From Sideroxydans sp. (GTDB lineage Bacteria; Pseudomonadota; Gammaproteobacteria; Burkholderiales; Gallionellaceae): a stretch of 64,000 nt of DNA. The stretch lies in contig JAQTTU010000013.1 of assembly GCA_028710605.1 (NCBI GenBank), positions 1 to 64,000 on the forward strand. The letters are read 5' to 3'. The translations under genes were made by a program, and so were the position numbers. Positions 1-64,000 of this stretch are shown here, one piece after another; position 1 is the first letter of the stretch, and each line of letters opens with the position of its first letter. The notes below the pieces were generated by a model that was not told the origin of the DNA, ran no database searches, and worked only from the letters and a program-made list of their open reading frames with translations.

Positions 1-2
1 TG

Positions 3-260
3 CACATCTACGCCTCGGCGGGCGGCTTGCAGGAAGCGCTCGACGGCTACCAAGGTAACGGCCTGTTCACCCACGCGCTGCTCGACAGCATGAACACAGC
101 CAACACCACGGACAGCAACGGCGACAAGCAAGTGAGCGTGATGGAACTGGGGGCGCGGGCGAAGCAAGAAACGACGGCTATCTCCACCAAACTGGGTTCA
201 CCGCAGTCGCCTAACATCATCAACTTCGGCAAGGATAATGCGTTGTTTGGGGTGAAGTAA
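3..260 (+). CDS. C-terminal end of a caspase-family (peptidase C14) protein, cut by window edge
   Basis: Only the last 85 codons are inside the window; the reading frame is open from base 3 and ends in TAA at 258-260. The sequence (HIYASAGGLQEALDGYQGNG) is almost the same as the C-terminal end of the next gene at both DNA and protein level, so this is the end of a tandem paralogue. In the C14 fold this part follows the catalytic Cys strand and carries the ASAG...EAL substrate-pocket segment. It contains an acidic loop DSNGDKQVSVME that resembles an EF-hand loop with Gly-6 lost. The upstream propeller and catalytic residues cannot be judged here. Confidence 0.85.
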   Translation, partial: HIYASAGGLQEALDGYQGNGLFTHALLDSMNTANTTDSNGDKQVSVMELGARAKQETTAISTKLGSPQSPNIINFGKDNALFGVK

Positions 261-312
261 GGCAAGGCGAGCGGATTGAATCGGCATCTCGCTAAATGTT
301 TTTCAGAAAGGA

Positions 313-3300
313 ATGGCGATGTTCAAATGGTCGATGAAAGCGTTGTTGGCGGCGATGTTTTTCGTCGGCATGCTAAATGGGGCGATGGCCGCCGATGAGG
401 AGATGGTGAAAATATTTGTGCAGTTGGGGCATAGGGGCGATGTAGCTTCAGTCGCCTTGTCCCCCGACGGGCGCACCCTCGTTTCTGGTAGTGGTGACAG
501 TACCCTCAAGCTGTGGGATGTCGCCAGCGGGCGCGAAATACGTACGCTGTACGGACATGAAAGGGGGGTTCAGTCGGTCGCCTTTTCCCCCGACGGGCGC
601 ACTGTGGTTTCGGGCAGTATCGATGAAACGCTAAAGTTATGGGATGTCGCCACTGGGCACGAGTTGCGCACGCTGAAAGGACATGAGGGGAATGTCAATT
701 CAGTCGCTTTTTCGCCTGATGGGCGAACGATTCTTTCTACTGGAGATACTGACAACACACTCAGGTTGTGGGATGTCGCAAGCGGACGAGCGCTGCGCAC
801 TATAAATGCGAGTAAATATGGCGTAGTAAACGTTGCCGTTTTTTCTCCCGATGGCAAGACGCTCGTTTCTGATAGTGGGAACGGTACTATCACTCTGCGG
901 AATGTTGCCAATGGCCAAGTCATACGCAAAATTCAAGGCCCCTTGTCTGGTGTCGCTTCCTTAGCCTTTGCTCCCGATGGGCGTACCCTTGTATCAGGTC
1001 AGCACGACAGTAGCCTCAAGTTGTGGGATGTCGCCAGCGGACATGAGGTGCGCACACTGTACGGACATAGTGACATGGTGACTTCTGTCGCCTTTTCTCC
1101 CGACGGGCGCACCCTTGTTTCGGGTAGTAAGGATCAAACCATCAAGCTGTGGGACGTTGCCAATGGACAGGAGTTGAGATCACTGAGTGGCCATACTGAA
1201 TGGGTGAATTCCGTCAGTTTTCTCCCCGATGGACGCACCGTCGTTTCAGGCAGTTGGGATAACACCATCAAACTGTGGGATGTCGCTAGTGGAAAAGAGT
1301 TGCGAACACTAAGTGGGCAAATTCCTAGTGTGGTGTCAGTCAACCTTCTCGGCGATGGACGAACCCTTGGTTTTCGCGGGTTGTATGAAGGCTACAAATT
1401 TTGGGACATCACCAACGGTCATTATCTGGGCGAGCCACCTTATGCCGCTCCAGAAGTAGATAAATCACCATCGAGTAGCGACATCATTGCTTTCAGGCAA
1501 TGGAATGCCGCAATGAGACAAAATCTTCTTTCGCTGATCGGGGCAGATGAATCCGCCCAATCCCCCGACGGTAGCATTCTTGCAACGTGCACGGATAGAA
1601 ATGAAAAAACCATCAAGTTGTGGAATGTCGCCAGTGGGCAAGTTCTGCATACACTAAGCGGTCATAGCAATAAAGCGATTTCAGTTGCTTTTTCCCCTGA
1701 CGGACGCACCCTCGCATCGGGCAGCTATGACTACACCATCAAGCTGTGGGATGTCGCCAGTGGACGTGAGCTGCGCACACTGAGTGGTCTTTCTTACTTT
1801 CCAAGGTCAGTTGTATTTTCCCCCGATGGACGCGCGCTCATTTCTCGAAATACGGGGATTAATGAAAAACCTGCCCTTACGCTTTGGGATGTCAATAGCG
1901 GCCAAAAATTACGGACTTTTAACGAGAAGCAGGACATTGACTTTGAGTTTATCTTTTCTTCCGACGTGAGCACCCTTGCAACGCGCATGGGTGGAATGGG
2001 AGAAGCCGTCAAGTTGTGGGGTGTCGGCAATGGTCAAGAATTGCATACATTGACCACGCATGAGGACGAGTGGCAAACCCCAATCGCCTTTTCCCCCGAT
2101 GGGCGCGTCATCGTTATTCATTCCGTGATAGGTGATGATTTTGCACACCGGATCAATCTCACAAAATTCTTGGATGTCGCCAGTGGTCGCGAATTGTACT
2201 CATTGGGTGAGGGTTATAAATTTGGCATGTTCTCTCCAAATGGTCATACCTTTGTTGCCTCCCAACGGATAAGCAATGGTGAAAAGCTCGGTGATATTGA
2301 TGTCCCTAAATTGTTCGACGTGAGCAGTGGGCGTGAGCTATATACGCTGAACGAAATTTCTTCAAGGCCACTCGCATTTTCTCCCGACGGGCGTTACCTT
2401 GTTACGACTGAAGACGACAATAGCCTCAAATTATGGGATGTCACCAGCGGTAAAAAATTGCATACATTGAAAGGACATAGTGATGGTGTGTCATCAGTCG
2501 TCTTTTCAAAAAACGGGCAACAAATCATTTCAGGTGGCAATGACGGCACCGTCCGGCTATGGAATACCGCAACAGGGAACCTCCAACTTACGATGGTGAG
2601 TTTCAAGGATGGCGAGTGGATCGCCACCACCCCCGAGGGTTACTACAATTCTTCGGAAAAAGGCGGTGACTGGCTGAACGTCCGCCTCGGCAACAAAGTA
2701 CAAGGCATCAACCAGTTCTACGACGTGTTCTACCGTCCCGACATCGTCGAAGCCAAGCTGCGCGGCGAAGATATTTCCGGGTTGATTACCTTGACCATTG
2801 ACGACGCGATGCGAAGCCCGCCGCCCGAAGTCGCCTTCACCACCGTGCCCGCCACCTCCTCCGCCAGCAAAGAAAAAGTCTGCTACAAAATCACCAGCAC
2901 CGGCGGCGGTATCGGCGAAGTGCGTTTGTTCCAGAACGGCAAGCTGGTGAAGTCGGATGGTTTCTACCGCGAAGCCGTGGCCAAGCGCGAAGACAAGATG
3001 ATGCTGGCGAGTGCCAATGGCGAAGGCGTTTATCGCTCGATGCGCTCGCTCAAAATGGTCAAGGGCGAAAGTCCGATTCAGGTTGCCAAGAGCAAGGGCG
3101 ATGTGGTGGAAGAGTGCCAGGAGATCGAGGCCATCCCCGGCGAGAACGAGTTGGGTGTGACGGCATTCAATGCGCAAAACACCGTGCAAAGCAGCATGGG
3201 CAGCAGCACCTTCACTTCCACCCGCCAGCCGGAAGCGCCGAATCTATATGTGCTGGCCATCGGCATTGATGAATTTTCCGACTCCTCGGTGAACCTGAAA

Positions 3301-3987
3301 TACGCGGCCAAGGATGCGCTGGATTTCCAGAAGCTGATGCAGGAAAAATCCGGCACCTTGTTCGGCAGCGACAACATCCACGTCACTTCCCTCTCCAACG
3401 CCCAAGCCAGCAAGCAAGGCATCTTGAGCAATATCGACGAGATGGCGGGCAAGGTGAAACCGTGGGACAGCTTCATCCTGTTCGTGGCCTCGCACGGCGT
3501 GATGTTCGGCACGCAGTATTACCTGGTGTCCTCCAGTTTCGACGGCACAGCGGACGAACACAACCTGATCGGCTCGAACGAGATCGTCGAACTGTCGAAA
3601 AAGATTCGCGCCCTGAATCAGCTCTACATCTTCGATACCTGCCATGCCGGTGGAGTCGATAACATCGTGGGCGGTTTGTACGACGCGCGCATGAGTGTGC
3701 TGGCGAAAAAAATGGGGCTGCACATCTACGCTTCGGCGGGCGGCTTGCAGGAAGCGCTGGACGGTTATCAGGGCAACGGCTTGTTCACCCATACCCTGCT
3801 GACCAGCATGAACGACGCGAACCAGACGGACTTCAACCACGACGGCAAAGTGAGCGTGATGGAACTGGGCAAATCGGCGCGCGACATGACCAACGCCATC
3901 TCCACCAAAATCGGCCACCCGCAAACCCCGACCATGATCCACTTCGGCAAGGATGTGGCGGTGTTTGCGACGGGAGCGGCTCGTTGA
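313..3987 (+). CDS. Exported WD40-repeat caspase-family protein (1224 aa)
   Basis: ATG at 313 follows an AGAAAGGA ribosome-binding site. The N-terminus is a Sec signal peptide (hydrophobic residues 8-25, probable cleavage at AMA-AD). Residues about 40-760 hold 16 recognisable WD40 blades with the SPDGRTLVSGS...LKLWDVASG signature, enough for two propellers. A conserved linker (GEWIATTPEGYYNSSE, then FYRPDIV) follows, and a peptidase C14 domain occupies about residues 980-1215. The dyad is His1061 (VASHG) and Cys1110 (DTCHAGG). An EF-hand-like loop, DFNHDGKVSVME, lies near the C-terminus. WD40-caspases are known bacterial proteins whose substrates are mostly unknown; the signal peptide places this one outside the cytoplasm. 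The blades repeat at DNA level, so copy number may vary between strains. Confidence 0.9.
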   Translation: MAMFKWSMKALLAAMFFVGMLNGAMAADEEMVKIFVQLGHRGDVASVALSPDGRTLVSGSGDSTLKLWDVASGREIRTLYGHERGVQSVAFSPDGRTVVSGSIDETLKLWDVATGHELRTLKGHEGNVNSVAFSPDGRTILSTGDTDNTLRLWDVASGRALRTINASKYGVVNVAVFSPDGKTLVSDSGNGTITLRNVANGQVIRKIQGPLSGVASLAFAPDGRTLVSGQHDSSLKLWDVASGHEVRTLYGHSDMVTSVAFSPDGRTLVSGSKDQTIKLWDVANGQELRSLSGHTEWVNSVSFLPDGRTVVSGSWDNTIKLWDVASGKELRTLSGQIPSVVSVNLLGDGRTLGFRGLYEGYKFWDITNGHYLGEPPYAAPEVDKSPSSSDIIAFRQWNAAMRQNLLSLIGADESAQSPDGSILATCTDRNEKTIKLWNVASGQVLHTLSGHSNKAISVAFSPDGRTLASGSYDYTIKLWDVASGRELRTLSGLSYFPRSVVFSPDGRALISRNTGINEKPALTLWDVNSGQKLRTFNEKQDIDFEFIFSSDVSTLATRMGGMGEAVKLWGVGNGQELHTLTTHEDEWQTPIAFSPDGRVIVIHSVIGDDFAHRINLTKFLDVASGRELYSLGEGYKFGMFSPNGHTFVASQRISNGEKLGDIDVPKLFDVSSGRELYTLNEISSRPLAFSPDGRYLVTTEDDNSLKLWDVTSGKKLHTLKGHSDGVSSVVFSKNGQQIISGGNDGTVRLWNTATGNLQLTMVSFKDGEWIATTPEGYYNSSEKGGDWLNVRLGNKVQGINQFYDVFYRPDIVEAKLRGEDISGLITLTIDDAMRSPPPEVAFTTVPATSSASKEKVCYKITSTGGGIGEVRLFQNGKLVKSDGFYREAVAKREDKMMLASANGEGVYRSMRSLKMVKGESPIQVAKSKGDVVEECQEIEAIPGENELGVTAFNAQNTVQSSMGSSTFTSTRQPEAPNLYVLAIGIDEFSDSSVNLKYAAKDALDFQKLMQEKSGTLFGSDNIHVTSLSNAQASKQGILSNIDEMAGKVKPWDSFILFVASHGVMFGTQYYLVSSSFDGTADEHNLIGSNEIVELSKKIRALNQLYIFDTCHAGGVDNIVGGLYDARMSVLAKKMGLHIYASAGGLQEALDGYQGNGLFTHTLLTSMNDANQTDFNHDGKVSVMELGKSARDMTNAISTKIGHPQTPTMIHFGKDVAVFATGAAR

Positions 3988-4059
3988 ACGGTGGCGGCGT
4001 GGTGCTGGAATTTACCAAAGTGCAACTTATGAATTTCACCCCGTCGAATCAAAACCAAC

Positions 4060-4142
4060 CCATCCCCATCCTAACCTTCCCCTTGAAAGGGAAGGGATTC
4101 AGTCCCTCCCCTTTCAAGGGGGAGGTTAGGTGGGGGATGGGG
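4060..4142. repeat. Long imperfect palindrome
   Basis: The left arm (CCATCCCCATCCTAACC followed by CCCCTTGAAAGGG) is complementary to the right arm (CCCTTTCAAGGGGG followed by GGTTAGGTGGGGGATGGG), with a loop of about a dozen bases. It lies just after a caspase gene, so it may act as a transcription stop or be a REP-type mobile element. No T-run follows. Confidence 0.75.
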
Positions 4143-4209
4143 TAGATGTTGAATTACGATTAGCGGTTCTTTTATTGATTCGGCCAAGTGAAGTTTGAAT
4201 AACAAGAAC

Positions 4210-4288
4210 CAACCCCCTCCAACTCCCCCTTATCAGGGGGAGAGCCGAGTCCGCTCCTCCCCTGATAAGGGGAGACTGGGAGGGGTTT
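4210..4288. repeat. Palindromic repeat, same family as 24087-24165
   Basis: The arms CCAACCCCCTCC/CCCTTATCAGGGGG and CTCCCCTGATAAGGGG/GGGAGGGGTTTGG pair with each other. The core (CTCCCCT, a short spacer, CAGGGGAG) and the central GAG.CGGA motif recur in the element between hoxH and hoxW, which makes this a dispersed family in the genome. Confidence 0.75.
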
Positions 4289-4355
4289 GGGTGTTTGCGT
4301 TTCTGAGTTCAAACATCATCTGGCCGGAACAATAGAAAAAGATATTTTGAAGAAA

Positions 4356-4394
4356 ATGACGATGTTCAAGTGGATGTTTAAAGGGGAGGAATGA
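4356..4394 (+). other. 12-codon ORF duplicating the N-terminus of the caspase genes
   Basis: ATG ACG ATG TTC AAG TGG ATG ... TGA encodes MTMFKWMFKGEE. The first codons match the starts of the caspase genes at 313 (MAMFKW) and 5356 (MTMFKG) nearly base for base. The stop at 4392-4394 is one base before the ATG of the next gene, and GGGGAGGA inside the ORF can serve as that gene's ribosome-binding site. It looks like the remnant of a third caspase start that now acts as a coupled leader; this is inference. Confidence 0.5.
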
Positions 4395-4395
4395 A

Positions 4396-5295
4396 ATGAG
4401 ATATTCAATCAGCGCAGCCATCGCCGGTTTTTGTTTTTTATTGGCGATATTCCCGGCACACGCCAAATTATATTTAGTGCCGCCACCTCAATTGGAGGAC
4501 ATCAGTTTGCAGCAAAGCGAGTTGGGTGCGCAGGCGACTATTAAACTTTCTACGCCGGTGCGTTTCGTGAAATATACGATGCCCAGCAAATATTCCAAGT
4601 ATCTGGAAATTTACTACGAACATGCAGACGATTCTGTCCCGGTAAATGCTTGGTCTGACATGGAAACCATATTGACTGAAAAGACAAAACTAACGCCCCT
4701 AATATTGGTGAATACACGCGATCAGGCTACTCATCCCCGACTGTCGGTGACATTCGACGGTGAACTGGAGGCCAGCGTAAAAGCGGGGGCGGATGGCCGC
4801 AGCTTTGTGATTACTTTTCATATTCCCCCTGCCCTGTTTGCAGATGGTTGCAGGTATCCAGGTTCGTATGTTCAAGCGCCCGGCTGGATATGCGATGAAC
4901 CGGTAGAGGGCTGGATGGTCACAGCGGTTGGTACTGCCGAAAAAGAAGAGTTTGCCGGCGATGTATCCAAACAGACCGAAGAGGCAGCGGTAAGGGCCAG
5001 ACAGTCTATGGGTGAAAATATGGATGCCACGACGCAACGCGTAGCGCAAGACTACTTACAACAAACTAAACCTGACGATACATCCACGCGCGACGCGGTG
5101 GCTATGCTGGAAGCTGGGGAGCAGCATATACAAATTAAACAAGTTGCTGCCGCCGATGCATTCGGTGCTTATTCAGTTTCGATAAGCCATGTTCCCCGCA
5201 GAGTCCGCGAGATGGTTTTGCAAAAGAGCAAAGTCATCAAAAGCGCGGTCGGCCCCAATGGGACGGTTTATGTTCTGGTGGGAATGAATGAATAG
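4396..5295 (+). CDS. Secreted protein of unknown function (299 aa)
   Basis: The start ATG at 4396 lies one base after the stop of the 12-codon ORF and is preceded by GGGGAGGA. The signal peptide (MRYSISAAIAGFCFLLAIFPAHA, cleavage after AHA) predicts export. The mature protein begins with a Pro/Leu-rich stretch and shows mixed beta-type sequence (residues 35-150), a CRYPGSYVQAPGWIC segment with two cysteines that may form a disulfide, a helical acidic stretch (about 180-230) and a C-terminal beta-rich end. I do not recognise the family. It sits between two WD40-caspase genes in the same direction, so a role linked to those exported proteins is possible but unproven. Confidence 0.75.
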   Translation: MRYSISAAIAGFCFLLAIFPAHAKLYLVPPPQLEDISLQQSELGAQATIKLSTPVRFVKYTMPSKYSKYLEIYYEHADDSVPVNAWSDMETILTEKTKLTPLILVNTRDQATHPRLSVTFDGELEASVKAGADGRSFVITFHIPPALFADGCRYPGSYVQAPGWICDEPVEGWMVTAVGTAEKEEFAGDVSKQTEEAAVRARQSMGENMDATTQRVAQDYLQQTKPDDTSTRDAVAMLEAGEQHIQIKQVAAADAFGAYSVSISHVPRRVREMVLQKSKVIKSAVGPNGTVYVLVGMNE

Positions 5296-5355
5296 ACTGC
5301 CGCGTGGGCACGGCGGCGTGCCCACTCTGCCGGACTGAATGATTTGATGAAAGGA

Positions 5356-8300
5356 ATGACGATGTTCAAGGGGATGATGAAGGTGCTGTTGGTGGAGATG
5401 TGTTTGGTTGGCATGGTGGGTATTGCTATAGCTGCCGACAATGACAAAGCGGAAATTTTTGTACAAGCGGGACATGCCACTGGTGTCGAGTCCGTAGCGT
5501 ATTCGCCTGATGGGAAAACTGTAGTTACAGCTGGTTATGACAATACAGTCAAATTATGGGATGCGGCGAGCGGACGCGAGTTGCGCACACTTAGCGGGCT
5601 TAATGATGCGGTTTTCTCCCCTGACGGCCTCATCATCGCCTCAGCCAGCAATGACAATATGATCAAGCTCTGGGAAGCGGCTAGTGGGCGAGAATTGCGC
5701 ACGCTGAGCGGGCATAAACTCGGTGTCATTTCCATCGCCTTCTCTCCCGATGGACAGACCCTGGTTTCGGGCAGTAACGATAAGACTTTAAGGCTGTGGG
5801 ATGTTTCCAGCGGCAGAGAACTGCGCTCGTTGCTCGGGCATGGTGACGTAGTAGAGAAAGTGGCATTTTCTCCGGATGGTCGCTCCGTTGTCTCTGGCAG
5901 TGATGATAAAACCCTCAAACTATGGGATGTGGCCAGCGGGCGCGAACTGCAAACATTCTCGGGGCATAGTGACAATGTCTTTGCAGTGGCCTTCTCCCCG
6001 GATGGTCGCAATGTTATTTCGGGAAGCAGGGATGGCAACATCAAACTATGGGATGTGACCAAAGACAAGGAGCTGGGGAGCTGGGAGGATGAAGGAAATC
6101 ATTCGATTGTTTCCGTGGCTTACTCTCCAGATGGTCGCACCGTTGCTTCGATAAGTGGCGAAATCGTCACATTGCGGGATGTACGCGGCATGAACATTTT
6201 CAAGACGGTTCGATTGCCTCAATACAGCCACCCCATAGGTTTGGCCTTTTCGCCCGATAGCCGCACTCTCGTCGTAGGGAGTTCGCACACCCCGATTTTT
6301 CTGGATGCAGCCAGCGGCAATGAGTTGTCCAGACTGACTGGGCACAGCGCTGCAATTGATCCTATTGCTGTATCCCCGGATGGCCGCATCATCGTCACCG
6401 GCATCCACAAAGTGATCCACGTCTGGGATGCAGTCTCCGGGCGAGAGTTGCGCACCTTGAGTGGACACGGCGATCTGGTGCGCGCCTTGGCCTTCTCCCC
6501 GGATGGCCGCACCATCGCTTCTGGCAGCCAAGATAACACCATAAAACTTTGGGATGTATCCAGCGGGCGAGAGTTGCACACACTCAGTGGCCACCTCAAT
6601 GTTGTTGCAAACGTAACCTTTTCCCCGGATGGCCGCACCCTGGCTTCGTCAAGTTACGACCAGTCCGTTAGACTCTGGGATACGGCCACCGGTCGCGCGC
6701 TAAGTACTCAAGTTCGCTTCTCCATGGGTAGTGCTGTCGTTTTTTCGCCGGATAGCCGCACCCTGGCAGCCGTCAGTTACGACAATAGTGAAAATTTACG
6801 GTTGCTCGATGTAAGCAGCGGGCGCGAATTGCTTACTTTGGTCGGGCAACCCAATGCGAGCATTTTATCTGTGGCCTTTTCCCCTGATGGACGCACCATT
6901 GCTACCGGAAGCCGGGATAACGCAGTAAGGCTGTGGGATGCTTCCAGTGGCAGAAATTTGAAAACGCTGAACGAAATCGATATTGATAAAGGCGATGCAC
7001 GGGTTCGTGCGGTTGCCTTCTCCCCGGATGGTCGCACTCTGGTCTCGGGTGGCATGGATTACAAACTTAAACTCTGGGATACCGCCAGCGGCGAGTTGTT
7101 GCGCAGCTGGAAAGGGCACGGCGAGTCTTTTGGCGATATTGCATTTACACCCGGCGGGAAAGAAATCATTTCCGGGAACTGGGATAACTCCGTGCGCAAG
7201 TGGGATGCGGCAACCGGTAAGGAGATCGCCCAATACGTCAGCTTCGACGACGGTGAATGGGTCACCATCACTCCCGAAGGTTACTTCGACGCTTCCGAGC
7301 ACGGCGACAAACATCTCAATATCCGCATAGGCAACAACGTATCCGGCATCGACCAATACCGCGAGTCGTTCTACCGCCCCGATCTGGTGAAGCTGGCGTT
7401 GTCGGGCGGGTCGATCAAGGAGTTCCGCAATATCGCCACGGTGAAATCTGCGCCCTCGGTGCGGATTGTCAACACAGCGGAAACCACCAGTGAACCCGAA
7501 GCCAGCGTGACGTTGAAGCTCACCGATATGGGCGGCGGCATCGGCGATGTGCGGCTGTATCTGAACGGCAGCGCGGTGGTGCTGGACAATTCGCGGGCGC
7601 TGAAACGAGTGGCGCAGGAAGATGCCAATTCCACCACGCGCACTTACACCCTCAAGCTGGTCAACGGCAAGAACAGCCTGCGCGCCATCGCGTTTAACGC
7701 GGACAATTCCATGCAGAGCACGGATGCGTTGTATGAAATAACCGCTGCGTTCAAGGTGGTCGGCAAGCCTTCGCTGCATGCCGTTATCGTGGGCATCAAC
7801 GAGTTCAAGAATCCGAAACTCCAGCTCAAATATCCGGTGGCGGATGCGCAGTTGTTTGCGGATACGCTGCGCAAATCGGCCTCGGGGTTGTTTGAAAAAG
7901 TGAACATCAAGATGCTCACCGGCAAAGAGGAAACCACCCGCGAGAGCATCAAGAACGTGCTGACGGCAATGCGCACGCTGAACCCGGACGACTTGTTCGT
8001 GTTTTACGTGGCCAGCCACGGCACGGTGGATGACGGCGAATATTTTCTCATCACTTCCAATGTCGGCTCGACTTCCACCGAGCGTCTGAAGGCCGATTCG
8101 CTGCCGCAGAACGAAATGAAAGAACTGATCGCCAACATCCCCACCACCAAAAAAGTGATCGTGCTGGATACCTGCAATTCCGGCGCGCTGGGCGATGCCT
8201 TGCAGACCGCCATGCTCACGCGCGGCATGAGCGAAGACACCGCGATCAAGATTCTTTCACGCGCGGTGGGTTCGACTATTCTTTCCGCCTCGACTTCGAC

Positions 8301-8535
8301 GCAGGAGGCGCTGGAAGGTTACAAGGAGCACGGGCTGTTCACCTACGTGCTGGCCGAAGGTTTGAGCGGCAAGGCGGACAAAGGCAAATCGGGTTTCATC
8401 AAAACCACCGAGCTGGCGGACTATGTGGATAGCGAAGTGCCGGAGCTGGCGGAGAAAGTTTTCAAGCGGGCGCAGTACCCGAATATCTCGATCAGCGGCC
8501 AGCCGTTCCACATCGGGAAAGTGGTTGCGCAGTAA
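5356..8535 (+). CDS. Exported WD40-repeat caspase-family protein (1059 aa)
   Basis: I chose the ATG at 5356 because the sequence around it (GAAAGGAATGACGATGTTC) matches the start of the gene at 313; a TTG at 5344 would also be in frame. A signal peptide (MFKGMMKVLLVEMCLVGMVG, cleavage near IAA) is followed by 14 WD40 blades (about residues 35-620), which suggests two seven-bladed propellers. Next come the linker GEWVTITPEGYFDASE and FYRPDLV, then a C14 domain. The catalytic pair is His888 (VASHG) and Cys940 (DTCNSG). The C-terminal acidic loop (DKGKSGFIKTTE) is a weaker EF-hand match than in the paralogues. A repeat-filled gap follows before the Sel1 gene. Confidence 0.9.
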   Translation: MTMFKGMMKVLLVEMCLVGMVGIAIAADNDKAEIFVQAGHATGVESVAYSPDGKTVVTAGYDNTVKLWDAASGRELRTLSGLNDAVFSPDGLIIASASNDNMIKLWEAASGRELRTLSGHKLGVISIAFSPDGQTLVSGSNDKTLRLWDVSSGRELRSLLGHGDVVEKVAFSPDGRSVVSGSDDKTLKLWDVASGRELQTFSGHSDNVFAVAFSPDGRNVISGSRDGNIKLWDVTKDKELGSWEDEGNHSIVSVAYSPDGRTVASISGEIVTLRDVRGMNIFKTVRLPQYSHPIGLAFSPDSRTLVVGSSHTPIFLDAASGNELSRLTGHSAAIDPIAVSPDGRIIVTGIHKVIHVWDAVSGRELRTLSGHGDLVRALAFSPDGRTIASGSQDNTIKLWDVSSGRELHTLSGHLNVVANVTFSPDGRTLASSSYDQSVRLWDTATGRALSTQVRFSMGSAVVFSPDSRTLAAVSYDNSENLRLLDVSSGRELLTLVGQPNASILSVAFSPDGRTIATGSRDNAVRLWDASSGRNLKTLNEIDIDKGDARVRAVAFSPDGRTLVSGGMDYKLKLWDTASGELLRSWKGHGESFGDIAFTPGGKEIISGNWDNSVRKWDAATGKEIAQYVSFDDGEWVTITPEGYFDASEHGDKHLNIRIGNNVSGIDQYRESFYRPDLVKLALSGGSIKEFRNIATVKSAPSVRIVNTAETTSEPEASVTLKLTDMGGGIGDVRLYLNGSAVVLDNSRALKRVAQEDANSTTRTYTLKLVNGKNSLRAIAFNADNSMQSTDALYEITAAFKVVGKPSLHAVIVGINEFKNPKLQLKYPVADAQLFADTLRKSASGLFEKVNIKMLTGKEETTRESIKNVLTAMRTLNPDDLFVFYVASHGTVDDGEYFLITSNVGSTSTERLKADSLPQNEMKELIANIPTTKKVIVLDTCNSGALGDALQTAMLTRGMSEDTAIKILSRAVGSTILSASTSTQEALEGYKEHGLFTYVLAEGLSGKADKGKSGFIKTTELADYVDSEVPELAEKVFKRAQYPNISISGQPFHIGKVVAQ

Positions 8536-8587
8536 ATGCGCTAAAGGGCTTCGTCGTTCCGGCGCAAGCCGGAATCAAAGAGGGTTT

Positions 8588-8636
8588 TGTAGGTCGGGTT
8601 TCAACCCGACATGTCGGGCTAAAGCCCGACCTACAA
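8588..8636. repeat. Double hairpin repeat downstream of caspase gene
   Basis: TTGTAGGTCGGGTTTCAACC and its complement near 8617-8636 form a large palindrome whose arms each contain GTCGGG/CCCGAC. Just before it (8552-8575) is a single arm TTCCGGCGCAAGCCGGAA of the MITE-like family seen elsewhere in the window. It may end transcription of the caspase gene. Confidence 0.75.
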
Positions 8637-8719
8637 GGTACAAGGGTTGCACATAAGTGCCGTCAAGAACCGATGCACTGCACTAGTCTGCCCGCAAATT
8701 TGTTAAGGAGTTGCTATCA

Positions 8720-10444
8720 ATGAAACAACAAAACTTGATCTGCGCCGCTTTGCTGGCGCTATCCATACTGTCCGCACTTCCAGCAAATGCCCAAGCCGAA
8801 CCCAGTTACGAACAAGGCATGGCCGCGATAAACGGCAAGGACTACGGGACGGCCTACCGGATTTTCAAGGCGCTGGCGGACAAGGGCGATCCTTCCTCGC
8901 GGAATGCGATGGGGGTGCTTTATCAGAACGGGATGGGGGTAGAAGTGAATCCTGTCGAAGCGGCGAAATGGTTCAAGCTCGCGGCCAAACAGGGCAATGC
9001 CAAGGCGCAGGGCAATCTGGGCGCGATGTATTTCTTCGGCGATGGCGTAGCCAAAGACGTAGTGGAGTCGGCGAGGCTGTTGCAACTCTCTGCCGAGCAA
9101 GGATATTCGGGCGCGCAGGCGAATCTGGGCGTTTTGTACCGTGACGGCATCGGCGTGAAACAGGATTACGCAGAAGCGGCGAAGTGGCTCAAGCGCGCGG
9201 CAGAGCAAGGCGAAGCGCCCGCACAATTGAATCTCGCCACGTTCTACGAGGATGGCGTGGGCGTGCCCAAGGACATCCAATTGGCTTTCTACTGGTATCG
9301 GCAGGCCGCCGAACAGGGCGATGTGAAAGCGCAGGTTTTTCTGGGCAACCAATATGCCGCCGGTGATCTGGTGGCGCGCGATTTGCCGGAAGCGGCCAAG
9401 TGGTATCGGCTGGCCGCAGCGCAAGGCAGCGCGGCAGCCGAACACGGATTGGCCGTGCTTTACTACAACGGCGGCGGTGTCGAGAAGAGCCTGTCCGAAT
9501 TCGTGCGATTGACAAAAAGCGCGGCGGAAAAAGGCTTCGTTAAGGCGCAATACAATCTCGGCGCGATGTATGTGCATGCGGATGGTTTGCCCAAGGATTA
9601 TGCGCAGGCGCTGGTCTGGTTTACGCGCGCCGCCGAGCAAGGCCACAGCGGCGCGCAGTTCAATCTCGGGCAGTTGTACGGGGAAGGTTACGGAACGGCG
9701 AAGGACTACGCCCAAGCCGCGAAATGGTTCGCAATTGCCGCCGCAGCGGGCGAGGCCGATGCGCAAAACAAGCTGGGCTTTTACTATTCCAAAGGGCTGG
9801 GCGTGAAGCAGAACGATGCGGAAGCCATCAAGTGGTTCAAGCTCGCGGCGGCGCAGGGACTTCTTCAGGCGCAGGCCAATCTGGGCATGGTGTATGAGGA
9901 TGGCTACGGTGTCACGCCGGATATTGCGGAGGCGATAAAGTGGTACCAGCCCGCCGCCGAAAAAGGCGACACGTCCGCCCAGAACAGGCTGGGCGATATT
10001 TTCAACGAAGGAGAAAGTGTCCCGCAGGATTACGCGGAAGCGAACAAATGGTATCGCATGGCCGCAGAGCAAGGCGACGACCGGGGGCAACACATGCTGG
10101 GCGCGCACTACCTTTTGGGCTTGGGATTTAGCAAGGACTTGGCCGCCGCGTTGAAGTGGGAACAACTTTCCGCCGCACAAGGAAATGACTCGGCGGAAAA
10201 CGACCTCGGCTACATGTACCTGAACGGGGAAGGCGTGGTGCAAAGTTATACCGAAGCGCTGAAATGGTTCGGGCTGGCAGCAGCACACGGCAATGTGCTT
10301 GCGCAAAGAGCCATGGCCTCGATGTACGAAAAAGGCATCGGCATCAACCAAAATGCAAAACAAGCGATCAAGTGGTATCGCATGGCGGCGAAACAAGGCG
10401 ATGCCGAGTCGAAGACGGCGCTCAAGAGGCTGGGAGCGAAGTAA
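8720..10444 (+). CDS. Secreted Sel1-repeat (SLR) protein, 574 aa
   Basis: ATG at 8720 has a clear AAGGAG site 9 bases upstream; the in-frame TTG at 8711 has none. The signal peptide ends at ANAQA (about residue 25). The rest is roughly 15 Sel1-like repeats of about 36 residues with the signature A-x-A-Q-x-x-L-G-x-x-Y-x-x-G-x-G-V...D-x-x-x-A-x-K-W. Such solenoids are protein-protein interaction scaffolds, often in the periplasm. The gene lies inside the WD40-caspase cluster on the same strand, so it may be a partner or adaptor for those proteins; that link rests on position only. The long ORF on the opposite strand is a codon-bias shadow. Confidence 0.9.
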   Translation: MKQQNLICAALLALSILSALPANAQAEPSYEQGMAAINGKDYGTAYRIFKALADKGDPSSRNAMGVLYQNGMGVEVNPVEAAKWFKLAAKQGNAKAQGNLGAMYFFGDGVAKDVVESARLLQLSAEQGYSGAQANLGVLYRDGIGVKQDYAEAAKWLKRAAEQGEAPAQLNLATFYEDGVGVPKDIQLAFYWYRQAAEQGDVKAQVFLGNQYAAGDLVARDLPEAAKWYRLAAAQGSAAAEHGLAVLYYNGGGVEKSLSEFVRLTKSAAEKGFVKAQYNLGAMYVHADGLPKDYAQALVWFTRAAEQGHSGAQFNLGQLYGEGYGTAKDYAQAAKWFAIAAAAGEADAQNKLGFYYSKGLGVKQNDAEAIKWFKLAAAQGLLQAQANLGMVYEDGYGVTPDIAEAIKWYQPAAEKGDTSAQNRLGDIFNEGESVPQDYAEANKWYRMAAEQGDDRGQHMLGAHYLLGLGFSKDLAAALKWEQLSAAQGNDSAENDLGYMYLNGEGVVQSYTEALKWFGLAAAHGNVLAQRAMASMYEKGIGINQNAKQAIKWYRMAAKQGDAESKTALKRLGAK

Positions 10445-10532
10445 CCGCGCATGCGCCCTCGCCTGCTTGCAAGATAGAAACAGCAATATTTACCGAGTTC
10501 AAATATCCAACGTGACGTATCCGGGAGTCCAC

Positions 10533-13500
10533 ATGCTTATAGCGCATCGCATCACTAAATTCATGGCAACCCTGTTTGCCGCAGCCATTCTCGTCATCCC
10601 TGCAAGCGGCAAGGCTGCGCAGGAAATCCGGCCTGAGGTGGTTGGGCAGGCGGGAGTAAATGGATGGGGTATGGTGGTTTCTGCAAGTCGGCGCTTAGTG
10701 GCAATGCTGGACGATAATGGTGCGGAGGTATTCGATCTTTCAACGGGACTTTTGCAGCGCAAGGTAATTGCCGACAGGGTGAATGTAGTAGCAATTAGCG
10801 ATGATGACCGCTATTTAGCCATAGGCAAAAAATACGGTCTTGAAGTGATTGATTTAACTACGGGCGAACGCCTTATTTCGCTGGATGCAAATGTCTGGGG
10901 TATTAGGTTTAGCAGCGATGGGCATTGGCTGGCTGCGCTTACCGCAACAGGCGTTTTCCAGATACCGACAACGCTGCGGAAAACTGAACCCCAGTTCACG
11001 CTTAATGCGTCCAGCGTTACACAACTGGGTGGGCGCGGAGTTGGAATAATTTGCGTAGGCCAAGAAGTTTCCCTGAGTAACGATGGGCGGCATCTGGTGT
11101 GTAATACCTTTGTAAATGATGCCCAGCGCTGGGCATTGATAGATATGTCCACGGGTAAAACCCGTATCGGCCAGAACGAAGTATTTGCTGCTGCCGTTAC
11201 CCCTGATGGACATAGCGTACTGACAATTATGGATGGCGGGAGACGCGTCCGCTTATACGATGTCGCCGAGCCGGGCAAAGTTCAGGAGGCTCTATTGTTG
11301 CCTGACCCGGAAAGCCAAAATGTGACTGGGGGCGCAGTTCAACCTATCGCCTTTCGTGGCAATAATGAGGCAGTTGTGATCGACGGCCATAAGTTGTACC
11401 GGATAAATCTCAATCCCTTGCGTTCCACAAAAATCGACTCTTCGCTGCTTCAGTCGTATTTCGGCTATCAAACACCCTTTGGCATGGATCCCAGCGGTCG
11501 CATTCTGTTGGCATCACGTTACGAAGATATTCGAAATAACCGATTTATCTCCGGTATGTCACCCGTATTCTTACTGCTTGATATAGATGCGCTGGATCAA
11601 CCGCCGTTTCGCGCAATATACGGGACAACAAATTGGAGTGGAATGCCACATGATGGCCGCTTCATCGCACAGCCAACTCCGCAAGGATTGCTGTTGGCGC
11701 AACGCTTCCGTGACCGGGCAAGGGTGACCAATCTGACCACCGGCACAGTGGTGTACGACTACGCAGGCTTGCGCAGCATCGGTGAGAAACTCGGTGTGAT
11801 GGCGATGGTTGATCCTGCTGGCCGCAAAGCCTATTTTGGGCGAGATACGGGAATGCAGGATGAAAAAGCAGCCCGCAAACGATTGGAGAAAAAACCCGGA
11901 GATTGGGCAAGCTTTGAAGAAATGGATGTAGAACTGAAGAAAATCAGGGAGCACGTTCTTGTGGATTTGACTACGGGTCGTCAAATTCCGCTCCCGACTG
12001 AAATCAATTCCATAGACGCGACCTTCTCCTCACAGGGAAATTATCTGCTCATGCTTGGGAAAGACGATTCTTCAGCGCTGGTATCCACGGCTGATGGGAA
12101 AGTTCTCCATCATTGGGGCGAATCCATGCCCAGAGCAGTCGAGCGATGCAACTTCTCCGATGATGAGAAGCGCCTGCATTGCGAAGGGAGGGTAGTGTCT
12201 ATTCCCGATGGAAAGTTGTTGCTGGATGCGACTGCTTCAAACCAAAACCAGAATGGAGATTGGCTCCGGTGGATGGAGCGCACCGCCAAGATGAGCCCCG
12301 ACGGGCGCTGGCTGGCTTATTACGAAAACGAAGAACACAAAGCGCACGTTCTGTCAGTACAAACAGGCAAAGAAGTGATGGTGGTTAAGGTTGACTATTG
12401 GTACACCGGAAGCTTTTCCTGGTCGCCCGACAGCCGCCTTATCTTGCCCAACAAATACGAAAACCCGAACATCACAATAGCCCGGTTTACGGAACCCAAC
12501 AAAGTCGAAATGACGACGCGCCAGTTAGGGATGTGTACCAAGCCCATCTTGACGGGTCAAGGAACCATCGTGTGCTTGAATGAAGATGGTATGGTCGGGA
12601 ATCTTGATGCGATCCAAATCTACGACGAAACGACAGGACAACTCAAAAGAGGATTTCCTGAAACGACACCCAGTGATTATGTGATTTCACGGGACGGACA
12701 CCAAATATTTTTGCGTACCGGATTTGCCGGAAACAAAGGGCAAACCATTTTGGATACCCAAACTGGCGAAACCATCGCCAATATTTCGACTGGTGCCGAC
12801 GACTGGGTCATCACCTTGCCCGAAGGCTACTACACCGCGCCGCGCGGTGTGAACAAACTCATCGCCATCCGCAAAGGTAACCACGCCTATTCCTTCGACG
12901 AATTCGATTTAACACTCAACCGTCCCGACCTCGTGCGTGAACGTCTCGGTGCCCCCAAGGCATTGGTCAAAGCCCTCAAGCGCGCGCAAGCCAAGCGCGT
13001 GCAGCGCTTCGGTGCGATTGACGAAGCCATGCGTCCCACAGTGGAAATTGATAGCCGCAGCCTGCCGCTGCTGACCAATGACGCACAGATCAAAGTCGCT
13101 TTCAACGCCGCCGCAGTCAACGGCGCAAAGCTCACCCGCGCGCAAGTGTATGTGAACGGCGTGCCCACGCTGGGGCGCGATGGCGTGGCCGTTACACCGG
13201 ATGCGAACGGCAATGTCAGCCAGCAATTACCTGTGGAACTCACTCCCGGCAGCAACCGCATTCAGGTTTCGGTGTTCGATGACAAAGGCATCGAGTCGCT
13301 GCGCGACACCGGCGTGGTCGCCCGCAAGGCCGCGCCTGCGCCGATCACGCGCTACCTGCTGGCGGTAGGCGTGTCGCAATATGCCGACTCATCGCTCAAC
13401 CTCGACTACGCGGCCAAGGATGCCACTGACCTTGCTGCCGCCCTGCAACGCAGCAGCCCCGGTATAGAACGCACTGTGGTGAAGACCCTGACCGATGCCG

Positions 13501-14240
13501 AAGTCACCCGCGACAAGTTGCGCGAAGCGCGGCAATTCTTCGCCGATGCCAAACCGCAGGATCAGGCCATCGTGTTCATCGCCGGGCACGGTCTGCTCGA
13601 CGACAAGGACGACTACTACTTCGCCGGATACGATGTCGATGCCGCCAACCCCGCCGCCAAAGGCGTGCCGATAACCGACATCGAAGACCTGTTCGCCGAC
13701 ACCAAGGCGCGCGCTCGTTTGCTGCTGATGGATAGCTGCCACTCCGGCGAAGTGGATCACGACATGGAACAGAAGCTGGCCGCCCTGCCCCAAGGCGTGA
13801 GCGGCACGCGCGCGCTGAAACTGAAAACCAGCACGCCTAAACCGGCCAGCGGCGAACCACTGGATGCCACGCAAACCATCGCCTACGTCACCGAGCTGTT
13901 CGCCGACCTGCGGCGCGGCGTGGGCGCGACCGCACTGGCTTCCGCCAGCGGTATCGAGCTGGCGCTGGAATCCTCGCAATACAAGAACGGCCTGTTCACC
14001 TCCGCCATGCTGGAAGCGCTGAATGACCGCAGCACCGACACCGACAACACCCGCTCCATCGAAATGACCGAACTGCGCGACCGCGTCACCGCCCGCGTGC
14101 GCACCTTGAGCAACGGCACGCAAACGCCCAGCACGCGCGTGGAAAACTACGACGAGAATTTGCTGATGAGCGCGTGGGCTGAAACGAAGGAAGAGCCGGT
14201 GAAAGCGGCGGCCAAGGGCAAAGGGAAAAAGAAGAAATGA
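10533..14240 (+). CDS. Exported beta-propeller/caspase-family protein (1235 aa)
   Basis: The frame is open further upstream into the Sel1 gene, but the ATG at 10533 has GGGAG a few bases upstream and starts a signal peptide (MATLFAAAILVIPASGKAA). Residues about 40-760 are degenerate WD40-like blades (SPDGRWLAYY, SDDDRYLAIG). A linker (DDWVITLPEGYYTAPRG, FDLTLNRPDLV) and an Ig-like segment follow, then the C14 domain with His1019 (IAGHG) and Cys1069 (DSCHSGE). Together with the next gene it forms a subfamily different from the two upstream copies. The EF-hand-like position is degenerate (DTDNTRSIEMTE). The tail is highly basic (KGKGKKKK), an oddity not shared by the paralogues. Confidence 0.9.
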   Translation: MLIAHRITKFMATLFAAAILVIPASGKAAQEIRPEVVGQAGVNGWGMVVSASRRLVAMLDDNGAEVFDLSTGLLQRKVIADRVNVVAISDDDRYLAIGKKYGLEVIDLTTGERLISLDANVWGIRFSSDGHWLAALTATGVFQIPTTLRKTEPQFTLNASSVTQLGGRGVGIICVGQEVSLSNDGRHLVCNTFVNDAQRWALIDMSTGKTRIGQNEVFAAAVTPDGHSVLTIMDGGRRVRLYDVAEPGKVQEALLLPDPESQNVTGGAVQPIAFRGNNEAVVIDGHKLYRINLNPLRSTKIDSSLLQSYFGYQTPFGMDPSGRILLASRYEDIRNNRFISGMSPVFLLLDIDALDQPPFRAIYGTTNWSGMPHDGRFIAQPTPQGLLLAQRFRDRARVTNLTTGTVVYDYAGLRSIGEKLGVMAMVDPAGRKAYFGRDTGMQDEKAARKRLEKKPGDWASFEEMDVELKKIREHVLVDLTTGRQIPLPTEINSIDATFSSQGNYLLMLGKDDSSALVSTADGKVLHHWGESMPRAVERCNFSDDEKRLHCEGRVVSIPDGKLLLDATASNQNQNGDWLRWMERTAKMSPDGRWLAYYENEEHKAHVLSVQTGKEVMVVKVDYWYTGSFSWSPDSRLILPNKYENPNITIARFTEPNKVEMTTRQLGMCTKPILTGQGTIVCLNEDGMVGNLDAIQIYDETTGQLKRGFPETTPSDYVISRDGHQIFLRTGFAGNKGQTILDTQTGETIANISTGADDWVITLPEGYYTAPRGVNKLIAIRKGNHAYSFDEFDLTLNRPDLVRERLGAPKALVKALKRAQAKRVQRFGAIDEAMRPTVEIDSRSLPLLTNDAQIKVAFNAAAVNGAKLTRAQVYVNGVPTLGRDGVAVTPDANGNVSQQLPVELTPGSNRIQVSVFDDKGIESLRDTGVVARKAAPAPITRYLLAVGVSQYADSSLNLDYAAKDATDLAAALQRSSPGIERTVVKTLTDAEVTRDKLREARQFFADAKPQDQAIVFIAGHGLLDDKDDYYFAGYDVDAANPAAKGVPITDIEDLFADTKARARLLLMDSCHSGEVDHDMEQKLAALPQGVSGTRALKLKTSTPKPASGEPLDATQTIAYVTELFADLRRGVGATALASASGIELALESSQYKNGLFTSAMLEALNDRSTDTDNTRSIEMTELRDRVTARVRTLSNGTQTPSTRVENYDENLLMSAWAETKEEPVKAAAKGKGKKKK

Positions 14241-14284
14241 TTTCACTCGCCAGAACGCGCCCGACAACACGAACATGCCCGCGA

Positions 14285-14347
14285 GCCCCTATTGGCGGCC
14301 ATCTTCGTTGTGGCACGCTGTAGATGCCCTATTGGCGGGCGTGTAAA
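14285..14347. repeat. Two copies of a short CTATTGGCGG hairpin repeat
   Basis: CCCCTATTGGCGGCCATCTT (from 14286) and GATGCCCTATTGGCGGGCGT (from 14332) are two copies of a short repeat that recurs at 23603-23630 and 34451-34487. Each contains a GCC-TATT-GGC mini hairpin. Here they lie between two caspase genes. Confidence 0.6.
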
Positions 14348-14384
14348 GCTGGAGTTGCAACGAGGTTAACTAGAAAGGATCAAC

Positions 14385-17300
14385 ATGAATTTCTTCGCCC
14401 TGACTGCTGTATTTTTTATTTCCTTCGCCACGCTGGCGCAAGCTGCGCCCTCCGCGCCAGCCTCTCCCGAAGTGGTTTTGCAGAATGTGCGCGGGTATGG
14501 AATGGCGACGGCGAGTGCGGATGGGCGGCGCTTGGCGATGTTGGGAGATGGCGAGTTGATCCTGTGGGATGTGCCGTCCGGTTTAAAAATTAAATCGATG
14601 CCACTGACTTCGACTAACTTTAATCAAAATGGTGGCGATGGCGCATGCGTATTTGAACGCATTACCTTCCTGGCGGGTGACCAGAAAGTTGCGGTAGGCG
14701 GCACGTGTGGCAATGGGAATCAATTAGATCAGGTTGTTGATATTGAAAACGGCCAAACGATTCATTATGGTCATTACACTCAGGGCAAGGGAGGTTACTC
14801 GCCTGATGGAGAGTTGCTGGTGTCGCAAGACAATGAGGGGCCTGAAAAAAGCGCTATTAAATTGACTCGGGTGAGCGATGGCAAGCTGATTAAATATCAG
14901 CCCGGCGTATTAAATAGTGATGAGTTTGCGGCCAAAGTAATTTTTCTGGATATGAAAACCGTGGCCGTTTGTGGTGAGACGGGTCACAGCTGGAGAGTGC
15001 ATGACCTGAATAGCGGGAAAGAACTTTTTACAGTTCCGAATGCCGAGTGTTCACTACGCCCCTCTATCAGCCAAGATAGGCAATTCGTGATTTACCAAAC
15101 TTGGGACACTTGGGACAAAGCTTACATCCCCATGCTATTGAAAGTAGAAGGAGGGGTAAGAACCAAGTTGCTACCGCAACACAATAACGATGCGCTCGAA
15201 GCAACTTCAGCCCGTTTTATTGAAGGGGGGCATCAAGTCGAACTGCGCGGCATCAACACGCAAACGAAATACCCTTACGTGGCAACCATGGATATTGCCA
15301 CCCTGCAAACCGTTTCATTTGTCAGCGCAGACAAGGCGCTGCCTGAAGACATAGGCGAGACTTATCCGCTGCTGGATGGCAAGTGGGCGGTGAGTAATAC
15401 GCCGAACAGCGGTTTCGCATTATGGGATGCAGACAAGGCCAAACTACTGCGCACCTTTGGCTACAAGCTGAAAAATTTTTCAAGAAGCGTGTGGAGTCCC
15501 GACAGCAAATTGTTGGCGATTGCGAAAGAGGCAAGTGAATATCGACCAAAAATGAATCCACTGGTTTCGATTCAATTTCAGATATGGGATATGTCCACGG
15601 GCAGGCTGAAGCACAACATTCAATTCCAAACTGAAAATATTCCCACGGATATTTCTTTTTCTCCCGACAACAGTCAATTGCTTTGGACCAATGCCAATAA
15701 AGGGATAACGACCTTCGATCTCAAGTCGGGGCGCTTCGGCACAATGTTTGCTGACAAGCATGTTGATCATTGCCAAATTTCCCCTGATGGGAAATGGCTG
15801 GTTGCACAAAACAGCCATCAAATGGAAGAAAAAATAGGGGAAATAACTGTCTACGAATATCCATCGGGGCGAGAAGCGGCCAATTTTGAAGGGGATCGTT
15901 TACAGTTTTCTAGGGACGGGTCAAAAGCGCTCGTCCTAATTGCTAATACCCATGAGCATCAATGGTCTAGGGATGGGATGAAATTGCTCGAAAACGAAGC
16001 GGGCAGCGTTTACCCTGTCCTCGTTGGGAAATGGAAATTCGGCGAGAAGTTATTCACAACTACGGGAGCAATTTCGACCAATCCAGATTTCACCTTGTGG
16101 GCCGATTTTGAGTATCGATTTGGTGATACGAATTTCTATGTGTGCGGGAAAGATTTTTATGCATGCGGAAAAAAGCACACCCGTATTTTGCGACTTCAAA
16201 ACAGCACGGCCAAGCCGATATTCAGCCCCAATGGCGAGTTTATGCTGCTCCCGGACGAGAACTATATTCAAACGCTCTATTCCACGAATTTCAAAGGAAA
16301 TAAGCTGCAAGCCCTCAATAAGCTGCATGCTTTTGATGGCGGCGAAATTGATGAGTCATATCTCTGGTCGCCCGACAACAACTTCCTTGCCGAAATAAGA
16401 GAGGGAGCCATACTCCTGCGCAACGGCAATACCGGCGAGCCCATCGCCGATCTGATCGCGCTCGATCAATCCGAAAGCGTCGCCGTGTTGCCCAGCGGCG
16501 AATACCTCGCCACCAAGGGCGCGATGCGCGCCGTGGGCTTCCGCGTCGGCATGACCCCCTACACCTTCGAGCAGTTCGACCTCAAATACAACCGCCCGGA
16601 TGTGGTGCTCAAAGCCTTGGGCAAAGCGCCGCAGCGGCTGATCGACGCGGCGCGACGCGCTTACGAAAAACGCTTGGCGCGCGCCGGGTTCACCGAAGCC
16701 ATGCTGGCCACCGATTTCCATTTGCCGGAAGTGGCGGTCAAGCGCGAGGGCTTGCCGGTCTCGACTTCGTCGCCGACGGTCACGTTGAACATCAGCGCCA
16801 AGGACAGTCAGGTCACGCTGGATCGTTTACTGGTGACAGTGAACGATGTGCCGTTCGACGGGCGCATCGCGGGCATAGACCTCAAGGCCGCGAACAGCAA
16901 GCAGGCGAACAGGACGGTGGAAGTGCCGATACTCTCCGGCAGCAACCGCATCCAGGCGTCGGTGCTCAACGCGCAGGGCGTGGAGTCGTACCGCGAGACA
17001 GTGGAAGTGCGCGGTGATATGCCCGCCGTGCCGGGCAAGGTTTACGCGCTGACCATAGGCGTGTCGCAGTACCAGAACGCCGAATACAACCTGCGTTACG
17101 CCGCCAAGGATGCGAAAGATGTGGGCGCGCTGTTCGGCAAAATGCCGCGCAGTGCGGGCGCAACCATCACCCCGGTGCTCGATACCGACGCTACGCGAAC
17201 CGCAATTCTGGATGCGAAAAAAGCGTTGCTCGAAGCCGGGCCGAACGACGAGGTGGTGGTGTTCCTCGCCGGGCACGGCATGCTCGACGACAAGCTCGAC

Positions 17301-17864
17301 TATTACTTCGCCACCACCGATATCGACTTCGACCACCCCGCGACCAGCGGGCTTTCTTACGACGACATCGAAAACCTGCTCGACGGCGTGAAGGCAAGGC
17401 GCAAGCTGTTGCTGATGGATACCTGCAATTCCGGCGAGCTGGACAAGGGCGATATGGAAACCACCACGCTGGCGCAGAACGACGCGCCCAACGCAAAAAT
17501 ACAAGTCCGCGCCGTCGGCTCGCGCAGCCTGAGAAGGAACCCCGCAGCACTCGGCCAAAGCGACCTGTCCGCCTTCCTCGCCGACCTGTTCGCCGACACC
17601 CGGCGCGGCTCGGGCGCGGTCGCCATTTCTTCGGCGGGCGGCGCGGAATACGCGTTGGAATCGGACGAATGGAACAACGGCGTGTTCACTTATGCATTAC
17701 TGGAAGGCTTGAAATCAGGCAGCGCAGACAAGAACAAAGACGGCGCGGTCACCGCTTCCGAGTTGCGCGATACGGTGCAGACCCGCGTACAAACCCTGAC
17801 CCAAGGAAAACAAACCCCGACTTCGCGCAGGGAAAATCTGGCGGTGGATTTTGCGGTGTATTGA
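14385..17864 (+). CDS. Exported beta-propeller/caspase-family protein (1159 aa)
   Basis: ATG at 14385 has AGAAAGGA upstream. The signal peptide is MNFFALTAVFFISFATLAQA. Residues about 30-690 carry weak propeller blades (SPDSKLLAIA, SPDNSQLLW). The linker YNRPDVVLKALGKAPQRL matches the gene at 10533, showing close paralogy, and an Ig-like segment precedes the C14 domain. The catalytic pair is His964 (LAGHG) and Cys1014 (DTCNSGELD). A canonical EF-hand-type loop, DKNKDGAVTASE, lies near the C-terminus and would bind Ca2+ if folded as expected. It is the last gene of the caspase series; a tRNA-Val gene on the other strand follows. Confidence 0.9.
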   Translation: MNFFALTAVFFISFATLAQAAPSAPASPEVVLQNVRGYGMATASADGRRLAMLGDGELILWDVPSGLKIKSMPLTSTNFNQNGGDGACVFERITFLAGDQKVAVGGTCGNGNQLDQVVDIENGQTIHYGHYTQGKGGYSPDGELLVSQDNEGPEKSAIKLTRVSDGKLIKYQPGVLNSDEFAAKVIFLDMKTVAVCGETGHSWRVHDLNSGKELFTVPNAECSLRPSISQDRQFVIYQTWDTWDKAYIPMLLKVEGGVRTKLLPQHNNDALEATSARFIEGGHQVELRGINTQTKYPYVATMDIATLQTVSFVSADKALPEDIGETYPLLDGKWAVSNTPNSGFALWDADKAKLLRTFGYKLKNFSRSVWSPDSKLLAIAKEASEYRPKMNPLVSIQFQIWDMSTGRLKHNIQFQTENIPTDISFSPDNSQLLWTNANKGITTFDLKSGRFGTMFADKHVDHCQISPDGKWLVAQNSHQMEEKIGEITVYEYPSGREAANFEGDRLQFSRDGSKALVLIANTHEHQWSRDGMKLLENEAGSVYPVLVGKWKFGEKLFTTTGAISTNPDFTLWADFEYRFGDTNFYVCGKDFYACGKKHTRILRLQNSTAKPIFSPNGEFMLLPDENYIQTLYSTNFKGNKLQALNKLHAFDGGEIDESYLWSPDNNFLAEIREGAILLRNGNTGEPIADLIALDQSESVAVLPSGEYLATKGAMRAVGFRVGMTPYTFEQFDLKYNRPDVVLKALGKAPQRLIDAARRAYEKRLARAGFTEAMLATDFHLPEVAVKREGLPVSTSSPTVTLNISAKDSQVTLDRLLVTVNDVPFDGRIAGIDLKAANSKQANRTVEVPILSGSNRIQASVLNAQGVESYRETVEVRGDMPAVPGKVYALTIGVSQYQNAEYNLRYAAKDAKDVGALFGKMPRSAGATITPVLDTDATRTAILDAKKALLEAGPNDEVVVFLAGHGMLDDKLDYYFATTDIDFDHPATSGLSYDDIENLLDGVKARRKLLLMDTCNSGELDKGDMETTTLAQNDAPNAKIQVRAVGSRSLRRNPAALGQSDLSAFLADLFADTRRGSGAVAISSAGGAEYALESDEWNNGVFTYALLEGLKSGSADKNKDGAVTASELRDTVQTRVQTLTQGKQTPTSRRENLAVDFAVY

Positions 17865-17975
17865 GCGTACCCAGATTTTTCTTGCATCAAATAAATGCCA
17901 AGCAGGAAGTGTAACCACGCATCGTTTGTGTCGCCAGTTGGATAAGAAAATGAAGATGGTGATGCTTGAAATAGC

Positions 17976-18050
17976 TGGTGGGCGGTACTGGGTTCGAACC
18001 AGTGACCCCTGCCGTGTGAAGGCAGTGCTCTACCGCTGAGCTAACCGCCC
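17976..18050 (-). tRNA. tRNA-Val (anticodon CAC)
   Basis: The minus strand folds into a complete cloverleaf: acceptor GGGCGGT/ACCGCCC with discriminator A and encoded CCA, D-arm TAGCTCAGCGGTAGAGC, anticodon stem CTGCC/GGCAG with loop TTCACAC (anticodon CAC, reads GUG), and T-arm loop GGTTCGAACC. It converges with the last caspase gene and diverges from gltX. Confidence 0.95.
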
Positions 18051-18166
18051 AATAGAGGGCGCGCATTTAATCATAGGGGAATATCGGCGGTCAATTTCTT
18101 TATCGGTTATACCCATCTGTCGTAGAATGCGCGCCTTCATTTAAGCCTCAAATTCAGGAAAGAAAT

Positions 18167-19573
18167 ATGACCGTCCGCACTCGTTTCGCTCCCAGCCCCA
18201 CCGGATATTTGCATATCGGCGGCGCGCGCACTGCGCTGTTCTCTTGGGCCTATGCACGCAAGCACGGCGGCACTTTTATTCTGCGCATCGAAGATACCGA
18301 TGTGGAGCGTTCCACACCGGAAGCCGTGCAAGCCATTCTGGACGGGATGAATTGGCTCAAGCTGAACTACGATGAAGGTCCGTTCTACCAGATGCAGCGC
18401 ATGCCGCGCTACAAAGAAGTTATCCAGCAAATGTTGGCAACAGGTCAGGCCTACTATTGCTACACCACGCCGACCGAACTGGAGGCCATGCGTGAAGCAC
18501 AGCGCGCGCGCGGTGAGAAGCCGCGTTACGATGGATGTTGGCGACCCGAACCCGGCAAAAATTTGCCCGCCGTTCCTGCCGATGCAAAGCCTGTGGTGCG
18601 TTTCAAGAATCCGACCGAGGGCGTTGTCGCATGGAAGGATATGGTCAAAGGTCTTATCGAATTCAGCAACAGCGAACTGGACGATCTCATCATCGCCCGT
18701 TCCGACGGCACGCCGACTTATAACTTCTGCGTGGTGGTGGACGATTGGGATATGGGCATCACCCAGGTGATACGCGGCGACGACCATGTCAACAACACGC
18801 CGCGCCAGATCAACATCCTCAAGGCACTCGGTGCGACCATTCCGAATTACGCGCACCTGTCGATGATCCTCGGCGACGACGGCACCAAACTTTCCAAGCG
18901 CCACGGCGCGGTGAGCGTGATGCAATACGACGAAGACGGTTACCTGCCGGAAGCCGTCATCAACTACCTCGCCCGCCTCGGTTGGTCGCATGGCGACGAA
19001 GAAGTTTTCTCGGTGGCGCAATTTTGCGAATGGTTCGACCTCGATCACATCACGCCCTCCGCCGCGCAATTCAACACCGAAAAACTGAACTGGCTGAACA
19101 ACCATTACCTCAAGCTGACCGAGAATGCTCAATTGGCAGGAATGGTGCGTCCGCGTCTTGCAGCGCGCGGCATCAAAGTGGGTGTCACGCCAGACCTGGC
19201 CGCCATCGTCGGCTTGTATAAAGAACGCGTCGCCACGCTGAACGAACTGGCCGATGCAGCGGAAGTGTTCTACATCGACCTGCACCCCGAAGCTGCGCTG
19301 CTCGATGCGCAACTTTCCGCCGAAGCCATCCCTGCCCTGCGCGATCTGGCACAACTATTCGCCACTGTTGCATGGGAAACAACTGCCATCAGCGCTGCCA
19401 TTAAAGAAGTTATCGGCAAGCACGGATTGAAAATGCCCAAGCTCGCCATGCCGTTGCGCGTGATGCTAACAGGACAAACACAGACACCATCCGTGGATGC
19501 TTTGGTGACGTTGTTCACACGCGAAATGGTGTTGGAACGCATCGAAAAAAATCTCTCTAAAAAAACCGGCTGA
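18167..19573 (+). CDS. gltX: Glutamyl-tRNA synthetase (468 aa)
   Basis: This enzyme charges tRNA-Glu with glutamate in the cytoplasm. Class I signatures are clear: [15 protein letters not shown] (HIGH motif at residues 16-19) and KLSKRHG (KMSKS-type motif at residues 241-245), plus IEDTD. Length is normal for bacterial GluRS. ATG at 18167 has AGGAAAG upstream. A tRNA-Glu gene lies just downstream, so enzyme and substrate are neighbours. No frame or residue anomalies are visible. Confidence 0.97.
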
Positions 19574-19577
19574 CTCG

Positions 19578-19606
19578 CTTTACAAGGTGGGGGTGCATCA
19601 CTATAA
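19578..19606 (+). promoter_or_regulatory. Sigma-70 promoter of the tRNA-Ala/tRNA-Glu unit
   Basis: TTTACA (19578-19583), a 17-base spacer and TATAAT (19601-19606) form a near-consensus promoter that starts right after the gltX stop. The GC-rich discriminator GCGCGCTC is typical of stringently controlled stable-RNA promoters. The expected start is near 19613, some 17 bases before tRNA-Ala. Confidence 0.8.
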
Positions 19607-19629
19607 TGCGCGCTCTTTTGGAGGTCGTC

Positions 19630-19705
<76 letters not shown>

Positions 19706-19726
19706 AAAAGAAAAAGTAACACCGCA

Positions 19727-19802
19727 GTCCCCTTCGTCTAGAGGCCTAGGACACCGCCCTTTCACGGCGATAACACGAGTTCGAATCTCGTAGGGGACGC
19801 CA
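19727..19802 (+). tRNA. tRNA-Glu (anticodon TTC)
   Basis: It begins GTCCCCTTCGTCTAGAGGCC and ends GGGGACGCCA with encoded CCA. The anticodon arm CCGCC-CTTTCAC-GGCGG gives anticodon TTC, and the T-loop is AGTTCGAATC. It lies 21 bases after tRNA-Ala and is presumably co-transcribed with it. Confidence 0.95.
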
Positions 19803-19807
19803 AACAT

Positions 19808-19839
19808 AAAAGCCGGAGAATCGCTTCTCCGGCTTTTTT
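19808..19839 (+). terminator. Rho-independent terminator of the tRNA unit
   Basis: AGCCGGAGAA-TCGC-TTCTCCGGCT forms a perfect 10-bp hairpin followed directly by a T run, just after tRNA-Glu. On the other strand it could also serve the deacetylase gene that ends at 19862. Confidence 0.9.
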
Positions 19840-19861
19840 CTTTTCTGCAAATAGCGCTGAG

Positions 19862-20785
19862 CTACAACCCGCTCAACACCTTGATGTGAGACATCGCGCT
19901 GCGCCCCAGGGCATGCAGTTCGTATCCTCCTTCCAGCACCGAAACGATGCGCTTATGGCAATGTCTTTCCGCCACATGCTTCAACTGCCCGGTGACCCAA
20001 CCGTAATCCGAGTCCAGCAATCTGAGCATGGACATATCATCTTCGCGGTGTGCGTCGAAACCGGCGGAGATCAGCAGCAGTTCCGGTTTGAATTCTTCCA
20101 GCGCCGGTAACCAATGGTTGGTGACGGCATCGCGGAATTCTGCGCTGCCCGCCCCCGCCGCCAGCGGCACGTTGATGATGTGCTCGTTGCTGCTGTCCGC
20201 GCCGCAGTAGGGATAGAACGGATGTTGAAAGGTCGAGCACAGCATCACGCGCGGCTCGTCCCGAAAAATCTCTTCCGTGCCGTTGCCGTGATGCACGTCG
20301 AAATCGGCAATCGCCACTCTGCTCAAACCATGCGCGGCCAGCGCATGCGCCGCGCCGACGGCGACGTTGTTGAAAATGCAGAAGCCCATGGCGCGCGCCC
20401 TTTCGGCATGGTGTCCGGGCGGGCGGATGTTGCAAAACGCGTTTTCGACCTGCTGCGCCATCACCATATCCACCGCCATCACCGCCGCACCGGCGGCGCG
20501 CAGTGCGGCGGGATAGGTGAACGGGTTCATGGTGGTGTCGCCGTCGAGTTCCACGCTGCCCTGTTGCGGCGCGGCGGCGGCAATAGAATCGAGGTAGGCG
20601 GCATCATGCACGCGCAACAGTTGCTCGCGGGTGGCTTCGGGGGCTTCGTGGTGTTGCAGATAGCCGAACAAGCCGGAGGCAATCAACTGATCTTCGATGG
20701 CATGAATGCGTGCCGGACATTCCGGGTGAAGCGCGCCCATGTCGTGCTTGAGGCAAAGCGGATGAGTAATGTAGGCTGTCTGCAT
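19862..20785 (-). CDS. Histone-deacetylase-family Zn-dependent deacylase (307 aa)
   Basis: This family (HDAC class II-like, including acetylpolyamine amidohydrolases) removes acyl groups from amines or lysines. The catalytic His pair is His125/His126 (PPGHHAE). The Zn ligands are Asp163 and His165 (DFDVHHGNGT) and Asp244 (SAGFDAH). Length matches bacterial members. The gene diverges from an acyl-CoA synthetase/GNAT gene with only 65 bases between the starts, so a shared control region is likely. The substrate cannot be read from sequence: acetyl-lysine on proteins, acetoin-pathway or polyamine substrates are all possible. The ribosome-binding site is weak. Confidence 0.88.
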   Translation of the reverse strand: MQTAYITHPLCLKHDMGALHPECPARIHAIEDQLIASGLFGYLQHHEAPEATREQLLRVHDAAYLDSIAAAAPQQGSVELDGDTTMNPFTYPAALRAAGAAVMAVDMVMAQQVENAFCNIRPPGHHAERARAMGFCIFNNVAVGAAHALAAHGLSRVAIADFDVHHGNGTEEIFRDEPRVMLCSTFQHPFYPYCGADSSNEHIINVPLAAGAGSAEFRDAVTNHWLPALEEFKPELLLISAGFDAHREDDMSMLRLLDSDYGWVTGQLKHVAERHCHKRIVSVLEGGYELHALGRSAMSHIKVLSGL

Positions 20786-20850
20786 GTCAGTAAACAGTAA
20801 TAGTACGGTGCTATCATACCCAACGAACTCATCACACGGAATGAAAAATC

Positions 20851-23550
20851 ATGGGCAAGCATTATCTCAATCCTCTGTTCGCACCAAAATCCGTGGCCGT
20901 ATTCGGTGCCAGCGACCGTCCCGATTCAGTCGGCCAGATCGTGTTTCAGAACATGCTGCAATGCGGCTTCAAAGGTGCGCTCTATCCCATCAATTCCAAA
21001 CACCCCGAAGTGCAAGGCCAGCGCGCATACGCCTCCATCGCCGAGATCGGCCAGCCGGTCGAGCTGGTGGTGATCGCCACGCCGCCGCAGACTGTGCCCG
21101 GCATCATCGAAGAATGCGGCATCCACGGCGTGAAGGCGGCGGTCATTATCACCGCCGGGTTCGGCGAAGTCGGCAAGGAAGGCGCGGCACTGGAACAGCA
21201 ACTGCTGGAAGCCGCGCACCGCTACAACATCCGCCTGATCGGCCCGAACTGTCTGGGCATCATGCGCCCCTCCATCGGCCTTAACGCCACGTTCAACAAA
21301 GGCCAAGCGAACATCGGCAACATCGCGCTGATCTCGCAGTCCGGCGCGCTGTGCACCGCCATCCTGGACTGGGCCAACCGCAACGATGTCGGCTTCTCCA
21401 GCGTGGTATCCATGGGCTCCTCCACCGATGTGGACTTCGGCGAAATCCTCGACTATCTGGTATCCGATGCCAACACCCACAGCATCCTGATGTACATCGA
21501 AGGCATCCGCAACGCGCGCAGTTTCATGAGCGCGCTGCGCGCCGCCGCGCGCATCAAACCGGTGATCCTGGTCAAGGTGGGTCGCCATCCCGCCGGCTCC
21601 AAAGCGGCCATGTCGCACACCGCTTCGCTGGTCGGCGCGGACGACGTGTTCGATGCCGCCATCAGCCGCGTCGGCGTGGTGCGTGTGCAGACCGTCACGC
21701 AATTGTTCACCGCCGCGCGCGCCTTGTCGTTCGGCTTCCGTCCGGTCGGCAACCGCCTCGCCATCGTCACCAACGGTGGCGGCCCCGGCGTGATGGCGGC
21801 GGATCGCGCTTCCGATCTCGGCTTGAGCGTGGCCACGCTGTCCGACAGCACGGTCGAATATCTCAACCAGCACTTGCCTGCCAACTGGCCGCACTGCAAT
21901 CCGGTGGACATCATCGGCGATGCGCAGGCTGACCGTTACTACCACGCGGTCAAAGCCTGTCTGGACGACGAAAACGTGGATGGCGTGCTGGCCATCCTCA
22001 CCCCGCAGGCCATGACCAAGCCGCTGGAATCGGCGCAAGTGCTGATCGACATCGCCAACGAAAATGCGCGCAACCACCACGGCAAACCGCTGCTGACCTG
22101 CTGGATGGGCGAAACGCAAGTGGCCGAAGCGCGCGATGCCTTCACCAAGGCGCACCTGCCGCACTTCCGCACGCCGGAGCCGGCGGTCGAAGTGTTCTCG
22201 CACCTGTCGGCCTACTACCGCAACCAGAAGCTGCTGATGCAGATGCCGGGCCCGCTGTCGCACCACGTCGAACCCGATGTGGAAAGCGCGCGCCTGATTA
22301 TCGAAGGCGCGATGATGGAGCACCGCAAGGTGCTGTCCGAGATGGAATCCAAAGCGCTGCTGGCCTGTTTCCATATTCCCGTCGCGCGCACCATGGTCGC
22401 CCACTCGCCCACCGAAGCGCTGCTGATCGCGCAGCAGCTCGAATTCCCGGTGGCGATGAAGATCAACTCGCCCGACATCACGCACAAGACCGATGCCGGC
22501 GGCGTGGTGCTCAACCTGAACAATGCGCACGAGGTGCGTGCCGCCTACCAGCACATCATCGACAACGTGCAGCACAACCGGCCCGGTGTCACGGTGAACG
22601 GCATCTCCATCGAGCAGATGATCGTCAAACCGAACGGGCGCGAACTGATGATAGGAGTCACCAACGACCCGGTGTTCGGCCCGGTCATCACCTTCGGCGC
22701 GGGCGGAACCACGGTCGAAATTATGGGTGACCGCGCCGTGGCGCTGCCGCCGCTGAACACCTTTCTGGTCAAGGACATGATCGGGCGCACGCACATTGCC
22801 AAGATGCTCGGCGCGTTCCGCAATATGCCGCCCGCCAACATCGAGGCGCTGGAAGACATGCTGCTGCGCGTGTCGGAAATGGTGTGCGAGCTGCCGCTGC
22901 TCAAGGAAATGGACATCAACCCGCTGATCCTCGACGAGCACGGCGCGCTGGCCGCCGATGCGCGCGTGGTGGTGGAATACCGCCCGCCCAGCCCAGACCG
23001 CTACGCGCACATGGCGATCTACCCCTACCCCACGCATCTGGTCAGCCAATGGCAACTCGCCGATGGCACCGACATCACCATCCGCCCGATCCGCCCGGAA
23101 GACGCGGACATCGAGATCCGTTTCGTGCACGACCTCTCGGAAGAATCCAAATACTTCCGCTTCATGAACAGCGTGCAGGAACTCACCGAACAGATGGTGG
23201 TGCGCTTCACGCAGATCGACTACAGCCGCGAGCTGGCGCTGATCGCCGTCACCGAGGGACAGGGACGCGAAGTCGAGCTCGGTGTGACCCGCTTCGCCAT
23301 CAACCCGGATGGCGAGACCTGCGAATTCGCGCTGGTGGTGGCCGACAACATGCGCGGCAAAGGACTGGGGCAAAAACTCATGGTGTCGCTGATGGAAGCA
23401 GCCCGCGCCAAGGGGCTGTCGGTGATCGAGGGCGAAGTGCTCAGCAACAACCACAGCATGCTCAAACTGATGACCCGCCTCGGCTTCACCATCAAGCCCA
23501 GCGAAGAAGACGGGGCGATCATGAAGGTCAGCAAATCGCTGCTGGCATAA
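20851..23550 (+). CDS. NDP-forming acyl-CoA synthetase fused to GNAT acetyltransferase (Pat/YfiQ type, 899 aa)
   Basis: Domain order is that of protein lysine acetyltransferase Pat/PatZ: CoA-binding Rossmann fold (about 10-130), succinyl-CoA-ligase-like domains (about 150-460), ATP-grasp (about 490-715, with MKINSPDITHKTDAGG) and a C-terminal GNAT domain (about 735-895, acetyl-CoA loop RGKGLGQK). Total length is close to the E. coli protein. The SHTASLVG segment with His256 matches the phosphohistidine loop of acyl-CoA synthetases, so ligase activity may be kept. In the family the GNAT domain acetylates lysines, for instance on acetyl-CoA synthetase. The divergent deacetylase gene would provide the reverse reaction. 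ATG at 20851 follows GGAATGAAAA. Confidence 0.88.
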   Translation: MGKHYLNPLFAPKSVAVFGASDRPDSVGQIVFQNMLQCGFKGALYPINSKHPEVQGQRAYASIAEIGQPVELVVIATPPQTVPGIIEECGIHGVKAAVIITAGFGEVGKEGAALEQQLLEAAHRYNIRLIGPNCLGIMRPSIGLNATFNKGQANIGNIALISQSGALCTAILDWANRNDVGFSSVVSMGSSTDVDFGEILDYLVSDANTHSILMYIEGIRNARSFMSALRAAARIKPVILVKVGRHPAGSKAAMSHTASLVGADDVFDAAISRVGVVRVQTVTQLFTAARALSFGFRPVGNRLAIVTNGGGPGVMAADRASDLGLSVATLSDSTVEYLNQHLPANWPHCNPVDIIGDAQADRYYHAVKACLDDENVDGVLAILTPQAMTKPLESAQVLIDIANENARNHHGKPLLTCWMGETQVAEARDAFTKAHLPHFRTPEPAVEVFSHLSAYYRNQKLLMQMPGPLSHHVEPDVESARLIIEGAMMEHRKVLSEMESKALLACFHIPVARTMVAHSPTEALLIAQQLEFPVAMKINSPDITHKTDAGGVVLNLNNAHEVRAAYQHIIDNVQHNRPGVTVNGISIEQMIVKPNGRELMIGVTNDPVFGPVITFGAGGTTVEIMGDRAVALPPLNTFLVKDMIGRTHIAKMLGAFRNMPPANIEALEDMLLRVSEMVCELPLLKEMDINPLILDEHGALAADARVVVEYRPPSPDRYAHMAIYPYPTHLVSQWQLADGTDITIRPIRPEDADIEIRFVHDLSEESKYFRFMNSVQELTEQMVVRFTQIDYSRELALIAVTEGQGREVELGVTRFAINPDGETCEFALVVADNMRGKGLGQKLMVSLMEAARAKGLSVIEGEVLSNNHSMLKLMTRLGFTIKPSEEDGAIMKVSKSLLA

Positions 23551-23581
23551 ACGCCTTCGCCGCAGGCCAGCAAATACGGGC

Positions 23582-23630
23582 ATCTCCATGATGCATCATG
23601 GAGATCGCCTATTGGCGGGCATCTTCACGA
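23582..23630. repeat. Perfect 24-bp palindrome plus CTATTGGCGG repeat at convergent gene ends
   Basis: The block at 23582-23605 is fully self-complementary (ATCTCCATGATG and its exact complement). It is followed by GATCGCCTATTGGCGGGCAT, the short repeat also found at 14285-14347 and 34451-34487. The last six codons of hoxW (REDARQ, stop TAG) are encoded inside the repeat. The position between two converging genes suggests a shared terminator. Confidence 0.75.
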
Positions 23631-24073
23631 TGTTGCTGCTCCAGCCAGTCGCGGGCAAACACCGTTGCCTGCGCCAGATTGTCCGCAGCTTCTTTGCTTG
23701 GTTCATCGCCCAACTCGAAACCATAACCGCGAATGCGCAACAGAAAACATTTGGGCGCGTCGTTTCCATAAACCTGGCGAAAAGTATGCAGCAGCGCGAA
23801 CGGTGTCATGGCGTGGCTGGTGTAGCTGTTGTCTTGCGCGGCGGAAATTTCAGAGAAATGAAACGGCGCAGCGCAAGACATATCCGCATCCACGAACAGC
23901 ACCGCATTGCGCCCGAGCAAATCGGTGACATGCTCGACCTGCAATTGAAAATCTTCGATGAACTCGATTTGCGGAATATTCTCTGTTTGAAGTCGATGCA
24001 ACAGCAACGGCGCGAGCGCATCGTCGCCGCGTGATTCGTTGCCGATGGCGAAGACTAGAGTTGAAGTTGGCAT
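23609..24073 (-). CDS. hoxW: Hydrogenase maturation protease (HoxW-type, 154 aa)
   Basis: This family of endopeptidases cleaves the C-terminal extension of the [NiFe] hydrogenase large subunit after nickel insertion. The N-terminal signature LVFAIGNESRGDDALAP contains the Ni-sensing acidic residue (GNxxRGDD), and a second acidic residue lies in VLFVDAD. Its position after hoxH points to HoxH as substrate. The final codons are made of a repeat sequence that also occurs elsewhere without a gene, so the tail REDARQ is probably acquired. A palindrome (24087-24165) separates it from hoxH. The ribosome-binding site is weak. Confidence 0.88.
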   Translation of the reverse strand: MPTSTLVFAIGNESRGDDALAPLLLHRLQTENIPQIEFIEDFQLQVEHVTDLLGRNAVLFVDADMSCAAPFHFSEISAAQDNSYTSHAMTPFALLHTFRQVYGNDAPKCFLLRIRGYGFELGDEPSKEAADNLAQATVFARDWLEQQHREDARQ

Positions 24074-24086
24074 GTTTTGGAAAAAC

Positions 24087-24165
24087 CTAAACCCCTCCCA
24101 GCCTCCCCTTGTCAGGGGAGGAGCGGATGGCCTCCCCTGACAAGGGGAGGTCGGGAGGGGGTTGC
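24087..24165. repeat. Palindromic repeat between hoxH and hoxW
   Basis: The arms AAACCCCTCCCAGCCTCCCC and their complement (GGGGAGGTCGGGAGGGGGTT) flank inner hairpins CCCCTTGTCAGGGG and CCCCTGACAAGGGG. It is the same family as 4210-4288. Within the hox transcript it could cause mRNA processing or partial termination before hoxW. Confidence 0.8.
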
Positions 24166-24187
24166 TTTTGGAGTTTGAAAACCTGAA

Positions 24188-25675
24188 TCAACAAAACGCA
24201 CCATCCGACGAGCGCGTCAACACATCCACTCTGCCCCCCGCCGCATCCAGCAACTCCACCTCCAGCGGCATCTTGCCCAGCGCGTGCGTGGCGCACGACA
24301 GGCACGGATCAAACGCGCGGATCGCCACTTCGATGTGGTTGAGCAAGCCTTCGGTCAGCTTGCGCCCGTCGATGTATTGCCGCGCCACCTGACGGATCGC
24401 TTCGTTCATCGACTGGTTGTTGTGCGTGGTGGAGACGATCAAATTGCAGCGCACGATCTGGTCGTTGTCATCCACCTTGTAGTGATGGATCAGCGTGCCG
24501 CGCGGCGCTTCGATCACGCCCACGCCGCGCGCCTGCCGCGCGCCTGCGCTCACCAGATCGTTGCCTTGCAAATCGGCATCGTGCAGCAAGTCGCGGATCA
24601 CCTCGGCGGCATGCAGCATTTCTATCATGCGTGCCCAGTGGAATCCCAAGGTCGCGCCCGCCGCCGAGCCGCCGTTGAACGCCATGAATTCCTTGCGTTG
24701 TGTTTCGGCCAGCGGCGTGGGAATGAAGTCGCACTGCGTCACGCGCGACAGCGGCCCGACGCGATACCAGCCCTGTTCCGGCCCGAGGCGGCGCAGGAAC
24801 GGAAACTTCATGTACGACCACGGTTTCACGTCCTCGAAAATTTCTTTCCAGTAATGGCTGGTGTCGTAATGGTCGAACAGCGTGCGCCCCTTCATGTCGC
24901 GCGCGCGCAAGCCGCCGTGATACAAATCCAGCGCGCCGTCTTCGCGTACTAGGTTCAGCGTGTGCGCCTTGAAGCGCCCGAAGTTATCGTACAGATCAAG
25001 GTTCTGTTCATACAACTGGCGCGCGATGCCCACAGATTCCTGACTCCACGCCACGATCTGTTCAATATCTTTCAGCAGATAGTCGCGCTCTTCGAGGCTC
25101 ACATTCTTGTTCACCCCGCCCGGAATCGAACCCGTGCCGTGGATGCGTTTGCCTGCCGTGATGCGAATCACTTCCTGCCCGAACTTGCGTAGCAGCACGC
25201 CCTGCTTGGCGATCTCGGGATACGCGGCAGCGATGCCGACTATGTTGCGCTTCGCCACATCGGAATCGAAACCGAACAAAAGATCGGGCGAACACAAATG
25301 AAAAAAATGCAGCGCATGCGATTGCAGAATCTGCCCGTAATGCATCAACCGCCGCACCTTCTCCGCCGTCGGCGTAAGCGTAGCCCCGACGATCATGTCC
25401 ATCGCCTTGCTCGCTGCCAGATGGTGGCTCACCGGACAGATGCCACACAGCCGCTGCACCATCACTGGCGCTTCCCAATAAGGCCGCCCCTGAATAAATT
25501 TCTCGAAACCGCGAAACTCCACGATATGCAAACGCACCTGCTGTACATGATCGTTCTCGTCCAGCAGCAACGTCACCTTGCCGTGACCTTCCACGCGCGT
25601 CACCGGGTCAATGGCGACGCGGCGCAAGGTCTCGGGGTGAGCGGCGGTTTCCAGATTGTTGGTTGGCGTTATCAT
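24188..25675 (-). CDS. hoxH: NAD-reducing [NiFe] hydrogenase large subunit HoxH (495 aa)
   Basis: HoxH carries the NiFe(CN)2CO centre of the bidirectional cytoplasmic hydrogenase and splits H2. The nickel ligands are in RLCGIC (residues 75-80, L1 motif) and DPCLSCATH (456-464, L2 motif). The 31 residues after His464 are the peptide that HoxW would remove, so the protein is made as a precursor. The frame is open to a TTG at 25702, but I chose the ATG at 25675, which lies 19 bases after the stop of the PIN-toxin gene; both have weak ribosome-binding sites. The protein pairs with HoxY, yet in this operon two toxin-antitoxin genes separate the two subunit genes. Confidence 0.95.
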   Translation of the reverse strand: MITPTNNLETAAHPETLRRVAIDPVTRVEGHGKVTLLLDENDHVQQVRLHIVEFRGFEKFIQGRPYWEAPVMVQRLCGICPVSHHLAASKAMDMIVGATLTPTAEKVRRLMHYGQILQSHALHFFHLCSPDLLFGFDSDVAKRNIVGIAAAYPEIAKQGVLLRKFGQEVIRITAGKRIHGTGSIPGGVNKNVSLEERDYLLKDIEQIVAWSQESVGIARQLYEQNLDLYDNFGRFKAHTLNLVREDGALDLYHGGLRARDMKGRTLFDHYDTSHYWKEIFEDVKPWSYMKFPFLRRLGPEQGWYRVGPLSRVTQCDFIPTPLAETQRKEFMAFNGGSAAGATLGFHWARMIEMLHAAEVIRDLLHDADLQGNDLVSAGARQARGVGVIEAPRGTLIHHYKVDDNDQIVRCNLIVSTTHNNQSMNEAIRQVARQYIDGRKLTEGLLNHIEVAIRAFDPCLSCATHALGKMPLEVELLDAAGGRVDVLTRSSDGAFC

Positions 25676-25694
25676 GGTTTGATTCACGTGGCGA

Positions 25695-26090
25695 TTACAC
25701 AAAAGGATTGATGAGCGTCAACCGCCCTTCAATGACTTGTCCGTGTTGCATGTCTTCAGTGTAGAGAGTGACGCTTCCGGTTTTGAGAGCTGCGGCAATA
25801 ATCAGACTGTCGTAATGCCCGAAGCCATAACGTTCAGCCAGCGCCCAAGCGGAACGGATTTCGTTGATGCCGACATCGGCCAATTGCACCAGCCGCACAA
25901 CAGCCTCCAAATGCTCTGCCACTTTGCCCGACGACCAGCGCGATTTCCGGCGCAACACATGGCTGCATTCGTTGATGACTTGCGTTGAAATCCAAGGGCT
26001 GGCTTCGAGCAGCGTTACGGCAACACGGCTCTTTTTGTCATCATCGCCCAGCGCGTAAAGCACGATATTGCTGTCCAGAAAAGCCGCCAT
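25695..26090 (-). CDS. PIN-domain toxin, VapC-like (131 aa)
   Basis: PIN-domain toxins are Mg2+-dependent ribonucleases. The acidic active-site set is visible: Asp6 (FLDSNIVLYAL), Glu41 (VINECSHVL), Asp94 (GFGHYDSLIIAAAL) and Glu112/Asp113 (YTEDMQHG). The frame extends upstream, but the ATG at 26090 gives the standard PIN start and lies one base after the stop of the antitoxin gene, so translation is probably coupled. It sits between hoxY and hoxH in the same direction with short gaps and should be on the hox transcript unless it has its own promoter. In TA pairs the antitoxin normally represses the operon. Confidence 0.9.
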   Translation of the reverse strand: MAAFLDSNIVLYALGDDDKKSRVAVTLLEASPWISTQVINECSHVLRRKSRWSSGKVAEHLEAVVRLVQLADVGINEIRSAWALAERYGFGHYDSLIIAAALKTGSVTLYTEDMQHGQVIEGRLTLINPFV

Positions 26091-26091
26091 C

Positions 26092-26322
26092 TCAGCCCCG
26101 CGCCCCGTCATGCAATTCATCCCGGTTAGCGATGGGCTTGCCTTCCCAATGGATGCGGGCGCGGGAGATTTTAGTGAGTGCCACTTCCCTATCTTCCTTC
26201 TTGCTTGCCTCACTGGCCTGGTAATTACGAGCCTTGATGAAATCAATAAAATCGATCACTTCCTGCGCTTTAACTACAGGCAAGTCTTTGGATTTTTCAA
26301 AAATCAATTCGGCGAGCGTCAT
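26092..26322 (-). CDS. Antitoxin of the PIN toxin, VapB/DUF2281-like (76 aa)
   Basis: The small protein has the N-terminal helix pattern LIFEKSKDLPVVKAQEVIDF, typical of the DUF2281-type antitoxins that accompany PIN toxins. The rest is charged and probably wraps the toxin. ATG at 26322 has a clean AAGGAG site and starts 12 bases after the hoxY stop. No DNA-binding fold is obvious, so autoregulation is uncertain. Family assignment rests on the short motif and on linkage to the toxin. Confidence 0.75.
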   Translation of the reverse strand: MTLAELIFEKSKDLPVVKAQEVIDFIDFIKARNYQASEASKKEDREVALTKISRARIHWEGKPIANRDELHDGARG

Positions 26323-26334
26323 TAAATTTCTCCT

Positions 26335-26874
26335 TCAATCATATTTTATCAACCCATGCCCCAACTCCGGCGTCTTGCCCGCAATCAGGTCGGTGAGAAA
26401 TTTCCAGATGGCATCGGCGGATGGCGGGCAGCCGGGGATGAAGTAGTCGATTTTCACCACTTCGTGCAAGGGATGCACTTTGTCCAGCGGCAGCGGCAAT
26501 TCCGGGTCGTTGGGGATGTGGCCGTGCGCCAGCCCCGGCTCGGTGAGATAGACCTCGGTCAGGCAACTGCTCAGGTCGAGGTGGTTGCGTTGTGCGGGCA
26601 GTCCGCCGTTGATGGCGCAGGCACCGATGGCGATCAGGATTTTGCAGTTCTTGCGAAACTCGTGCAGCACGTGCACGTTCTCCGCGTTGCAGATGCCGCC
26701 TTCGATGATGCCGATGTCGCAGGGCGCGCAGTGCTTGATGTCGGTGATCGGCGAGCGGTCGAATTCGACCAGTTCGAGCAAGGCAAACAGACGCTCGTCG
26801 ATGTCGAGGATGGACATGTGGCAGCCGAAACATCCGGCGAGCGAGGTGGTGGCGATGCGGAGTTTCTTGCTCAT
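26335..26874 (-). CDS. hoxY: NAD-reducing hydrogenase small subunit HoxY (179 aa)
   Basis: HoxY holds the [4Fe-4S] cluster next to the NiFe site and hands electrons to HoxU/HoxF. Cluster cysteines are seen in AGCFGCHMS (N-terminus), IGACAINGG and PGCPPSADAIW. I chose the ATG at 26874 (MSKKLRIATT) because it overlaps the hoxU stop in an ATGA, a sign of translational coupling; five extra in-frame codons upstream are unlikely to be used. The length fits cytoplasmic group 3d small subunits, which lack a Tat signal. Confidence 0.94.
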   Translation of the reverse strand: MSKKLRIATTSLAGCFGCHMSILDIDERLFALLELVEFDRSPITDIKHCAPCDIGIIEGGICNAENVHVLHEFRKNCKILIAIGACAINGGLPAQRNHLDLSSCLTEVYLTEPGLAHGHIPNDPELPLPLDKVHPLHEVVKIDYFIPGCPPSADAIWKFLTDLIAGKTPELGHGLIKYD

Positions 26875-27623
26875 GGTGTACCCTCGCAAGATTCACAACT
26901 GCCAGCAGCAGCGGCTTGGCGCGGCGCATCGTCCAATGCCTGTGCGCTGATCGGGCGCTGGTCGTAACGGCGTTTGCCGATTGGCGTACTGAAGCCGACG
27001 CGCTTTTTCAGGATCACGCCGACCGGGCATACCTGCATGGCCTTGTCGCCCAGCGCGATGTTGGTATCTTTCAATAAACCCGATTCCGCGTTGACGATCA
27101 GGTGCTTGCTGATGCCGCGCCCGGACAACGCGAACACGTTCTTGCCATCCACTTCGCCGGAGGCGCGCACGCACAGTTCGCACAAAATGCAGCGGTTGAA
27201 GTCGAGCAGGATGTCGGGGTGCGAGGCATCCAGCGGTCTATCCGGGTAGAGGTGGCGAAAGCCCGTGGCATGCACTTCGAGGTCGTAACCCAGCGCCTGC
27301 AACACGCAGTTGCCGCTCTTCTCGCACGACGGGCAAAAGTGATTGCCTTCGGCGAACAGCATCTGTACCAGCGTGCGACGCAGCGCGTTCAGTTCTTCGA
27401 TCTCGCTTTCCACATTGAGCCCGGCCTCGGCGGGCATGGTGCAAGAGGCGGCGGTGCGCCCGTTGACCTTGACCGTACACAGCTTGCAACTGCCGTGCGG
27501 TTTGAATTCGGGGTGGTAGCACAAGTGAGGAATGTAATGCCCGGCAGCCAGCGCGGCCTGCATCACGGTCTGGCCGATTTCAAATGGGATCGTTGCGCCG
27601 TCGAGTTGGAAAGTGTCGCTCAT
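26871..27623 (-). CDS. hoxU: NAD-reducing hydrogenase diaphorase subunit HoxU (250 aa)
   Basis: HoxU is the Fe-S subunit joining HoxFs NAD site to the hydrogenase module and is homologous to the NuoG N-terminus. A plant-type [2Fe-2S] domain (CYHPEFKPHGSCKLCTVKVN) comes first, then the His/Cys cluster segment HFCPSCEKSGNC and a [4Fe-4S] segment CILCELCVRASGEVDG. The stop overlaps the start of hoxY. A MITE-like element lies between it and hoxF, so the operon tolerates an insertion there. ATG at 27623; ribosome-binding site moderate. Confidence 0.94.
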   Translation of the reverse strand: MSDTFQLDGATIPFEIGQTVMQAALAAGHYIPHLCYHPEFKPHGSCKLCTVKVNGRTAASCTMPAEAGLNVESEIEELNALRRTLVQMLFAEGNHFCPSCEKSGNCVLQALGYDLEVHATGFRHLYPDRPLDASHPDILLDFNRCILCELCVRASGEVDGKNVFALSGRGISKHLIVNAESGLLKDTNIALGDKAMQVCPVGVILKKRVGFSTPIGKRRYDQRPISAQALDDAPRQAAAAGSCESCEGTP

Positions 27624-27644
27624 TTCACGCCATCCCTTTAATTT

Positions 27645-27771
27645 CCGTCATTCCCGCGCAGGCGGGAATCCAGCAAATCAAACACACCGCGCAGCGGACA
27701 AAATTTTGATGTTGTCCCGCTGCACGGGTTTTCTCTAATTGTCTGGATTCCCGCCTGCGCGGGAATGACGG
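27645..27771. repeat. MITE-like palindromic element, copy 1 (between hoxF and hoxU)
   Basis: A 127-bp element with perfect 29-bp terminal inverted repeats that begin CCGTCATTCCCGCGCAGGCG. Each arm is itself a small hairpin ATTCCCGC-GCAG-GCGGGAAT. The core holds a second pair, CCGCGCAGCGGACA and TGTCCCGCTGCACGG. Copies 2-4 are at 29723, 33296 and 36870. Confidence 0.9.
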
Positions 27772-27785
27772 CACAAATATTTGGC

Positions 27786-29612
27786 TCATATCCCCTCCGC
27801 CTTCAAATGCGCGCCCGCATCGTCGCGCCCGGTCATCTGCCTTGCTCTTGCCAGCGCGCCATCGAGATCGAAGGCCGGTTCAAAATCCAGCGACTTCAAT
27901 TTGTTTTCATAGGCGGGTCGGAAATGTTTGAGGGTGTGCAGCACCGGGTTGCAGGCGCTACGACCGAGGCCGCAATGCGAGGTGGTCTGCAACACGCGAT
28001 CCAGATTTTCGACTTCGTTCAGGTCGTAGCGCGTGCCGTGTCCGGCGGCAATTTTGTCCATGGTCTGTTTCAGTATTGAAGTGCCGACGCGGCATGGCGT
28101 GCAGAAGCCGCAGCTTTCGTGGGCGAAGAAATGCACGAAGTTGCGCGCCACTTCGAACATATCGCGGCTGTCGTCGAACACCATGAACGCGCCTGCCGTG
28201 GGCAAATCCTCGAAGCCCAGCTTGCGCCCGAATTCGCTTTCGCCCAGACACACGCCCGCCGGTCCGCTGATCTGCACCGCGCGCGTGTTCACCGCGCCGC
28301 AATCCTGCAACACCTCGCGCACCGTCACGCCGAACGGATATTCGTAAATGCCGGGGCGCGGACAGTCGCCGGATACCGAAATGAGTTTTGTGCCGCTGGA
28401 TTTTTCCGTGCCGATGGCGCGATATTTTTCCGCGTCTATGTGCAACGCCAACACCGCTTGGCAGAAAGTTTCAACGTTATCCACGGCGGTCGGTTGTTGC
28501 AGATAGCCGTGCGTCACCGGAAACGGCGGGCGGTTGCGCGGCACACCGCGCTTGCCTTCCAGCGATTCGATCAAGGCCGATTCTTCGCCGCAGATGTACG
28601 CGCCCGCGCCCAGATGAATTTCGATGTCGAAGTCGAATCCGGGAAAGCCGAGAATGCTTTTGCCCAGCAAGTTGTCGTCGCGCCTGCGTTGCAGCACGGC
28701 TTGCAAGGGTTCGAGCAGATAGCGGTATTCGCCGCGCAGATACAGAAAACCTTTTTTCGCGCCAACCGCCAGCGCGCACAGCGTCATACCTTCAAACACC
28801 AGGTCGGGCTGGAGATTGAGCAGCACTCTATCCTTGAACGTGCCCGGCTCGCCTTCGTCGGCGTTGCACACCACGTAATGTTCGCTGCCCGGCGCATTGC
28901 GGCAACCTTCCCACTTCAGCCCGGTGGGAAAACCCGCGCCGCCGCGCCCGCGCAGGCCGGATGTTTTGATGCTATCGACCACGTGTTGCCCGCCCAAGGC
29001 CAGCGCGATTTGCAGCACCACGCCGGGCAACAGCGTGCTGCCCAGCACCAGATCGCTGCGGCGGACATTGTTTTCGATGCGGAAAAAATCGGCAGGCCAA
29101 TCGGCCAGCGGCGTGCGGTTGCGGATCAGTTGGCCGATCTCCATCACGCGCTGGTGCGTCAGGCGTGTGATGGCGCGCCCGTTGACCAGCAGCGCCGGTC
29201 CCTGGTCGCACATGCCGGTGCAGGAAGTGGTGCCTATGCTGACCAGTCCGTCTTCGGAAACCTTGCCCGGTTGCAGCCACAATTGCTGGCACATCTGCGC
29301 CATCAAATCCTGGCTGCCCAGCATGCGGTCGGTGATGTTGTCGGAGAACAGCACGCGATATTCGCCGTGCGGAGTCAGGTGCAGAAAGGAGTAAAACGAG
29401 GCCACGCTTTCGATGCGGGCGCGGGGAATGGCGAGACTTTCCGCCAGCGAATTCACTGCGGCGGGAGCGATAAAACCGAAGCACTCCTGCACCTCGCGCA
29501 GTATCTGCAACAGCTTGCTCGCGTCGTTGCCGTGCCGCGCGACGATCTGCTCCAGCAGACACAAATCATCTGCCGCCATGCAGTCAAAACTTGTTGCGTC
29601 ATCTGGTAGCAT
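27786..29612 (-). CDS. hoxF: NAD-reducing hydrogenase diaphorase subunit HoxF (608 aa)
   Basis: HoxF binds FMN and NAD(H) and completes H2 to NADH electron flow. The N-terminal part (about 1-160) is NuoE-like with [2Fe-2S] cysteines in TTSCTGMCDQGPA and further upstream residues; the rest is NuoF-like. FMN/NAD loops are GLRGRGGAGFPTGLKW and NADEGEPGTFKDR, and the [4Fe-4S] motif is SCGFCTPCRVG. This fused layout and length match HoxF of NAD-reducing hydrogenases. I favour the ATG at 29612 over the earlier in-frame ATG at 29660 by family length; the ribosome-binding site is weak. It is the first gene of the operon. Confidence 0.92.
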   Translation of the reverse strand: MLPDDATSFDCMAADDLCLLEQIVARHGNDASKLLQILREVQECFGFIAPAAVNSLAESLAIPRARIESVASFYSFLHLTPHGEYRVLFSDNITDRMLGSQDLMAQMCQQLWLQPGKVSEDGLVSIGTTSCTGMCDQGPALLVNGRAITRLTHQRVMEIGQLIRNRTPLADWPADFFRIENNVRRSDLVLGSTLLPGVVLQIALALGGQHVVDSIKTSGLRGRGGAGFPTGLKWEGCRNAPGSEHYVVCNADEGEPGTFKDRVLLNLQPDLVFEGMTLCALAVGAKKGFLYLRGEYRYLLEPLQAVLQRRRDDNLLGKSILGFPGFDFDIEIHLGAGAYICGEESALIESLEGKRGVPRNRPPFPVTHGYLQQPTAVDNVETFCQAVLALHIDAEKYRAIGTEKSSGTKLISVSGDCPRPGIYEYPFGVTVREVLQDCGAVNTRAVQISGPAGVCLGESEFGRKLGFEDLPTAGAFMVFDDSRDMFEVARNFVHFFAHESCGFCTPCRVGTSILKQTMDKIAAGHGTRYDLNEVENLDRVLQTTSHCGLGRSACNPVLHTLKHFRPAYENKLKSLDFEPAFDLDGALARARQMTGRDDAGAHLKAEGI

Positions 29613-29669
29613 AGTCACCGTTCGGCAAGAAATCATTGCGAATAAGTCTAACAGAAGCATTACGGAATT

Positions 29670-29686
29670 TTGTTAAACAATTGTTG
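29670..29686. promoter_or_regulatory. Overlapping small palindromes upstream of hoxF
   Basis: TTGTTAAACAA (29670-29680) overlaps AACAATTGTT (29677-29686), 58 to 74 bases before the proposed hoxF start. Such symmetric AT-rich sites suit a dimeric regulator. No sigma-54 type GG/GC element is visible. The function is a guess. Confidence 0.3.
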
Positions 29687-29722
29687 TACGGGGGATGATT
29701 TATCCCGGACAATTTTTTGAGT

Positions 29723-29847
29723 CGTCATTCCCGCGAAGGCGGGAATCCAGCAATTCAAACATTCCGCGAAGCGGACAATAATTGGATTTTGTCCCGCTTC
29801 GCGGGGGTTATTCCTTCAACTGGATTCCCGCCTTCGCGGGAATGACG
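29723..29847. repeat. MITE-like palindromic element, copy 2 (between hoxF and rep)
   Basis: A 125-bp element with perfect 28-bp terminal inverted repeats beginning CGTCATTCCCGCGAAGGCGG. The arm hairpin is ATTCCCGC-GAAG-GCGGGAAT. Its translation (WIPAFAGMT) makes a false N-terminal extension of the rep reading frame. Confidence 0.9.
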
Positions 29848-29886
29848 ATGTTTGGGGTTAATGGATTATTTGGTTTTATTCTCTGC

Positions 29887-31875
29887 ATGTTAAGCAAACT
29901 CAATCCCACGCAACGCGAAGCGGTCAAATATCTCGGTTCTCCCCTGCTGGTGCTGGCGGGGGCGGGCAGCGGCAAGACCGGGGTCATCACGCACAAGCTG
30001 GCTTATCTGGTCAACGAGTGCGGCTATGCGCCGCGCAATGTCGCGGCGATCACCTTCACCAACAAAGCGGCCAACGAAATGAAGGAGCGCGTCGGCAAAC
30101 TGCTGACCGGGCGCGATGGCAAAGGCATGACCATCAGCACTTTCCACGCGCTGGGCATGCAGATTCTGCGCGAAGACGGGCCGCTGCTCGGTTACAAAAA
30201 ACAGTTCTCGATTTTTGATAGCGCCGATACCGGCAAGATCATCAGTGAACTGTTGGGCAGCCCGGACAAGCAGGAAATACGCACTGCGCAAAGCGTGATG
30301 TCGAACTGGAAGGCCGCCTTCCTCACGCCGGAACAAGCGACCAGTCTGGCTGAAAACGAAGAACAGCAGCGCCTCGCCCTGCTCTATGGCCGCTATCAAG
30401 AAACGTTGCGCGCTTATCAATCGGTGGACTTCGACGATCTGATCCGCCTGCCGGTGGAATTGTTCAAAACCCATGAAGAAGCGCATCAACGCTGGCAACA
30501 CCGTTTCCGCTATTTGCTGATTGACGAGTATCAGGACACCAACGATTGCCAGTACCAGATGATGAAGCTGCTGGCGGGCGACCGCGCCGCGTTGACCGTG
30601 GTGGGCGACGACGACCAGGCGATTTATGCGTGGCGCGGCGCAAGCGTCGCCAACCTACACAACTTGCAGAAGGACTACCCTACCCTGCGCGTCATCAAAC
30701 TGGAGCAGAACTACCGTTCCTCGCAACGCATTTTGCAAAGCGCCAACCACCTCATCAAAAACAATACCAAGCTGTTTGAAAAAAACCTGTGGAGCGAGCA
30801 CGGCCCCGGCGATGCGGTGCGCGTGTTCGCGGCGAAGGACGAAGAAAATGAAGCGGAGTCGGTGGTGCTGAAACTGCTGGGGCACAAGTTCGCAAATGGC
30901 ACACGCTTCGCCGATTACGCCATCCTCTACCGCAGCAATCATCTGTCGCGCGTGTTCGAGAAACAGTTGCGCGACCACAAAGTGCCCTATACCGTGAGCG
31001 GCGGCACATCGTTTTTCGACCACGCCGAGATCAAAGACCTCACTGCGTATTTGCGCTTAATCGCCAACCCGGACGACGATCCCGCCTTCATCCGCGCCAT
31101 CACCACGCCCAAGCGCGGCATCGGCAACAGCACGCTGGAGAAATTGGCATCGCATGCCGCCACGCGCGGCGTGAGCATGTTCGATGCCGCGTTTGAACCG
31201 GCCATGGCGGAACACCTGCAAGCGCGCCAGCACGAAGACCTGCTCACTTTCTGCAACTTCATCAACCGCATGCAATCGCGCGCCGAGAGAGAACCGTGCA
31301 ACGAAGTGATGGGCGATCTGTTGAGCGCCATCGACTACGAAACCTGGCTGTTCGACAGCTTCGAGCCGCGCCAGGCTGAAACCAAAATGAAAAACGTGCA
31401 GGACTTCGTCGGCTGGATGAACAAAAAATCCGAAGCCGACGAAAAAAACATGATCGCCATGACGCAGTTGATCGCCCTGCTCAACCTGCTCGAATCGCGC
31501 GATCAGGAAACCGATGCCGTGTCGCTCTCCACGCTGCATGCCGCCAAAGGCCTAGAGTTCGGCCACGTGTTTTTGATCGGCGTGGAAGAAAACATCCTGC
31601 CGCACGAGCGCAGCGAAACGCCGGAACAAGTCGAAGAAGAACGCCGCCTGATGTACGTCGGCATCACCCGCGCGCAACGCTCGCTACAGATCAGCTACTG
31701 CACCCGGCGCAAACGCGGCAAAGAACACACCGGCTGCGACCCCAGCCGCTTCATCGCCGAGTTGCCGCAGGCCGACATCGTGTATGCGGGCGTGGTGGTG
31801 GCGGGCAATGCGCCTGCGGTAAGTAAGGATGAAGGAAAGGACAAGCTGGCGCGGATGAAGGCGATGTTGAAGTGA
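29887..31875 (+). CDS. rep: ATP-dependent DNA helicase Rep (662 aa)
   Basis: A UvrD/Rep-type superfamily 1A 3'-5' helicase that helps replication forks past obstacles. Walker A is AGAGSGKT (residues 24-31), Walker B is LLIDEYQDTN, motif III is GDDDQAIYAWRGA, and later motifs include LEQNYRSS, TLHAAKGLEF and RRLMYVGITRA. The length is close to E. coli Rep. I chose the ATG at 29887 (MLSKLNPTQREAV): the frame runs further upstream, but that part is the translated MITE-like repeat. Rep and UvrD are hard to separate; the N-terminus LNPxQREAV favours Rep. Confidence 0.9.
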   Translation: MLSKLNPTQREAVKYLGSPLLVLAGAGSGKTGVITHKLAYLVNECGYAPRNVAAITFTNKAANEMKERVGKLLTGRDGKGMTISTFHALGMQILREDGPLLGYKKQFSIFDSADTGKIISELLGSPDKQEIRTAQSVMSNWKAAFLTPEQATSLAENEEQQRLALLYGRYQETLRAYQSVDFDDLIRLPVELFKTHEEAHQRWQHRFRYLLIDEYQDTNDCQYQMMKLLAGDRAALTVVGDDDQAIYAWRGASVANLHNLQKDYPTLRVIKLEQNYRSSQRILQSANHLIKNNTKLFEKNLWSEHGPGDAVRVFAAKDEENEAESVVLKLLGHKFANGTRFADYAILYRSNHLSRVFEKQLRDHKVPYTVSGGTSFFDHAEIKDLTAYLRLIANPDDDPAFIRAITTPKRGIGNSTLEKLASHAATRGVSMFDAAFEPAMAEHLQARQHEDLLTFCNFINRMQSRAEREPCNEVMGDLLSAIDYETWLFDSFEPRQAETKMKNVQDFVGWMNKKSEADEKNMIAMTQLIALLNLLESRDQETDAVSLSTLHAAKGLEFGHVFLIGVEENILPHERSETPEQVEEERRLMYVGITRAQRSLQISYCTRRKRGKEHTGCDPSRFIAELPQADIVYAGVVVAGNAPAVSKDEGKDKLARMKAMLK

Positions 31876-32016
31876 GTTGTTTATCCTAACAAAACCTTGT
31901 GTGCCCGCAGATTTCACAGATTAACGCCAATTAAACAACAGGCAGCCTTGTCCAACAGGCAAATATCAAGCTACCATCTCACCCCCTTAAATCAACTCAC
32001 TCACCCACTCACCATC

Positions 32017-33234
32017 ATGACTACCAACCATCTCTCCCGTATCGGCACGCCATTGAGCCCTTCCGCCACCAAAGTCTTGTTTTTGGGGGCGGGTGAATTG
32101 GGCAAAGAAGTCGTCATCGCTTTGCAACGTCTGGGCGTGGAAGTGATCGCGGTGGACCGCTATGCCGATGCGCCGGGAATGCAGGTGGCGCATCGCTCTC
32201 ACGTCATCACCATGACCGACCCGGTGGCCTTGCGCGCGGTGATCGAAGCGGAGCGCCCCGACCTGGTGGTGCCCGAGATCGAAGCCATCGCCACTTCAGT
32301 GCTGGCCGACATCGAACGAGAAAAGATCGCCGAGGTGATCCCGACCGCGCGCGCCGCCCAGCTCACCATGAACCGCGAAGGCATCCGCCGCCTCGCCGCC
32401 GAAGAACTTGGCTTGCCCACCTCCAAATACGTTTTCGCCAATTCGCTGGAAGAGCTGCAAGCCGCCATTGACGGCGGCATCGGCTTCCCCTGCATTGTCA
32501 AACCGGTGATGTCTTCTTCCGGCAAAGGCCAATCCTTGTTGCGCGGGCAGCAGGATGTGCAAACCGCGTGGGACTACGCCCTGAAGTCCGGTCGCGTCAA
32601 GGAAGCACGCGTCATCGTGGAAGGCTTCGTCGATTTCGAATACGAGATCACCCAGCTCACCGTGCGCGCCATCGGCGAGTCGGGCAACGTGGAAACCTTC
32701 TTCTGCGAACCCATCGGCCACGTGCAGGTGTCGGGCGACTACGTCGAATCGTGGCAGCCGCAAATCATGTCGCCCGTGGCCTTGGAGCGCGCACGCGACA
32801 TGGCAAAAAAAGTGACCACCGCCTTGGGCGGACGCGGCATCTTTGGTGTGGAGCTGTTTATCAAGGGCGACGACGTATGGTTCTCCGAAGTCAGCCCGCG
32901 CCCGCACGACACCGGCCTGGTCACCCTCGCCACCCAACGCCAGTCGGAATTTGAATTGCACGCGCGCGCCATTCTCGGCTTGCCGGTAAATACCGAACTG
33001 CGCCGCCCCGGCGCATCGGCAGTGATCTACGGCGGACTGGCAGAAAAGGGCATCGCCTTCGAAGGCGTGGCCAAAGCCCTCGCCGTACCGGAATCCGACA
33101 TCCGCCTGTTCGGCAAACCCGAAAGCTTCCTCAAACGCCGCATGGGTGTCGCCGTGTGCAATGCGGACGACACGGACGAAGCACGCCGTCGCGCCAAGCT
33201 GGCTGCATCGCTGGTGAAGCCGGTCAAGGGTTGA
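32017..33234 (+). CDS. purT: Formate-dependent phosphoribosylglycinamide formyltransferase PurT (405 aa)
   Basis: PurT makes formyl-GAR from GAR, ATP and formate in purine synthesis. The N-terminal Rossmann part ([14 protein letters not shown]) and the ATP-grasp core ([15 protein letters not shown], then the metal site [25 protein letters not shown]) are typical, and the length is near the usual 392. ATG at 32017 was chosen; an upstream TTG would add 40 unlikely residues. Its use of free formate fits the formate dehydrogenase operon about 3 kb away. A terminator follows. Confidence 0.95.
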
Positions 33235-33241
33235 GTCACAC

Positions 33242-33274
33242 AACCCGGATCAAGTAACTGATCCGGGTTTGTTT
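33242..33274 (+). terminator. Rho-independent terminator after purT
   Basis: AACCCGGATCA-AGTAAC-TGATCCGGGTT is an 11-bp perfect stem followed by TGTTT, starting 8 bases after the purT stop. Confidence 0.8.
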
Positions 33275-33295
33275 CAATCCGAGCAATCCATTAGC

Positions 33296-33423
33296 CCGTC
33301 ATTCCGGCGAAGGCCGGAATCCAGTTAAAACAAATATACCGCGTAGCGGACAAAGCCTGATGTAGTCCCGCCTGCGCGTGAACCTTTTGATTGACTGGAT
33401 ACCGGCCTTCGCCGGTATGACGG
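33296..33423. repeat. MITE-like palindromic element, copy 3
   Basis: A 128-bp element beginning CCGTCATTCCGGCGAAGGCC. Left and right arms differ at two positions, but in the right arm both changes pair with each other inside the arm hairpin (ATACCGGC-CTTC-GCCGGTAT), so the hairpin is kept. It lies between purT and the BRO-type gene. Confidence 0.85.
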
Positions 33424-33456
33424 TTTTTCGACCTGATGGGCTTTCGGTGAATCACA

Positions 33457-34287
33457 TTATTTCTCCGCCAACTTCCTCTTCCCCGGCGGCAAATAATTCT
33501 CGGACGACACCACGCGCCTCCCCGTCTTCCCTTCCAATTCCAGCCGCGCCCTTTTGGCAATGCCGCCTCCTGTCTTAGCCGCCACCTCGTTCTCGTTCAT
33601 GCCGCTAGCCTCAACGCTCTCCGCGATCTGGCGCGTTGAAAGCTCCGCCAGCGCAGTAAAAATCAGCTCCGCCTCGCTCATGTGGTCGCGCAGGTTTTGC
33701 GACTTCAAGCTCTTCAGTGCCTTGTGTTCCTTGACATCCACCCCCGCCCATTCCTGATGAATGATGTTGGTGAGGATTGCATATTCCTCGCCCTCCTTGA
33801 TGTCGTGTTCTTTCCAGTAATCGGTCAACTTGTTGCGCGTCTCCTGCCCGGTCATGCGCTGCTGAATCCACTTCTCGCTGCGCCCGTGCTTCTGCCACGT
33901 CTCGCGGGCGCGCTCCAGCGACAGCGCTGGATCAGCCATCTCCCGCATTCGCTCATAACCCACCTTCGCCAGCCACAGCTTGATCGGCTCCGCCTTCGGG
34001 CTGGGCACAGACTGCACCAGCCGCAGCAAAGTTTCGGCGGTGGCCACATCGGTCAGATAATTCTTGCCGTCTGTGGCGGGTAATTTCAGTCGGTTACATT
34101 TTGTAACCGACTCACTGCCTTCCTTACCCAGCCGGTTCTTCAGTACCTTCCAGTAGTTTCTGGCGGCCTGGTAATCCGGCTGCTGCGTCAACACCTGCAC
34201 AATGTCCACCACCGAAAACCACCAGGTTTCCGTTTCCTCGTCATACACGCGGCGGATTTCGTTCTCTTCAAAAATGGCTGGCTGCAT
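33457..34287 (-). CDS. BRO-N / DinD-type protein, phage antirepressor family (276 aa)
   Basis: The N-terminal BRO domain shows the WWFSVVDIVQVLTQQPDYQA pattern and continues with YLTDVATAETLLRLVQSVPS. The C-terminal half (AILTNIIHQEWAG...HKALKSLKSQNLRDHMS...AKRARLELEGKTGRRVV) resembles the DinD-related region found in chromosomal relatives. BRO domains bind DNA in phage antirepressors; chromosomal DinD inhibits RecA in E. coli, but whether this protein does so is unknown. No phage genes surround it. It stands alone on the minus strand with a repeat and a terminator-like hairpin upstream. Confidence 0.75.
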   Translation of the reverse strand: MQPAIFEENEIRRVYDEETETWWFSVVDIVQVLTQQPDYQAARNYWKVLKNRLGKEGSESVTKCNRLKLPATDGKNYLTDVATAETLLRLVQSVPSPKAEPIKLWLAKVGYERMREMADPALSLERARETWQKHGRSEKWIQQRMTGQETRNKLTDYWKEHDIKEGEEYAILTNIIHQEWAGVDVKEHKALKSLKSQNLRDHMSEAELIFTALAELSTRQIAESVEASGMNENEVAAKTGGGIAKRARLELEGKTGRRVVSSENYLPPGKRKLAEK

Positions 34288-34450
34288 GGTCGGGTTTCCT
34301 TATTCAAAGATGGGGAAAGACCAACGCATCATAAAGAACGAACGTTCTGTCGTCAATCCAGTGTAATTTCTCTTGTCATTCCCGCACTGCACCGTCCCGC
34401 ACGTTGGCAGTGAGGCGACCTCGAAGCCAAGGGAATCTCCTTCAATTTGC

Positions 34451-34487
34451 ATGATGTAGATCGCCTATTGACGGGCATCTACACGAG
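34451..34487. repeat. Third locus of the CTATTGRCGG hairpin repeat
   Basis: ATGATGTAGATCGCCTATTG followed by ACGGGCATCTACACGA matches the element at 23603-23630, including the flanking ATGATG. GTAGAT and ATCTAC at the two ends pair, giving a hairpin. It lies in the roughly 300-base gap between two minus-strand genes, which otherwise holds only the hairpin at 34514-34537. Confidence 0.65.
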
Positions 34488-34513
34488 GTTGGCTTAATGA
34501 AATCGAAATGGGA

Positions 34514-34537
34514 AACGCCCCGACTATGGGGCGTTTT
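34514..34537 (-). terminator. Hairpin, likely terminator of the LprI-like gene
   Basis: AAACGCCCC-GACTAT-GGGGCGTTT is a perfect 9-bp stem, 48 bases past the stop of the minus-strand gene at 34585. The T-run is short on the minus strand and better on the plus strand, so the direction is uncertain. Confidence 0.55.
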
Positions 34538-34584
34538 GTTGGGTGATGTGTAGATCAATCGAGTGCGACAGCATTGACTTGAAG

Positions 34585-35646
34585 TCAGAGCCCATTCTTT
34601 GCAACGTCTAGCAAGTATTCAAGGGTCTTGATTCGTCTTTCCGTAAGAAGTGCTTTCCACGAATGTGGGGCTACTGATGGATATTTGGTTTGTCCAAAGG
34701 CAACCCAAGCGTCACGATATTTCAGCCATGACTTTTGAGTAATCTTTACTCCTTCCTTTGTTATGGTTGTGTATCCCAGTCTTGTGGACCACTCCGTCAT
34801 GGATTCGGCACGCATAATTTCTTTGTAAAGTTGATTTAGCGTTTTATCGTACTCATCAAACTGATGTGAGGTGAATCGAGGCGTATTGCCTTTCTCGAAA
34901 TTAATCAAATCATTTGAAAAAAGTTCCAATTCGGCAGCCTCTGCTTCGATCATAAATGCAGCCCTGCCAGTCCCTGATGTATCAGTCTCTTTATCGCTTA
35001 CATGCTTTGCATAACTACTGAGAGCATTTTTAAGATTGCCAAAGGATTCCTTTTGGCGTTGCGACATTTTTCCCGTAATTACGGCGAGACGAACATTTCT
35101 TTCTCTTGTGTTTTGCGTTTCTTCAAAAGAGGTGCACCAGCCTTGCATGTATCCGCTTGTGATGTCATCACACAAATCAAAGATACGATCCTCACTATCA
35201 TCTGCCATGTTTGCTAAGTGAGCTACACGTATTTCGACTTCTGCGGGTGCGCCGCCTATCTTGCACGCATACTTTATTGCGAGATTTACATTTTTTGATA
35301 CGCCAAAGCCATTGGCATAGAGCATCATCAGAACCCGATCATCATTTTGAGCGAAAGCACAATTCTTGACGCTTACCCAATTGGAATTGTCGGTGGCTAC
35401 TTTTCTCTTTGCTTCGTAATATTGATCGGTCGGAATACAGCTGCCTAAAGAGGCGGATATCTGAGCCGAAGGCTGGTCGGATTCTGGGGGAGAAGTATCT
35501 TTGACTTTGATGCATTCCTTGTACCAGCCTGAATCTTTGTCAGCTTGACCGCCCATCCATTCAGTATTGGGATAGTCATCATTGGCGTGGGCGAACAATG
35601 GGATTAGCATCAACCAGCCCAGAAAAAACCATACTGTTCGATTCAT
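34585..35646 (-). CDS. Secreted protein with LprI-like (DUF1311) C-terminus, 353 aa
   Basis: The signal peptide MNRTVWFFLGWLMLIPLFAHA predicts export. The middle part has many cysteines and one Sel1-like stretch (LMMLYANGFGVSKNVNLAIKYACK). The C-terminal 70 residues (LNQLYKEIM...SWLKYRDAWVAFGQ...LTERRIKTLEYLL) follow the pattern of the LprI/DUF1311 fold, which includes lysozyme inhibitors. The exact role is unknown. Codon use is AT-richer than the nearby fds genes, and the gene stands alone between repeats, so it may be an acquired gene. Confidence 0.65.
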   Translation of the reverse strand: MNRTVWFFLGWLMLIPLFAHANDDYPNTEWMGGQADKDSGWYKECIKVKDTSPPESDQPSAQISASLGSCIPTDQYYEAKRKVATDNSNWVSVKNCAFAQNDDRVLMMLYANGFGVSKNVNLAIKYACKIGGAPAEVEIRVAHLANMADDSEDRIFDLCDDITSGYMQGWCTSFEETQNTRERNVRLAVITGKMSQRQKESFGNLKNALSSYAKHVSDKETDTSGTGRAAFMIEAEAAELELFSNDLINFEKGNTPRFTSHQFDEYDKTLNQLYKEIMRAESMTEWSTRLGYTTITKEGVKITQKSWLKYRDAWVAFGQTKYPSVAPHSWKALLTERRIKTLEYLLDVAKNGL

Positions 35647-35810
35647 TCTGCCCCTTTGGCGAAGAAACAGTGTTTAACGTGCGAATAGAGGATACACGTG
35701 AGTATCTGCTAACCGATTTGCAACAGTCAGCCGACAAATTCGTCGTTCGATTCTACTTCTGCTCTTGGTCAAATAACAGCCATTCATCTTTTCTATTACA
35801 TCCGCGAGTT

Positions 35811-36032
35811 TTAACTTATTTTCTGTATGACCCGCAAAGCCTCGCGCACGATAGGCATCAGCCCTTCATCCCCATTTCGTGCGACATGCTCGTGCAGCGC
35901 GCTACGCATACGCGGCTCCCAATTCCTCTGGATGTGCGCGGCGACACCCGCCACCGCTTGTTCGCGGTCGGGCATGGCTTCGAAAAATGCGCCGATCTGG
36001 TTGGCCATTTTGATGAGTTTTTCCGGTTTCAT
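35811..36032 (-). CDS. fdsD: Formate dehydrogenase delta subunit FdsD (73 aa)
   Basis: A small protein (MKPEKLIKMANQIGAFFEAM...IQRNWEPRMRSAL) of the FdsD family that closes NAD-linked formate dehydrogenase operons and is needed for full activity of the molybdenum enzyme. Its ATG overlaps the fdhD stop by four bases (ATGA), so the two are translationally coupled. It is short but clearly real by context and motif. Confidence 0.9.
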   Translation of the reverse strand: MKPEKLIKMANQIGAFFEAMPDREQAVAGVAAHIQRNWEPRMRSALHEHVARNGDEGLMPIVREALRVIQKIS

Positions 36033-36844
36033 TTCGGGGTTCCTTGCAGGCGATGGGGGTGAGTATAAATGGCGCAGCTATTGCCGCGCAGGAAGCCGAC
36101 CAGTGTGAGGTTGAGTTTGTCGGCTAGACGCACGGCGGCGGCGGTGGGGGCGGAGACGGCGGCGAGGATGCCGTAGCTTAGTGCTGCGGATTTCTGCACC
36201 ATCTCGAAGCTGGCGCGGCTGGTGATGAGCAGCGCGCCGCCGGGTGCCCTTCGACCAGGCTCAGGACGAACGGAATCGGCACGCGCCAGCGCGCCCAGCG
36301 TTTTGTCCAGCGCGTTATGGCGACCGACATCTTCGCGCACGTAGCTGATGCTGCCGTCTGCCGCGATGCGGCATGCGGCATGTACGGCTCCGGTGGTTTG
36401 TTGCAATCGTTGTTGCGCGGGCAGGCGCGACATGCCTTCGTACAGCGCTTGCAGCGGGAATGGAGTGACATCCGCCAGCGGCGGTAGGTCGCGCACGACT
36501 TGCGTCAGGCTTTCCGCACCGCACAAGCCGCAACCGGTGCGCCCGGCCAGACTGCGGCGGTGCTCCTTGAGTCTGGCGAATGCGCCGCCCGCGATGTCCA
36601 GATGCACGGTGATACCTGCTTCGGCTTCTACAATCTCGATATCGAACACTTCGCTGCGCTTGTCCACGATGCCTTCGGTCAGGCTGAAGCCCAGCGCGAA
36701 ATCTTCGAGATCGGCGGGAGTGGCCAGCATAACGGTGTGCGAGATGCCGTTGTATTCGAAGGCGATGGGGAGTTCTTCGGCGACGGTGTCGAGGGTGGAT
36801 GTGCCGTTCGGGCGCGTTACGGGTAATTGCGTTTGAGGGTTCAT
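36029..36844 (-). CDS. fdhD: Formate dehydrogenase accessory sulfurtransferase FdhD/FdsC (271 aa)
   Basis: FdhD passes sulfur to the molybdenum cofactor of formate dehydrogenase. The key cysteines are Cys105 and Cys108 (GCGLCG), and the family block YVREDVGRHNALDK is intact, as is LLITSRASFEMVQK. Between LDK and GALLITS the protein has about eight more residues than E. coli FdhD; the DNA there is a dispersed-type repeat (GTTCGTCCTGAGCCTGGTCG and onward) read in frame as VRPEPGRR. It is separated from fdsA by two palindromic elements. Confidence 0.92.
   Translation of the reverse strand: MNPQTQLPVTRPNGTSTLDTVAEELPIAFEYNGISHTVMLATPADLEDFALGFSLTEGIVDKRSEVFDIEIVEAEAGITVHLDIAGGAFARLKEHRRSLAGRTGCGLCGAESLTQVVRDLPPLADVTPFPLQALYEGMSRLPAQQRLQQTTGAVHAACRIAADGSISYVREDVGRHNALDKTLGALARADSVRPEPGRRAPGGALLITSRASFEMVQKSAALSYGILAAVSAPTAAAVRLADKLNLTLVGFLRGNSCAIYTHPHRLQGTPK
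36246..36273. repeat. Repeat-type sequence inside fdhD
   Basis: CCCTTCGACCAGGCTCAGGA followed by CGAACGG resembles a dispersed hairpin repeat found between genes in many proteobacteria (CCTTCG...CGAACGG ends pair weakly). Here it lies in the coding sequence and is read in frame. Recognition is from memory of the motif, not from a search. Confidence 0.45.
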
Positions 36845-36869
36845 CTCAAAATACCCGTTCGCAAAAGCT

Positions 36870-36997
36870 CCGTCATTCCGGCGCAGGCCGGAATCCAGAT
36901 ATTTAAATATTTCCTACGAAGTGGGACAACATCAAGGTTTTGCCCGCTTCGCGGAATTATTTGTCTGGCTGGATTCCGGCCTGCGCCGGAATGACGG
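36870..36997. repeat. MITE-like palindromic element, copy 4 (between fdsA and fdhD)
   Basis: A 128-bp element with perfect 29-bp arms beginning CCGTCATTCCGGCGCAGGCC; arm hairpin ATTCCGGC-GCAG-GCCGGAAT. The core has diverged more than in the other copies (CCTACGAAGTGGGACA). Confidence 0.88.
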
Positions 36998-37006
36998 TGA
37001 CGCGGT

Positions 37007-37076
37007 GTAGGGTGGATAAGCGCAGCGCATCCACCTTCGGCATGGTTGGTGGATGCGCTGCGCTTATCCACCCTAC
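37007..37076. repeat. Large perfect palindrome with GTAGGGTGGATAAGCG arms
   Basis: Perfect 29-bp arms (start GTAGGGTGGATAAGCGCAGC) enclose a 12-base loop. It begins 9 bases after MITE copy 4 and ends 12 bases before the fdsA stop, so two unrelated palindromes stand side by side in the fds operon. It could limit fdhD-fdsD expression relative to fdsA. Confidence 0.85.
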
Positions 37077-37088
37077 GTTGCTTCATTT

Positions 37089-39926
37089 TCATTTCCCCGC
37101 AACACCCGCCAGCAACTTCTTCTGCTTCTCATCTTCGCGCGCATTGCGTTTCTGCCATGCCGACGGCTGATCCACTTTCACCAGTTGCACCGCCGTCACT
37201 TTGTACTCGGGGCAGTTGGTGGCCCAGTCGGAGTTGTCGGTGGTGATGACGTTCGCGCCGGATTCTGGGAAGTGGAAGGTGGTGTAAACCACGCCGGGTT
37301 GCACGCGCTCGGTGACGGTGGCGCGCAACACGGTGTCGCCCGCGCGCGACTGGATGCCGACCCAGTCGCCCTGTTTGATGCCGCGCTCTTCGGCATCGTG
37401 CGGGTGTATCTCCAGCACGTCTTCGCCGTAGAACTGTACGTTCTCGGTGCGCCGCGTCTGCGCGCCGACGTTGTATTGCGACAGGATGCGCCCGGTGGTG
37501 AGCAGCAGCGGGAAGCGCGGCATCACCTTCTCGTCGGTGGGCACATATTGCGTGTTGAAGAAACGCCCCTTGCCGCGCACAAAACCTTCCACGTGCATCA
37601 GCGGTGTGCCTTGCGGTTTCTTGTCGTTGCACGGCCATTGCACGCTGCCCATCTTTTCCAGCTTGTCGTAGCTGACCCCGGCGAAGGTCGGCGTGAGGCG
37701 CGCGATCTCGTCCATGATCTGCGACGGGTGGTCGTAGTGCATCGGATAGCCCAGCGCTGCGGCCAGCCCCAGCGTCACTTCCCAATCGGCTTTGCCCGCC
37801 AGCGGCGGCATGACTTTGCGCACGCGCGAAATGCGCCGTTCGCCGTTGGTGAAGGTGCCATCTTTTTCCAAAAACGATGCGCCGGGCAGGAACACATGCG
37901 CGAACTTCGCCGTCTCGTTGAGGAACAAATCCTGTACCACCACACATTCCATCGCGGCCAGTGCGGCTTGCACATGCTGCGTGTTAGGGTCGGACTGCGC
38001 CGGGTCTTCGCCCTGGCAATAGAGTCCCTTGAATGAACCGTCCAGCGCGGCTTCCAGCATGTTGGGGATGCGCAGACCCGGCTCTGCTTGCAGGTTCACG
38101 CTCCATGCTTTTTCAAACAGTTCGCGCGTGGCGTTGTCGGACACATGGCGATAGCCGGGATAAATGTCGGGGAAGCCGCCCATGTCGCACGAGCCCTGCA
38201 CGTTGTTCTGTCCGCGCAGCGGGTTCACGCCCACGCCTTCGCGCCCCACGTTGCCCGTCGCCATGGCGAGGTTGGCGATGGCGATCACCGCCGTCGAACC
38301 TTGCGAATGTTCGGTCACGCCGAGGCCGTAGAAAATCGCCGCGTTGCCGCCGGTCGCATACAACCGCGCCGCCGCGCGCACGTCGGCGGCGGGCACGCCG
38401 GTGACGCCCTCCATCGCTTCGGGTGAATTGGCCGGACGCGCGGCGAACTCGCGCCAGTCCGCATAGGCTTGCGTCTCGCAACGTTCCGCGACGAACTGCT
38501 CGTTGACCAAGCCTTCCGTCACGATCACATGCGCCAGCGCAGAGAGCATGGCGACGTTGGTGCCGGGACGCAGCTTCAGATGGTAGGTGGCGCGCGCATG
38601 CGGCGCGGTCACCATGTCGATCGCGCGCGGGTCGATCACGATCAGCTTCGCGCCTTCACGCACGCGGCGTTTGAGGCGCGAACCGACCACCGGATGGCCT
38701 TCGCTGGGGTTGGAACCGATTAGCAAAATCACATCGGATTTTTCCACCGACTTGAACGTCTGCGTGCCCGCCGAAGTGCCCAGCGTCTGGCCCAGGCCGT
38801 AACCCGTAGGCGCATGGCACACGCGCGCGCAGGTATCCACATTGTTGTTGCCGAACGCGGCGCGCACCAGCTTCTGCACCAGGAAGTCTTCCTCGTTGGT
38901 GCAGCGGCTGGAGACCAATGCGCCGACTGAATTTTTGCCGTACTTTTCCTGCACGCGGCGGAACTCGCTGGCGGCATATTCGAAGGCTTCATCCCACGAC
39001 ACTTCGCGCCACGGGTCGCTGGTCTTGGCGCGTATCATCGGCTTGGTGATGCGGTCCTTGTGCGTGGCGTAACCCCAGGCGAAACGGCCTTTGACGCAGG
39101 CGTGGCCTTCGTTCGCCTTGCCGTCTTTCCACGGAGTCATGCGCACCACTTGCGTGCCTTTCATCTCGGCTTTGAAGCCGCAACCGACACCGCAATAGGC
39201 GCAGGTGGTCACCACTGATTTCTCGGTGCTTCCCAACCTGACCGCGCTCTTCTCGATCAGCGCCGCCGTCGGGCAAGCGTTGACGCACGCGCCGCAGGAG
39301 ACGCAGTCCGAATCCATAAAGCTTTCGCCCTGCCCCGCCGTCACGCGCGAAGCAAAACCGCGCCCGCTAATGGTCAGCGCGAACGTGCCCTGCTGTTCTT
39401 CGCACGCGCGCACGCAGCGGTTGCACACGATGCACTTGGCCGGGTTGTGGATGAAGTAAGGATTGGAGACATCTTTCTTCGCCGCAGTGAAATGGTTCGC
39501 TCCGGCCATGCCGTAACGCACTTCACGCAAGCCCACTTGAGCCGCCGTACTTTGCAATTCGCAATCGCCGCTGGCGGCACAGGTCAGGCAGTCGAGCGGG
39601 TGGTCGGAGATGTACAGCTCCATCACATTGCGCCGCAGCTCGGCCAGCTTGGGCGTTTGCGTGCGCACGGTCATGCCCGCTGCGGCGGGCGTGGTGCAGG
39701 ACGACGGATAACCGCGACGGCCTTCGATCTCGACCAGGCACAGGCGGCAGGAGCCGAAAGGCTGCAACGAATCGGTGGCGCAGAGCTTGGGGATCATCAC
39801 GCCCGCCTTGACGGCGGCGCGCATGACTGAAGTTCCGGCTGGGACAGTGACGGAGATGCCGTCGATATGCAGGGTGACTTCGTGGTCGGATTCGACTGCC
39901 GGAGTGCCGTAATCAAGTTCGTTCAT
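37089..39926 (-). CDS. fdsA: NAD-linked formate dehydrogenase alpha subunit FdsA (945 aa)
   Basis: FdsA oxidises formate to CO2 at a bis-MGD molybdenum centre. The N-terminus carries a [2Fe-2S] domain (CATDSLQPFGSCRLCLVEIEG), a CAASGDCELQ segment, two [4Fe-4S] ferredoxin motifs (CIVCNRCVRACEE, CVSCGACVNACP) and the CAYCGVGCGF cluster before the molybdopterin domain. The Mo ligand is Cys370, followed by the conserved His371 (CARVCHAPTGYG), so this is the Cys, not the selenocysteine, type. Length is close to the known cytoplasmic enzymes. It works with FdsB and FdsG to make NADH. The gap to fdsB is filled by a palindromic repeat. Confidence 0.96.
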   Translation of the reverse strand: MNELDYGTPAVESDHEVTLHIDGISVTVPAGTSVMRAAVKAGVMIPKLCATDSLQPFGSCRLCLVEIEGRRGYPSSCTTPAAAGMTVRTQTPKLAELRRNVMELYISDHPLDCLTCAASGDCELQSTAAQVGLREVRYGMAGANHFTAAKKDVSNPYFIHNPAKCIVCNRCVRACEEQQGTFALTISGRGFASRVTAGQGESFMDSDCVSCGACVNACPTAALIEKSAVRLGSTEKSVVTTCAYCGVGCGFKAEMKGTQVVRMTPWKDGKANEGHACVKGRFAWGYATHKDRITKPMIRAKTSDPWREVSWDEAFEYAASEFRRVQEKYGKNSVGALVSSRCTNEEDFLVQKLVRAAFGNNNVDTCARVCHAPTGYGLGQTLGTSAGTQTFKSVEKSDVILLIGSNPSEGHPVVGSRLKRRVREGAKLIVIDPRAIDMVTAPHARATYHLKLRPGTNVAMLSALAHVIVTEGLVNEQFVAERCETQAYADWREFAARPANSPEAMEGVTGVPAADVRAAARLYATGGNAAIFYGLGVTEHSQGSTAVIAIANLAMATGNVGREGVGVNPLRGQNNVQGSCDMGGFPDIYPGYRHVSDNATRELFEKAWSVNLQAEPGLRIPNMLEAALDGSFKGLYCQGEDPAQSDPNTQHVQAALAAMECVVVQDLFLNETAKFAHVFLPGASFLEKDGTFTNGERRISRVRKVMPPLAGKADWEVTLGLAAALGYPMHYDHPSQIMDEIARLTPTFAGVSYDKLEKMGSVQWPCNDKKPQGTPLMHVEGFVRGKGRFFNTQYVPTDEKVMPRFPLLLTTGRILSQYNVGAQTRRTENVQFYGEDVLEIHPHDAEERGIKQGDWVGIQSRAGDTVLRATVTERVQPGVVYTTFHFPESGANVITTDNSDWATNCPEYKVTAVQLVKVDQPSAWQKRNAREDEKQKKLLAGVAGK

Positions 39927-39948
39927 GGTTAAAACCTTTCAGGGTTTG

Positions 39949-40070
39949 CTCCCTTCCCCCGCAGGCGGGGGAAGGGCTGGGGATGAGGGTTGGTGGGTAT
40001 ATGCCCAACTTGGATGCAGTTTGAAACCCCTCACCCCAACCCCTCTCCCGCCTGCGGGAGAGGGGCTTTA
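39949..40070. repeat. Repeat pair at the fdsB 3' end
   Basis: Two related hairpins, CCCTTCCCCCGCAGGCGGGG (39951 onward) and CCCCTCTCCCGCCTGCGGGA (40040 onward), flank a spacer; GGATGAGGGT and ACCCCTCACC also pair across it. The second hairpin lies inside the fdsB reading frame and encodes its last residues (PLPQAGEG). Confidence 0.75.
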
Positions 40071-41566
40071 ACAACAGAGAAATCCTCCACAAAATGATTC
40101 AGCGCCGACAGCACCGGGTACGGTGTCATACCGCCCATCGCGCACATGGAGCCGTGGGTCATGGTGTCGCACAGGCTGCGCAGCAACGGTATCTGCGTCT
40201 GGTCTCCGGCGCGGATGCGGTCGATGACTTCGATGCCGCGCGTGGAGCCGATGCGGCAGGGTGTGCATTTGCCGCAGGATTCGATGGCGCAGAATTGCAT
40301 GGCGTAACGCGCTTGCTTGGCCATATCCACGGTGTCGTCGAAAGCGACGATGCCGCCGTGACCGAGCGCCGCGCCGATGGCGGCGAAGGCTTCGTAGTCG
40401 AGCACGGTGTCGAACTGCGACTCGGGCAGATACGCGCCCAGCGGCCCGCCGACTTGCACCGCGCGCAGCGGACGGCCAGTGCGCGAACCGCCGCCGTAGT
40501 CGTACAGCAATTCGCGCAGCGTGCTGCCGAACGGCACTTCGACCAGGCCGCCGAACTTGATATTGCCCGCCAACTGGAACGGCAGCGTGCCGCGCGAACT
40601 GCCCACGCCCAGGTCGCAGTAAAACGCCGCGCCTTGCGCCAGGATGTCCGGCACGCTGGCGATGGTGATCACGTTATTGATCACCGTGGGCTGGCCGAAC
40701 AGGCCGGCGATGGCGGGCAGCGGCGGCTTGTTGCGCACGATGCCGCGCTTGCCTTCTATGCTTTCCAGCATGGCCGTTTCTTCGCCGCACACATAAGCGC
40801 CCGCGCCCATGCGTACTTCGATCTCGAAATCGCCCAGCCAGTCGCCCGCCGCTGCCAGCGCGGCATTCAGCGCGATGCAGGCGTGCGGATATTCGGAGCG
40901 CACATAGATGTAGCCCTTGCTTGCGCCGACCGCGAGCGCGGCAATGGCCATGCCTTCGAGCACGCAGAACGGATCGCCTTCCAGCAGCATGCGGTCGGCG
41001 ACCGTGCCCGAGTCGCCTTCGTCGGCGTTGCACACGATGTATTTTTGTTTGGCGGATTGGTCGAGCACGGTCTGCCACTTGATGCCGGTCGGAAATGCCG
41101 CGCCGCCGCGCCCGCGCAGGCCGGAATCGGTGACCAGATTCACGATGTCGGCGGGCGGCAGGCTGCGCGCGAGCGTCAGCCCCTTGCCGCCGCCGTGTGC
41201 GAGGTAATCGTCCAGCGAACGCGGATCGACCACGCCGACGCGGCGCATGGTGACGCGATGTTGTCTGGCGAGATAAGGCAGCGCGGCGATGTCGCCCAGA
41301 CGTAGCGGGTGTTTGCCGCCATGCAGGAAATCCGCCGCAAATAATGTCGGCACATCGGCCTCCGTCACCGGCCCGTAAGCCACGCGCCCCTGCGCGGTGA
41401 CGACTTCGACCAGCGGCTCCAGCCAGAACAGTCCGCGCGAACCGTTGCGCACGAGGGTGATGTCCAGCTTGAGTTTGGCCGCGTGTTTGGCGATGGCCGC
41501 CGCGACTTCATCCGCGCCTAGCGCCAATGCGCCTGCGTCGCCGGGAACGTAAAGTGTGATGCTCAT
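40031..41566 (-). CDS. fdsB: NAD-linked formate dehydrogenase beta subunit FdsB (511 aa)
   Basis: FdsB is the FMN- and NAD-binding subunit, NuoF-like with an N-terminal thioredoxin-like domain (residues about 1-110). FMN/NAD loops are GLRGRGGAAFPTGIKW and NADEGDSGTVADR, and the [4Fe-4S] motif is SCGKCTPCRIGS. The ATG at 41566 overlaps the fdsG stop (ATGA); the frame is open further upstream inside fdsG but without support. The C-terminal tail APLPQAGEGLG is made of a palindromic repeat, so the natural end was probably near EDFSVV. It resembles HoxF in this window in function and motifs. Confidence 0.94.
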   Translation of the reverse strand: MSITLYVPGDAGALALGADEVAAAIAKHAAKLKLDITLVRNGSRGLFWLEPLVEVVTAQGRVAYGPVTEADVPTLFAADFLHGGKHPLRLGDIAALPYLARQHRVTMRRVGVVDPRSLDDYLAHGGGKGLTLARSLPPADIVNLVTDSGLRGRGGAAFPTGIKWQTVLDQSAKQKYIVCNADEGDSGTVADRMLLEGDPFCVLEGMAIAALAVGASKGYIYVRSEYPHACIALNAALAAAGDWLGDFEIEVRMGAGAYVCGEETAMLESIEGKRGIVRNKPPLPAIAGLFGQPTVINNVITIASVPDILAQGAAFYCDLGVGSSRGTLPFQLAGNIKFGGLVEVPFGSTLRELLYDYGGGSRTGRPLRAVQVGGPLGAYLPESQFDTVLDYEAFAAIGAALGHGGIVAFDDTVDMAKQARYAMQFCAIESCGKCTPCRIGSTRGIEVIDRIRAGDQTQIPLLRSLCDTMTHGSMCAMGGMTPYPVLSALNHFVEDFSVVKAPLPQAGEGLG

Positions 41567-42000
41567 GCTTTTTCTCCCAGCTTGTGCATCAAGGCATCGA
41601 ACTTTTGCGGGGTCACGCGCGCATGCAGCTCGGTCTCGTCGATCTGGATCGCCGGCCCCATGGAGCACAGCCCCAGACAATACACCGGTTCCAGCGTCTC
41701 ATCCTCCCCCTGCAAACGTTTGGCCGCATGCGCCGCCAGCGCTTCGCTGCCGTTGGCCTGACAAGCCTCGGCGCAACACACGCGCACCAGATGTTTGCCC
41801 GGCGGGGTCTGGCGGAAATGCTGATAAAAGGTGATCACACCATGCACCTCGGCGCGCGACAGGTTGAGCTCCCGCGCGATCAGCGGCACCGCCTCCTCCG
41901 GCACATAACCCAGTTCATGCTGGATGTCGTGCAGGATGGGCAGCAGCGCGCCGGGCTGCTGCCGGTGTTTGGCGAAAATGGTGTTCAAAATTGCATTCAT
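41563..42000 (-). CDS. fdsG: NAD-linked formate dehydrogenase gamma subunit FdsG (145 aa)
   Basis: A NuoE-like thioredoxin-fold subunit with a [2Fe-2S] cluster held by VCCAEACQANG and YCLGLCSMGPA. It passes electrons between FdsA and FdsB. The ATG at 42000 has a good GAGAGGA site; codons further upstream lack support. It is the first gene of the fds operon, and the promoter must lie in the 280 bases upstream, where I find no convincing consensus. Confidence 0.93.
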   Translation of the reverse strand: MNAILNTIFAKHRQQPGALLPILHDIQHELGYVPEEAVPLIARELNLSRAEVHGVITFYQHFRQTPPGKHLVRVCCAEACQANGSEALAAHAAKRLQGEDETLEPVYCLGLCSMGPAIQIDETELHARVTPQKFDALMHKLGEKA

Positions 42001-42268
42001 GGATTTGATTCCTCTCATTTCGCTGGGTGATCGACCAGCTCCCATGCTGTCTTGCCCGAGTAGATATCGTCATTGAAAATTGTTTGAGCAATGCAGTGTT
42101 GTTTTGGGGATATACGCATTCGCATAGTTGAGCTGAAGTTTGATTTTGATTATGACAAAACATGCTGCACATGCGAGTCTTCGTCGCAATTACGCGTTCG
42201 TTCAATACTGAACTGATGCGGAATTTTGGTTTCTGTATAACCTGCAACGCTGGTTAGCCTTCACCGAA

Positions 42269-42303
42269 ACTATGTCTCAGTTCAGTACTGAGCTGAGGCA
42301 TAG
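42269..42303. repeat. Palindrome covering the dnaB stop codon
   Basis: CTATGTCTCAGTTCAGT and ACTGAGCTGAGGCATAG are complementary at 15 of 17 positions. The dnaB stop (TGA) lies inside it. A related half, TTCAATACTGAACTGA, is at 42200-42215. It may end dnaB transcription or be an operator for the divergent side; no T-run is seen. Confidence 0.6.
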
Positions 42304-43670
42304 TTTTCAAACCGCGTGAACTCGCCACGGAAGGTGAGTTCGACTTTGCCGATGGGGCCGTTACGCTGTTTGCCGATAATGATTTCGGCTTTGCCTTTAT
42401 CAGGCGTGTCCGGGTTATAGACTTCGTCGCGGTAGATGAACAAGATCAAGTCGGCATCCTGTTCGATAGCGCCGGATTCGCGCAAGTCGGACATGACAGG
42501 ACGTTTGTTCGGGCGTTGTTCCAGACTGCGGTTTAGCTGCGACAGTGCGATCACCGGCACATGCAGTTCCTTCGCCAGCGACTTCAATGAGCGTGAAATT
42601 TCCGAAATTTCGGTAGCCCGATTTTCGCTCGACCTGCCAGCCGGCGATGACATCAATTGGATGTAGTCGATCACGATCAGGCCAAGGCCGTCTTTTTGCT
42701 GGCGGCTCAAGCGCCGGGCGCGCGAGCGCAATTCCAGTGCGTTCAAGCCTGCGGTCTCGTCGATAAAGATAGGCGCATCGTTAAGCAGACCCAAGGCATG
42801 GGTCATGCGCGACCAGTCATCGTCTTCCAGTTTTCCGGTACGCAACGTGTGCTGATTGAGCCGCCCCACCGAGCCGATCATACGCATCGCCAGTTGCGCG
42901 CCCCCCATTTCCATACTGAAAATCGCTACTGGCTTGCCTTCCAAAGCCACGTTCTCGGCGATGTTGATAGAAAACGCGGTCTTTCCCATACTGGGGCGAC
43001 CCGCCACGATGATCAGGTCGCCAGCTTGCAGACCGGAGGTCATGCGATCCAGATCGGTAAACCCGGTCGCCGTGCCGGTCACGTCACTGGTGTTGTCTCG
43101 CCCATACAAGGTCTCGATGCGCTCGACCACTTGCGTCAGTAGCGGCGGCATCGCGGTAAAGCCTTGCCGTCCGCGATCGCCTTGTTCGGAAATTTCAAAT
43201 ACTTTGCTTTCGGCCTCATCCAGCAACTGTCCGGCATCGCGTCCCGCCGGATTGTAGGCGCTGGTGGCAATCTCGCTGCCCACTTCCACCAGCTTGCGCA
43301 TGATGGCGCGCTCGCGCACGATCTCGGCATAGCGGCGGATGTTGGCGGCGGAAGGCACGTTCTGCGCCAGCGTGCCCAGATACACCAGACCGCCCGCTTT
43401 CTCCAGCTCGGCGTGGCTCTCCAGAGATTCGGCCACGGTGATGACATCAATCGGCTTGGCGTGCTCGGTCAGGCGACCGATGTGCCGCCAGATCAGGCGG
43501 TGTTCGTGGCGGTAGAAATCGCTCTCGCTCAGCAGGTCGGCGATCTTGTCCCAGGCGCTGGTATCCAGCAGGATGCCGCCCAGCACCGACTGTTCCGCCT
43601 CGACGGAATGCGGCGGAAGCTTTATCGCTTCAAGCTGGGAATCGGCAACGGGAGCTGAGTAGTTTTGCAT
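42282..43670 (-). CDS. dnaB: Replicative DNA helicase DnaB (462 aa)
   Basis: The hexameric helicase that unwinds DNA at the replication fork. The N-terminal domain (PPHSVEAEQSVLGGILLD) and RecA-like domain are intact, with Walker A GRPSMGKTAFS and the later motif LIVIDYIQLM. Length is standard. It follows rplI after a strong terminator, so it probably has its own promoter, while keeping the common rpsR-rplI-dnaB order. No intein is present. Confidence 0.97.
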   Translation of the reverse strand: MQNYSAPVADSQLEAIKLPPHSVEAEQSVLGGILLDTSAWDKIADLLSESDFYRHEHRLIWRHIGRLTEHAKPIDVITVAESLESHAELEKAGGLVYLGTLAQNVPSAANIRRYAEIVRERAIMRKLVEVGSEIATSAYNPAGRDAGQLLDEAESKVFEISEQGDRGRQGFTAMPPLLTQVVERIETLYGRDNTSDVTGTATGFTDLDRMTSGLQAGDLIIVAGRPSMGKTAFSINIAENVALEGKPVAIFSMEMGGAQLAMRMIGSVGRLNQHTLRTGKLEDDDWSRMTHALGLLNDAPIFIDETAGLNALELRSRARRLSRQQKDGLGLIVIDYIQLMSSPAGRSSENRATEISEISRSLKSLAKELHVPVIALSQLNRSLEQRPNKRPVMSDLRESGAIEQDADLILFIYRDEVYNPDTPDKGKAEIIIGKQRNGPIGKVELTFRGEFTRFENYASAQY

Positions 43671-43743
43671 GGTGCGACCGCAAATTTCGGGAAGGGAATT
43701 TTACACTGCCGGGCAACTTCGTATTGCTCAAAATCCAGAAAAG

Positions 43744-43769
43744 AAAAAGGGCTGTCGCCAGCCCTTTTT
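43744..43769 (-). terminator. Terminator of the rpsF-priB-rpsR-rplI operon
   Basis: AAAAAGGGCTG-TCGC-CAGCCCTTTTT is a perfect 11-bp stem with a T-run on both strands, just after the rplI stop. It separates the ribosomal operon from dnaB. Confidence 0.9.
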
Positions 43770-43791
43770 CCGCACTACATGCTGCGCGAAA

Positions 43792-44241
43792 TTATTGTTC
43801 GCCCAGCACCGATACCGTGACGTTGGCCACTACATCCGGGTGCAGCATAACTGTGACCGGATGATCGCCGATCTGCTTCAGATGACCGGTTGCCATACGC
43901 ACTTGAGCCTTGTCCACTTGGTGACCTTGAGCCACCAGCGCAGCCGCGATGTCGGCGTTGGTTACGGAACCGAACAGCTTGCCATCGACACCGGCCTTTT
44001 GCACGATTTGCACGGTCAAGCCTTCCAGCTTTTCTCCGCGCGCTTGTGCATCAGCCAGCTTGGCCTGCTCTGCCGCTTCCAGTTCGGCACGGCGTGCCGC
44101 GAAGTCCGCCACGCTGCTTTCAGTCGCGCGCTTGGCTTTGCCTTGCGGGATGAGGAAGTTGCGCGCGAAACCGTTCTTGACTTTGACCACATCGCCCAAC
44201 TGGCCGAGGTTGACCACTTTTTCCATCAGAATAACTTGCAT
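43792..44241 (-). CDS. rplI: 50S ribosomal protein bL9 (149 aa)
   Basis: The N-terminal signature [36 protein letters not shown] is the bL9 RNA-binding domain; a long helix and the C-terminal domain follow. Standard length. It binds 23S rRNA at the base of the L1 stalk. It sits ten bases after rpsR. Confidence 0.97.
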
Positions 44242-44251
44242 GTTCTACTCC

Positions 44252-44521
44252 TTAGTGCAAATCGGTGTAAGGCAGCAAAGCCAGGAAGCGTGCGCGCTTC
44301 ACGGCAACGCTCAATTGGCGCTGGAAGCGCGTCTTGGTACCGGTAATGCGCGCCGGGATCAGCTTGCCGTTCTCGGTAATCATTTCCTTCAGGATGTTCA
44401 GATCCTTGTAATCCACTTCCGCGATCTTCTCTGCGGTAAAACGGCAGAATTTGCGGCGCTTGAACAACTGACGCGAAGAACTGTTCTTCTTGTCATCTTT
44501 TTTCTTAAATACACGAGCCAT
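44252..44521 (-). CDS. rpsR: 30S ribosomal protein bS18 (89 aa)
   Basis: The core [20 protein letters not shown] and [20 protein letters not shown] is the bS18 signature. It binds 16S rRNA as a pair with bS6, encoded two genes upstream. The N-terminus is somewhat longer and lysine-rich. Confidence 0.96.
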
Positions 44522-44530
44522 TTTGTGCTC

Positions 44531-44827
44531 CTATCTCAATGTGACGTTATCAATGTGCAACACCAGTTGCGCGATCTTGAGGCTGCGCTGCGCGAGGAAA
44601 CCTTCGGCTTTCACCCTCTGTCCGGGTTGCAAACGGCTGACTTGCTGTGCCGCTTCGCCCAGCGCCAGTGCCGGAACATCACACTGGACCTGGCGCTGCA
44701 TCCCCGCTTCCTGCTGCATCGAAGTGTGGCGCAACTTGAACGCCACTTTCGCCAAACCTGCCGGGGTGTAGCGCAAGCCTTCCAGCTCGACCACCTCCCC
44801 CTCAATCACACAACGGTTGCTGCTCAA
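44531..44827 (-). CDS. priB: Primosomal replication protein PriB (98 aa)
   Basis: A single-strand-DNA-binding OB-fold protein for PriA-dependent replication restart. Sequence such as CVIEGEVVELEGLRYTPAGL and FKLRHTS fits the family, and the place between rpsF and rpsR is the usual one. The start seems to be TTG at 44827, six bases after the rpsF stop; a GTG six codons later is an alternative. Confidence 0.9.
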   Translation of the reverse strand: MSSNRCVIEGEVVELEGLRYTPAGLAKVAFKLRHTSMQQEAGMQRQVQCDVPALALGEAAQQVSRLQPGQRVKAEGFLAQRSLKIAQLVLHIDNVTLR

Positions 44828-44833
44828 TCCGTA

Positions 44834-45232
44834 TTACGCAACCGCTTCTGGAGTTGCCGCTACTGCCTCTGCTGCCGGAGCAGCAGCCGCATCGCTGTTG
44901 AACGAACGCGACTTCTCTTCCTTCATCATGGCGGAGGGTGCGGTTACCGCAGCCTTGGTTTTGATGGTCAGATGGCGCAGCACAGCGTCATTGAATTTGA
45001 ACGCGTGCTCAAGTTCGTCCAGCGTGGGCTGATCGACTTCGATGTTCATCAGCACATAATGTGCTTTGTGTATTTTCTGGATAGGGTAAGCCAGTTGGCG
45101 GCGCCCCCAGTCTTCCAGACGGTGGATGTGACCGTTCTTGCTGGTCACCAGTGTGCGATAACGCTCGACCATCGCGGGAACTTGCTCGCTCTGATCGGGA
45201 TGCACGATAAATACGATTTCGTAATGTCGCAT
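44834..45232 (-). CDS. rpsF: 30S ribosomal protein bS6 (132 aa)
   Basis: [21 protein letters not shown] and [15 protein letters not shown] are clear bS6 signatures. ATG at 45232 has AAGGAGATGAG upstream; codons before it are leader sequence. The C-terminal 30 residues are an Ala/Glu-rich flexible tail. First gene of the ribosomal operon. Confidence 0.97.
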
Positions 45233-45249
45233 CTCATCTCCTTGTGGTT

Positions 45250-45295
45250 GTAGCCCCCCGTCATGCGAAAGACGGTGGAGCAAGGTTAAAACTAC
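45250..45295 (-). promoter_or_regulatory. Possible S6:S18 autoregulatory mRNA leader
   Basis: In the rpsF 5' leader the RNA can fold with an outer GUAG/CUAC helix and an inner CCGUC/GACGG hairpin, separated by an asymmetric internal loop containing ACCUUGCUCC. This is the layout of the known S6:S18-binding leader in proteobacteria. I could not run a covariance model. Confidence 0.5.
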
Positions 45296-45342
45296 GGGTA
45301 ATTCCGCTCGTTCACCGAGTTACGGTTTTCAAGGGAGCGCGG

Positions 45343-45370
45343 ATTATAGCGATATTCGGCTTGCAGTCAA
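45343..45370 (-). promoter_or_regulatory. Strong sigma-70 promoter for rpsF operon
   Basis: On the minus strand TTGACT (45370-45365), a 16-base spacer and TATAAT (45348-45343), then a GC-rich discriminator CCGCGCTCCC. It gives a leader of roughly 105 bases before rpsF. Confidence 0.75.
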
Positions 45371-45444
45371 CCGCACCTGAGTACGTTCATGATTTACAAA
45401 AGACATTGCCACTTGCGAGTGTTGGATGGCATGATTCCCGCCCA

Positions 45445-46134
45445 ATGAATCAATTCACTTCCAGCGCCATGAAGCTTCTCCCGGAATCCAGTTATGACAA
45501 GCTCATGCGCTTGCCCGTTGTGCTATTGTTTGCTTTCCTGTCGTTCCGGGAAATATCCTTCCTCAGGGATTTCCTTGAAAACAATCCGGTGCAGGCGGAT
45601 GTTCATTTTATTGCGGCACTCAGCGCGCGCGTTTCCCTGATCCTATTTTTGTTGCTGTTGGTCGCATTGAATCTGGTTCGATCCAAACCGGTCAATAAAG
45701 CACAGGGATGGCAGCCAAAAATTTCCGCATTGCTGGGGCTGACCGTAGGGAGCTTGATGCTGTTTCTGCAACGCGCCGATGCATCGCCCTGGGTTGACCT
45801 GATCTCCGCTCTGTTGCTGTTTGTCGGCAACTACCTGTGCATCGTTGCCCTGCTACATCTCGGGCGATCCATCAGTGTCATGGCCGAAGCACGTCGCCTG
45901 ATTACCAGCGGCCCGTATTCTCTGGTCAGACATCCGCTTTACTTTGCCGAAGAAATCGCCATGCTCGGAACTTTTCTGATATTCCGCTCATGGGCTGCCG
46001 CTGCCATCTTGTGCATACACTTCGCATTCCAGGTACAGCGCATGCTGAATGAAGAGCGCGTCCTGTGCGAGACTTTTCCCGAGTATCAGTCTTACAAACA
46101 ACAAACGGCCCGTTTGATTCCGGGCTTGTGGTAA
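45445..46134 (+). CDS. Membrane protein of the isoprenylcysteine methyltransferase/PEMT-like family (229 aa)
   Basis: I chose ATG at 45445 (MNQFTSSAMKLL); 45469 is an alternative. About five hydrophobic segments lie in residues 20-190. The C-terminal part (ITSGPYSLVRHPLYFAEEIAMLGT...NEERVLCETFPEYQSYKQQTARLIPGLW) is the typical pattern of the ICMT/phospholipid methyltransferase fold with its SAM-binding RHPxY. The bacterial substrate is unknown. It is followed after four bases by a small membrane-anchored protein gene, probably one operon. Confidence 0.8.
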   Translation: MNQFTSSAMKLLPESSYDKLMRLPVVLLFAFLSFREISFLRDFLENNPVQADVHFIAALSARVSLILFLLLLVALNLVRSKPVNKAQGWQPKISALLGLTVGSLMLFLQRADASPWVDLISALLLFVGNYLCIVALLHLGRSISVMAEARRLITSGPYSLVRHPLYFAEEIAMLGTFLIFRSWAAAAILCIHFAFQVQRMLNEERVLCETFPEYQSYKQQTARLIPGLW

Positions 46135-46138
46135 TTCA

Positions 46139-46582
46139 ATGATGGCGCGAAATATTTTCATCGGCACTTTGGTTGCGATTGTCGGATTGGTCTCGGGAGT
46201 GATTTTGTTATTTGGCGAAAGCCCGCATTACCCGATAGTTCGCATGCAAATTCCCGGCGGAGTTATGTTGACTTTTATCGGGCAAGCCAAGAGTTTGAAC
46301 CAATGCGAAACAACCAATGAAAGAACCGTTTCCGCTCTTCACGCAAAGTGTGCCCAGTGCGTCATCGAACAGGCTACGTGCCCGGGCAAGCTGGAAGCGG
46401 TATGGAGTAATGCAATATCAAACCGAGCAATCGGCGTTTATTCGGTACGCAGTGATAGTCTGCACATCCTGATTGATGCGCCCGCAGAATTAGCCCGGCA
46501 AGTATGTGACAGCATGGCTATGCAAATCACTCAGCAAAGAACTGAGTCCGGCCACTGCATTTCCCCCAACTCTTCACAGTAA
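46139..46582 (+). CDS. Small membrane-anchored protein of unknown function (147 aa)
   Basis: ATG at 46139, four bases after the methyltransferase-like gene. One N-terminal transmembrane helix (IFIGTLVAIVGLVSGVILLFG) is followed by an extracytoplasmic domain with six cysteines (QCETT, CAQCV, CPG, VCDSM, HCIS), which suggests disulfides. I recognise no family. It converges with the YjbH-type gene and ends three bases from its end. Confidence 0.7.
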   Translation: MMARNIFIGTLVAIVGLVSGVILLFGESPHYPIVRMQIPGGVMLTFIGQAKSLNQCETTNERTVSALHAKCAQCVIEQATCPGKLEAVWSNAISNRAIGVYSVRSDSLHILIDAPAELARQVCDSMAMQITQQRTESGHCISPNSSQ

Positions 46583-46585
46583 ATC

Positions 46586-49516
46586 CTATTCGATTCCCCA
46601 TTTTTCCTGGTGCTGCGAAGGAACAGGAATGTAGTTTTCCAGTTTGGCGGGACGATATTGCAAAGTGCGTTCGTCCAACAGTTGCGTCATGTCGTAAAGC
46701 TGAACCTCTCGCCCGAGCTTGGCCCCTCCATCACGGATAAGCGGCTTCCAGATGAAATGGGCAATCGTGCCGGATGACTTGGTAAGCATTGCATCGAATG
46801 GAATATTCACATATAGGCACTTATCGAAGCTTCCCTCGCCAAATTGCTTGGCCGAGACATTGGTCTTGGTAAAGTAGCCTCCGATACGCACTCCGTTCTG
46901 AAATACGCGCGACATTTCGACAGTCACGCCCACGTCTCCGGCCAAGTAACGACCCGCGCTCAAATTTGCCAGCACATCGTTCCACCCGGTGTCCCAATAT
47001 AACGTGGCGTGTCCGGTATCAACCTGATAATCGCGCAGCGCAAAATCCTGTTTGAAATCCCGCTGGCGCACCCGGTTCAAATCGACACCCAGCGCGAAAT
47101 GACTGCCCAAAGAGCGATACATCCACTCCGCTCCCACTCCAGCGTACATATTTTCAAGATACCCTGCATACACACTGAAATACTGGTTGTCAGTCAATTT
47201 TCCCGCATGGGTCAATTGCAGGTTGGGCATAGTAACGCTCGAGGTGGTCAGGTATTCGCGCATATAGGTTCGCACGCGCGGCAGGTTGCTGGGGGCGGTG
47301 TATTTAAACTTGTCGTAGTTATCCAACAGAGCCAACTGCACACTTCCTTGCATCCAAGTGTCTTCACGCAAACGCAACTTGGCACTACCTTCGGCAAATA
47401 TCTGGTAGAGAATAAATCCATCCGGCCCACCCAAGTTGTAACGCAATCCGAAACCCGGCTCGGCTTCGAACTTCGAACGCGTTCCTTGATAAAGCGACTG
47501 TGCCGGTTCTACTGCCGGGATAGGTTCAGCAGTTCGCGCGACGACTGCATCGCGCTGTTCGCTTGGCGGCAGCGGTTGCGTTTGTTGACGTACCCAGACA
47601 CTCCGGTCTGTCCGATGTTCTACCAACGGAATGCCATGCTGATTTTGCACCAGCGTGAACTCATCAATTTCAGGCGGCGCATCACGATGCAGCACGGCAT
47701 TGGCCCGATCAAGGCGATCACGCCAATAAAACGCCTCTGCATCATCAACGTTCACGCGCAATTCATGTCCATGTTGTTCGATACTGGAAATCGGCCAAGC
47801 GGTTTGATTTGCCAAGTCCCTTGCCGTCACGACACCTATAGCAGAACTCTGCGGCCGATATGCCGAAACGGGTACGGGTGCGGGATCGTCGAGTTTGGGT
47901 ATTGCCATTTTCTTCAAATCGGTTTGAAAAGTAAGGCTCAATGTCAACGTGTTGCCGCGCTCGATTCCCAGAGACACTTCAATTGCCCGCCCGGCTCGAT
48001 ACACCGCGCCGAAATTCCAGGGCGAATCTTGGCGCTGGTTATTGCTTTGGGGTTCATGCTGGTAATTGTTGCCGTCATATTCCAGCTTTAGAACCAGCGG
48101 TTCCCAATGGGATTGGTATTGCATGCCGCCAAACAAAGCTGTTGGTCCGCGAAAATAACTACTCACGGCAAACTCCCCTCCCATGCCAACATTTAGTTTG
48201 CGGGTATCGAAAGCGGGACTGAGTAACGACAAGGGATTGCGCAAATTATCCCTTCCCCCCACATACCCCCAACCCAATCCTACACTCCAATCGAATGCCC
48301 CGGAGCGCTTGTTCGCAACGAGGAATTCTCCCGAGAACAACCCAGTACCGGTAATGTCGCGCAATCCCAGTGCAACTTGCGGACGATATGCCGACTCATT
48401 CAGCAAATTGAATTTAATATCGATACTCTTGTCCTTATAGGCCTGATCGCCAGCAATTGAAGGGCCATAATACCGATTGCTCACGCTGGAATAACGGAAG
48501 CCGAGTTCCATCCAATCCAGTGGCTGCAAGAAAAAATTGGTATGCGAATAGGGATAGGTGCGGCTCAGCGTCATTGAGCCGTGACCTGTGGTACGCATTC
48601 GCGCTGTGGGAGTTTGCATCAAACCTGCGCCGCCCCAATCGTTGGCTGTTATCACCGGATCAGTAAGGGTCTCGTTTCCGCCATCCTCATGCAATCCATC
48701 AGCCGAAGAAGGCCGTTCGCGGTAAGTTTGTCGAACAAAATACGGCTCCTCGAGAACGGTAAACAGTTTTTGGTTGCTGTCACTACCCAACTCCGGCGCA
48801 ACACCTTGCGTTGCCAGAAAAGCAGATAACTCACCGGATATGGCTTCAGCCCACTTATCTTCCCGTAGCGGAAGCCATATCCAAGCTCCGGGTGCAGGTT
48901 CATCTTGTTTTTGTATATTCCAGCCTGCAATCCCAAAGCGGCCAACCTTGCCATCCGGTTGGATAACCCATGCCCAATCTACACGACCAATCGCATCGGG
49001 AGCGCAGACCGCGAGATATTTTCTGCTCGTAAAACCGGGCACATGCGCTAATTGGCAGCGCTTCCCATTCGAGGTCAGCAATGTAATGGCGCTTGGACGC
49101 TTCGGCAGAGACACGCTATGTTCAGAGAGAATGATTGGATCGTAATTCGGGTTGGCTCTTAGCCAGTCGGAGTCGGCAATTGAAACGGGAACGCGTCCAG
49201 TGATCGGCATCTCGTCCAGCCAATCGTACAAGCGGCCAATCGCTTCGGCATCAGCCCCCAGAATGCCGGTGAGCTTCTTAAGCAAATCATTTCGCAGTTG
49301 CGCCTGATTTGCCACTTCATCGGGAACCCGCCATATCAAACCCGGCGGATAATCATTTTCCGTGCTAACTTTTGAAGACAACCATTCGCTCAAGCGTTGC
49401 GGTTCGTCTTGCGCATAAGAATATGGAATCGAAGGTATTAGAGCTAATATAAACAGCGCAAAAGCAATTGGCGGAATTCGCAAAATACAAACATTTTGTC
49501 CCAATATAGTAAGCAT
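46586..49516 (-). CDS. YjbG(GfcC)-YjbH fusion, exopolysaccharide outer-membrane protein (976 aa)
   Basis: The ATG at 49516 starts a signal peptide (ILRIPPIAFALFILALIPSI, then SYA) and lies 22 bases after the lipoprotein gene; the frame is open earlier but overlaps that gene. Residues about 40-270 look like the YjbG/GfcC domain (LYDWLDEMPITGRVPV, LPKRPSAITLL, PGAWIWLPL). From about 285 onward is a YjbH domain, a beta-barrel-like region with GGAGLMQTPTARM, many aromatic alternating strands and the end VQLYDMTQLLDERTLQYRPAKLENY. In E. coli yjbG and yjbH are separate genes of one exopolysaccharide operon; here they are joined. Confidence 0.8.
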   Translation of the reverse strand: MLTILGQNVCILRIPPIAFALFILALIPSIPYSYAQDEPQRLSEWLSSKVSTENDYPPGLIWRVPDEVANQAQLRNDLLKKLTGILGADAEAIGRLYDWLDEMPITGRVPVSIADSDWLRANPNYDPIILSEHSVSLPKRPSAITLLTSNGKRCQLAHVPGFTSRKYLAVCAPDAIGRVDWAWVIQPDGKVGRFGIAGWNIQKQDEPAPGAWIWLPLREDKWAEAISGELSAFLATQGVAPELGSDSNQKLFTVLEEPYFVRQTYRERPSSADGLHEDGGNETLTDPVITANDWGGAGLMQTPTARMRTTGHGSMTLSRTYPYSHTNFFLQPLDWMELGFRYSSVSNRYYGPSIAGDQAYKDKSIDIKFNLLNESAYRPQVALGLRDITGTGLFSGEFLVANKRSGAFDWSVGLGWGYVGGRDNLRNPLSLLSPAFDTRKLNVGMGGEFAVSSYFRGPTALFGGMQYQSHWEPLVLKLEYDGNNYQHEPQSNNQRQDSPWNFGAVYRAGRAIEVSLGIERGNTLTLSLTFQTDLKKMAIPKLDDPAPVPVSAYRPQSSAIGVVTARDLANQTAWPISSIEQHGHELRVNVDDAEAFYWRDRLDRANAVLHRDAPPEIDEFTLVQNQHGIPLVEHRTDRSVWVRQQTQPLPPSEQRDAVVARTAEPIPAVEPAQSLYQGTRSKFEAEPGFGLRYNLGGPDGFILYQIFAEGSAKLRLREDTWMQGSVQLALLDNYDKFKYTAPSNLPRVRTYMREYLTTSSVTMPNLQLTHAGKLTDNQYFSVYAGYLENMYAGVGAEWMYRSLGSHFALGVDLNRVRQRDFKQDFALRDYQVDTGHATLYWDTGWNDVLANLSAGRYLAGDVGVTVEMSRVFQNGVRIGGYFTKTNVSAKQFGEGSFDKCLYVNIPFDAMLTKSSGTIAHFIWKPLIRDGGAKLGREVQLYDMTQLLDERTLQYRPAKLENYIPVPSQHQEKWGIE

Positions 49517-49538
49517 TTTTTCGAAGGGATAAGGAAAG

Positions 49539-50237
49539 CTACTCACTCTTTCCCCCCGCACTCGCCTGCCAACGTTGCCAAGAGAAACATAGCTTAGCTG
49601 CAACACATTGCTCGCCGTACACCACGACCTCTTTTGCATCACGCAAATCAACCGCATAGCGGGCAAGCGGGAACATGTCCGACGATGCATCTGCGTTATT
49701 ATGTTGCGCGACCATCCTCTCGTCGAACCATGTCAGCGCATGAGGATCAATAAGCTTTAGTTGAGAATCATCGGGAGGTGCAATACGACGAAGCAACAAA
49801 TCGTCGCGAACCCCGAAGTGATATCCCGGCATTACATCGCGAATGCGCGTCCATCTGAACGGTTCTTTCCTTTCCGCAAGCGCAGACCAAGCAGGCATTT
49901 CTGGAAGCAATACACTTCGCCATTCCGAGGTGAGCCCCACCGCCGCAACAAGTCTTCCATTCTGAAAGCGCAATACTTCACGCCCCGCGCTATACCAGAC
50001 ACTTACTACATTTGCAGAATCGACATTTGAGGTATCTGATGCAATAAAAATGACATTGCCATCAACTGACAGCCGCAAGTAATTGTAAGCGGGATTAAGT
50101 TCCACACTATCGAATTCATCGCCTTGCGGGCTGACGCGCCGCAGCATTTGCATCATCGGATTGGATGCCAACGAAGAACACCCTGCCAAGAGCAGCAAGA
50201 ACGCGAGGACAGAAAGGCGAGGTATCAGAAATATCAT
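49539..50237 (-). CDS. YjbF/GfcB-family exopolysaccharide lipoprotein (232 aa)
   Basis: A lipoprotein signal peptide with lipobox LLLLAGC (Cys20) places it in the outer or inner membrane. The mature part (VELNPAYNYLRLSVDGNVIFIASDT, VWYSAGREVLRFQNGRLV, DVMPGYHFG) matches the YjbF/GfcB family of group 4 capsule and yjb operons. It precedes the YjbG-YjbH fusion by 22 bases and follows the YjbE-like gene, matching the yjbEFGH order. Confidence 0.85.
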   Translation of the reverse strand: MIFLIPRLSVLAFLLLLAGCSSLASNPMMQMLRRVSPQGDEFDSVELNPAYNYLRLSVDGNVIFIASDTSNVDSANVVSVWYSAGREVLRFQNGRLVAAVGLTSEWRSVLLPEMPAWSALAERKEPFRWTRIRDVMPGYHFGVRDDLLLRRIAPPDDSQLKLIDPHALTWFDERMVAQHNNADASSDMFPLARYAVDLRDAKEVVVYGEQCVAAKLCFSWQRWQASAGGKSE

Positions 50238-50267
50238 CCTAGAAAACGCGCTTGAGGGCTTTGTAAG

Positions 50268-50306
50268 TGCGGATTTATTCGCACGTGATGTGCGAATGAA
50301 TTCGCA
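50268..50306. repeat. Hairpin repeat upstream of the YjbF gene
   Basis: TGCGGATTTATTCGCAC and GTGCGAATGAATTCGCA pair at 15 of 17 positions around a 5-base loop. It lies in the 230-base gap between the YjbE and YjbF genes, about 30 bases before the YjbF start; a terminator (50425-50455) is also there. It may affect mRNA stability. Confidence 0.7.
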
Positions 50307-50424
50307 TCTACACCGTCTGCGTAACGCACTGGATTTTCGGAGTGTTCAATTTCAACTACGTTTTTTGGGATCATCAAAATAACTTCTGATTTACAGAATT
50401 ATATTTCGATTTGAGCGGACAAAA

Positions 50425-50455
50425 AAAATCCTTGGCAAAATGCCAAGGATTTTTC
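50425..50455 (-). terminator. Terminator after the YjbE-like gene
   Basis: AAAAATCCTTGGCA-AAA-TGCCAAGGATTTTT is a perfect stem with T-runs, 14 bases past the stop at 50469. It should make the YjbE-like transcript mostly separate from the YjbF-YjbGH genes. Confidence 0.88.
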
Positions 50456-50468
50456 TCAACTGATTCGA

Positions 50469-51005
50469 TCAGGGAGTTGTACCAGTTCCGCCACTTCCAC
50501 TGCTGGAAGAAGAACCGCCTGAGGCAGCTCCAATCACAAGAATAGCAGCACCTCCCGCAGCGAGCGTTGTTCCACTAACGCCCCCCCCAATCGCTCCTGC
50601 AACAGGAGTGGTGGTGGTCTGCGGAAGAGTTGTGGCGGCCTTCTTGGTAGAAGCCTCAGCGGCCGCTTTCTTTGCAGCTTCGTCAGCAGCCGCTTTCTTT
50701 GCAGCTTCGTCAGCAGCCGCTTTTTTTGCAGCTTCGTCAGCGGCTGCTTTTTCAGCGGCTGCTTTTTCAGCGGCTTGTTTTTTTGCAAGCTCAGCAGCTG
50801 CTTTTCTTTCTTCCTCTTTCTTCTTCGCCGCCTCAATAGCGGCTTTTCTTTCTTCTTCTTTCTGAGCCGCCTGCGCAGCGGCCTTCTTGCTCAGCTTTTT
50901 CTTCACAACCTTCTTGGTTGTAGTCGGAGCTGCATCAGCGGCTACTGCGTTAAAGCCAGTCGTGGCTGCAAACAACAATGCAAATATCAATGCGATTTTT
51001 TTCAT
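50469..51005 (-). CDS. YjbE-like secreted protein with Lys/Ala repeats (178 aa)
   Basis: The signal peptide is MKKIALIFALLFAATTGFNA, cleaved near AVA-AD. Residues 30-125 are a Lys/Ala/Glu-rich helix or coiled coil with three tandem AADEAAKKA units (27-bp DNA repeats at 50661-50749). The C-terminal 45 residues (GAIGGGVSGTTLAAGGAAIL, then Ser/Gly-rich and GTGTTP) match the small Gly/Ser/Thr-rich YjbE protein, which in E. coli is only about 80 residues. Thus the Lys/Ala part is an added domain. A clear AAGGAG site and its own terminator suggest high expression. Role presumed in extracellular matrix. Confidence 0.75.
   Translation of the reverse strand: MKKIALIFALLFAATTGFNAVAADAAPTTTKKVVKKKLSKKAAAQAAQKEEERKAAIEAAKKKEEERKAAAELAKKQAAEKAAAEKAAADEAAKKAAADEAAKKAAADEAAKKAAAEASTKKAATTLPQTTTTPVAGAIGGGVSGTTLAAGGAAILVIGAASGGSSSSSGSGGTGTTP
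50661..50749. repeat. 27-bp tandem repeats inside the YjbE-like gene
   Basis: The unit GCAGCTTCGTCAGCAGCCGC plus 7 bases occurs three times in tandem with one or two changes, encoding AADEAAKKA. Such units can change number by slippage and alter the length of the helix. Confidence 0.8.
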
Positions 51006-51069
51006 GATTACTCCTTACGAAAATTGTCCAAACAACCGAAAACCCTAACCTCCACACCTACGCCTGCGG

Positions 51070-51075
51070 AGTATA
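51070..51075 (-). promoter_or_regulatory. Possible -10 box of the YjbE-like gene
   Basis: TATACT on the minus strand lies 65 bases before the YjbE start. A TTGATT 19 bases upstream is a possible but widely spaced -35. Weak evidence. Confidence 0.35.
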
Positions 51076-51096
51076 ACATCACTTCATCTATATAAA

Positions 51097-51828
51097 TCAA
51101 GAGTAACTCAACGCTATGAAAACAACTAACACACAAATCACAATAATCGAATTTCCCCACCTAAATTGAACCAAGCAGTTATTCAATACTTCCCTCCCTT
51201 TTTGTAAAGAAAGAGCCCCCCCCGTAATAAGTAAACGCAGGGTATAAAAAAGAATCATCGCATCACACTTGATAACGTTCCCTTCTTGATAAACCTTGGA
51301 ATAAAGCTTTTCCAGTTCTAATCGTTCGCTTGGAAGCAGTCCATATTTTCCGACCACTTGCGAAATACCGGAAATACCCGAGGGCGAATCGAATCTGGAT
51401 TCCCACCTTCCCGTTTTCTCAAGAAGATCGAGATTGCGCTGAGGCAACGGCCTATTTCCGATGAAACTCATCTGCCCAATAAATACATTAAATAACTGCA
51501 ATAGCTCTACCACTTGCGTTCGTTCAAGCACTCTCCCAATCGGCGTATAAACCTCGCAGCTAAGCGGAATGTCCAAATACCCATCGCGCATAAAACGTTC
51601 TTCGAGCCGATATTTTGGCGATGTTGCATCAGCGACCATAGTCCTGAATTTAATAATAGATACAGTTTTATCTAAAGAAACAACGCGGCGCGAGCAATAA
51701 AAAATTGGACGGCCTTCCAATAGCCAAATTAGTACCGACACCAGTGCAAATAGTGGTAGCAGTATCAGAATGAGAACTGCCGATCCCACAACATCCAATA
51801 TTCTTTTTAATATTCTGTACATCTTCAT
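51097..51828 (-). CDS. Bacterial sugar transferase, initiating enzyme of repeat-unit synthesis (243 aa)
   Basis: This family (WcaJ/PssY type, single-domain) moves a sugar-1-phosphate to undecaprenyl phosphate. It has the membrane-entering N-terminal helix (ILDVVGSAVLILILLPLFALVSVLIWL), the conserved KFRTM, the FIGNRPLPQ (R-P-x-x) motif and a basic C-terminal part. An unusual extra hydrophobic segment ends the protein (SIIVICVLVVFIALSYS). It is likely the first step for the polysaccharide made by the genes 52-64 kb. Confidence 0.88.
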   Translation of the reverse strand: MKMYRILKRILDVVGSAVLILILLPLFALVSVLIWLLEGRPIFYCSRRVVSLDKTVSIIKFRTMVADATSPKYRLEERFMRDGYLDIPLSCEVYTPIGRVLERTQVVELLQLFNVFIGQMSFIGNRPLPQRNLDLLEKTGRWESRFDSPSGISGISQVVGKYGLLPSERLELEKLYSKVYQEGNVIKCDAMILFYTLRLLITGGALSLQKGREVLNNCLVQFRWGNSIIVICVLVVFIALSYS

Positions 51829-51840
51829 GATGCTGCCTCA

Positions 51841-53064
51841 TTAATTTCCAGTTAATTTTGCAAGTTCAGTTTCGAACTGCTCTAACACTGCATCATGCCC
51901 GAAATATCTTTCCGCAATTAAACGCCCTTCCCTTCCTTGCGTTGCAAGTTTAACAGGATCATTAGCCATTCTTTTCAAAGTATCTGCCAATGCTTTTGAA
52001 TCACCTGACGGGGCAATTTCACCACAAGTGACAACAACCTGACCAACTTGTGTATCAGCAAACGTAGTTGCCAAAACCGGTCGGCCACTAGCCAACATTC
52101 CCAACAACTTGGAAGGCATCAGCAAGTCAGCAACATCAGCTCGTTGAGGCAAAAGATGAACATCAGCCATATTCAATAAATCATTCAATCGATTGGCGGG
52201 CTGTAAAGAAAGCCATAAGATATTAGACAACCCTTCAGCTTGCTTTTGCAACTTAATCTTAGCAGCCCCTTCGCCACATAGCACAAATTGTACACAATCA
52301 TCGCCCGCAAGTTGGCGTGCAGCATCCACCACCACCTCAAGACCTTGCTTTTCACCCATGTTGCCCGAGTAAAGAGCAACAACCTTATTCTTTGATATTC
52401 CTAATTCTGTACGAAATAGACTTTCAGTCTTAAGCGGAAAAATTTCGCGTTTATTCACCCAATTCTGAAACAAGAATGACTTGGAACGCTTTACATTTTT
52501 ACTCGCTAACTTCTCCATCATTTTTGGTGAAATCGTAGAAATGCGGTCAAATCGATTCATCAGCAGATGCTCGCACCATAGAGCGAATCTTCGCGCCCAT
52601 GCAGATTTGAGGATGCCCAACTCAAATGCAGCATCAATTTCAAAATCCTGAATATGCAACCACGATTTTGCTCCGCATAACTTTGCTGTTAGCCATGATG
52701 TCGGTGCGCACATCAAGGGCGGCTCGATTACTAGAACCACATCCGGCTTCCAGAAAGCCTGCCGCAGCATAACAGGCAGACTACTTAAGGCAAAACTCGC
52801 CAAATGCAGTATGCGTTTCAAGCCAGAGAGTTTTGTTGGAATCCACAAAGGGCAGCGCCAAATATCAACACCCGAGATACATTCGCGACGATAACTCCAT
52901 GAGGTATAGCCTTTCGTCACCGCCCATTCCGGGTAGTAAGGTGGTGCCGTAACCACCCTCACTTCATGCCCGCGCGCAACCAGCCATTCCGCCATCTCGC
53001 CAGTGTATTTGCCGATGCCGATTTTCTCGGGATGGTAATTCGTACCACAAATCAGAATTCGCAA
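51841..53064 (-). CDS. WcaI-type glycosyltransferase, GT4 (407 aa)
   Basis: MRILICGTNYHPEKIGIGKYTGEMAEWLVARGHEV is the typical start of colanic-acid WcaI-like transferases, with PPYYPEW further on. The GT-B C-terminal half has VALYSGNMGEKQGLEVVVDAA and the E-x7-E-like ADVHLLPQRADVADLLMPSK. It adds a sugar to the lipid-linked repeat unit; the exact sugar is unknown. Twelve bases separate it from the sugar transferase gene. Confidence 0.88.
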   Translation of the reverse strand: MRILICGTNYHPEKIGIGKYTGEMAEWLVARGHEVRVVTAPPYYPEWAVTKGYTSWSYRRECISGVDIWRCPLWIPTKLSGLKRILHLASFALSSLPVMLRQAFWKPDVVLVIEPPLMCAPTSWLTAKLCGAKSWLHIQDFEIDAAFELGILKSAWARRFALWCEHLLMNRFDRISTISPKMMEKLASKNVKRSKSFLFQNWVNKREIFPLKTESLFRTELGISKNKVVALYSGNMGEKQGLEVVVDAARQLAGDDCVQFVLCGEGAAKIKLQKQAEGLSNILWLSLQPANRLNDLLNMADVHLLPQRADVADLLMPSKLLGMLASGRPVLATTFADTQVGQVVVTCGEIAPSGDSKALADTLKRMANDPVKLATQGREGRLIAERYFGHDAVLEQFETELAKLTGN

Positions 53065-53080
53065 GAATTATCCATCCAAC

Positions 53081-53824
53081 TCAATTAGTCTTCGCACGCC
53101 GGAAGAGCGCATCCATTTCAATAATCTCACCAGTTAAAGGTGACGTGTGAAAGTTCATCGGCCTTGAAAATTCGAACCCATTGCCTTTTAATAAGCTTTG
53201 GATGCTTTGGAAATCGCGCTCACCTTGATACAAATTCGCAAAAGAAACTTCGATCAATACCCATTCGACCACTTTTAGAAATCCTTCACCTCCACGGATC
53301 ACCCTGTCTTCAAAGCCTTGCACATCAATCTTCAACAAGATTGGGGCTTCTAATTCCTTAACTAGAAAAAGAGTATCCAGCGTAGAGATTGGCACTTTCA
53401 ATTCTCGTTCAACGACAGACCCTGGAAAAGAACTGATACGATCCTCTCCAAGTGGCAACAAGGAACTCACTTGAGAATCTCGGTTTACATAAAACTTCGC
53501 CTCACCTATTGACTCACCCAATGCGACTACTGAAATGCTGACGTTACTTTCATGGCTGGTATTCTTCCGCAACAATTCAGCAGTAATCGGATCAGGCTCA
53601 ATCGAATATATCTGAGCCTCTTTGAACAATCTGGATGCAGCAACCGCAAATTGACCAACATTTGCGCCTACGTCAATCACCGTCTTGGGGAGAACCTTTG
53701 CCTTTTTTAGACGAGAGATAATTAAAAAAGATGCCATCGAGAATTTGGGCCAGCTGACAAGTGCACTTATCGCCCCATTGATTTCCATCAAGGCCAGCAG
53801 TGCTCGTAATTTTGAAAAAAACAT
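53081..53824 (-). CDS. FkbM-family SAM-dependent methyltransferase (247 aa)
   Basis: The SAM-binding motif is VIDVGANVGQFAVAASRLF with the acidic SIEPDP of strand 2, and the C-terminal block ILLKIDVQGFEDRVIRGG is the FkbM signature. It probably methylates a sugar hydroxyl of the polysaccharide repeat unit. Start ATG at 53824, two bases after the preceding stop codon. Confidence 0.88.
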   Translation of the reverse strand: MFFSKLRALLALMEINGAISALVSWPKFSMASFLIISRLKKAKVLPKTVIDVGANVGQFAVAASRLFKEAQIYSIEPDPITAELLRKNTSHESNVSISVVALGESIGEAKFYVNRDSQVSSLLPLGEDRISSFPGSVVERELKVPISTLDTLFLVKELEAPILLKIDVQGFEDRVIRGGEGFLKVVEWVLIEVSFANLYQGERDFQSIQSLLKGNGFEFSRPMNFHTSPLTGEIIEMDALFRRAKTN

Positions 53825-53826
53825 CT

Positions 53827-54984
53827 TTATCCCTTTATTTGAATAGAATTATATAGCGACATCCACAATGGCATGATCGCGTTCCAGCTATAGCGCTTCT
53901 CAACAAGCACCCTACTTTGTTCACCTCGATCTTTTTGCTCACTCTCGGTCCATGAACATGCTTTTTCAATCGCAGTTTGCATGTCAGTTATATTGGGGTG
54001 GATCAATATCCCACCACCGGACTCCCAGTCAAACAGTCCAGTCTGGTGCGATGTAATAGTCGGCAATCCATAGACTGCAGCTTCTAGATTGACCAAACCC
54101 ACAACTTCCGAATGAGATGGCACTGCCATAACCCATGCTTTGCGCAACCAACGGACTTTTTCTTCACCGAATACCGGACCGAGGAAGGCCACTCGCTCTC
54201 CCAGATGATTTTCTGCAACGATCCGATCAAGTTCAGTCTGATACACTTTAGACCAAACTGGACCGATGATCACAACACGCCATTTTTGTGCAATCGTTGA
54301 CCTAGCGAAGGCATTCAAGAGAATATCGACACCCTTCTTGGGTTCGATCCTACCCAAAAATAAAATGATAGGCTCGCGCTCAACATAAGCACCATCCATA
54401 TCAAGCATTTCATTTATATCAATCGCGTTGGGGATAACCTCAATGCGATTCTTCGGAAACAGAACATGGAGGTTCTGTTGCTCCATCGGCGTGATGGCAT
54501 GAACAACAGCCGCTGTTTTTAAGGCCGGATATGCAAACATATTCCAATAGACTTGCTTTTTTATACGGATACGCCAGCCCTGCTGTTCCCACAACCATGG
54601 CTCAAGCATGCCATGCGCAGTAACAATGAATGGCATCCCTGATTCATGCGCTATCTTGGCTGCGAAATAATGCGGAGCCGACCAAATACCGTGCAAGTGA
54701 AAAACAGGTGATGCTGAACCTTCAGCATCGGCAAGTCGCGCGATGCCTGCACGCAAGCCATCACCCCAAGACCATGCACGACGAACAAGCTTTGATGGAA
54801 ATGCAAAAGATTCGACCGCAGTTGGCAGCGCCCCCCGCTCACCCAAGGCATGCACGATTTGAACTTGAACGCCTTGATGTGCCAATCGAGTGGACAACTG
54901 GCGCACCACTGCAGGCACCCCGCCGGCAACTGCTGAAACATCCTCGGCAATATGCACCACCCGCAGTTTGTTGACTTTTATCAA
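53827..54984 (-). CDS. GT4 glycosyltransferase (about 385 aa)
   Basis: The N-terminus KLRVVHIAEDVSAVAGGVPAVVRQLS is a GT-B start with the Gly-rich acceptor loop, and the C-terminal half has ILFLGRIEPKKGVDILLNAF and SEVVGLVNLEAAVYGLP (E-x7-E). I favour the TTG at 54984: its last two bases overlap the previous stop (TTGA) and GGGGAG lies six bases upstream. An ATG at 55011 in the previous gene gives nine more residues. The donor sugar is unknown. Confidence 0.85.
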   Translation of the reverse strand: MIKVNKLRVVHIAEDVSAVAGGVPAVVRQLSTRLAHQGVQVQIVHALGERGALPTAVESFAFPSKLVRRAWSWGDGLRAGIARLADAEGSASPVFHLHGIWSAPHYFAAKIAHESGMPFIVTAHGMLEPWLWEQQGWRIRIKKQVYWNMFAYPALKTAAVVHAITPMEQQNLHVLFPKNRIEVIPNAIDINEMLDMDGAYVEREPIILFLGRIEPKKGVDILLNAFARSTIAQKWRVVIIGPVWSKVYQTELDRIVAENHLGERVAFLGPVFGEEKVRWLRKAWVMAVPSHSEVVGLVNLEAAVYGLPTITSHQTGLFDWESGGGILIHPNITDMQTAIEKACSWTESEQKDRGEQSRVLVEKRYSWNAIMPLWMSLYNSIQIKG

Positions 54985-55982
54985 GAAAGCTCCCCATGAG
55001 TTTTCATCCATTGAGCCGTGATGTGAACACCTTCTTCCATAGAATATGGCAATTCACCCGCAATCCTCTTTAGTGGCTCGAGGTCATGTACCATGGGAGT
55101 TAGCAAATTATTCAACCTGAAAGTCGTCAGGGGGGGATGCCTCCATCCAAGCAACTTGAGCGCATCCCCACCCAATGCCACAACACGTAACAGCCCAACA
55201 CTCATCGCCATTATAGGTGAGGCACCCAGTTCACATTGAATCGTGTTAGCCATCTTTGCTACATTGATTGGTGGATAATCAGCAAGGTAGATCGTTTTTT
55301 TATCGATTGATTCGTCGTCCGCATCTAACAGCCGTTGCAACTCATACACTGTGTTGCCTACAAAACCGAAGGATTTAAGTATCTCGACATTGCCCGGATG
55401 AACATACCTACCCTTGGCAACAGACAGAAAAAATGTTTTATAGGGCACATCGAACCATTGCCCCCAGATCGAGGTTGGACGCACGATAACCCATGGACAT
55501 GGAAGACAATCCGCCGCATCGCGAACGATCTGTTCGCCGATCACCTTGCTTTCACCATATGGGGTCGAGGGACAATAATCAAACTCATTCGCAGGTTGAT
55601 ATCCAATACGGCACACTAATCTTGAAGAGGCAAATACAACCCTACGAACTGAACTGACTCCTTTGATCGCGTCGATCAGATTTCGCACTCCATCAGTATT
55701 TGCAGCATAGTCGGACAGCGACTTACCGTCCAGATCAGTGCGCGCCCCCATGTGAAAGATAAAGTTAGGTTGGAACTCACATATGGACTTTGTCAAAGTC
55801 TCCCTATCCAACAGATTGGTTCTTTTCCAATAGTTGCTGTGAGCAGGATTACGTGGTTGCGCCACATCTAGATTGATAACTTGCGCACCTCTCGAGATAA
55901 AATACTCAACTAGGTTCGTCCCTATAAACCCAGACCCCCCCGTAACCAAAACACGTTGGCAATCATCCACTTGCAAATTCAT
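54981..55982 (-). CDS. NAD-dependent epimerase/dehydratase, extended SDR (333 aa)
   Basis: The nucleotide-binding motif is VTGGSGFIGTNLVEYF and the catalytic YxxxK is YGESK (STPYGESKVIGEQ). The Ser of the triad lies in FASSRLVCR, which departs from the common SSxxVYG pattern. It modifies a nucleotide sugar; substrate not clear. Confidence 0.85.
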   Translation of the reverse strand: MNLQVDDCQRVLVTGGSGFIGTNLVEYFISRGAQVINLDVAQPRNPAHSNYWKRTNLLDRETLTKSICEFQPNFIFHMGARTDLDGKSLSDYAANTDGVRNLIDAIKGVSSVRRVVFASSRLVCRIGYQPANEFDYCPSTPYGESKVIGEQIVRDAADCLPCPWVIVRPTSIWGQWFDVPYKTFFLSVAKGRYVHPGNVEILKSFGFVGNTVYELQRLLDADDESIDKKTIYLADYPPINVAKMANTIQCELGASPIMAMSVGLLRVVALGGDALKLLGWRHPPLTTFRLNNLLTPMVHDLEPLKRIAGELPYSMEEGVHITAQWMKTHGELS

Positions 55983-56026
55983 GCTTTGTTTTCCTCAATA
56001 TTGAGTGATTATCGTCTGATTTGCTT

Positions 56027-56794
56027 TTATGGCAGCAGCATTTTTCGGTTTAACAAATTCTTTATACATAATTTTAGATAGCTCAACCCATACTTAACAT
56101 ATGATCCAACAAGATTTGTAGATTGATGTTTTTGCTGCAACCTAATTGACTCGTTGAATACTTTAGCTATATTTTTGCGAGAAACACCACTGTTCCCACA
56201 ACAAGCCACCACGCAATCAAAATCAGCAGTTGAGAGTTGATTTCCAGCTCTCATCAAGAACTCATAGTCCCCTGCTATCTTGTAGCTCTCATCGAACAAG
56301 CCATATTCCTCAAATAGCACTCTCCGATGCAATACACCCACATGACAGATGTTCATATATCTTCGAAATCGCCCCCAGCACCATGGCTCACCAAAAACCT
56401 TAACTGCTTCGCCCTCTGGATTTAGTTCAGTATTTCTAACCGTAATCAGGTCTGCATTTGTTCTCGCAGCAAATTTTATAAGGTCATCAAGGATAGTATC
56501 TGTTGCAAAGTAATCATCTGCTCCTATAAAAACAATCCACTCCCCCTTGGCCATTTTCAATGCCTTGTTCCAAGCGCTATAGATTCCATTATCCGGAGAG
56601 CTTTCAACATAAGAACAAATTGCAGTGTAGCGACCGATCTTATCAAGCGTATCGTCAGTTGATACACCATCAATCACAATGAGTTCAAAATCTCTAAAGC
56701 TCTGGCTTGCGATGCTTTGCAAACACCGCTCGATTGTGCCACCCGCATTTAGCGTGGCTAATATTATTGTCAGTTCAGGGGAATGCTGTTTCAT
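56027..56794 (-). CDS. GT2 (GT-A fold) glycosyltransferase (255 aa)
   Basis: LTIILATLNAGGTIERCLQSIASQSF and ELIVIDGVSTDDT are GT2 signatures; the metal site is GADDY. The region around KAKGEWIVFIGADDYF and the later LMRAGNQ resemble WcaE-like transferases of colanic-acid clusters. It stands alone between gaps of 44 and 124 bases, in which I see no signal. AT-rich codon use. Confidence 0.85.
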   Translation of the reverse strand: MKQHSPELTIILATLNAGGTIERCLQSIASQSFRDFELIVIDGVSTDDTLDKIGRYTAICSYVESSPDNGIYSAWNKALKMAKGEWIVFIGADDYFATDTILDDLIKFAARTNADLITVRNTELNPEGEAVKVFGEPWCWGRFRRYMNICHVGVLHRRVLFEEYGLFDESYKIAGDYEFLMRAGNQLSTADFDCVVACCGNSGVSRKNIAKVFNESIRLQQKHQSTNLVGSYVKYGLSYLKLCIKNLLNRKMLLP

Positions 56795-56918
56795 AGGATA
56801 ATATGTTGGTATGACAAAAAATTATGGACAATAAAGAACGCTGCCAATCTAGGCCGCTCAACTGTTTGTGCAACTCTAACCACAGCATTAGGATCGAACC
56901 GCGAAGATGCAGGTTCGA

Positions 56919-58538
56919 TTATCTCATAGGAACGAGTTTCCACAATGAAACAGAGGATGGCTCTAGATCGATATCCGTAAGATTTACGGCACCATTATTT
57001 ATTGGAACAATGGAATCTTTAAGCTGGTGCAACCCCAATTTTTTCTGATCCATAGGCAAGCCTCGTTTGAAATTGCTATAGGCGTTACCATGTGTTTCGT
57101 CCACCAAGTAACGGGTTACTTTTACTTTGGCTGTCGCAAAAGGTAATCCAACAATTTGCAGATTTATTCGTTCAGTTTTTGCGCGCTCTCTTGAGGTAAG
57201 AAAATCCCAATTTTGATTGAACACAAGCACTCCAACCTTTCGATTACTCGCCCCAGCCAATACACCGAGTGATCCCACAGCGGAAGCTTTCACACGCTGC
57301 TCGGGTAGCATCATAAACATTAACGCCACATCGTAGAATGCCTTTGTAGTGACATTATCGGAAAGCAAAAACCCAGGCCAAGACCAATTATTTGTTGTGC
57401 TTGTTGGTGTGGAAGTGTGGTCACGTAGAATCAACGCCATCCCATCATCGACCTTAGCATCTACCATATCTATCAAAAATCGAGCAGTCCACGCCGCACC
57501 TATATGATTGCCATTGATGACTCCTTTAAGGGCCTCGTTGACTACATTGCTTGGTCCCCATTCTGTTATGTAAATAGGAACACCATTCAACCCCTCGTTA
57601 TTCAAACTGTTTCGGATGTATTCGATCTGCCCTGCAAATGACGGATATGGACCGAACGCTGGCAAACCCGCCAACGCCGATTCATTCCCGTAAAAATGGA
57701 ATGAGCAGAAGTCTAGGCGCAACTTTTGCTTCACCACATCTTTGGCAAACTGTCCGTACCAATTGAAACTACCACCGGCAAAAGTGTAGGGGCCAGAATC
57801 CGGGCCTCCGATTCTTAGGCTTAACTCTGGGTGTTCACGGGACAATCTATCTGCGGCACCAGACCAGACTTGGTACAAGTGCAAATAAGCCGCATACATT
57901 GCTGAGTCGCCATATGGCAATTTATTCGGAAGCAACCAAGATGCACCATTGATATCCGGTTCATTTGCAACCTCGAAATCTGCCCTCATAATTCCTTGTT
58001 CGACCATCACATACTTCAGGAAAGCATAAGCATATTGCCCATAAATCTCCCAGTCACTTACCCCGAATTTTTTTTCGCCTTTTTCGATCAACAATGCAGA
58101 CTGAGGGTTTTGCCCTACGATGATGTGAGGAATCAAGTGATATTTTTTGCAATCTTGCAGCCCCGGCTGCAATGATTTGAAATCAAACTTAACTTGATGT
58201 TTTGCCGAATCTATTTGAACCATATTCCTGGACTCGACATTAATCAGTCGGATTTTGGTTAGACCCAGGGGTTGAAGTCGCTGCCAAGTTTCAGGAGAAA
58301 TTGGTTTCTCCCATGATGCCCCCTGAAAATATCCTCTCATCTGTTTGATATCACCATGGCCTGATACATCGTAGGCAGCATGTGCATCAACCGTAATGAG
58401 TTGTGGCGCTTCTGTTTTGGCAGTTTGTGCAGCACTTACCACAACAGACTGCATAAGCAGGATGGTACACAGCATCGCTATCCAATAAGAAATGCGCGCA
58501 AAATGGATGAAGAAACTTGAGAGAATCCTGTTAGACAT
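56919..58538 (-). CDS. Secreted GH39-like glycoside hydrolase (539 aa)
   Basis: A long signal peptide (hydrophobic 14-36, MLCTILLMQSVVVSAA) predicts export. The TIM-barrel residues fit clan GH-A: acid/base Glu193 (FEVANEPDI) and nucleophile Glu326 (YITEWGPSN), followed by a beta-sandwich C-terminus. The layout recalls PslG, the GH39 enzyme inside the Pseudomonas Psl locus that trims the polysaccharide during synthesis; whether this one acts on its own product is inference. It overlaps the preceding polymerase gene by one base (TAATG). Confidence 0.8.
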   Translation of the reverse strand: MSNRILSSFFIHFARISYWIAMLCTILLMQSVVVSAAQTAKTEAPQLITVDAHAAYDVSGHGDIKQMRGYFQGASWEKPISPETWQRLQPLGLTKIRLINVESRNMVQIDSAKHQVKFDFKSLQPGLQDCKKYHLIPHIIVGQNPQSALLIEKGEKKFGVSDWEIYGQYAYAFLKYVMVEQGIMRADFEVANEPDINGASWLLPNKLPYGDSAMYAAYLHLYQVWSGAADRLSREHPELSLRIGGPDSGPYTFAGGSFNWYGQFAKDVVKQKLRLDFCSFHFYGNESALAGLPAFGPYPSFAGQIEYIRNSLNNEGLNGVPIYITEWGPSNVVNEALKGVINGNHIGAAWTARFLIDMVDAKVDDGMALILRDHTSTPTSTTNNWSWPGFLLSDNVTTKAFYDVALMFMMLPEQRVKASAVGSLGVLAGASNRKVGVLVFNQNWDFLTSRERAKTERINLQIVGLPFATAKVKVTRYLVDETHGNAYSNFKRGLPMDQKKLGLHQLKDSIVPINNGAVNLTDIDLEPSSVSLWKLVPMR

Positions 58539-59857
58539 TATTCAGCCAACCTCGATTGGAATATCGGGCGAAAGAAGCGTCTCTGGATAGGGTGCGCGAT
58601 ATAAAACCTGAGAAACCCAACCACTAACCACAAGTGCCAGATGGAGTAATCGATCCGCGCCCTTTGCATTGCAGAGAAGGCCAGAACCAGCACCATAATA
58701 CCCAAGATAGTAACCTCACTGTTCGCTAAGAAAACCGAACGCACAGATAGCCAAATTAATACCAAGCCTGAGATGAAATAGAAAAAATAACCCAATACAC
58801 CCGCTTCAGCCAAGGTCGCCAACCACCCTACGGGCGAAACAAAGCCTATTGCCTTAACCCCCGGCCCTACACCCTCAGGGTGTATAGCAATCAGTTGGAA
58901 TAATTTTTCCAGATACTCCAGACGCTCGCCATATGAGGTTGTCCCCTGATCATCTCCAGACTTGGTTTCAAGATAATGAGTAACCAAGTCAATTAAGTCG
59001 GCACTGGATTGATAAATTATAAAAATTCCTATGACTGCAATCAGCGTAACAAGCAGTGGTACGGCAGACCTCTTTTTCATTAGATAAGCTATCAACAGTA
59101 CTGCGCCCGCCATCATCGCGCCCACCGACCATGTCAACAGCAATGCGACTATCATTATTCCGACATACCACATCCAGCGCTTATAAAATGACCAAATAAT
59201 GGCCAGCAACAGCATGAAAGCAAATGTCCCCGGTTCATCGGCAAATGATTGTAGCCGGATAACAGTCAGTCCACCGGGAATAGACAGTTGCCCCCAACCC
59301 AACCCAATCCCATAAAATTCACGCGTAGTCTCCCCTACCCCTTCTACTCCTACCGTCCCAATATTAGAGATAATATTTATGGATACAAGCGCCACCATAG
59401 CGATTCCAGTGACAGCCCCCAAGAATACAAGGGTGGTATAGCGATCCAGAGTCCATCGATATACCTCTAAAGGCAAGAGGAAAAATAGCATACATGCAGC
59501 CATTACCTTGACATAAACTAAAGCCAAGTCAGCAGCTGTAGATGCATCCGCATGCAACAAGGTCGCGACCGTAAGAAACAAAAGGTAAATTCCATAGGCC
59601 ACAAATAATATAGTAATCCTAGGATCCGAAATTCTCCCGTTGCGCGGCAACCGTATCCGAGGATTGAGAATCAGGACAATCAGGTTTAATAACAACAGGG
59701 ACAGAAACCCGATCTTATATCCCCCTTTTGGAAAGAAGTACTGGATAAACAAAGGGTGTGATAAAAAAGAATAAGCTAAAAAAATAACCAGTAGCCACTC
59801 TCGTAAGGAATTCGGCGGGCGGGTATCGTCAATCAAACCTTCTCTTCTTAATGCCAT
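58538..59857 (-). CDS. O-antigen polymerase-like membrane protein (Wzy-type, 439 aa)
   Basis: About 10-12 hydrophobic segments and a large periplasmic loop (about residues 270-330, YLETKSGDDQGTTSYGERLEYLEKLF) fit Wzy/O-antigen ligase-type proteins. I chose the ATG at 59857 (MALRREG), preceded by GGCGAGGGGG, instead of the earlier in-frame codon inside the sulfotransferase gene. Wzy proteins polymerise lipid-linked repeat units in the periplasm. Assignment is by topology and context; sequence identity is weak for this family. Confidence 0.78.
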   Translation of the reverse strand: MALRREGLIDDTRPPNSLREWLLVIFLAYSFLSHPLFIQYFFPKGGYKIGFLSLLLLNLIVLILNPRIRLPRNGRISDPRITILFVAYGIYLLFLTVATLLHADASTAADLALVYVKVMAACMLFFLLPLEVYRWTLDRYTTLVFLGAVTGIAMVALVSINIISNIGTVGVEGVGETTREFYGIGLGWGQLSIPGGLTVIRLQSFADEPGTFAFMLLLAIIWSFYKRWMWYVGIMIVALLLTWSVGAMMAGAVLLIAYLMKKRSAVPLLVTLIAVIGIFIIYQSSADLIDLVTHYLETKSGDDQGTTSYGERLEYLEKLFQLIAIHPEGVGPGVKAIGFVSPVGWLATLAEAGVLGYFFYFISGLVLIWLSVRSVFLANSEVTILGIMVLVLAFSAMQRARIDYSIWHLWLVVGFLRFYIAHPIQRRFFRPIFQSRLAE

Positions 59858-59874
59858 ACCCCCCCCTCGCCCAG

Positions 59875-60699
59875 TTAATGCCCGTCGCCGCGCACAGCCA
59901 GCCTTACACAAGCATCCCAGACAAATTTGCCCAATTTCCCGACAGTTCCATTTAGTTTGCGCATCTCTTGCAATGACTTATCAAAATCTTCAATATTTGA
60001 AATATCCAACATCAACCTGTCGTGCGCGGCTTGATATAACTTCATATCGTAGTGGTTCATTTCTCGAATTTCATCCAGCACCGCCGCATCTATGGCGGAC
60101 TTATTTTTTTTTCCAACATTCTTGGATGTGTAGAAACTACTATTCCAGCCGAGCTTATTTTTCATTATGAAAATACTCTCGTCGAACATTTCTTGGATAC
60201 CTACCACAACCATAGCATTCAAATGATCGAGCGCGAGTTGATAATCAGACTCGCTGCATTTATCACGGTTCATTGCTTCCCAACTGGCCAAAATACGAAC
60301 TTGGCCGTTATCGATTTCGCTGCTTACTCCGGATTTCACAAATTCCGGCAAGCTCATACGGATTATTTCTTTGTGCAAATAATGCTCTGAATACTTTCGC
60401 GCAAAATGATAGTAAGAAATGGTTCTATCGACCGGATGCCTTAACATTGTCCCGTAAGACACAGTCCTGTTGCCGGGAAACAGCTCGTGAATTCCATAAC
60501 CAAAATGTCCAAACAAAGCATCGCTTTTGGACACATTGGCATGATTTCTGTCCACCCATTGTTCGGGTGTCGTTCCAAAATCGGGGTAATACGTGGTCAT
60601 TCTTTTGAACAAATAATTCTGGGAAAAAACATCCCGCATCGTATTCCCCGCTGTTTTTGGAACATGGAGGAACATAAACAATTTTTCTTTATTAGCCAT
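59875..60699 (-). CDS. Sulfotransferase-family protein (274 aa)
   Basis: The PAPS 5'-phosphosulfate loop is FLHVPKTAGNTM (residues 10-21), and the 3'-phosphate motif is LRHPVDRTISYYHFA (86-100). These belong to carbohydrate sulfotransferases of the heparan-2-O/Gal-3-O type. In the polysaccharide cluster it would add sulfate to a sugar, giving an acidic polymer. No PAPS-synthesis genes are in the window. The gene is cytoplasmic by sequence (no signal peptide). Confidence 0.85.
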   Translation of the reverse strand: MANKEKLFMFLHVPKTAGNTMRDVFSQNYLFKRMTTYYPDFGTTPEQWVDRNHANVSKSDALFGHFGYGIHELFPGNRTVSYGTMLRHPVDRTISYYHFARKYSEHYLHKEIIRMSLPEFVKSGVSSEIDNGQVRILASWEAMNRDKCSESDYQLALDHLNAMVVVGIQEMFDESIFIMKNKLGWNSSFYTSKNVGKKNKSAIDAAVLDEIREMNHYDMKLYQAAHDRLMLDISNIEDFDKSLQEMRKLNGTVGKLGKFVWDACVRLAVRGDGH

Positions 60700-60707
60700 A
60701 ATGAAAG

Positions 60708-61664
60708 TTACCGAGATTTTATTTTTATGAAATACCGTTGAAAAATATTTTTGATTAAAAACAATAAATCAATCTTATTGTTTTTTCTGGTAGGATAAAA
60801 ATCATCCAATGTCGTAATTCCATACTTGCGCGCTTTGAATCTTAATAAATGAGTTAAGTTGATGGTGTTTAGTTTCTTCAACAGCGTAGCATCAACAACA
60901 TAATTTTCTGCAAAATAGCCCTTAGCTAAGTCGTAATGCAAAGGGATTTTACCCAATGGGGCGGATGTTGAAATTGAGCCTTGATGTGCCCTAAAAAATG
61001 AAAGCGGCTCATTCACTACAGCGAATTTTGGATAATGCTGAGCAGTGAGCAAAAAAAGAAGCAGATCATTGCCAATAGCATGAAAGCAAAAATCACTTGC
61101 AACTCGGTTAGGGACATGCAACATCAAATTCTTCTTTACATCAGAAGTTCTAAACAATGCGCATCCAGGCGAGTATGGGTAGTTTTTGTTACCCAACAAT
61201 ACCCCTTCAATGTATTTCCTTGAATCAACAACCGATGTCTCGATGGTCGAATACAATCTTTGACTTTTATCCTCGGCAGCTCTCTCAAACAATTCAACTG
61301 ATGAATAGACAAAACCAATTTTGGGATCACGAAGATATGGAAGCGTTTTAGTTAAATATTCTGGGTGAATTAAATCGTCTGACCATAATATTTTTATGTA
61401 TTCACCATGCGCTTGAGCTAAACATGCAAGCCAATTACTAACTGGTCCGATGTTTCTATCATTGCGAAATGCTCGTACTCGAGCATCTTTTATTGCGAAT
61501 TGTTGGCAAATTTCCCATGTCTTATCTGTACTAGCGTTATCAACCACGATAACTTCAATGTTGGCATAAACCTGCATAAGAGCTGATTCAATGCACTCAG
61601 CGATGAATTCCTGACGGTTGTATGTCGGAATAAGAATGCTTACGAGGGAACTCAGATTGTTCAT
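60708..61664 (-). CDS. GT2 (GT-A fold) glycosyltransferase (318 aa)
   Basis: VSILIPTYNRQEFIAECIES, IEVIVVDNASTDKTWEIC and the metal-binding WSDDLIHPEY are GT2 signatures. The C-terminal part is basic and helical, perhaps membrane-associated. AT-rich codon use like its neighbours. It ends 8 bases before the sulfotransferase start. Confidence 0.88.
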   Translation of the reverse strand: MNNLSSLVSILIPTYNRQEFIAECIESALMQVYANIEVIVVDNASTDKTWEICQQFAIKDARVRAFRNDRNIGPVSNWLACLAQAHGEYIKILWSDDLIHPEYLTKTLPYLRDPKIGFVYSSVELFERAAEDKSQRLYSTIETSVVDSRKYIEGVLLGNKNYPYSPGCALFRTSDVKKNLMLHVPNRVASDFCFHAIGNDLLLFLLTAQHYPKFAVVNEPLSFFRAHQGSISTSAPLGKIPLHYDLAKGYFAENYVVDATLLKKLNTINLTHLLRFKARKYGITTLDDFYPTRKNNKIDLLFLIKNIFQRYFIKIKSR

Positions 61665-61666
61665 GG

Positions 61667-62977
61667 CTACTTATTTCTTAGTACAAAATAGGTCTCAAAG
61701 GGGCCAATCACGGCAAACAATAGCAGACTTGCACACGTAGCTAGTACCACACCTTCCACCCCAGTTCCAATGTATTTCGTTAAAATAAATGCTATTGGTA
61801 TATTTATAATCATGGCAAGAATTGCTGAAAACATTTGAAACCTTATCTTTCCAATCCCATTAAGAAAATAGGCAAAAATACTATTCCATGATGATATTAT
61901 TACAAAAAGACCCATGCTGATAATAATTGGCATTGGCACAACTAATTGATCCCCGATCCAAATTTTAATTACTGGTTTTGCAATTATTATGAACATCAGT
62001 ACAACCAATACAATTATCCCAAACAACCACAACTGCTTCCCTATCACTTTCCTTATCCAAACAAAATCACCGCGATGATACGCATCTGTATAGGATGAGC
62101 ACAATGGGACTGTAAGCAATCCGAACATCATTGTTATTACCCCAAAAAATTTAAATACAACATCGTAAGGTGTCACGAATTCTGGCCCAAATAATTGGGC
62201 AATAAGGATTTTGCTCGTCGTAAAAATAATAAGCACTGCGATCTGTATCGCAAAAAACTGCAGGCCTAAATTCAACAAAGGACGGACATGACTAAAATCC
62301 AATGACAGTTTGGGGATCAGGCTATGATTGCCCTTGTAGAACCAGCCACTCAGCAATGCATTCGCACCAACCATGGATACACCATATGCAGTGGCTAAAT
62401 AGAGCAACGAAGCGTCCGTTGTTTTTGCTATAACATAAACAAAAAACAGCGATAGTGCATTGAACAGGAATTGTCCCATCACTATGAACGATGTTTTTTG
62501 TACCGCATTGAGCACCGGATTAATTAAGCTTACCCAGAAATTCAAGGCAATGAAAAAGCCGGTAATTAACACGGCATAACTTAATTTATTTGCCGAAATG
62601 GACTGTGTATTGAAAATCGTTTGCCAAGGCACGATAAATGCGACAAGTGCCAGTATCACAAACACCGTGAGTGAGATCAGTCCAATCAGACTATAGGCGG
62701 ACGAAATATAACTTCGCGCCTCATCAGGCTGATTCTTCGCAAGCGACTCGGCCAGTTTATTGCGCAGACCGTTGCCCAATCCCAAATCAAAGAAGGTGAT
62801 CCAGGTCATCACCGACAACATTGTTGACCAAACACCAAACTGTTCTTGACCCAGATAATGAATCATTAAAGGGACAGCCAAGAACGAGCAGCCGACAGCC
62901 AGCCCTTTAAATACCGCCGAACCCTTTACTTGCCGCAAGTAATTTCGCGATCTTTCCTGGGAGACAGTTTTCGTCAT
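61667..62977 (-). CDS. Polysaccharide flippase, Wzx/MOP type (436 aa)
   Basis: About 12 transmembrane segments and the N-terminal pattern [37 protein letters not shown], then [14 protein letters not shown], match Wzx-like flippases that move lipid-linked repeat units to the periplasmic side. I chose the ATG at 62977, whose ATGA overlaps the stop of the epimerase gene; an ATG at 62995 is also possible. With the Wzy-like gene it indicates Wzx/Wzy-dependent assembly. Confidence 0.9.
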
Positions 62978-63993
62978 TTGCTGCGGCTTACCCATTCCAT
63001 CATTCTTCCCACCCCGTCGCGGCTACCCACCTTCGGTTGCCAGCCCAGCAGTTTCCCGGCCTTGGCCACGTCGGCCACGAACACTTTCTGGTCGCTTTCA
63101 CGCGGCGGAAGTTTGTCGTAGTTCAGTTGCGCACCGGTGATGGATTCGAGCAGGGTTAACAATTCCAGCAACGACAGGCTTGCTTCTATCCCGCCGCCGA
63201 TGTTGAACGCGTTGCCCGACACGGAATCAATCTTCGACAGTGCGTCAAAGTAGAGGCTCACGATGTCCTCGGCATGCAGCACGTCGCGCACTTGTTTGCC
63301 GTTGCCGGAAATGGTGAATTTTTGTTTGCTGCCTTTGGCGGCTTCATCCGCTTTCTGGCAGAACCAGCCGACCCAGCCTTGGTCGTAGGTGGCGAACTGG
63401 CGGCCGCCATACATCGAAGAATGGCGGAACACCACGGTGTTTAAGCCGAAGATGCGCGCGTAGTCCAGCATGTATTGATCCGCCGCGCCTTTGGAGCATC
63501 CGTAGGGTGAATGGAAATCCAGAGTGATCTTCTCGTCGAATCCTTTGGGATGCTGGTCGCACACGTAACGCGTGTCTGTTTCCGTGTAGGTGAATTGTTC
63601 GAGGTCGCCATAGACTTTGTTCGTCGAAGAATATAGCACCGCCGTTTCGGGGCTGAAATCGCGCACCGCTTCGAGCAGGTTATGGCTGCCGACCACGTTG
63701 ATTTCGAAGTCCTTGCGCGGATCGGCAATCGAGGTGGTCATCGCCACTTGTCCGGCCAAATGGAATACGGCATCCGGTTTGGTTTCCTTGACGATGCGGG
63801 TAATGTCGTTCTGGTTGCGGATGTCGGCATGCACGAAACGGAAATCGCCCTGGCCGCGCAGCCAGTCCTGATTCTCCGTGGCTCCCAAGCGGGATAGATT
63901 GTCGAAGACGATGACTTCGTCGCCGCGTTTCAGTGCTTCTGCCGCCAGGTTGCTGCCCAGAAACCCGCATCCGCCGGTTATCAATAGTTTCAT
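62974..63993 (-). CDS. NAD-dependent sugar epimerase, CDP-paratose 2-epimerase-like (339 aa)
   Basis: The Rossmann motif is [13 protein letters not shown]. The segment [14 protein letters not shown] followed by FVHADIRN is typical of the RfbE/CDP-paratose (tyvelose) epimerase branch, and the catalytic motif is [10 protein letters not shown], with Ser in SSTNKVYGD. It supplies a nucleotide sugar for the polymer. It is GC-rich, unlike the AT-rich genes that follow, so it may mark the edge of the acquired block. The start is close to the window end. Confidence 0.87.
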
Positions 63994-64000
63994 TGGTTGT

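What the first reader, a model, noticed from the sequence alone, without database searches (positions are those of the whole stretch)
3..17864. Tandem array of five exported WD40-caspase paralogues
Four complete genes and one tail encode signal peptide, propeller and C14 caspase domains. All four complete copies keep His and Cys. Two subfamilies are visible (313/5356 with crisp WD40 blades; 10533/14385 with degenerate blades and an Ig-like segment). Bacterial caspase-like proteins are usually discussed as cytoplasmic defence or cell-death factors; a secreted set with separately varying propellers suggests a family of extracytoplasmic proteases or sensors with changing recognition surfaces.
Basis: partly seen in the sequence, partly recalled or inferred. 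Interest (0 to 1): 0.7.

Follow-up and report, generated by a model that had tools for sequence, protein, structure and literature searches.

The report
Exported sensor-protease array with diversified propellers
This bacterium carries a row of eight genes for caspase-like proteases that appear to be exported, four of them with nearly the same protease attached to different ring-shaped recognition domains, which looks like a small receptor repertoire acting outside the cytoplasm.

Summary
The window has four complete genes and one tail for propeller-caspase (WD40-C14) proteins with signal peptides. It starts at a contig end; the row continues on two more contigs, giving eight such genes in about 45 kb (inferred) between tatD and tRNA-Val/gltX. 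In 12 of 17 congeners with both genes on one contig, that gap is 0.3-0.7 kb.

Four genes (A, C, D, E=313) share one protease module (94-98% identical over 178 aa) behind propellers only 53-61% identical. Gene F (5356) has their signal peptide and a similar propeller, but a distant protease. In the five crisp genes, blade variability concentrates in six top-face positions, which include the four under positive selection in fungal allorecognition NLRs. A Saprospiraceae tandem pair shows the same.

Best reading: modular extracytoplasmic receptor-proteases, one effector with many recognition surfaces. Signal, target and outcome are unknown; no dN/dS above 1, no population data, no experiment. Relatives with this architecture mostly look exported too, and repetitive WD40 proteins with variable hotspots are known; the shared-effector array is what is new.

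The parts
1..127 (.). First 127 bases of the contig, identical to one end of contig C11: k-mer overlap where the assembly broke at a repeated protease module
3..260 (+). C-terminal tail (85 codons) of the preceding paralogue (most likely gene D of contig C11)
313..3987 (+). Gene E (313): propeller-caspase protein with signal peptide, 1224 aa, 16 blade hits
313..390 (+). Signal peptide of gene E (about 26 codons, end set by eye)
2605..3984 (+). C-terminal module of E: GYY cap, Ig-like segment, C14 protease (H1061, C1110); AlphaFold pLDDT 87, pTM 0.88
4396..5295 (+). Secreted protein without a Pfam hit of its own, LPP20-like: 29% identical over 151 aa to a Pfam-LPP20 protein upstream of gene A on contig C14
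5356..8535 (+). Gene F (5356): signal peptide and blades like A/C/D/E, 14 blade hits, but a different protease lineage
7246..8532 (+). C-terminal module of F (H888, C940)
8720..10444 (+). Sel1-repeat protein with signal-like N-terminus, within the row
10533..14240 (+). Gene G (10533): signal peptide, degenerate propeller, Ig-like segment, C14 (H1019, C1069)
14385..17864 (+). Gene H (14385): signal peptide, degenerate propeller, Ig-like segment, C14 (H964, C1014)
17976..18050 (-). tRNA-Val(cac), right edge of the variable locus; also beside gltX in the 8 congeners fetched there
18167..19573 (+). gltX (name recalled), core gene that flanks the locus

Best explanation
The locus encodes a set of modular receptor-proteases exported from the cytoplasm. 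Each has a signal peptide, propeller blades (14-16 hits in the crisp genes, as for two seven-bladed WD40 propellers), a short GYY cap, an Ig-like segment and a C14 (metacaspase-type) cysteine protease. The propellers bind a proteinaceous ligand outside the cytoplasm; binding relieves inhibition of, or brings together, the protease behind them, which cuts an envelope or extracellular target. One protease module is kept almost constant in A, C, D and E while the recognition surfaces differ, and propellers and proteases are exchanged as modules. SHOWN from sequence: architecture, intact dyad, export signals (by rule), constant effector with divergent sensors, variability concentrated on the top face, module exchange in F, island position. 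INFERRED: ligand binding by the variable face, activation by binding, the target and the outcome (defence, competitor or kin recognition, or envelope stress).
For: Constant effector: the first 178 aa of the C-modules of A/C/D/E are 167-174 of 178 identical in the six pairs, propellers 53-61%. C-module pN is 0.01-0.04 with pS 0.28-0.38; propellers pN 0.24-0.30, pS 0.59-0.69. BLAST blocks of at least 85% identity start within about 11 bp of the propeller/protease junction for the C-D, A-D and E-D pairs. Two copies are identical at both contig breaks (127 bp each side).

Exchange: F's first 78 nt are 71-82% identical to A/C/D/E, while pairs with B, G or H give 26-38%; yet its protease lies outside the 13-row clade (100/100) that holds A and E.

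Variable face: among 59 blades of A, C, D, E, F the six most variable of 41 columns are 5, 23, 7, 4, 3, 25 (entropy 2.5-3.9; all others below 2.0). They lie in the d-a and b-c loops or at the start of strand a (DSSP). Columns 5/7 and 23/25 flank the conserved V6 and D24, just as codons 7/9 and 25/27 flank 8 and 26 in Podospora NWD genes. These four columns all rank in the top 8 in A, C, D, E and F and in 6 of 10 relatives examined, both Saprospiraceae genes among them. Export rule: 8 of 8 here. Dyad: 45 of 45.
Against: No dN/dS above 1: 0.6 in variable columns against 0.14 in the framework, with synonymous sites near saturation, so relaxed constraint is not excluded. In 4 of 10 relatives (L068, L113, L140, L149) the four columns are not all in the top 8. 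The comparison set meant as a control, non-repetitive Syntrophaceae blades, is not a clean negative: the columns rank 6, 3, 9 and 4 there, below columns 26 and 17 and without a clear gap; and two less repetitive genes (L073, L107) do have all four in the top 8. So top-face variability is partly a general WD40 property, and it is already reported for highly repetitive prokaryotic WD40 proteins (Hu 2017, passage). Only this genome of 34 of the genus has the array, so variation between strains could not be tested. PADLOC gave partial hits only.
Confidence: 0.48

Rival explanations
1. Envelope or extracellular housekeeping proteases: the propellers are docking scaffolds for matrix or envelope proteins, and their top-face residues vary because copies specialise on different substrates or are under weak constraint. 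No recognition of non-self.
For: Relatives of this architecture occur in many phyla. Of 82 genomes of the order with a C-module match, 62 showed one match (counts are lower bounds, the tool scored at most 4 candidates, and many matches lack propellers). dN/dS in variable columns is below 1. Top-face variability also appears in some non-repetitive relatives. An exopolysaccharide gene (YjbH) and cluster lie in the same window (46.6-64 kb).
Against: Charged residues outside the top face stay conserved (R16, K28, E37, R39 are found in about 71-74% of blades), while no top-face variable column has one residue above about 36%. One protease in four copies, and presence in 1 of 34 genomes of the genus, are unusual for housekeeping.
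Confidence: 0.26
2. Secreted weapons: the proteins leave the cell and cleave targets on competing or prey cells, the propellers being receptor-binding parts, and the small secreted genes between them being immunity or accessory proteins.
For: Signal peptides; repertoire of recognition domains on one effector; exported genes inside the row (4396, 8720). Asplund-Samuelsson 2012 raised a fratricidal role for extracellular metacaspases (passage).
Against: G and H are 144 bp apart, which leaves no room for a cognate gene between them; ORFs under 150-180 aa were not examined elsewhere. Some relatives look like lipoproteins by the rule (8 of 59), which argues for envelope attachment.
Confidence: 0.13
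3. Programmed death by proteolysis of the cell's own envelope: the array is a periplasmic counterpart of cytoplasmic NLR or EACC1-caspase suicide systems, fired by phage or envelope damage.
For: Caspase effector plus variable sensor. The same tatD/tRNA-Val gap holds genes matching Wadjet JetA, JetB and JetD in congener G008. Six other C14 loci have a gene similar to the LPP20/DUF4384-like gene upstream of A.
Against: No NTPase or adaptor among the genes scanned (not all C11 genes were scanned). NCBIfam caspase_w_EACC1 matches stay below its cut-off (42-95 against 140 bits). No phage-borne relative found.
Confidence: 0.2
4. Assembly artefact: the copies, or their linkage, are a product of a broken assembly.
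For: The row spans three contigs; the identical core itself was not found in the assembly.
Against: Four complete, mutually divergent genes lie within one contig here and two (A, B) in C14. Shared 127-mers and the tatD-gltX neighbourhood of relatives agree on the order C14-C11-C30.
Confidence: 0.04

Closest known systems
Podospora NWD/HNWD NLRs (HET-E, HET-D, HET-R)
   Same: WD40 repeats with variability at the same four positions of each blade (codons 7, 9, 25, 27; passages), a gene family with diversified repeats
   Different: Those have NACHT and, in part, HET domains, show positive selection and concerted evolution of repeats (passages) and act inside cells; here there is a signal peptide, the effector is a C-terminal C14 protease, no NTPase was found, and neither dN/dS above 1 nor clear recent blade homogenisation was found
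Highly repetitive prokaryotic WD40 proteins (Hu 2017)
   Same: Conserved framework with variable hotspot positions (passage); best PDB match of F by E-value is 2ymu, a highly repetitive propeller
   Different: The main text has no occurrence of 'signal peptide' or 'secret', and mentions caspases as neighbours of cyanobacterial WD40 genes; an array on one shared protease is not described in the passages seen
Prokaryotic metacaspases/orthocaspases with WD40 (Asplund-Samuelsson 2012)
   Same: C14 domain, WD40 in 10.9% of 671; N-terminal helices that may be signal peptides; FGE-sulfatase fusions as in gene B (passages)
   Different: That survey reports at most three metacaspases in a predicted operon; here eight genes in one row, four with a near-identical protease module
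EACC1-caspase and other NTP-dependent conflict systems (Kaur 2020)
   Same: Constant caspase component with a diverse partner domain (passages)
   Different: NCBIfam score below cut-off; no NTPase among the genes scanned; an EACC1 gene was not sought
DGR-diversified antigen sensors (PNAS 2024, PMC10907252)
   Same: Sets of diversified putative sensors tied to peptidase effectors, some predicted periplasmic or secreted (passages)
   Different: Variation there is in C-type lectin domains written by a reverse transcriptase; no such element was sought here

Membership tests
Peptidase family C14 (caspase-like) | Pfam PF00656 over its cut-off | tested here: met
   all four complete window genes, 51-64 bits against 21.4; G also scores as the related CHAT family, 31.8 against 24
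Peptidase family C14 (caspase-like) | His/Cys dyad in GHG or SHG and D[ST]C motifs | tested here: met
   (45 of 45), aligned with metacaspases
Peptidase family C14 (caspase-like) | caspase fold | tested here: met
   AlphaFold model of the E module matches 3bij, MALT1 and caspases, best Foldseek E 1.5e-11, TM 0.60-0.70 by target for the caspase-only chains, rmsd 4-8; dyad distance not measured
Peptidase family C14 (caspase-like) | proteolytic activity | not testable with these tools
   needs assay
Twin seven-bladed WD40 propeller | 14 WD40 blades | tested here: met
   A 14, C 14, D 15, E 16, F 14 blade hits, some weak. G, H, B: degenerate, 2-7 weak hits
Twin seven-bladed WD40 propeller | two closed rings | tested here: inconclusive
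   F modelled as successive four-strand blades, pTM 0.70; Foldseek lists twin-propeller proteins and Apaf-1; ring closure not inspected
Exported protein (Sec signal) | N-terminal signal peptide | tested here: met
   home-made rule 8 of 8; the rule also fires on 227 of 552 control ORFs in loose mode and 155 of 552 in strict mode, against 50 and 39 of 59 relatives
Fungal-type NLR (STAND) | NACHT/NB-ARC NTPase | tested here: not met
   none for G and H (full lists) nor in the four C-modules; for E and F only the best 25 of 60-62 families were shown, all propeller families
Fungal-type NLR (STAND) | variable top-face positions in repeated blades | tested here: met
   positions from Paoletti 2007 passages
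Fungal-type NLR (STAND) | positive selection at these positions | tested here: inconclusive
   dN/dS 0.6 with synonymous saturation; no strain data, no site model
EACC1-associated caspase (NF047832) | NCBIfam cut-off 140 bits | tested here: not met
   42.1-95.2 bits in the five propeller-caspase genes scanned
PADLOC defence caspase | full-length match to the PADLOC caspase model | tested here: not met
   matches over at most the first 158 of 453 positions, E 1.8e-5 to 3.8e-12

The most novel reading that the evidence does not exclude
The array is an innate immune or allorecognition repertoire that works outside the cytoplasm without any NTPase: exported WD40-caspase receptors whose top-face residues recognise variable proteins of phages, rivals or kin, with a single shared protease as effector, a periplasmic counterpart of fungal NWD receptors found in Proteobacteria and Bacteroidota.
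Probability: 0.2. Interest if true: 0.88.

Novelty: new variant of a known kind. Interest (0 to 1): 0.56.

Why it matters
Here one protease is joined to several recognition domains and, by its signal peptides, exported, with variation at the positions that fungi use for non-self recognition. If binding turns the protease on, it would be a receptor repertoire outside the cytoplasm that needs no NTPase, and the ligand could be sought with the propellers as bait. Even if the function is ordinary, the sequence shows a bacterial family that evolves by exchange of sensor and effector modules.

Tried and rejected
Recent concerted evolution of blades as in Podospora: not supported for A, C, D, E, F, but the two estimates disagree. 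Against the codon usage of each gene's own C-terminal part, third-base identity is not raised (observed 0.34-0.49, expected 0.43-0.55; A 0.49 against 0.48). Against the pooled codon usage of the blades it is raised (0.435 within genes, 0.395 between, expected 0.302). Single close pairs exist (A 213/255, 94% framework identity). The five relatives tested all show some excess (0.05 to 0.16).

Positive selection by simple counting: not shown; site models were not run.

Phage or plasmid origin: no relative in viral contigs (close relatives only) or phages; 13 plasmid records with distant caspase proteins, the top-ranked at 23% identity.

C11 as a separate circle: possible from the k-mer ends alone; disfavoured by tatD-gltX synteny, not excluded.

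The array as a genus trait: rejected. Of 34 genomes of the genus (this one included), 4 have any match; the three others have one C14 gene each in an open frame of 464-520 aa. The nearest relative, G017 (86% complete), has unrelated genes beside both tatD and gltX, on two contigs that end there.

Shared partner: genes similar to the LPP20/DUF4384-like gene upstream of A (its own Pfam scores are just below cut-off) turned up in 7 loci, 6 distinct. Suggestive only; no base rate was computed.

Naming the organism: not achieved. G213 and G342 have the contig lengths of Methylobacillus flagellatus L1B and of a betaproteobacterial MAG, so the order includes Methylobacillus.
Full report
WHAT IS THERE. 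The window is bases 1-64000 of contig C30 of a 3.36 Mb genome in 35 contigs. It starts at the contig end. Four complete genes, E 313-3987, F 5356-8535, G 10533-14240 and H 14385-17864, and an 85-codon tail (3-260) encode propeller-caspase proteins. All four keep His and Cys: E H1061/C1110, F H888/C940, G H1019/C1069, H H964/C1014. Two other genes with signal-like N-termini lie between them: 4396-5295, with no Pfam hit of its own but 29% identical to a Pfam-LPP20 protein upstream of gene A on contig C14, and a Sel1-repeat protein at 8720-10444.

THE ROW IS LONGER. A protein search of the genome finds more copies on two contigs. C14 carries A (1091 aa, complete), B (1563 aa, WD40, C14 and two FGE-sulfatase stretches; C14, the rest) and C (cut by the contig end). 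C11 (9364 bp) carries D (cut) and a tail. The ends of C14 and C11 share exactly 127 bases, and the other end of C11 shares exactly 127 bases with the start of the window. That is what a k-mer assembler leaves at a repeat longer than its k-mer (assembler behaviour recalled). By comparison with E, about 0.58 kb lies between the two breaks; with the 127-base overlaps the identical stretch would be about 0.84 kb, covering the protease core. It was not found in the assembly and was not rebuilt.

ORDER AND PLACE. tatD (name recalled) lies on C14 upstream of the row and gltX on C30 after it. Among congeners, 17 have both on one contig (my count): the gap is 0.31-0.73 kb in 12 (G421, G005, G007, G014, G422, G024, G423, G018, G006, G016, G427, G009), about 2 kb in 2 (G004, G176) and 34-61 kb in 3 (G008, G023, G011). 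In 7 more the two genes are on different contigs (G017, G003, G428, G002, G020, G021, G015). tRNA-Val(cac) lies beside gltX in the 8 congeners fetched there and here. So the row fills about 45 kb (summed over contigs and the inferred gaps) of a gap that is short in most congeners, and the order C14-C11-C30 is the simplest. In G008 the same gap holds genes matching Wadjet JetA, JetB and JetD. In G023 and G011 the genes by eye look like ordinary chromosome, so rearrangement is likely there. The nearest relative, G017, has unrelated genes beside both. With a 45-row profile, 4 of 34 genomes of the genus have any match, and only this one has the propeller form by frame length.

ONE PROTEASE, SEVERAL SENSORS. 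After the propellers each protein has a C-terminal module (GYY cap, Ig-like segment, C14 protease). For A, C, D, E, the first 178 aa of it are identical at 167-174 positions in the six pairs, while the propellers are 53-61% identical; A against E over the whole module is 82%. C and D are cut, so their proteases beyond that point are known only as an identical, uncollected stretch and the tails. By Nei-Gojobori counts the proximal module has pN 0.010-0.039 and pS 0.28-0.38; the propellers pN 0.24-0.30 and pS 0.59-0.69; the signal peptide (26 codons, noisy) pS 0.36-0.64; the distal module of A against E pN 0.17, pS 0.47. Propeller alignment between repeats is not strictly orthologous, so those values are inflated. 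DNA blocks of at least 85% identity start within about 11 bp of the module for the C-D, A-D and E-D pairs; in A-C and C-E they reach 102 and 65 bp further upstream; A-E gave no block under the filter used.

MODULE EXCHANGE. F has the A/C/D/E signal peptide (78 nt 71-82% identical; pairs with B, G and H give 26-38%) but its protease falls outside the 13-row clade (100/100) that holds A, E, a gammaproteobacterial and several deltaproteobacterial MAGs and two Methylobacillus-type sequences. The row holds four protease groups: A/C/D/E, F, G and H (one 11-row clade, not sisters), and B. Of the relatives kept by the collection scan, the A/E module is closest to MAGs assigned to Gamma- and Deltaproteobacteria (49-61% identity), and not to its array mates.

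VARIABLE TOP FACE. A blade model made from these genes gave 59 good blades of 73 in A, C, D, E, F (14 dropped for gaps). The most variable columns of 41 are 5, 23, 7, 4, 3, 25 (entropy 3.89, 3.72, 3.58, 3.17, 2.82, 2.53); no other column exceeds 1.94. In the predicted structure of F they fall in the d-a loop, the start of strand a, and the b-c turn, that is, the top face; the bottom turns are conserved. Paoletti 2007 (passages) found codons 7, 9, 25 and 27 under strong positive selection in Podospora NWD repeats, flanking conserved 8 and 26. Anchored on V6 and D24, these are our 5, 7, 23 and 25. Per gene, all four rank in the top 8 of 41 in A, C, D, E, F; the chance for one gene is 7e-4, although these genes are related and the model was made from them. 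Two tandem genes of a Saprospiraceae MAG (L153) rank them in the top 5.

LIMITS OF THAT. I looked at 15 chosen loci; 10 genes had enough blades. All four columns are in the top 8 in 6 of them (L153 twice, L148, L093, L107, L073) and not in 4 (L068, L113, L140, L149). L107 and L073 have blades only 38% alike, so the pattern is not confined to crisp genes. A Syntrophaceae set of non-repetitive blades (26 blades, 43% alike), meant as a control, ranks columns 5, 7, 23, 25 at 6, 3, 9 and 4, below columns 26 and 17, with no gap to the rest. What sets the crisp genes apart is the sharp gap between variable and fixed columns, not the list alone.

SELECTION. dN/dS is 0.6 in the variable columns and 0.14 in the framework, with synonymous sites near saturation. 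So positive selection is not shown. Relaxed constraint alone is a weaker account, since charged residues elsewhere stay conserved, but it is not excluded.

EXPORT. With a home-made rule, all 8 genes here carry a signal peptide. Of 59 relatives with this architecture, 50 pass when any start within 60 codons is allowed and 39 with the first start only; control ORFs from the same loci give 227 and 155 of 552. Eight of the 59 look like lipoproteins by the rule. Export is therefore a likely family trait, seen in Proteobacteria, Bacteroidota and Planctomycetota among others (record titles).

STRUCTURE. The module of E was modelled with 45 sequences (pLDDT 87, pTM 0.88; a stretch at 122-160 below 50); the top PDB matches are 3bij (a Geobacter protein), MALT1 and caspases. 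Sequence search finds metacaspases, with His and Cys aligned. F at full length gave pLDDT 82, pTM 0.70; top matches are 2ymu, twin-propeller proteins and Apaf-1. The end of H's module has an EF-hand-like loop below cut-off, and the same D-x-N-x-D-G pattern can be read in E; metacaspases are often calcium-dependent (recalled), so calcium is worth testing.

DISTRIBUTION. In 399 genomes of the order, 82 have a match of the C-terminal profile at E 1e-10, many without propellers; 62 of the 82 show one match, counts being lower bounds. G137, in the same family, has several C14 genes on one contig and a neighbour 39% identical to a C11 gene. A collection scan kept the best 80 of 266 relatives.

LITERATURE (open-access library only; passages read, not whole papers). 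WD40 in 10.9% of 671 prokaryotic metacaspases, up to three in an operon, possible signal peptides, many predicted outside the cytoplasm (PMC3501461). Highly repetitive WD40 proteins with variable hotspots (PMC5587647). NLRs in fungi (PMC4986451; PMC1805685; PMC2873952). Caspase conflict systems (PMC7159879). DUF4384 among accessory domains of cyanobacterial orthocaspases (PMC8283722). DGR-diversified sensors (PMC10907252). The listings showed no title or abstract start that describes an exported WD40-caspase array of this kind; that is a limited search.

READING. Sequence shows modular sensor-proteases with export signals, one common effector in four genes and diversified top faces. That binding controls the protease, and what it is for, is inference (0.48 for the receptor-protease reading, 0.2 for immunity or allorecognition).

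Noticed in passing
L031:12712-17403 (contig C14): Gene B joins signal peptide, WD40, C14 protease and two FGE-sulfatase stretches in one 1563-aa protein.
   Followed up: partly
L162-L163 (G008, tatD to gltX gap): Congener carries JetA, JetB and JetD (Wadjet) matches in the same tRNA-Val locus that holds the array here.
   Followed up: partly
L031:3554-8316 (contig C14): FecR, lytic transglycosylase, LPP20/DUF4384-like and LPP20 genes run opposite to and just upstream of gene A; genes similar to the DUF4384-like one also lie near C14 genes in six distinct relative loci.
   Followed up: partly
16464-17861 (end of gene H module): EF-hand-like loop below Pfam cut-off inside the protease module; a similar pattern can be read in gene E.
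   Followed up: no
L034:5312-6109 (contig C10): A separate C14 gene in a 265-aa open frame without propellers, on another contig.
   Followed up: no
19862-20785 and 20851-23550: By eye, a deacetylase-like gene next to and divergent from an acyl-CoA synthetase-acetyltransferase fusion; could be a paired protein acetylation switch.
   Followed up: no
24188-41680: Nickel hydrogenase, Nuo51-like and molybdopterin oxidoreductase genes (Pfam), with a BRO-N gene and an LprI-like gene among them.
   Followed up: no
[quoted passage not shown]
   Followed up: no
L153:4187-11078 (Saprospiraceae MAG): Tandem pair of 14-blade caspase genes in Bacteroidota; in the first, two adjacent blades recur as a near-copy later in the gene.
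   Followed up: partly
L032:7064-7816 (contig C11): A 250-aa protein made of two similar halves (320 bp, 89% identity), no Pfam family over cut-off.
   Followed up: no
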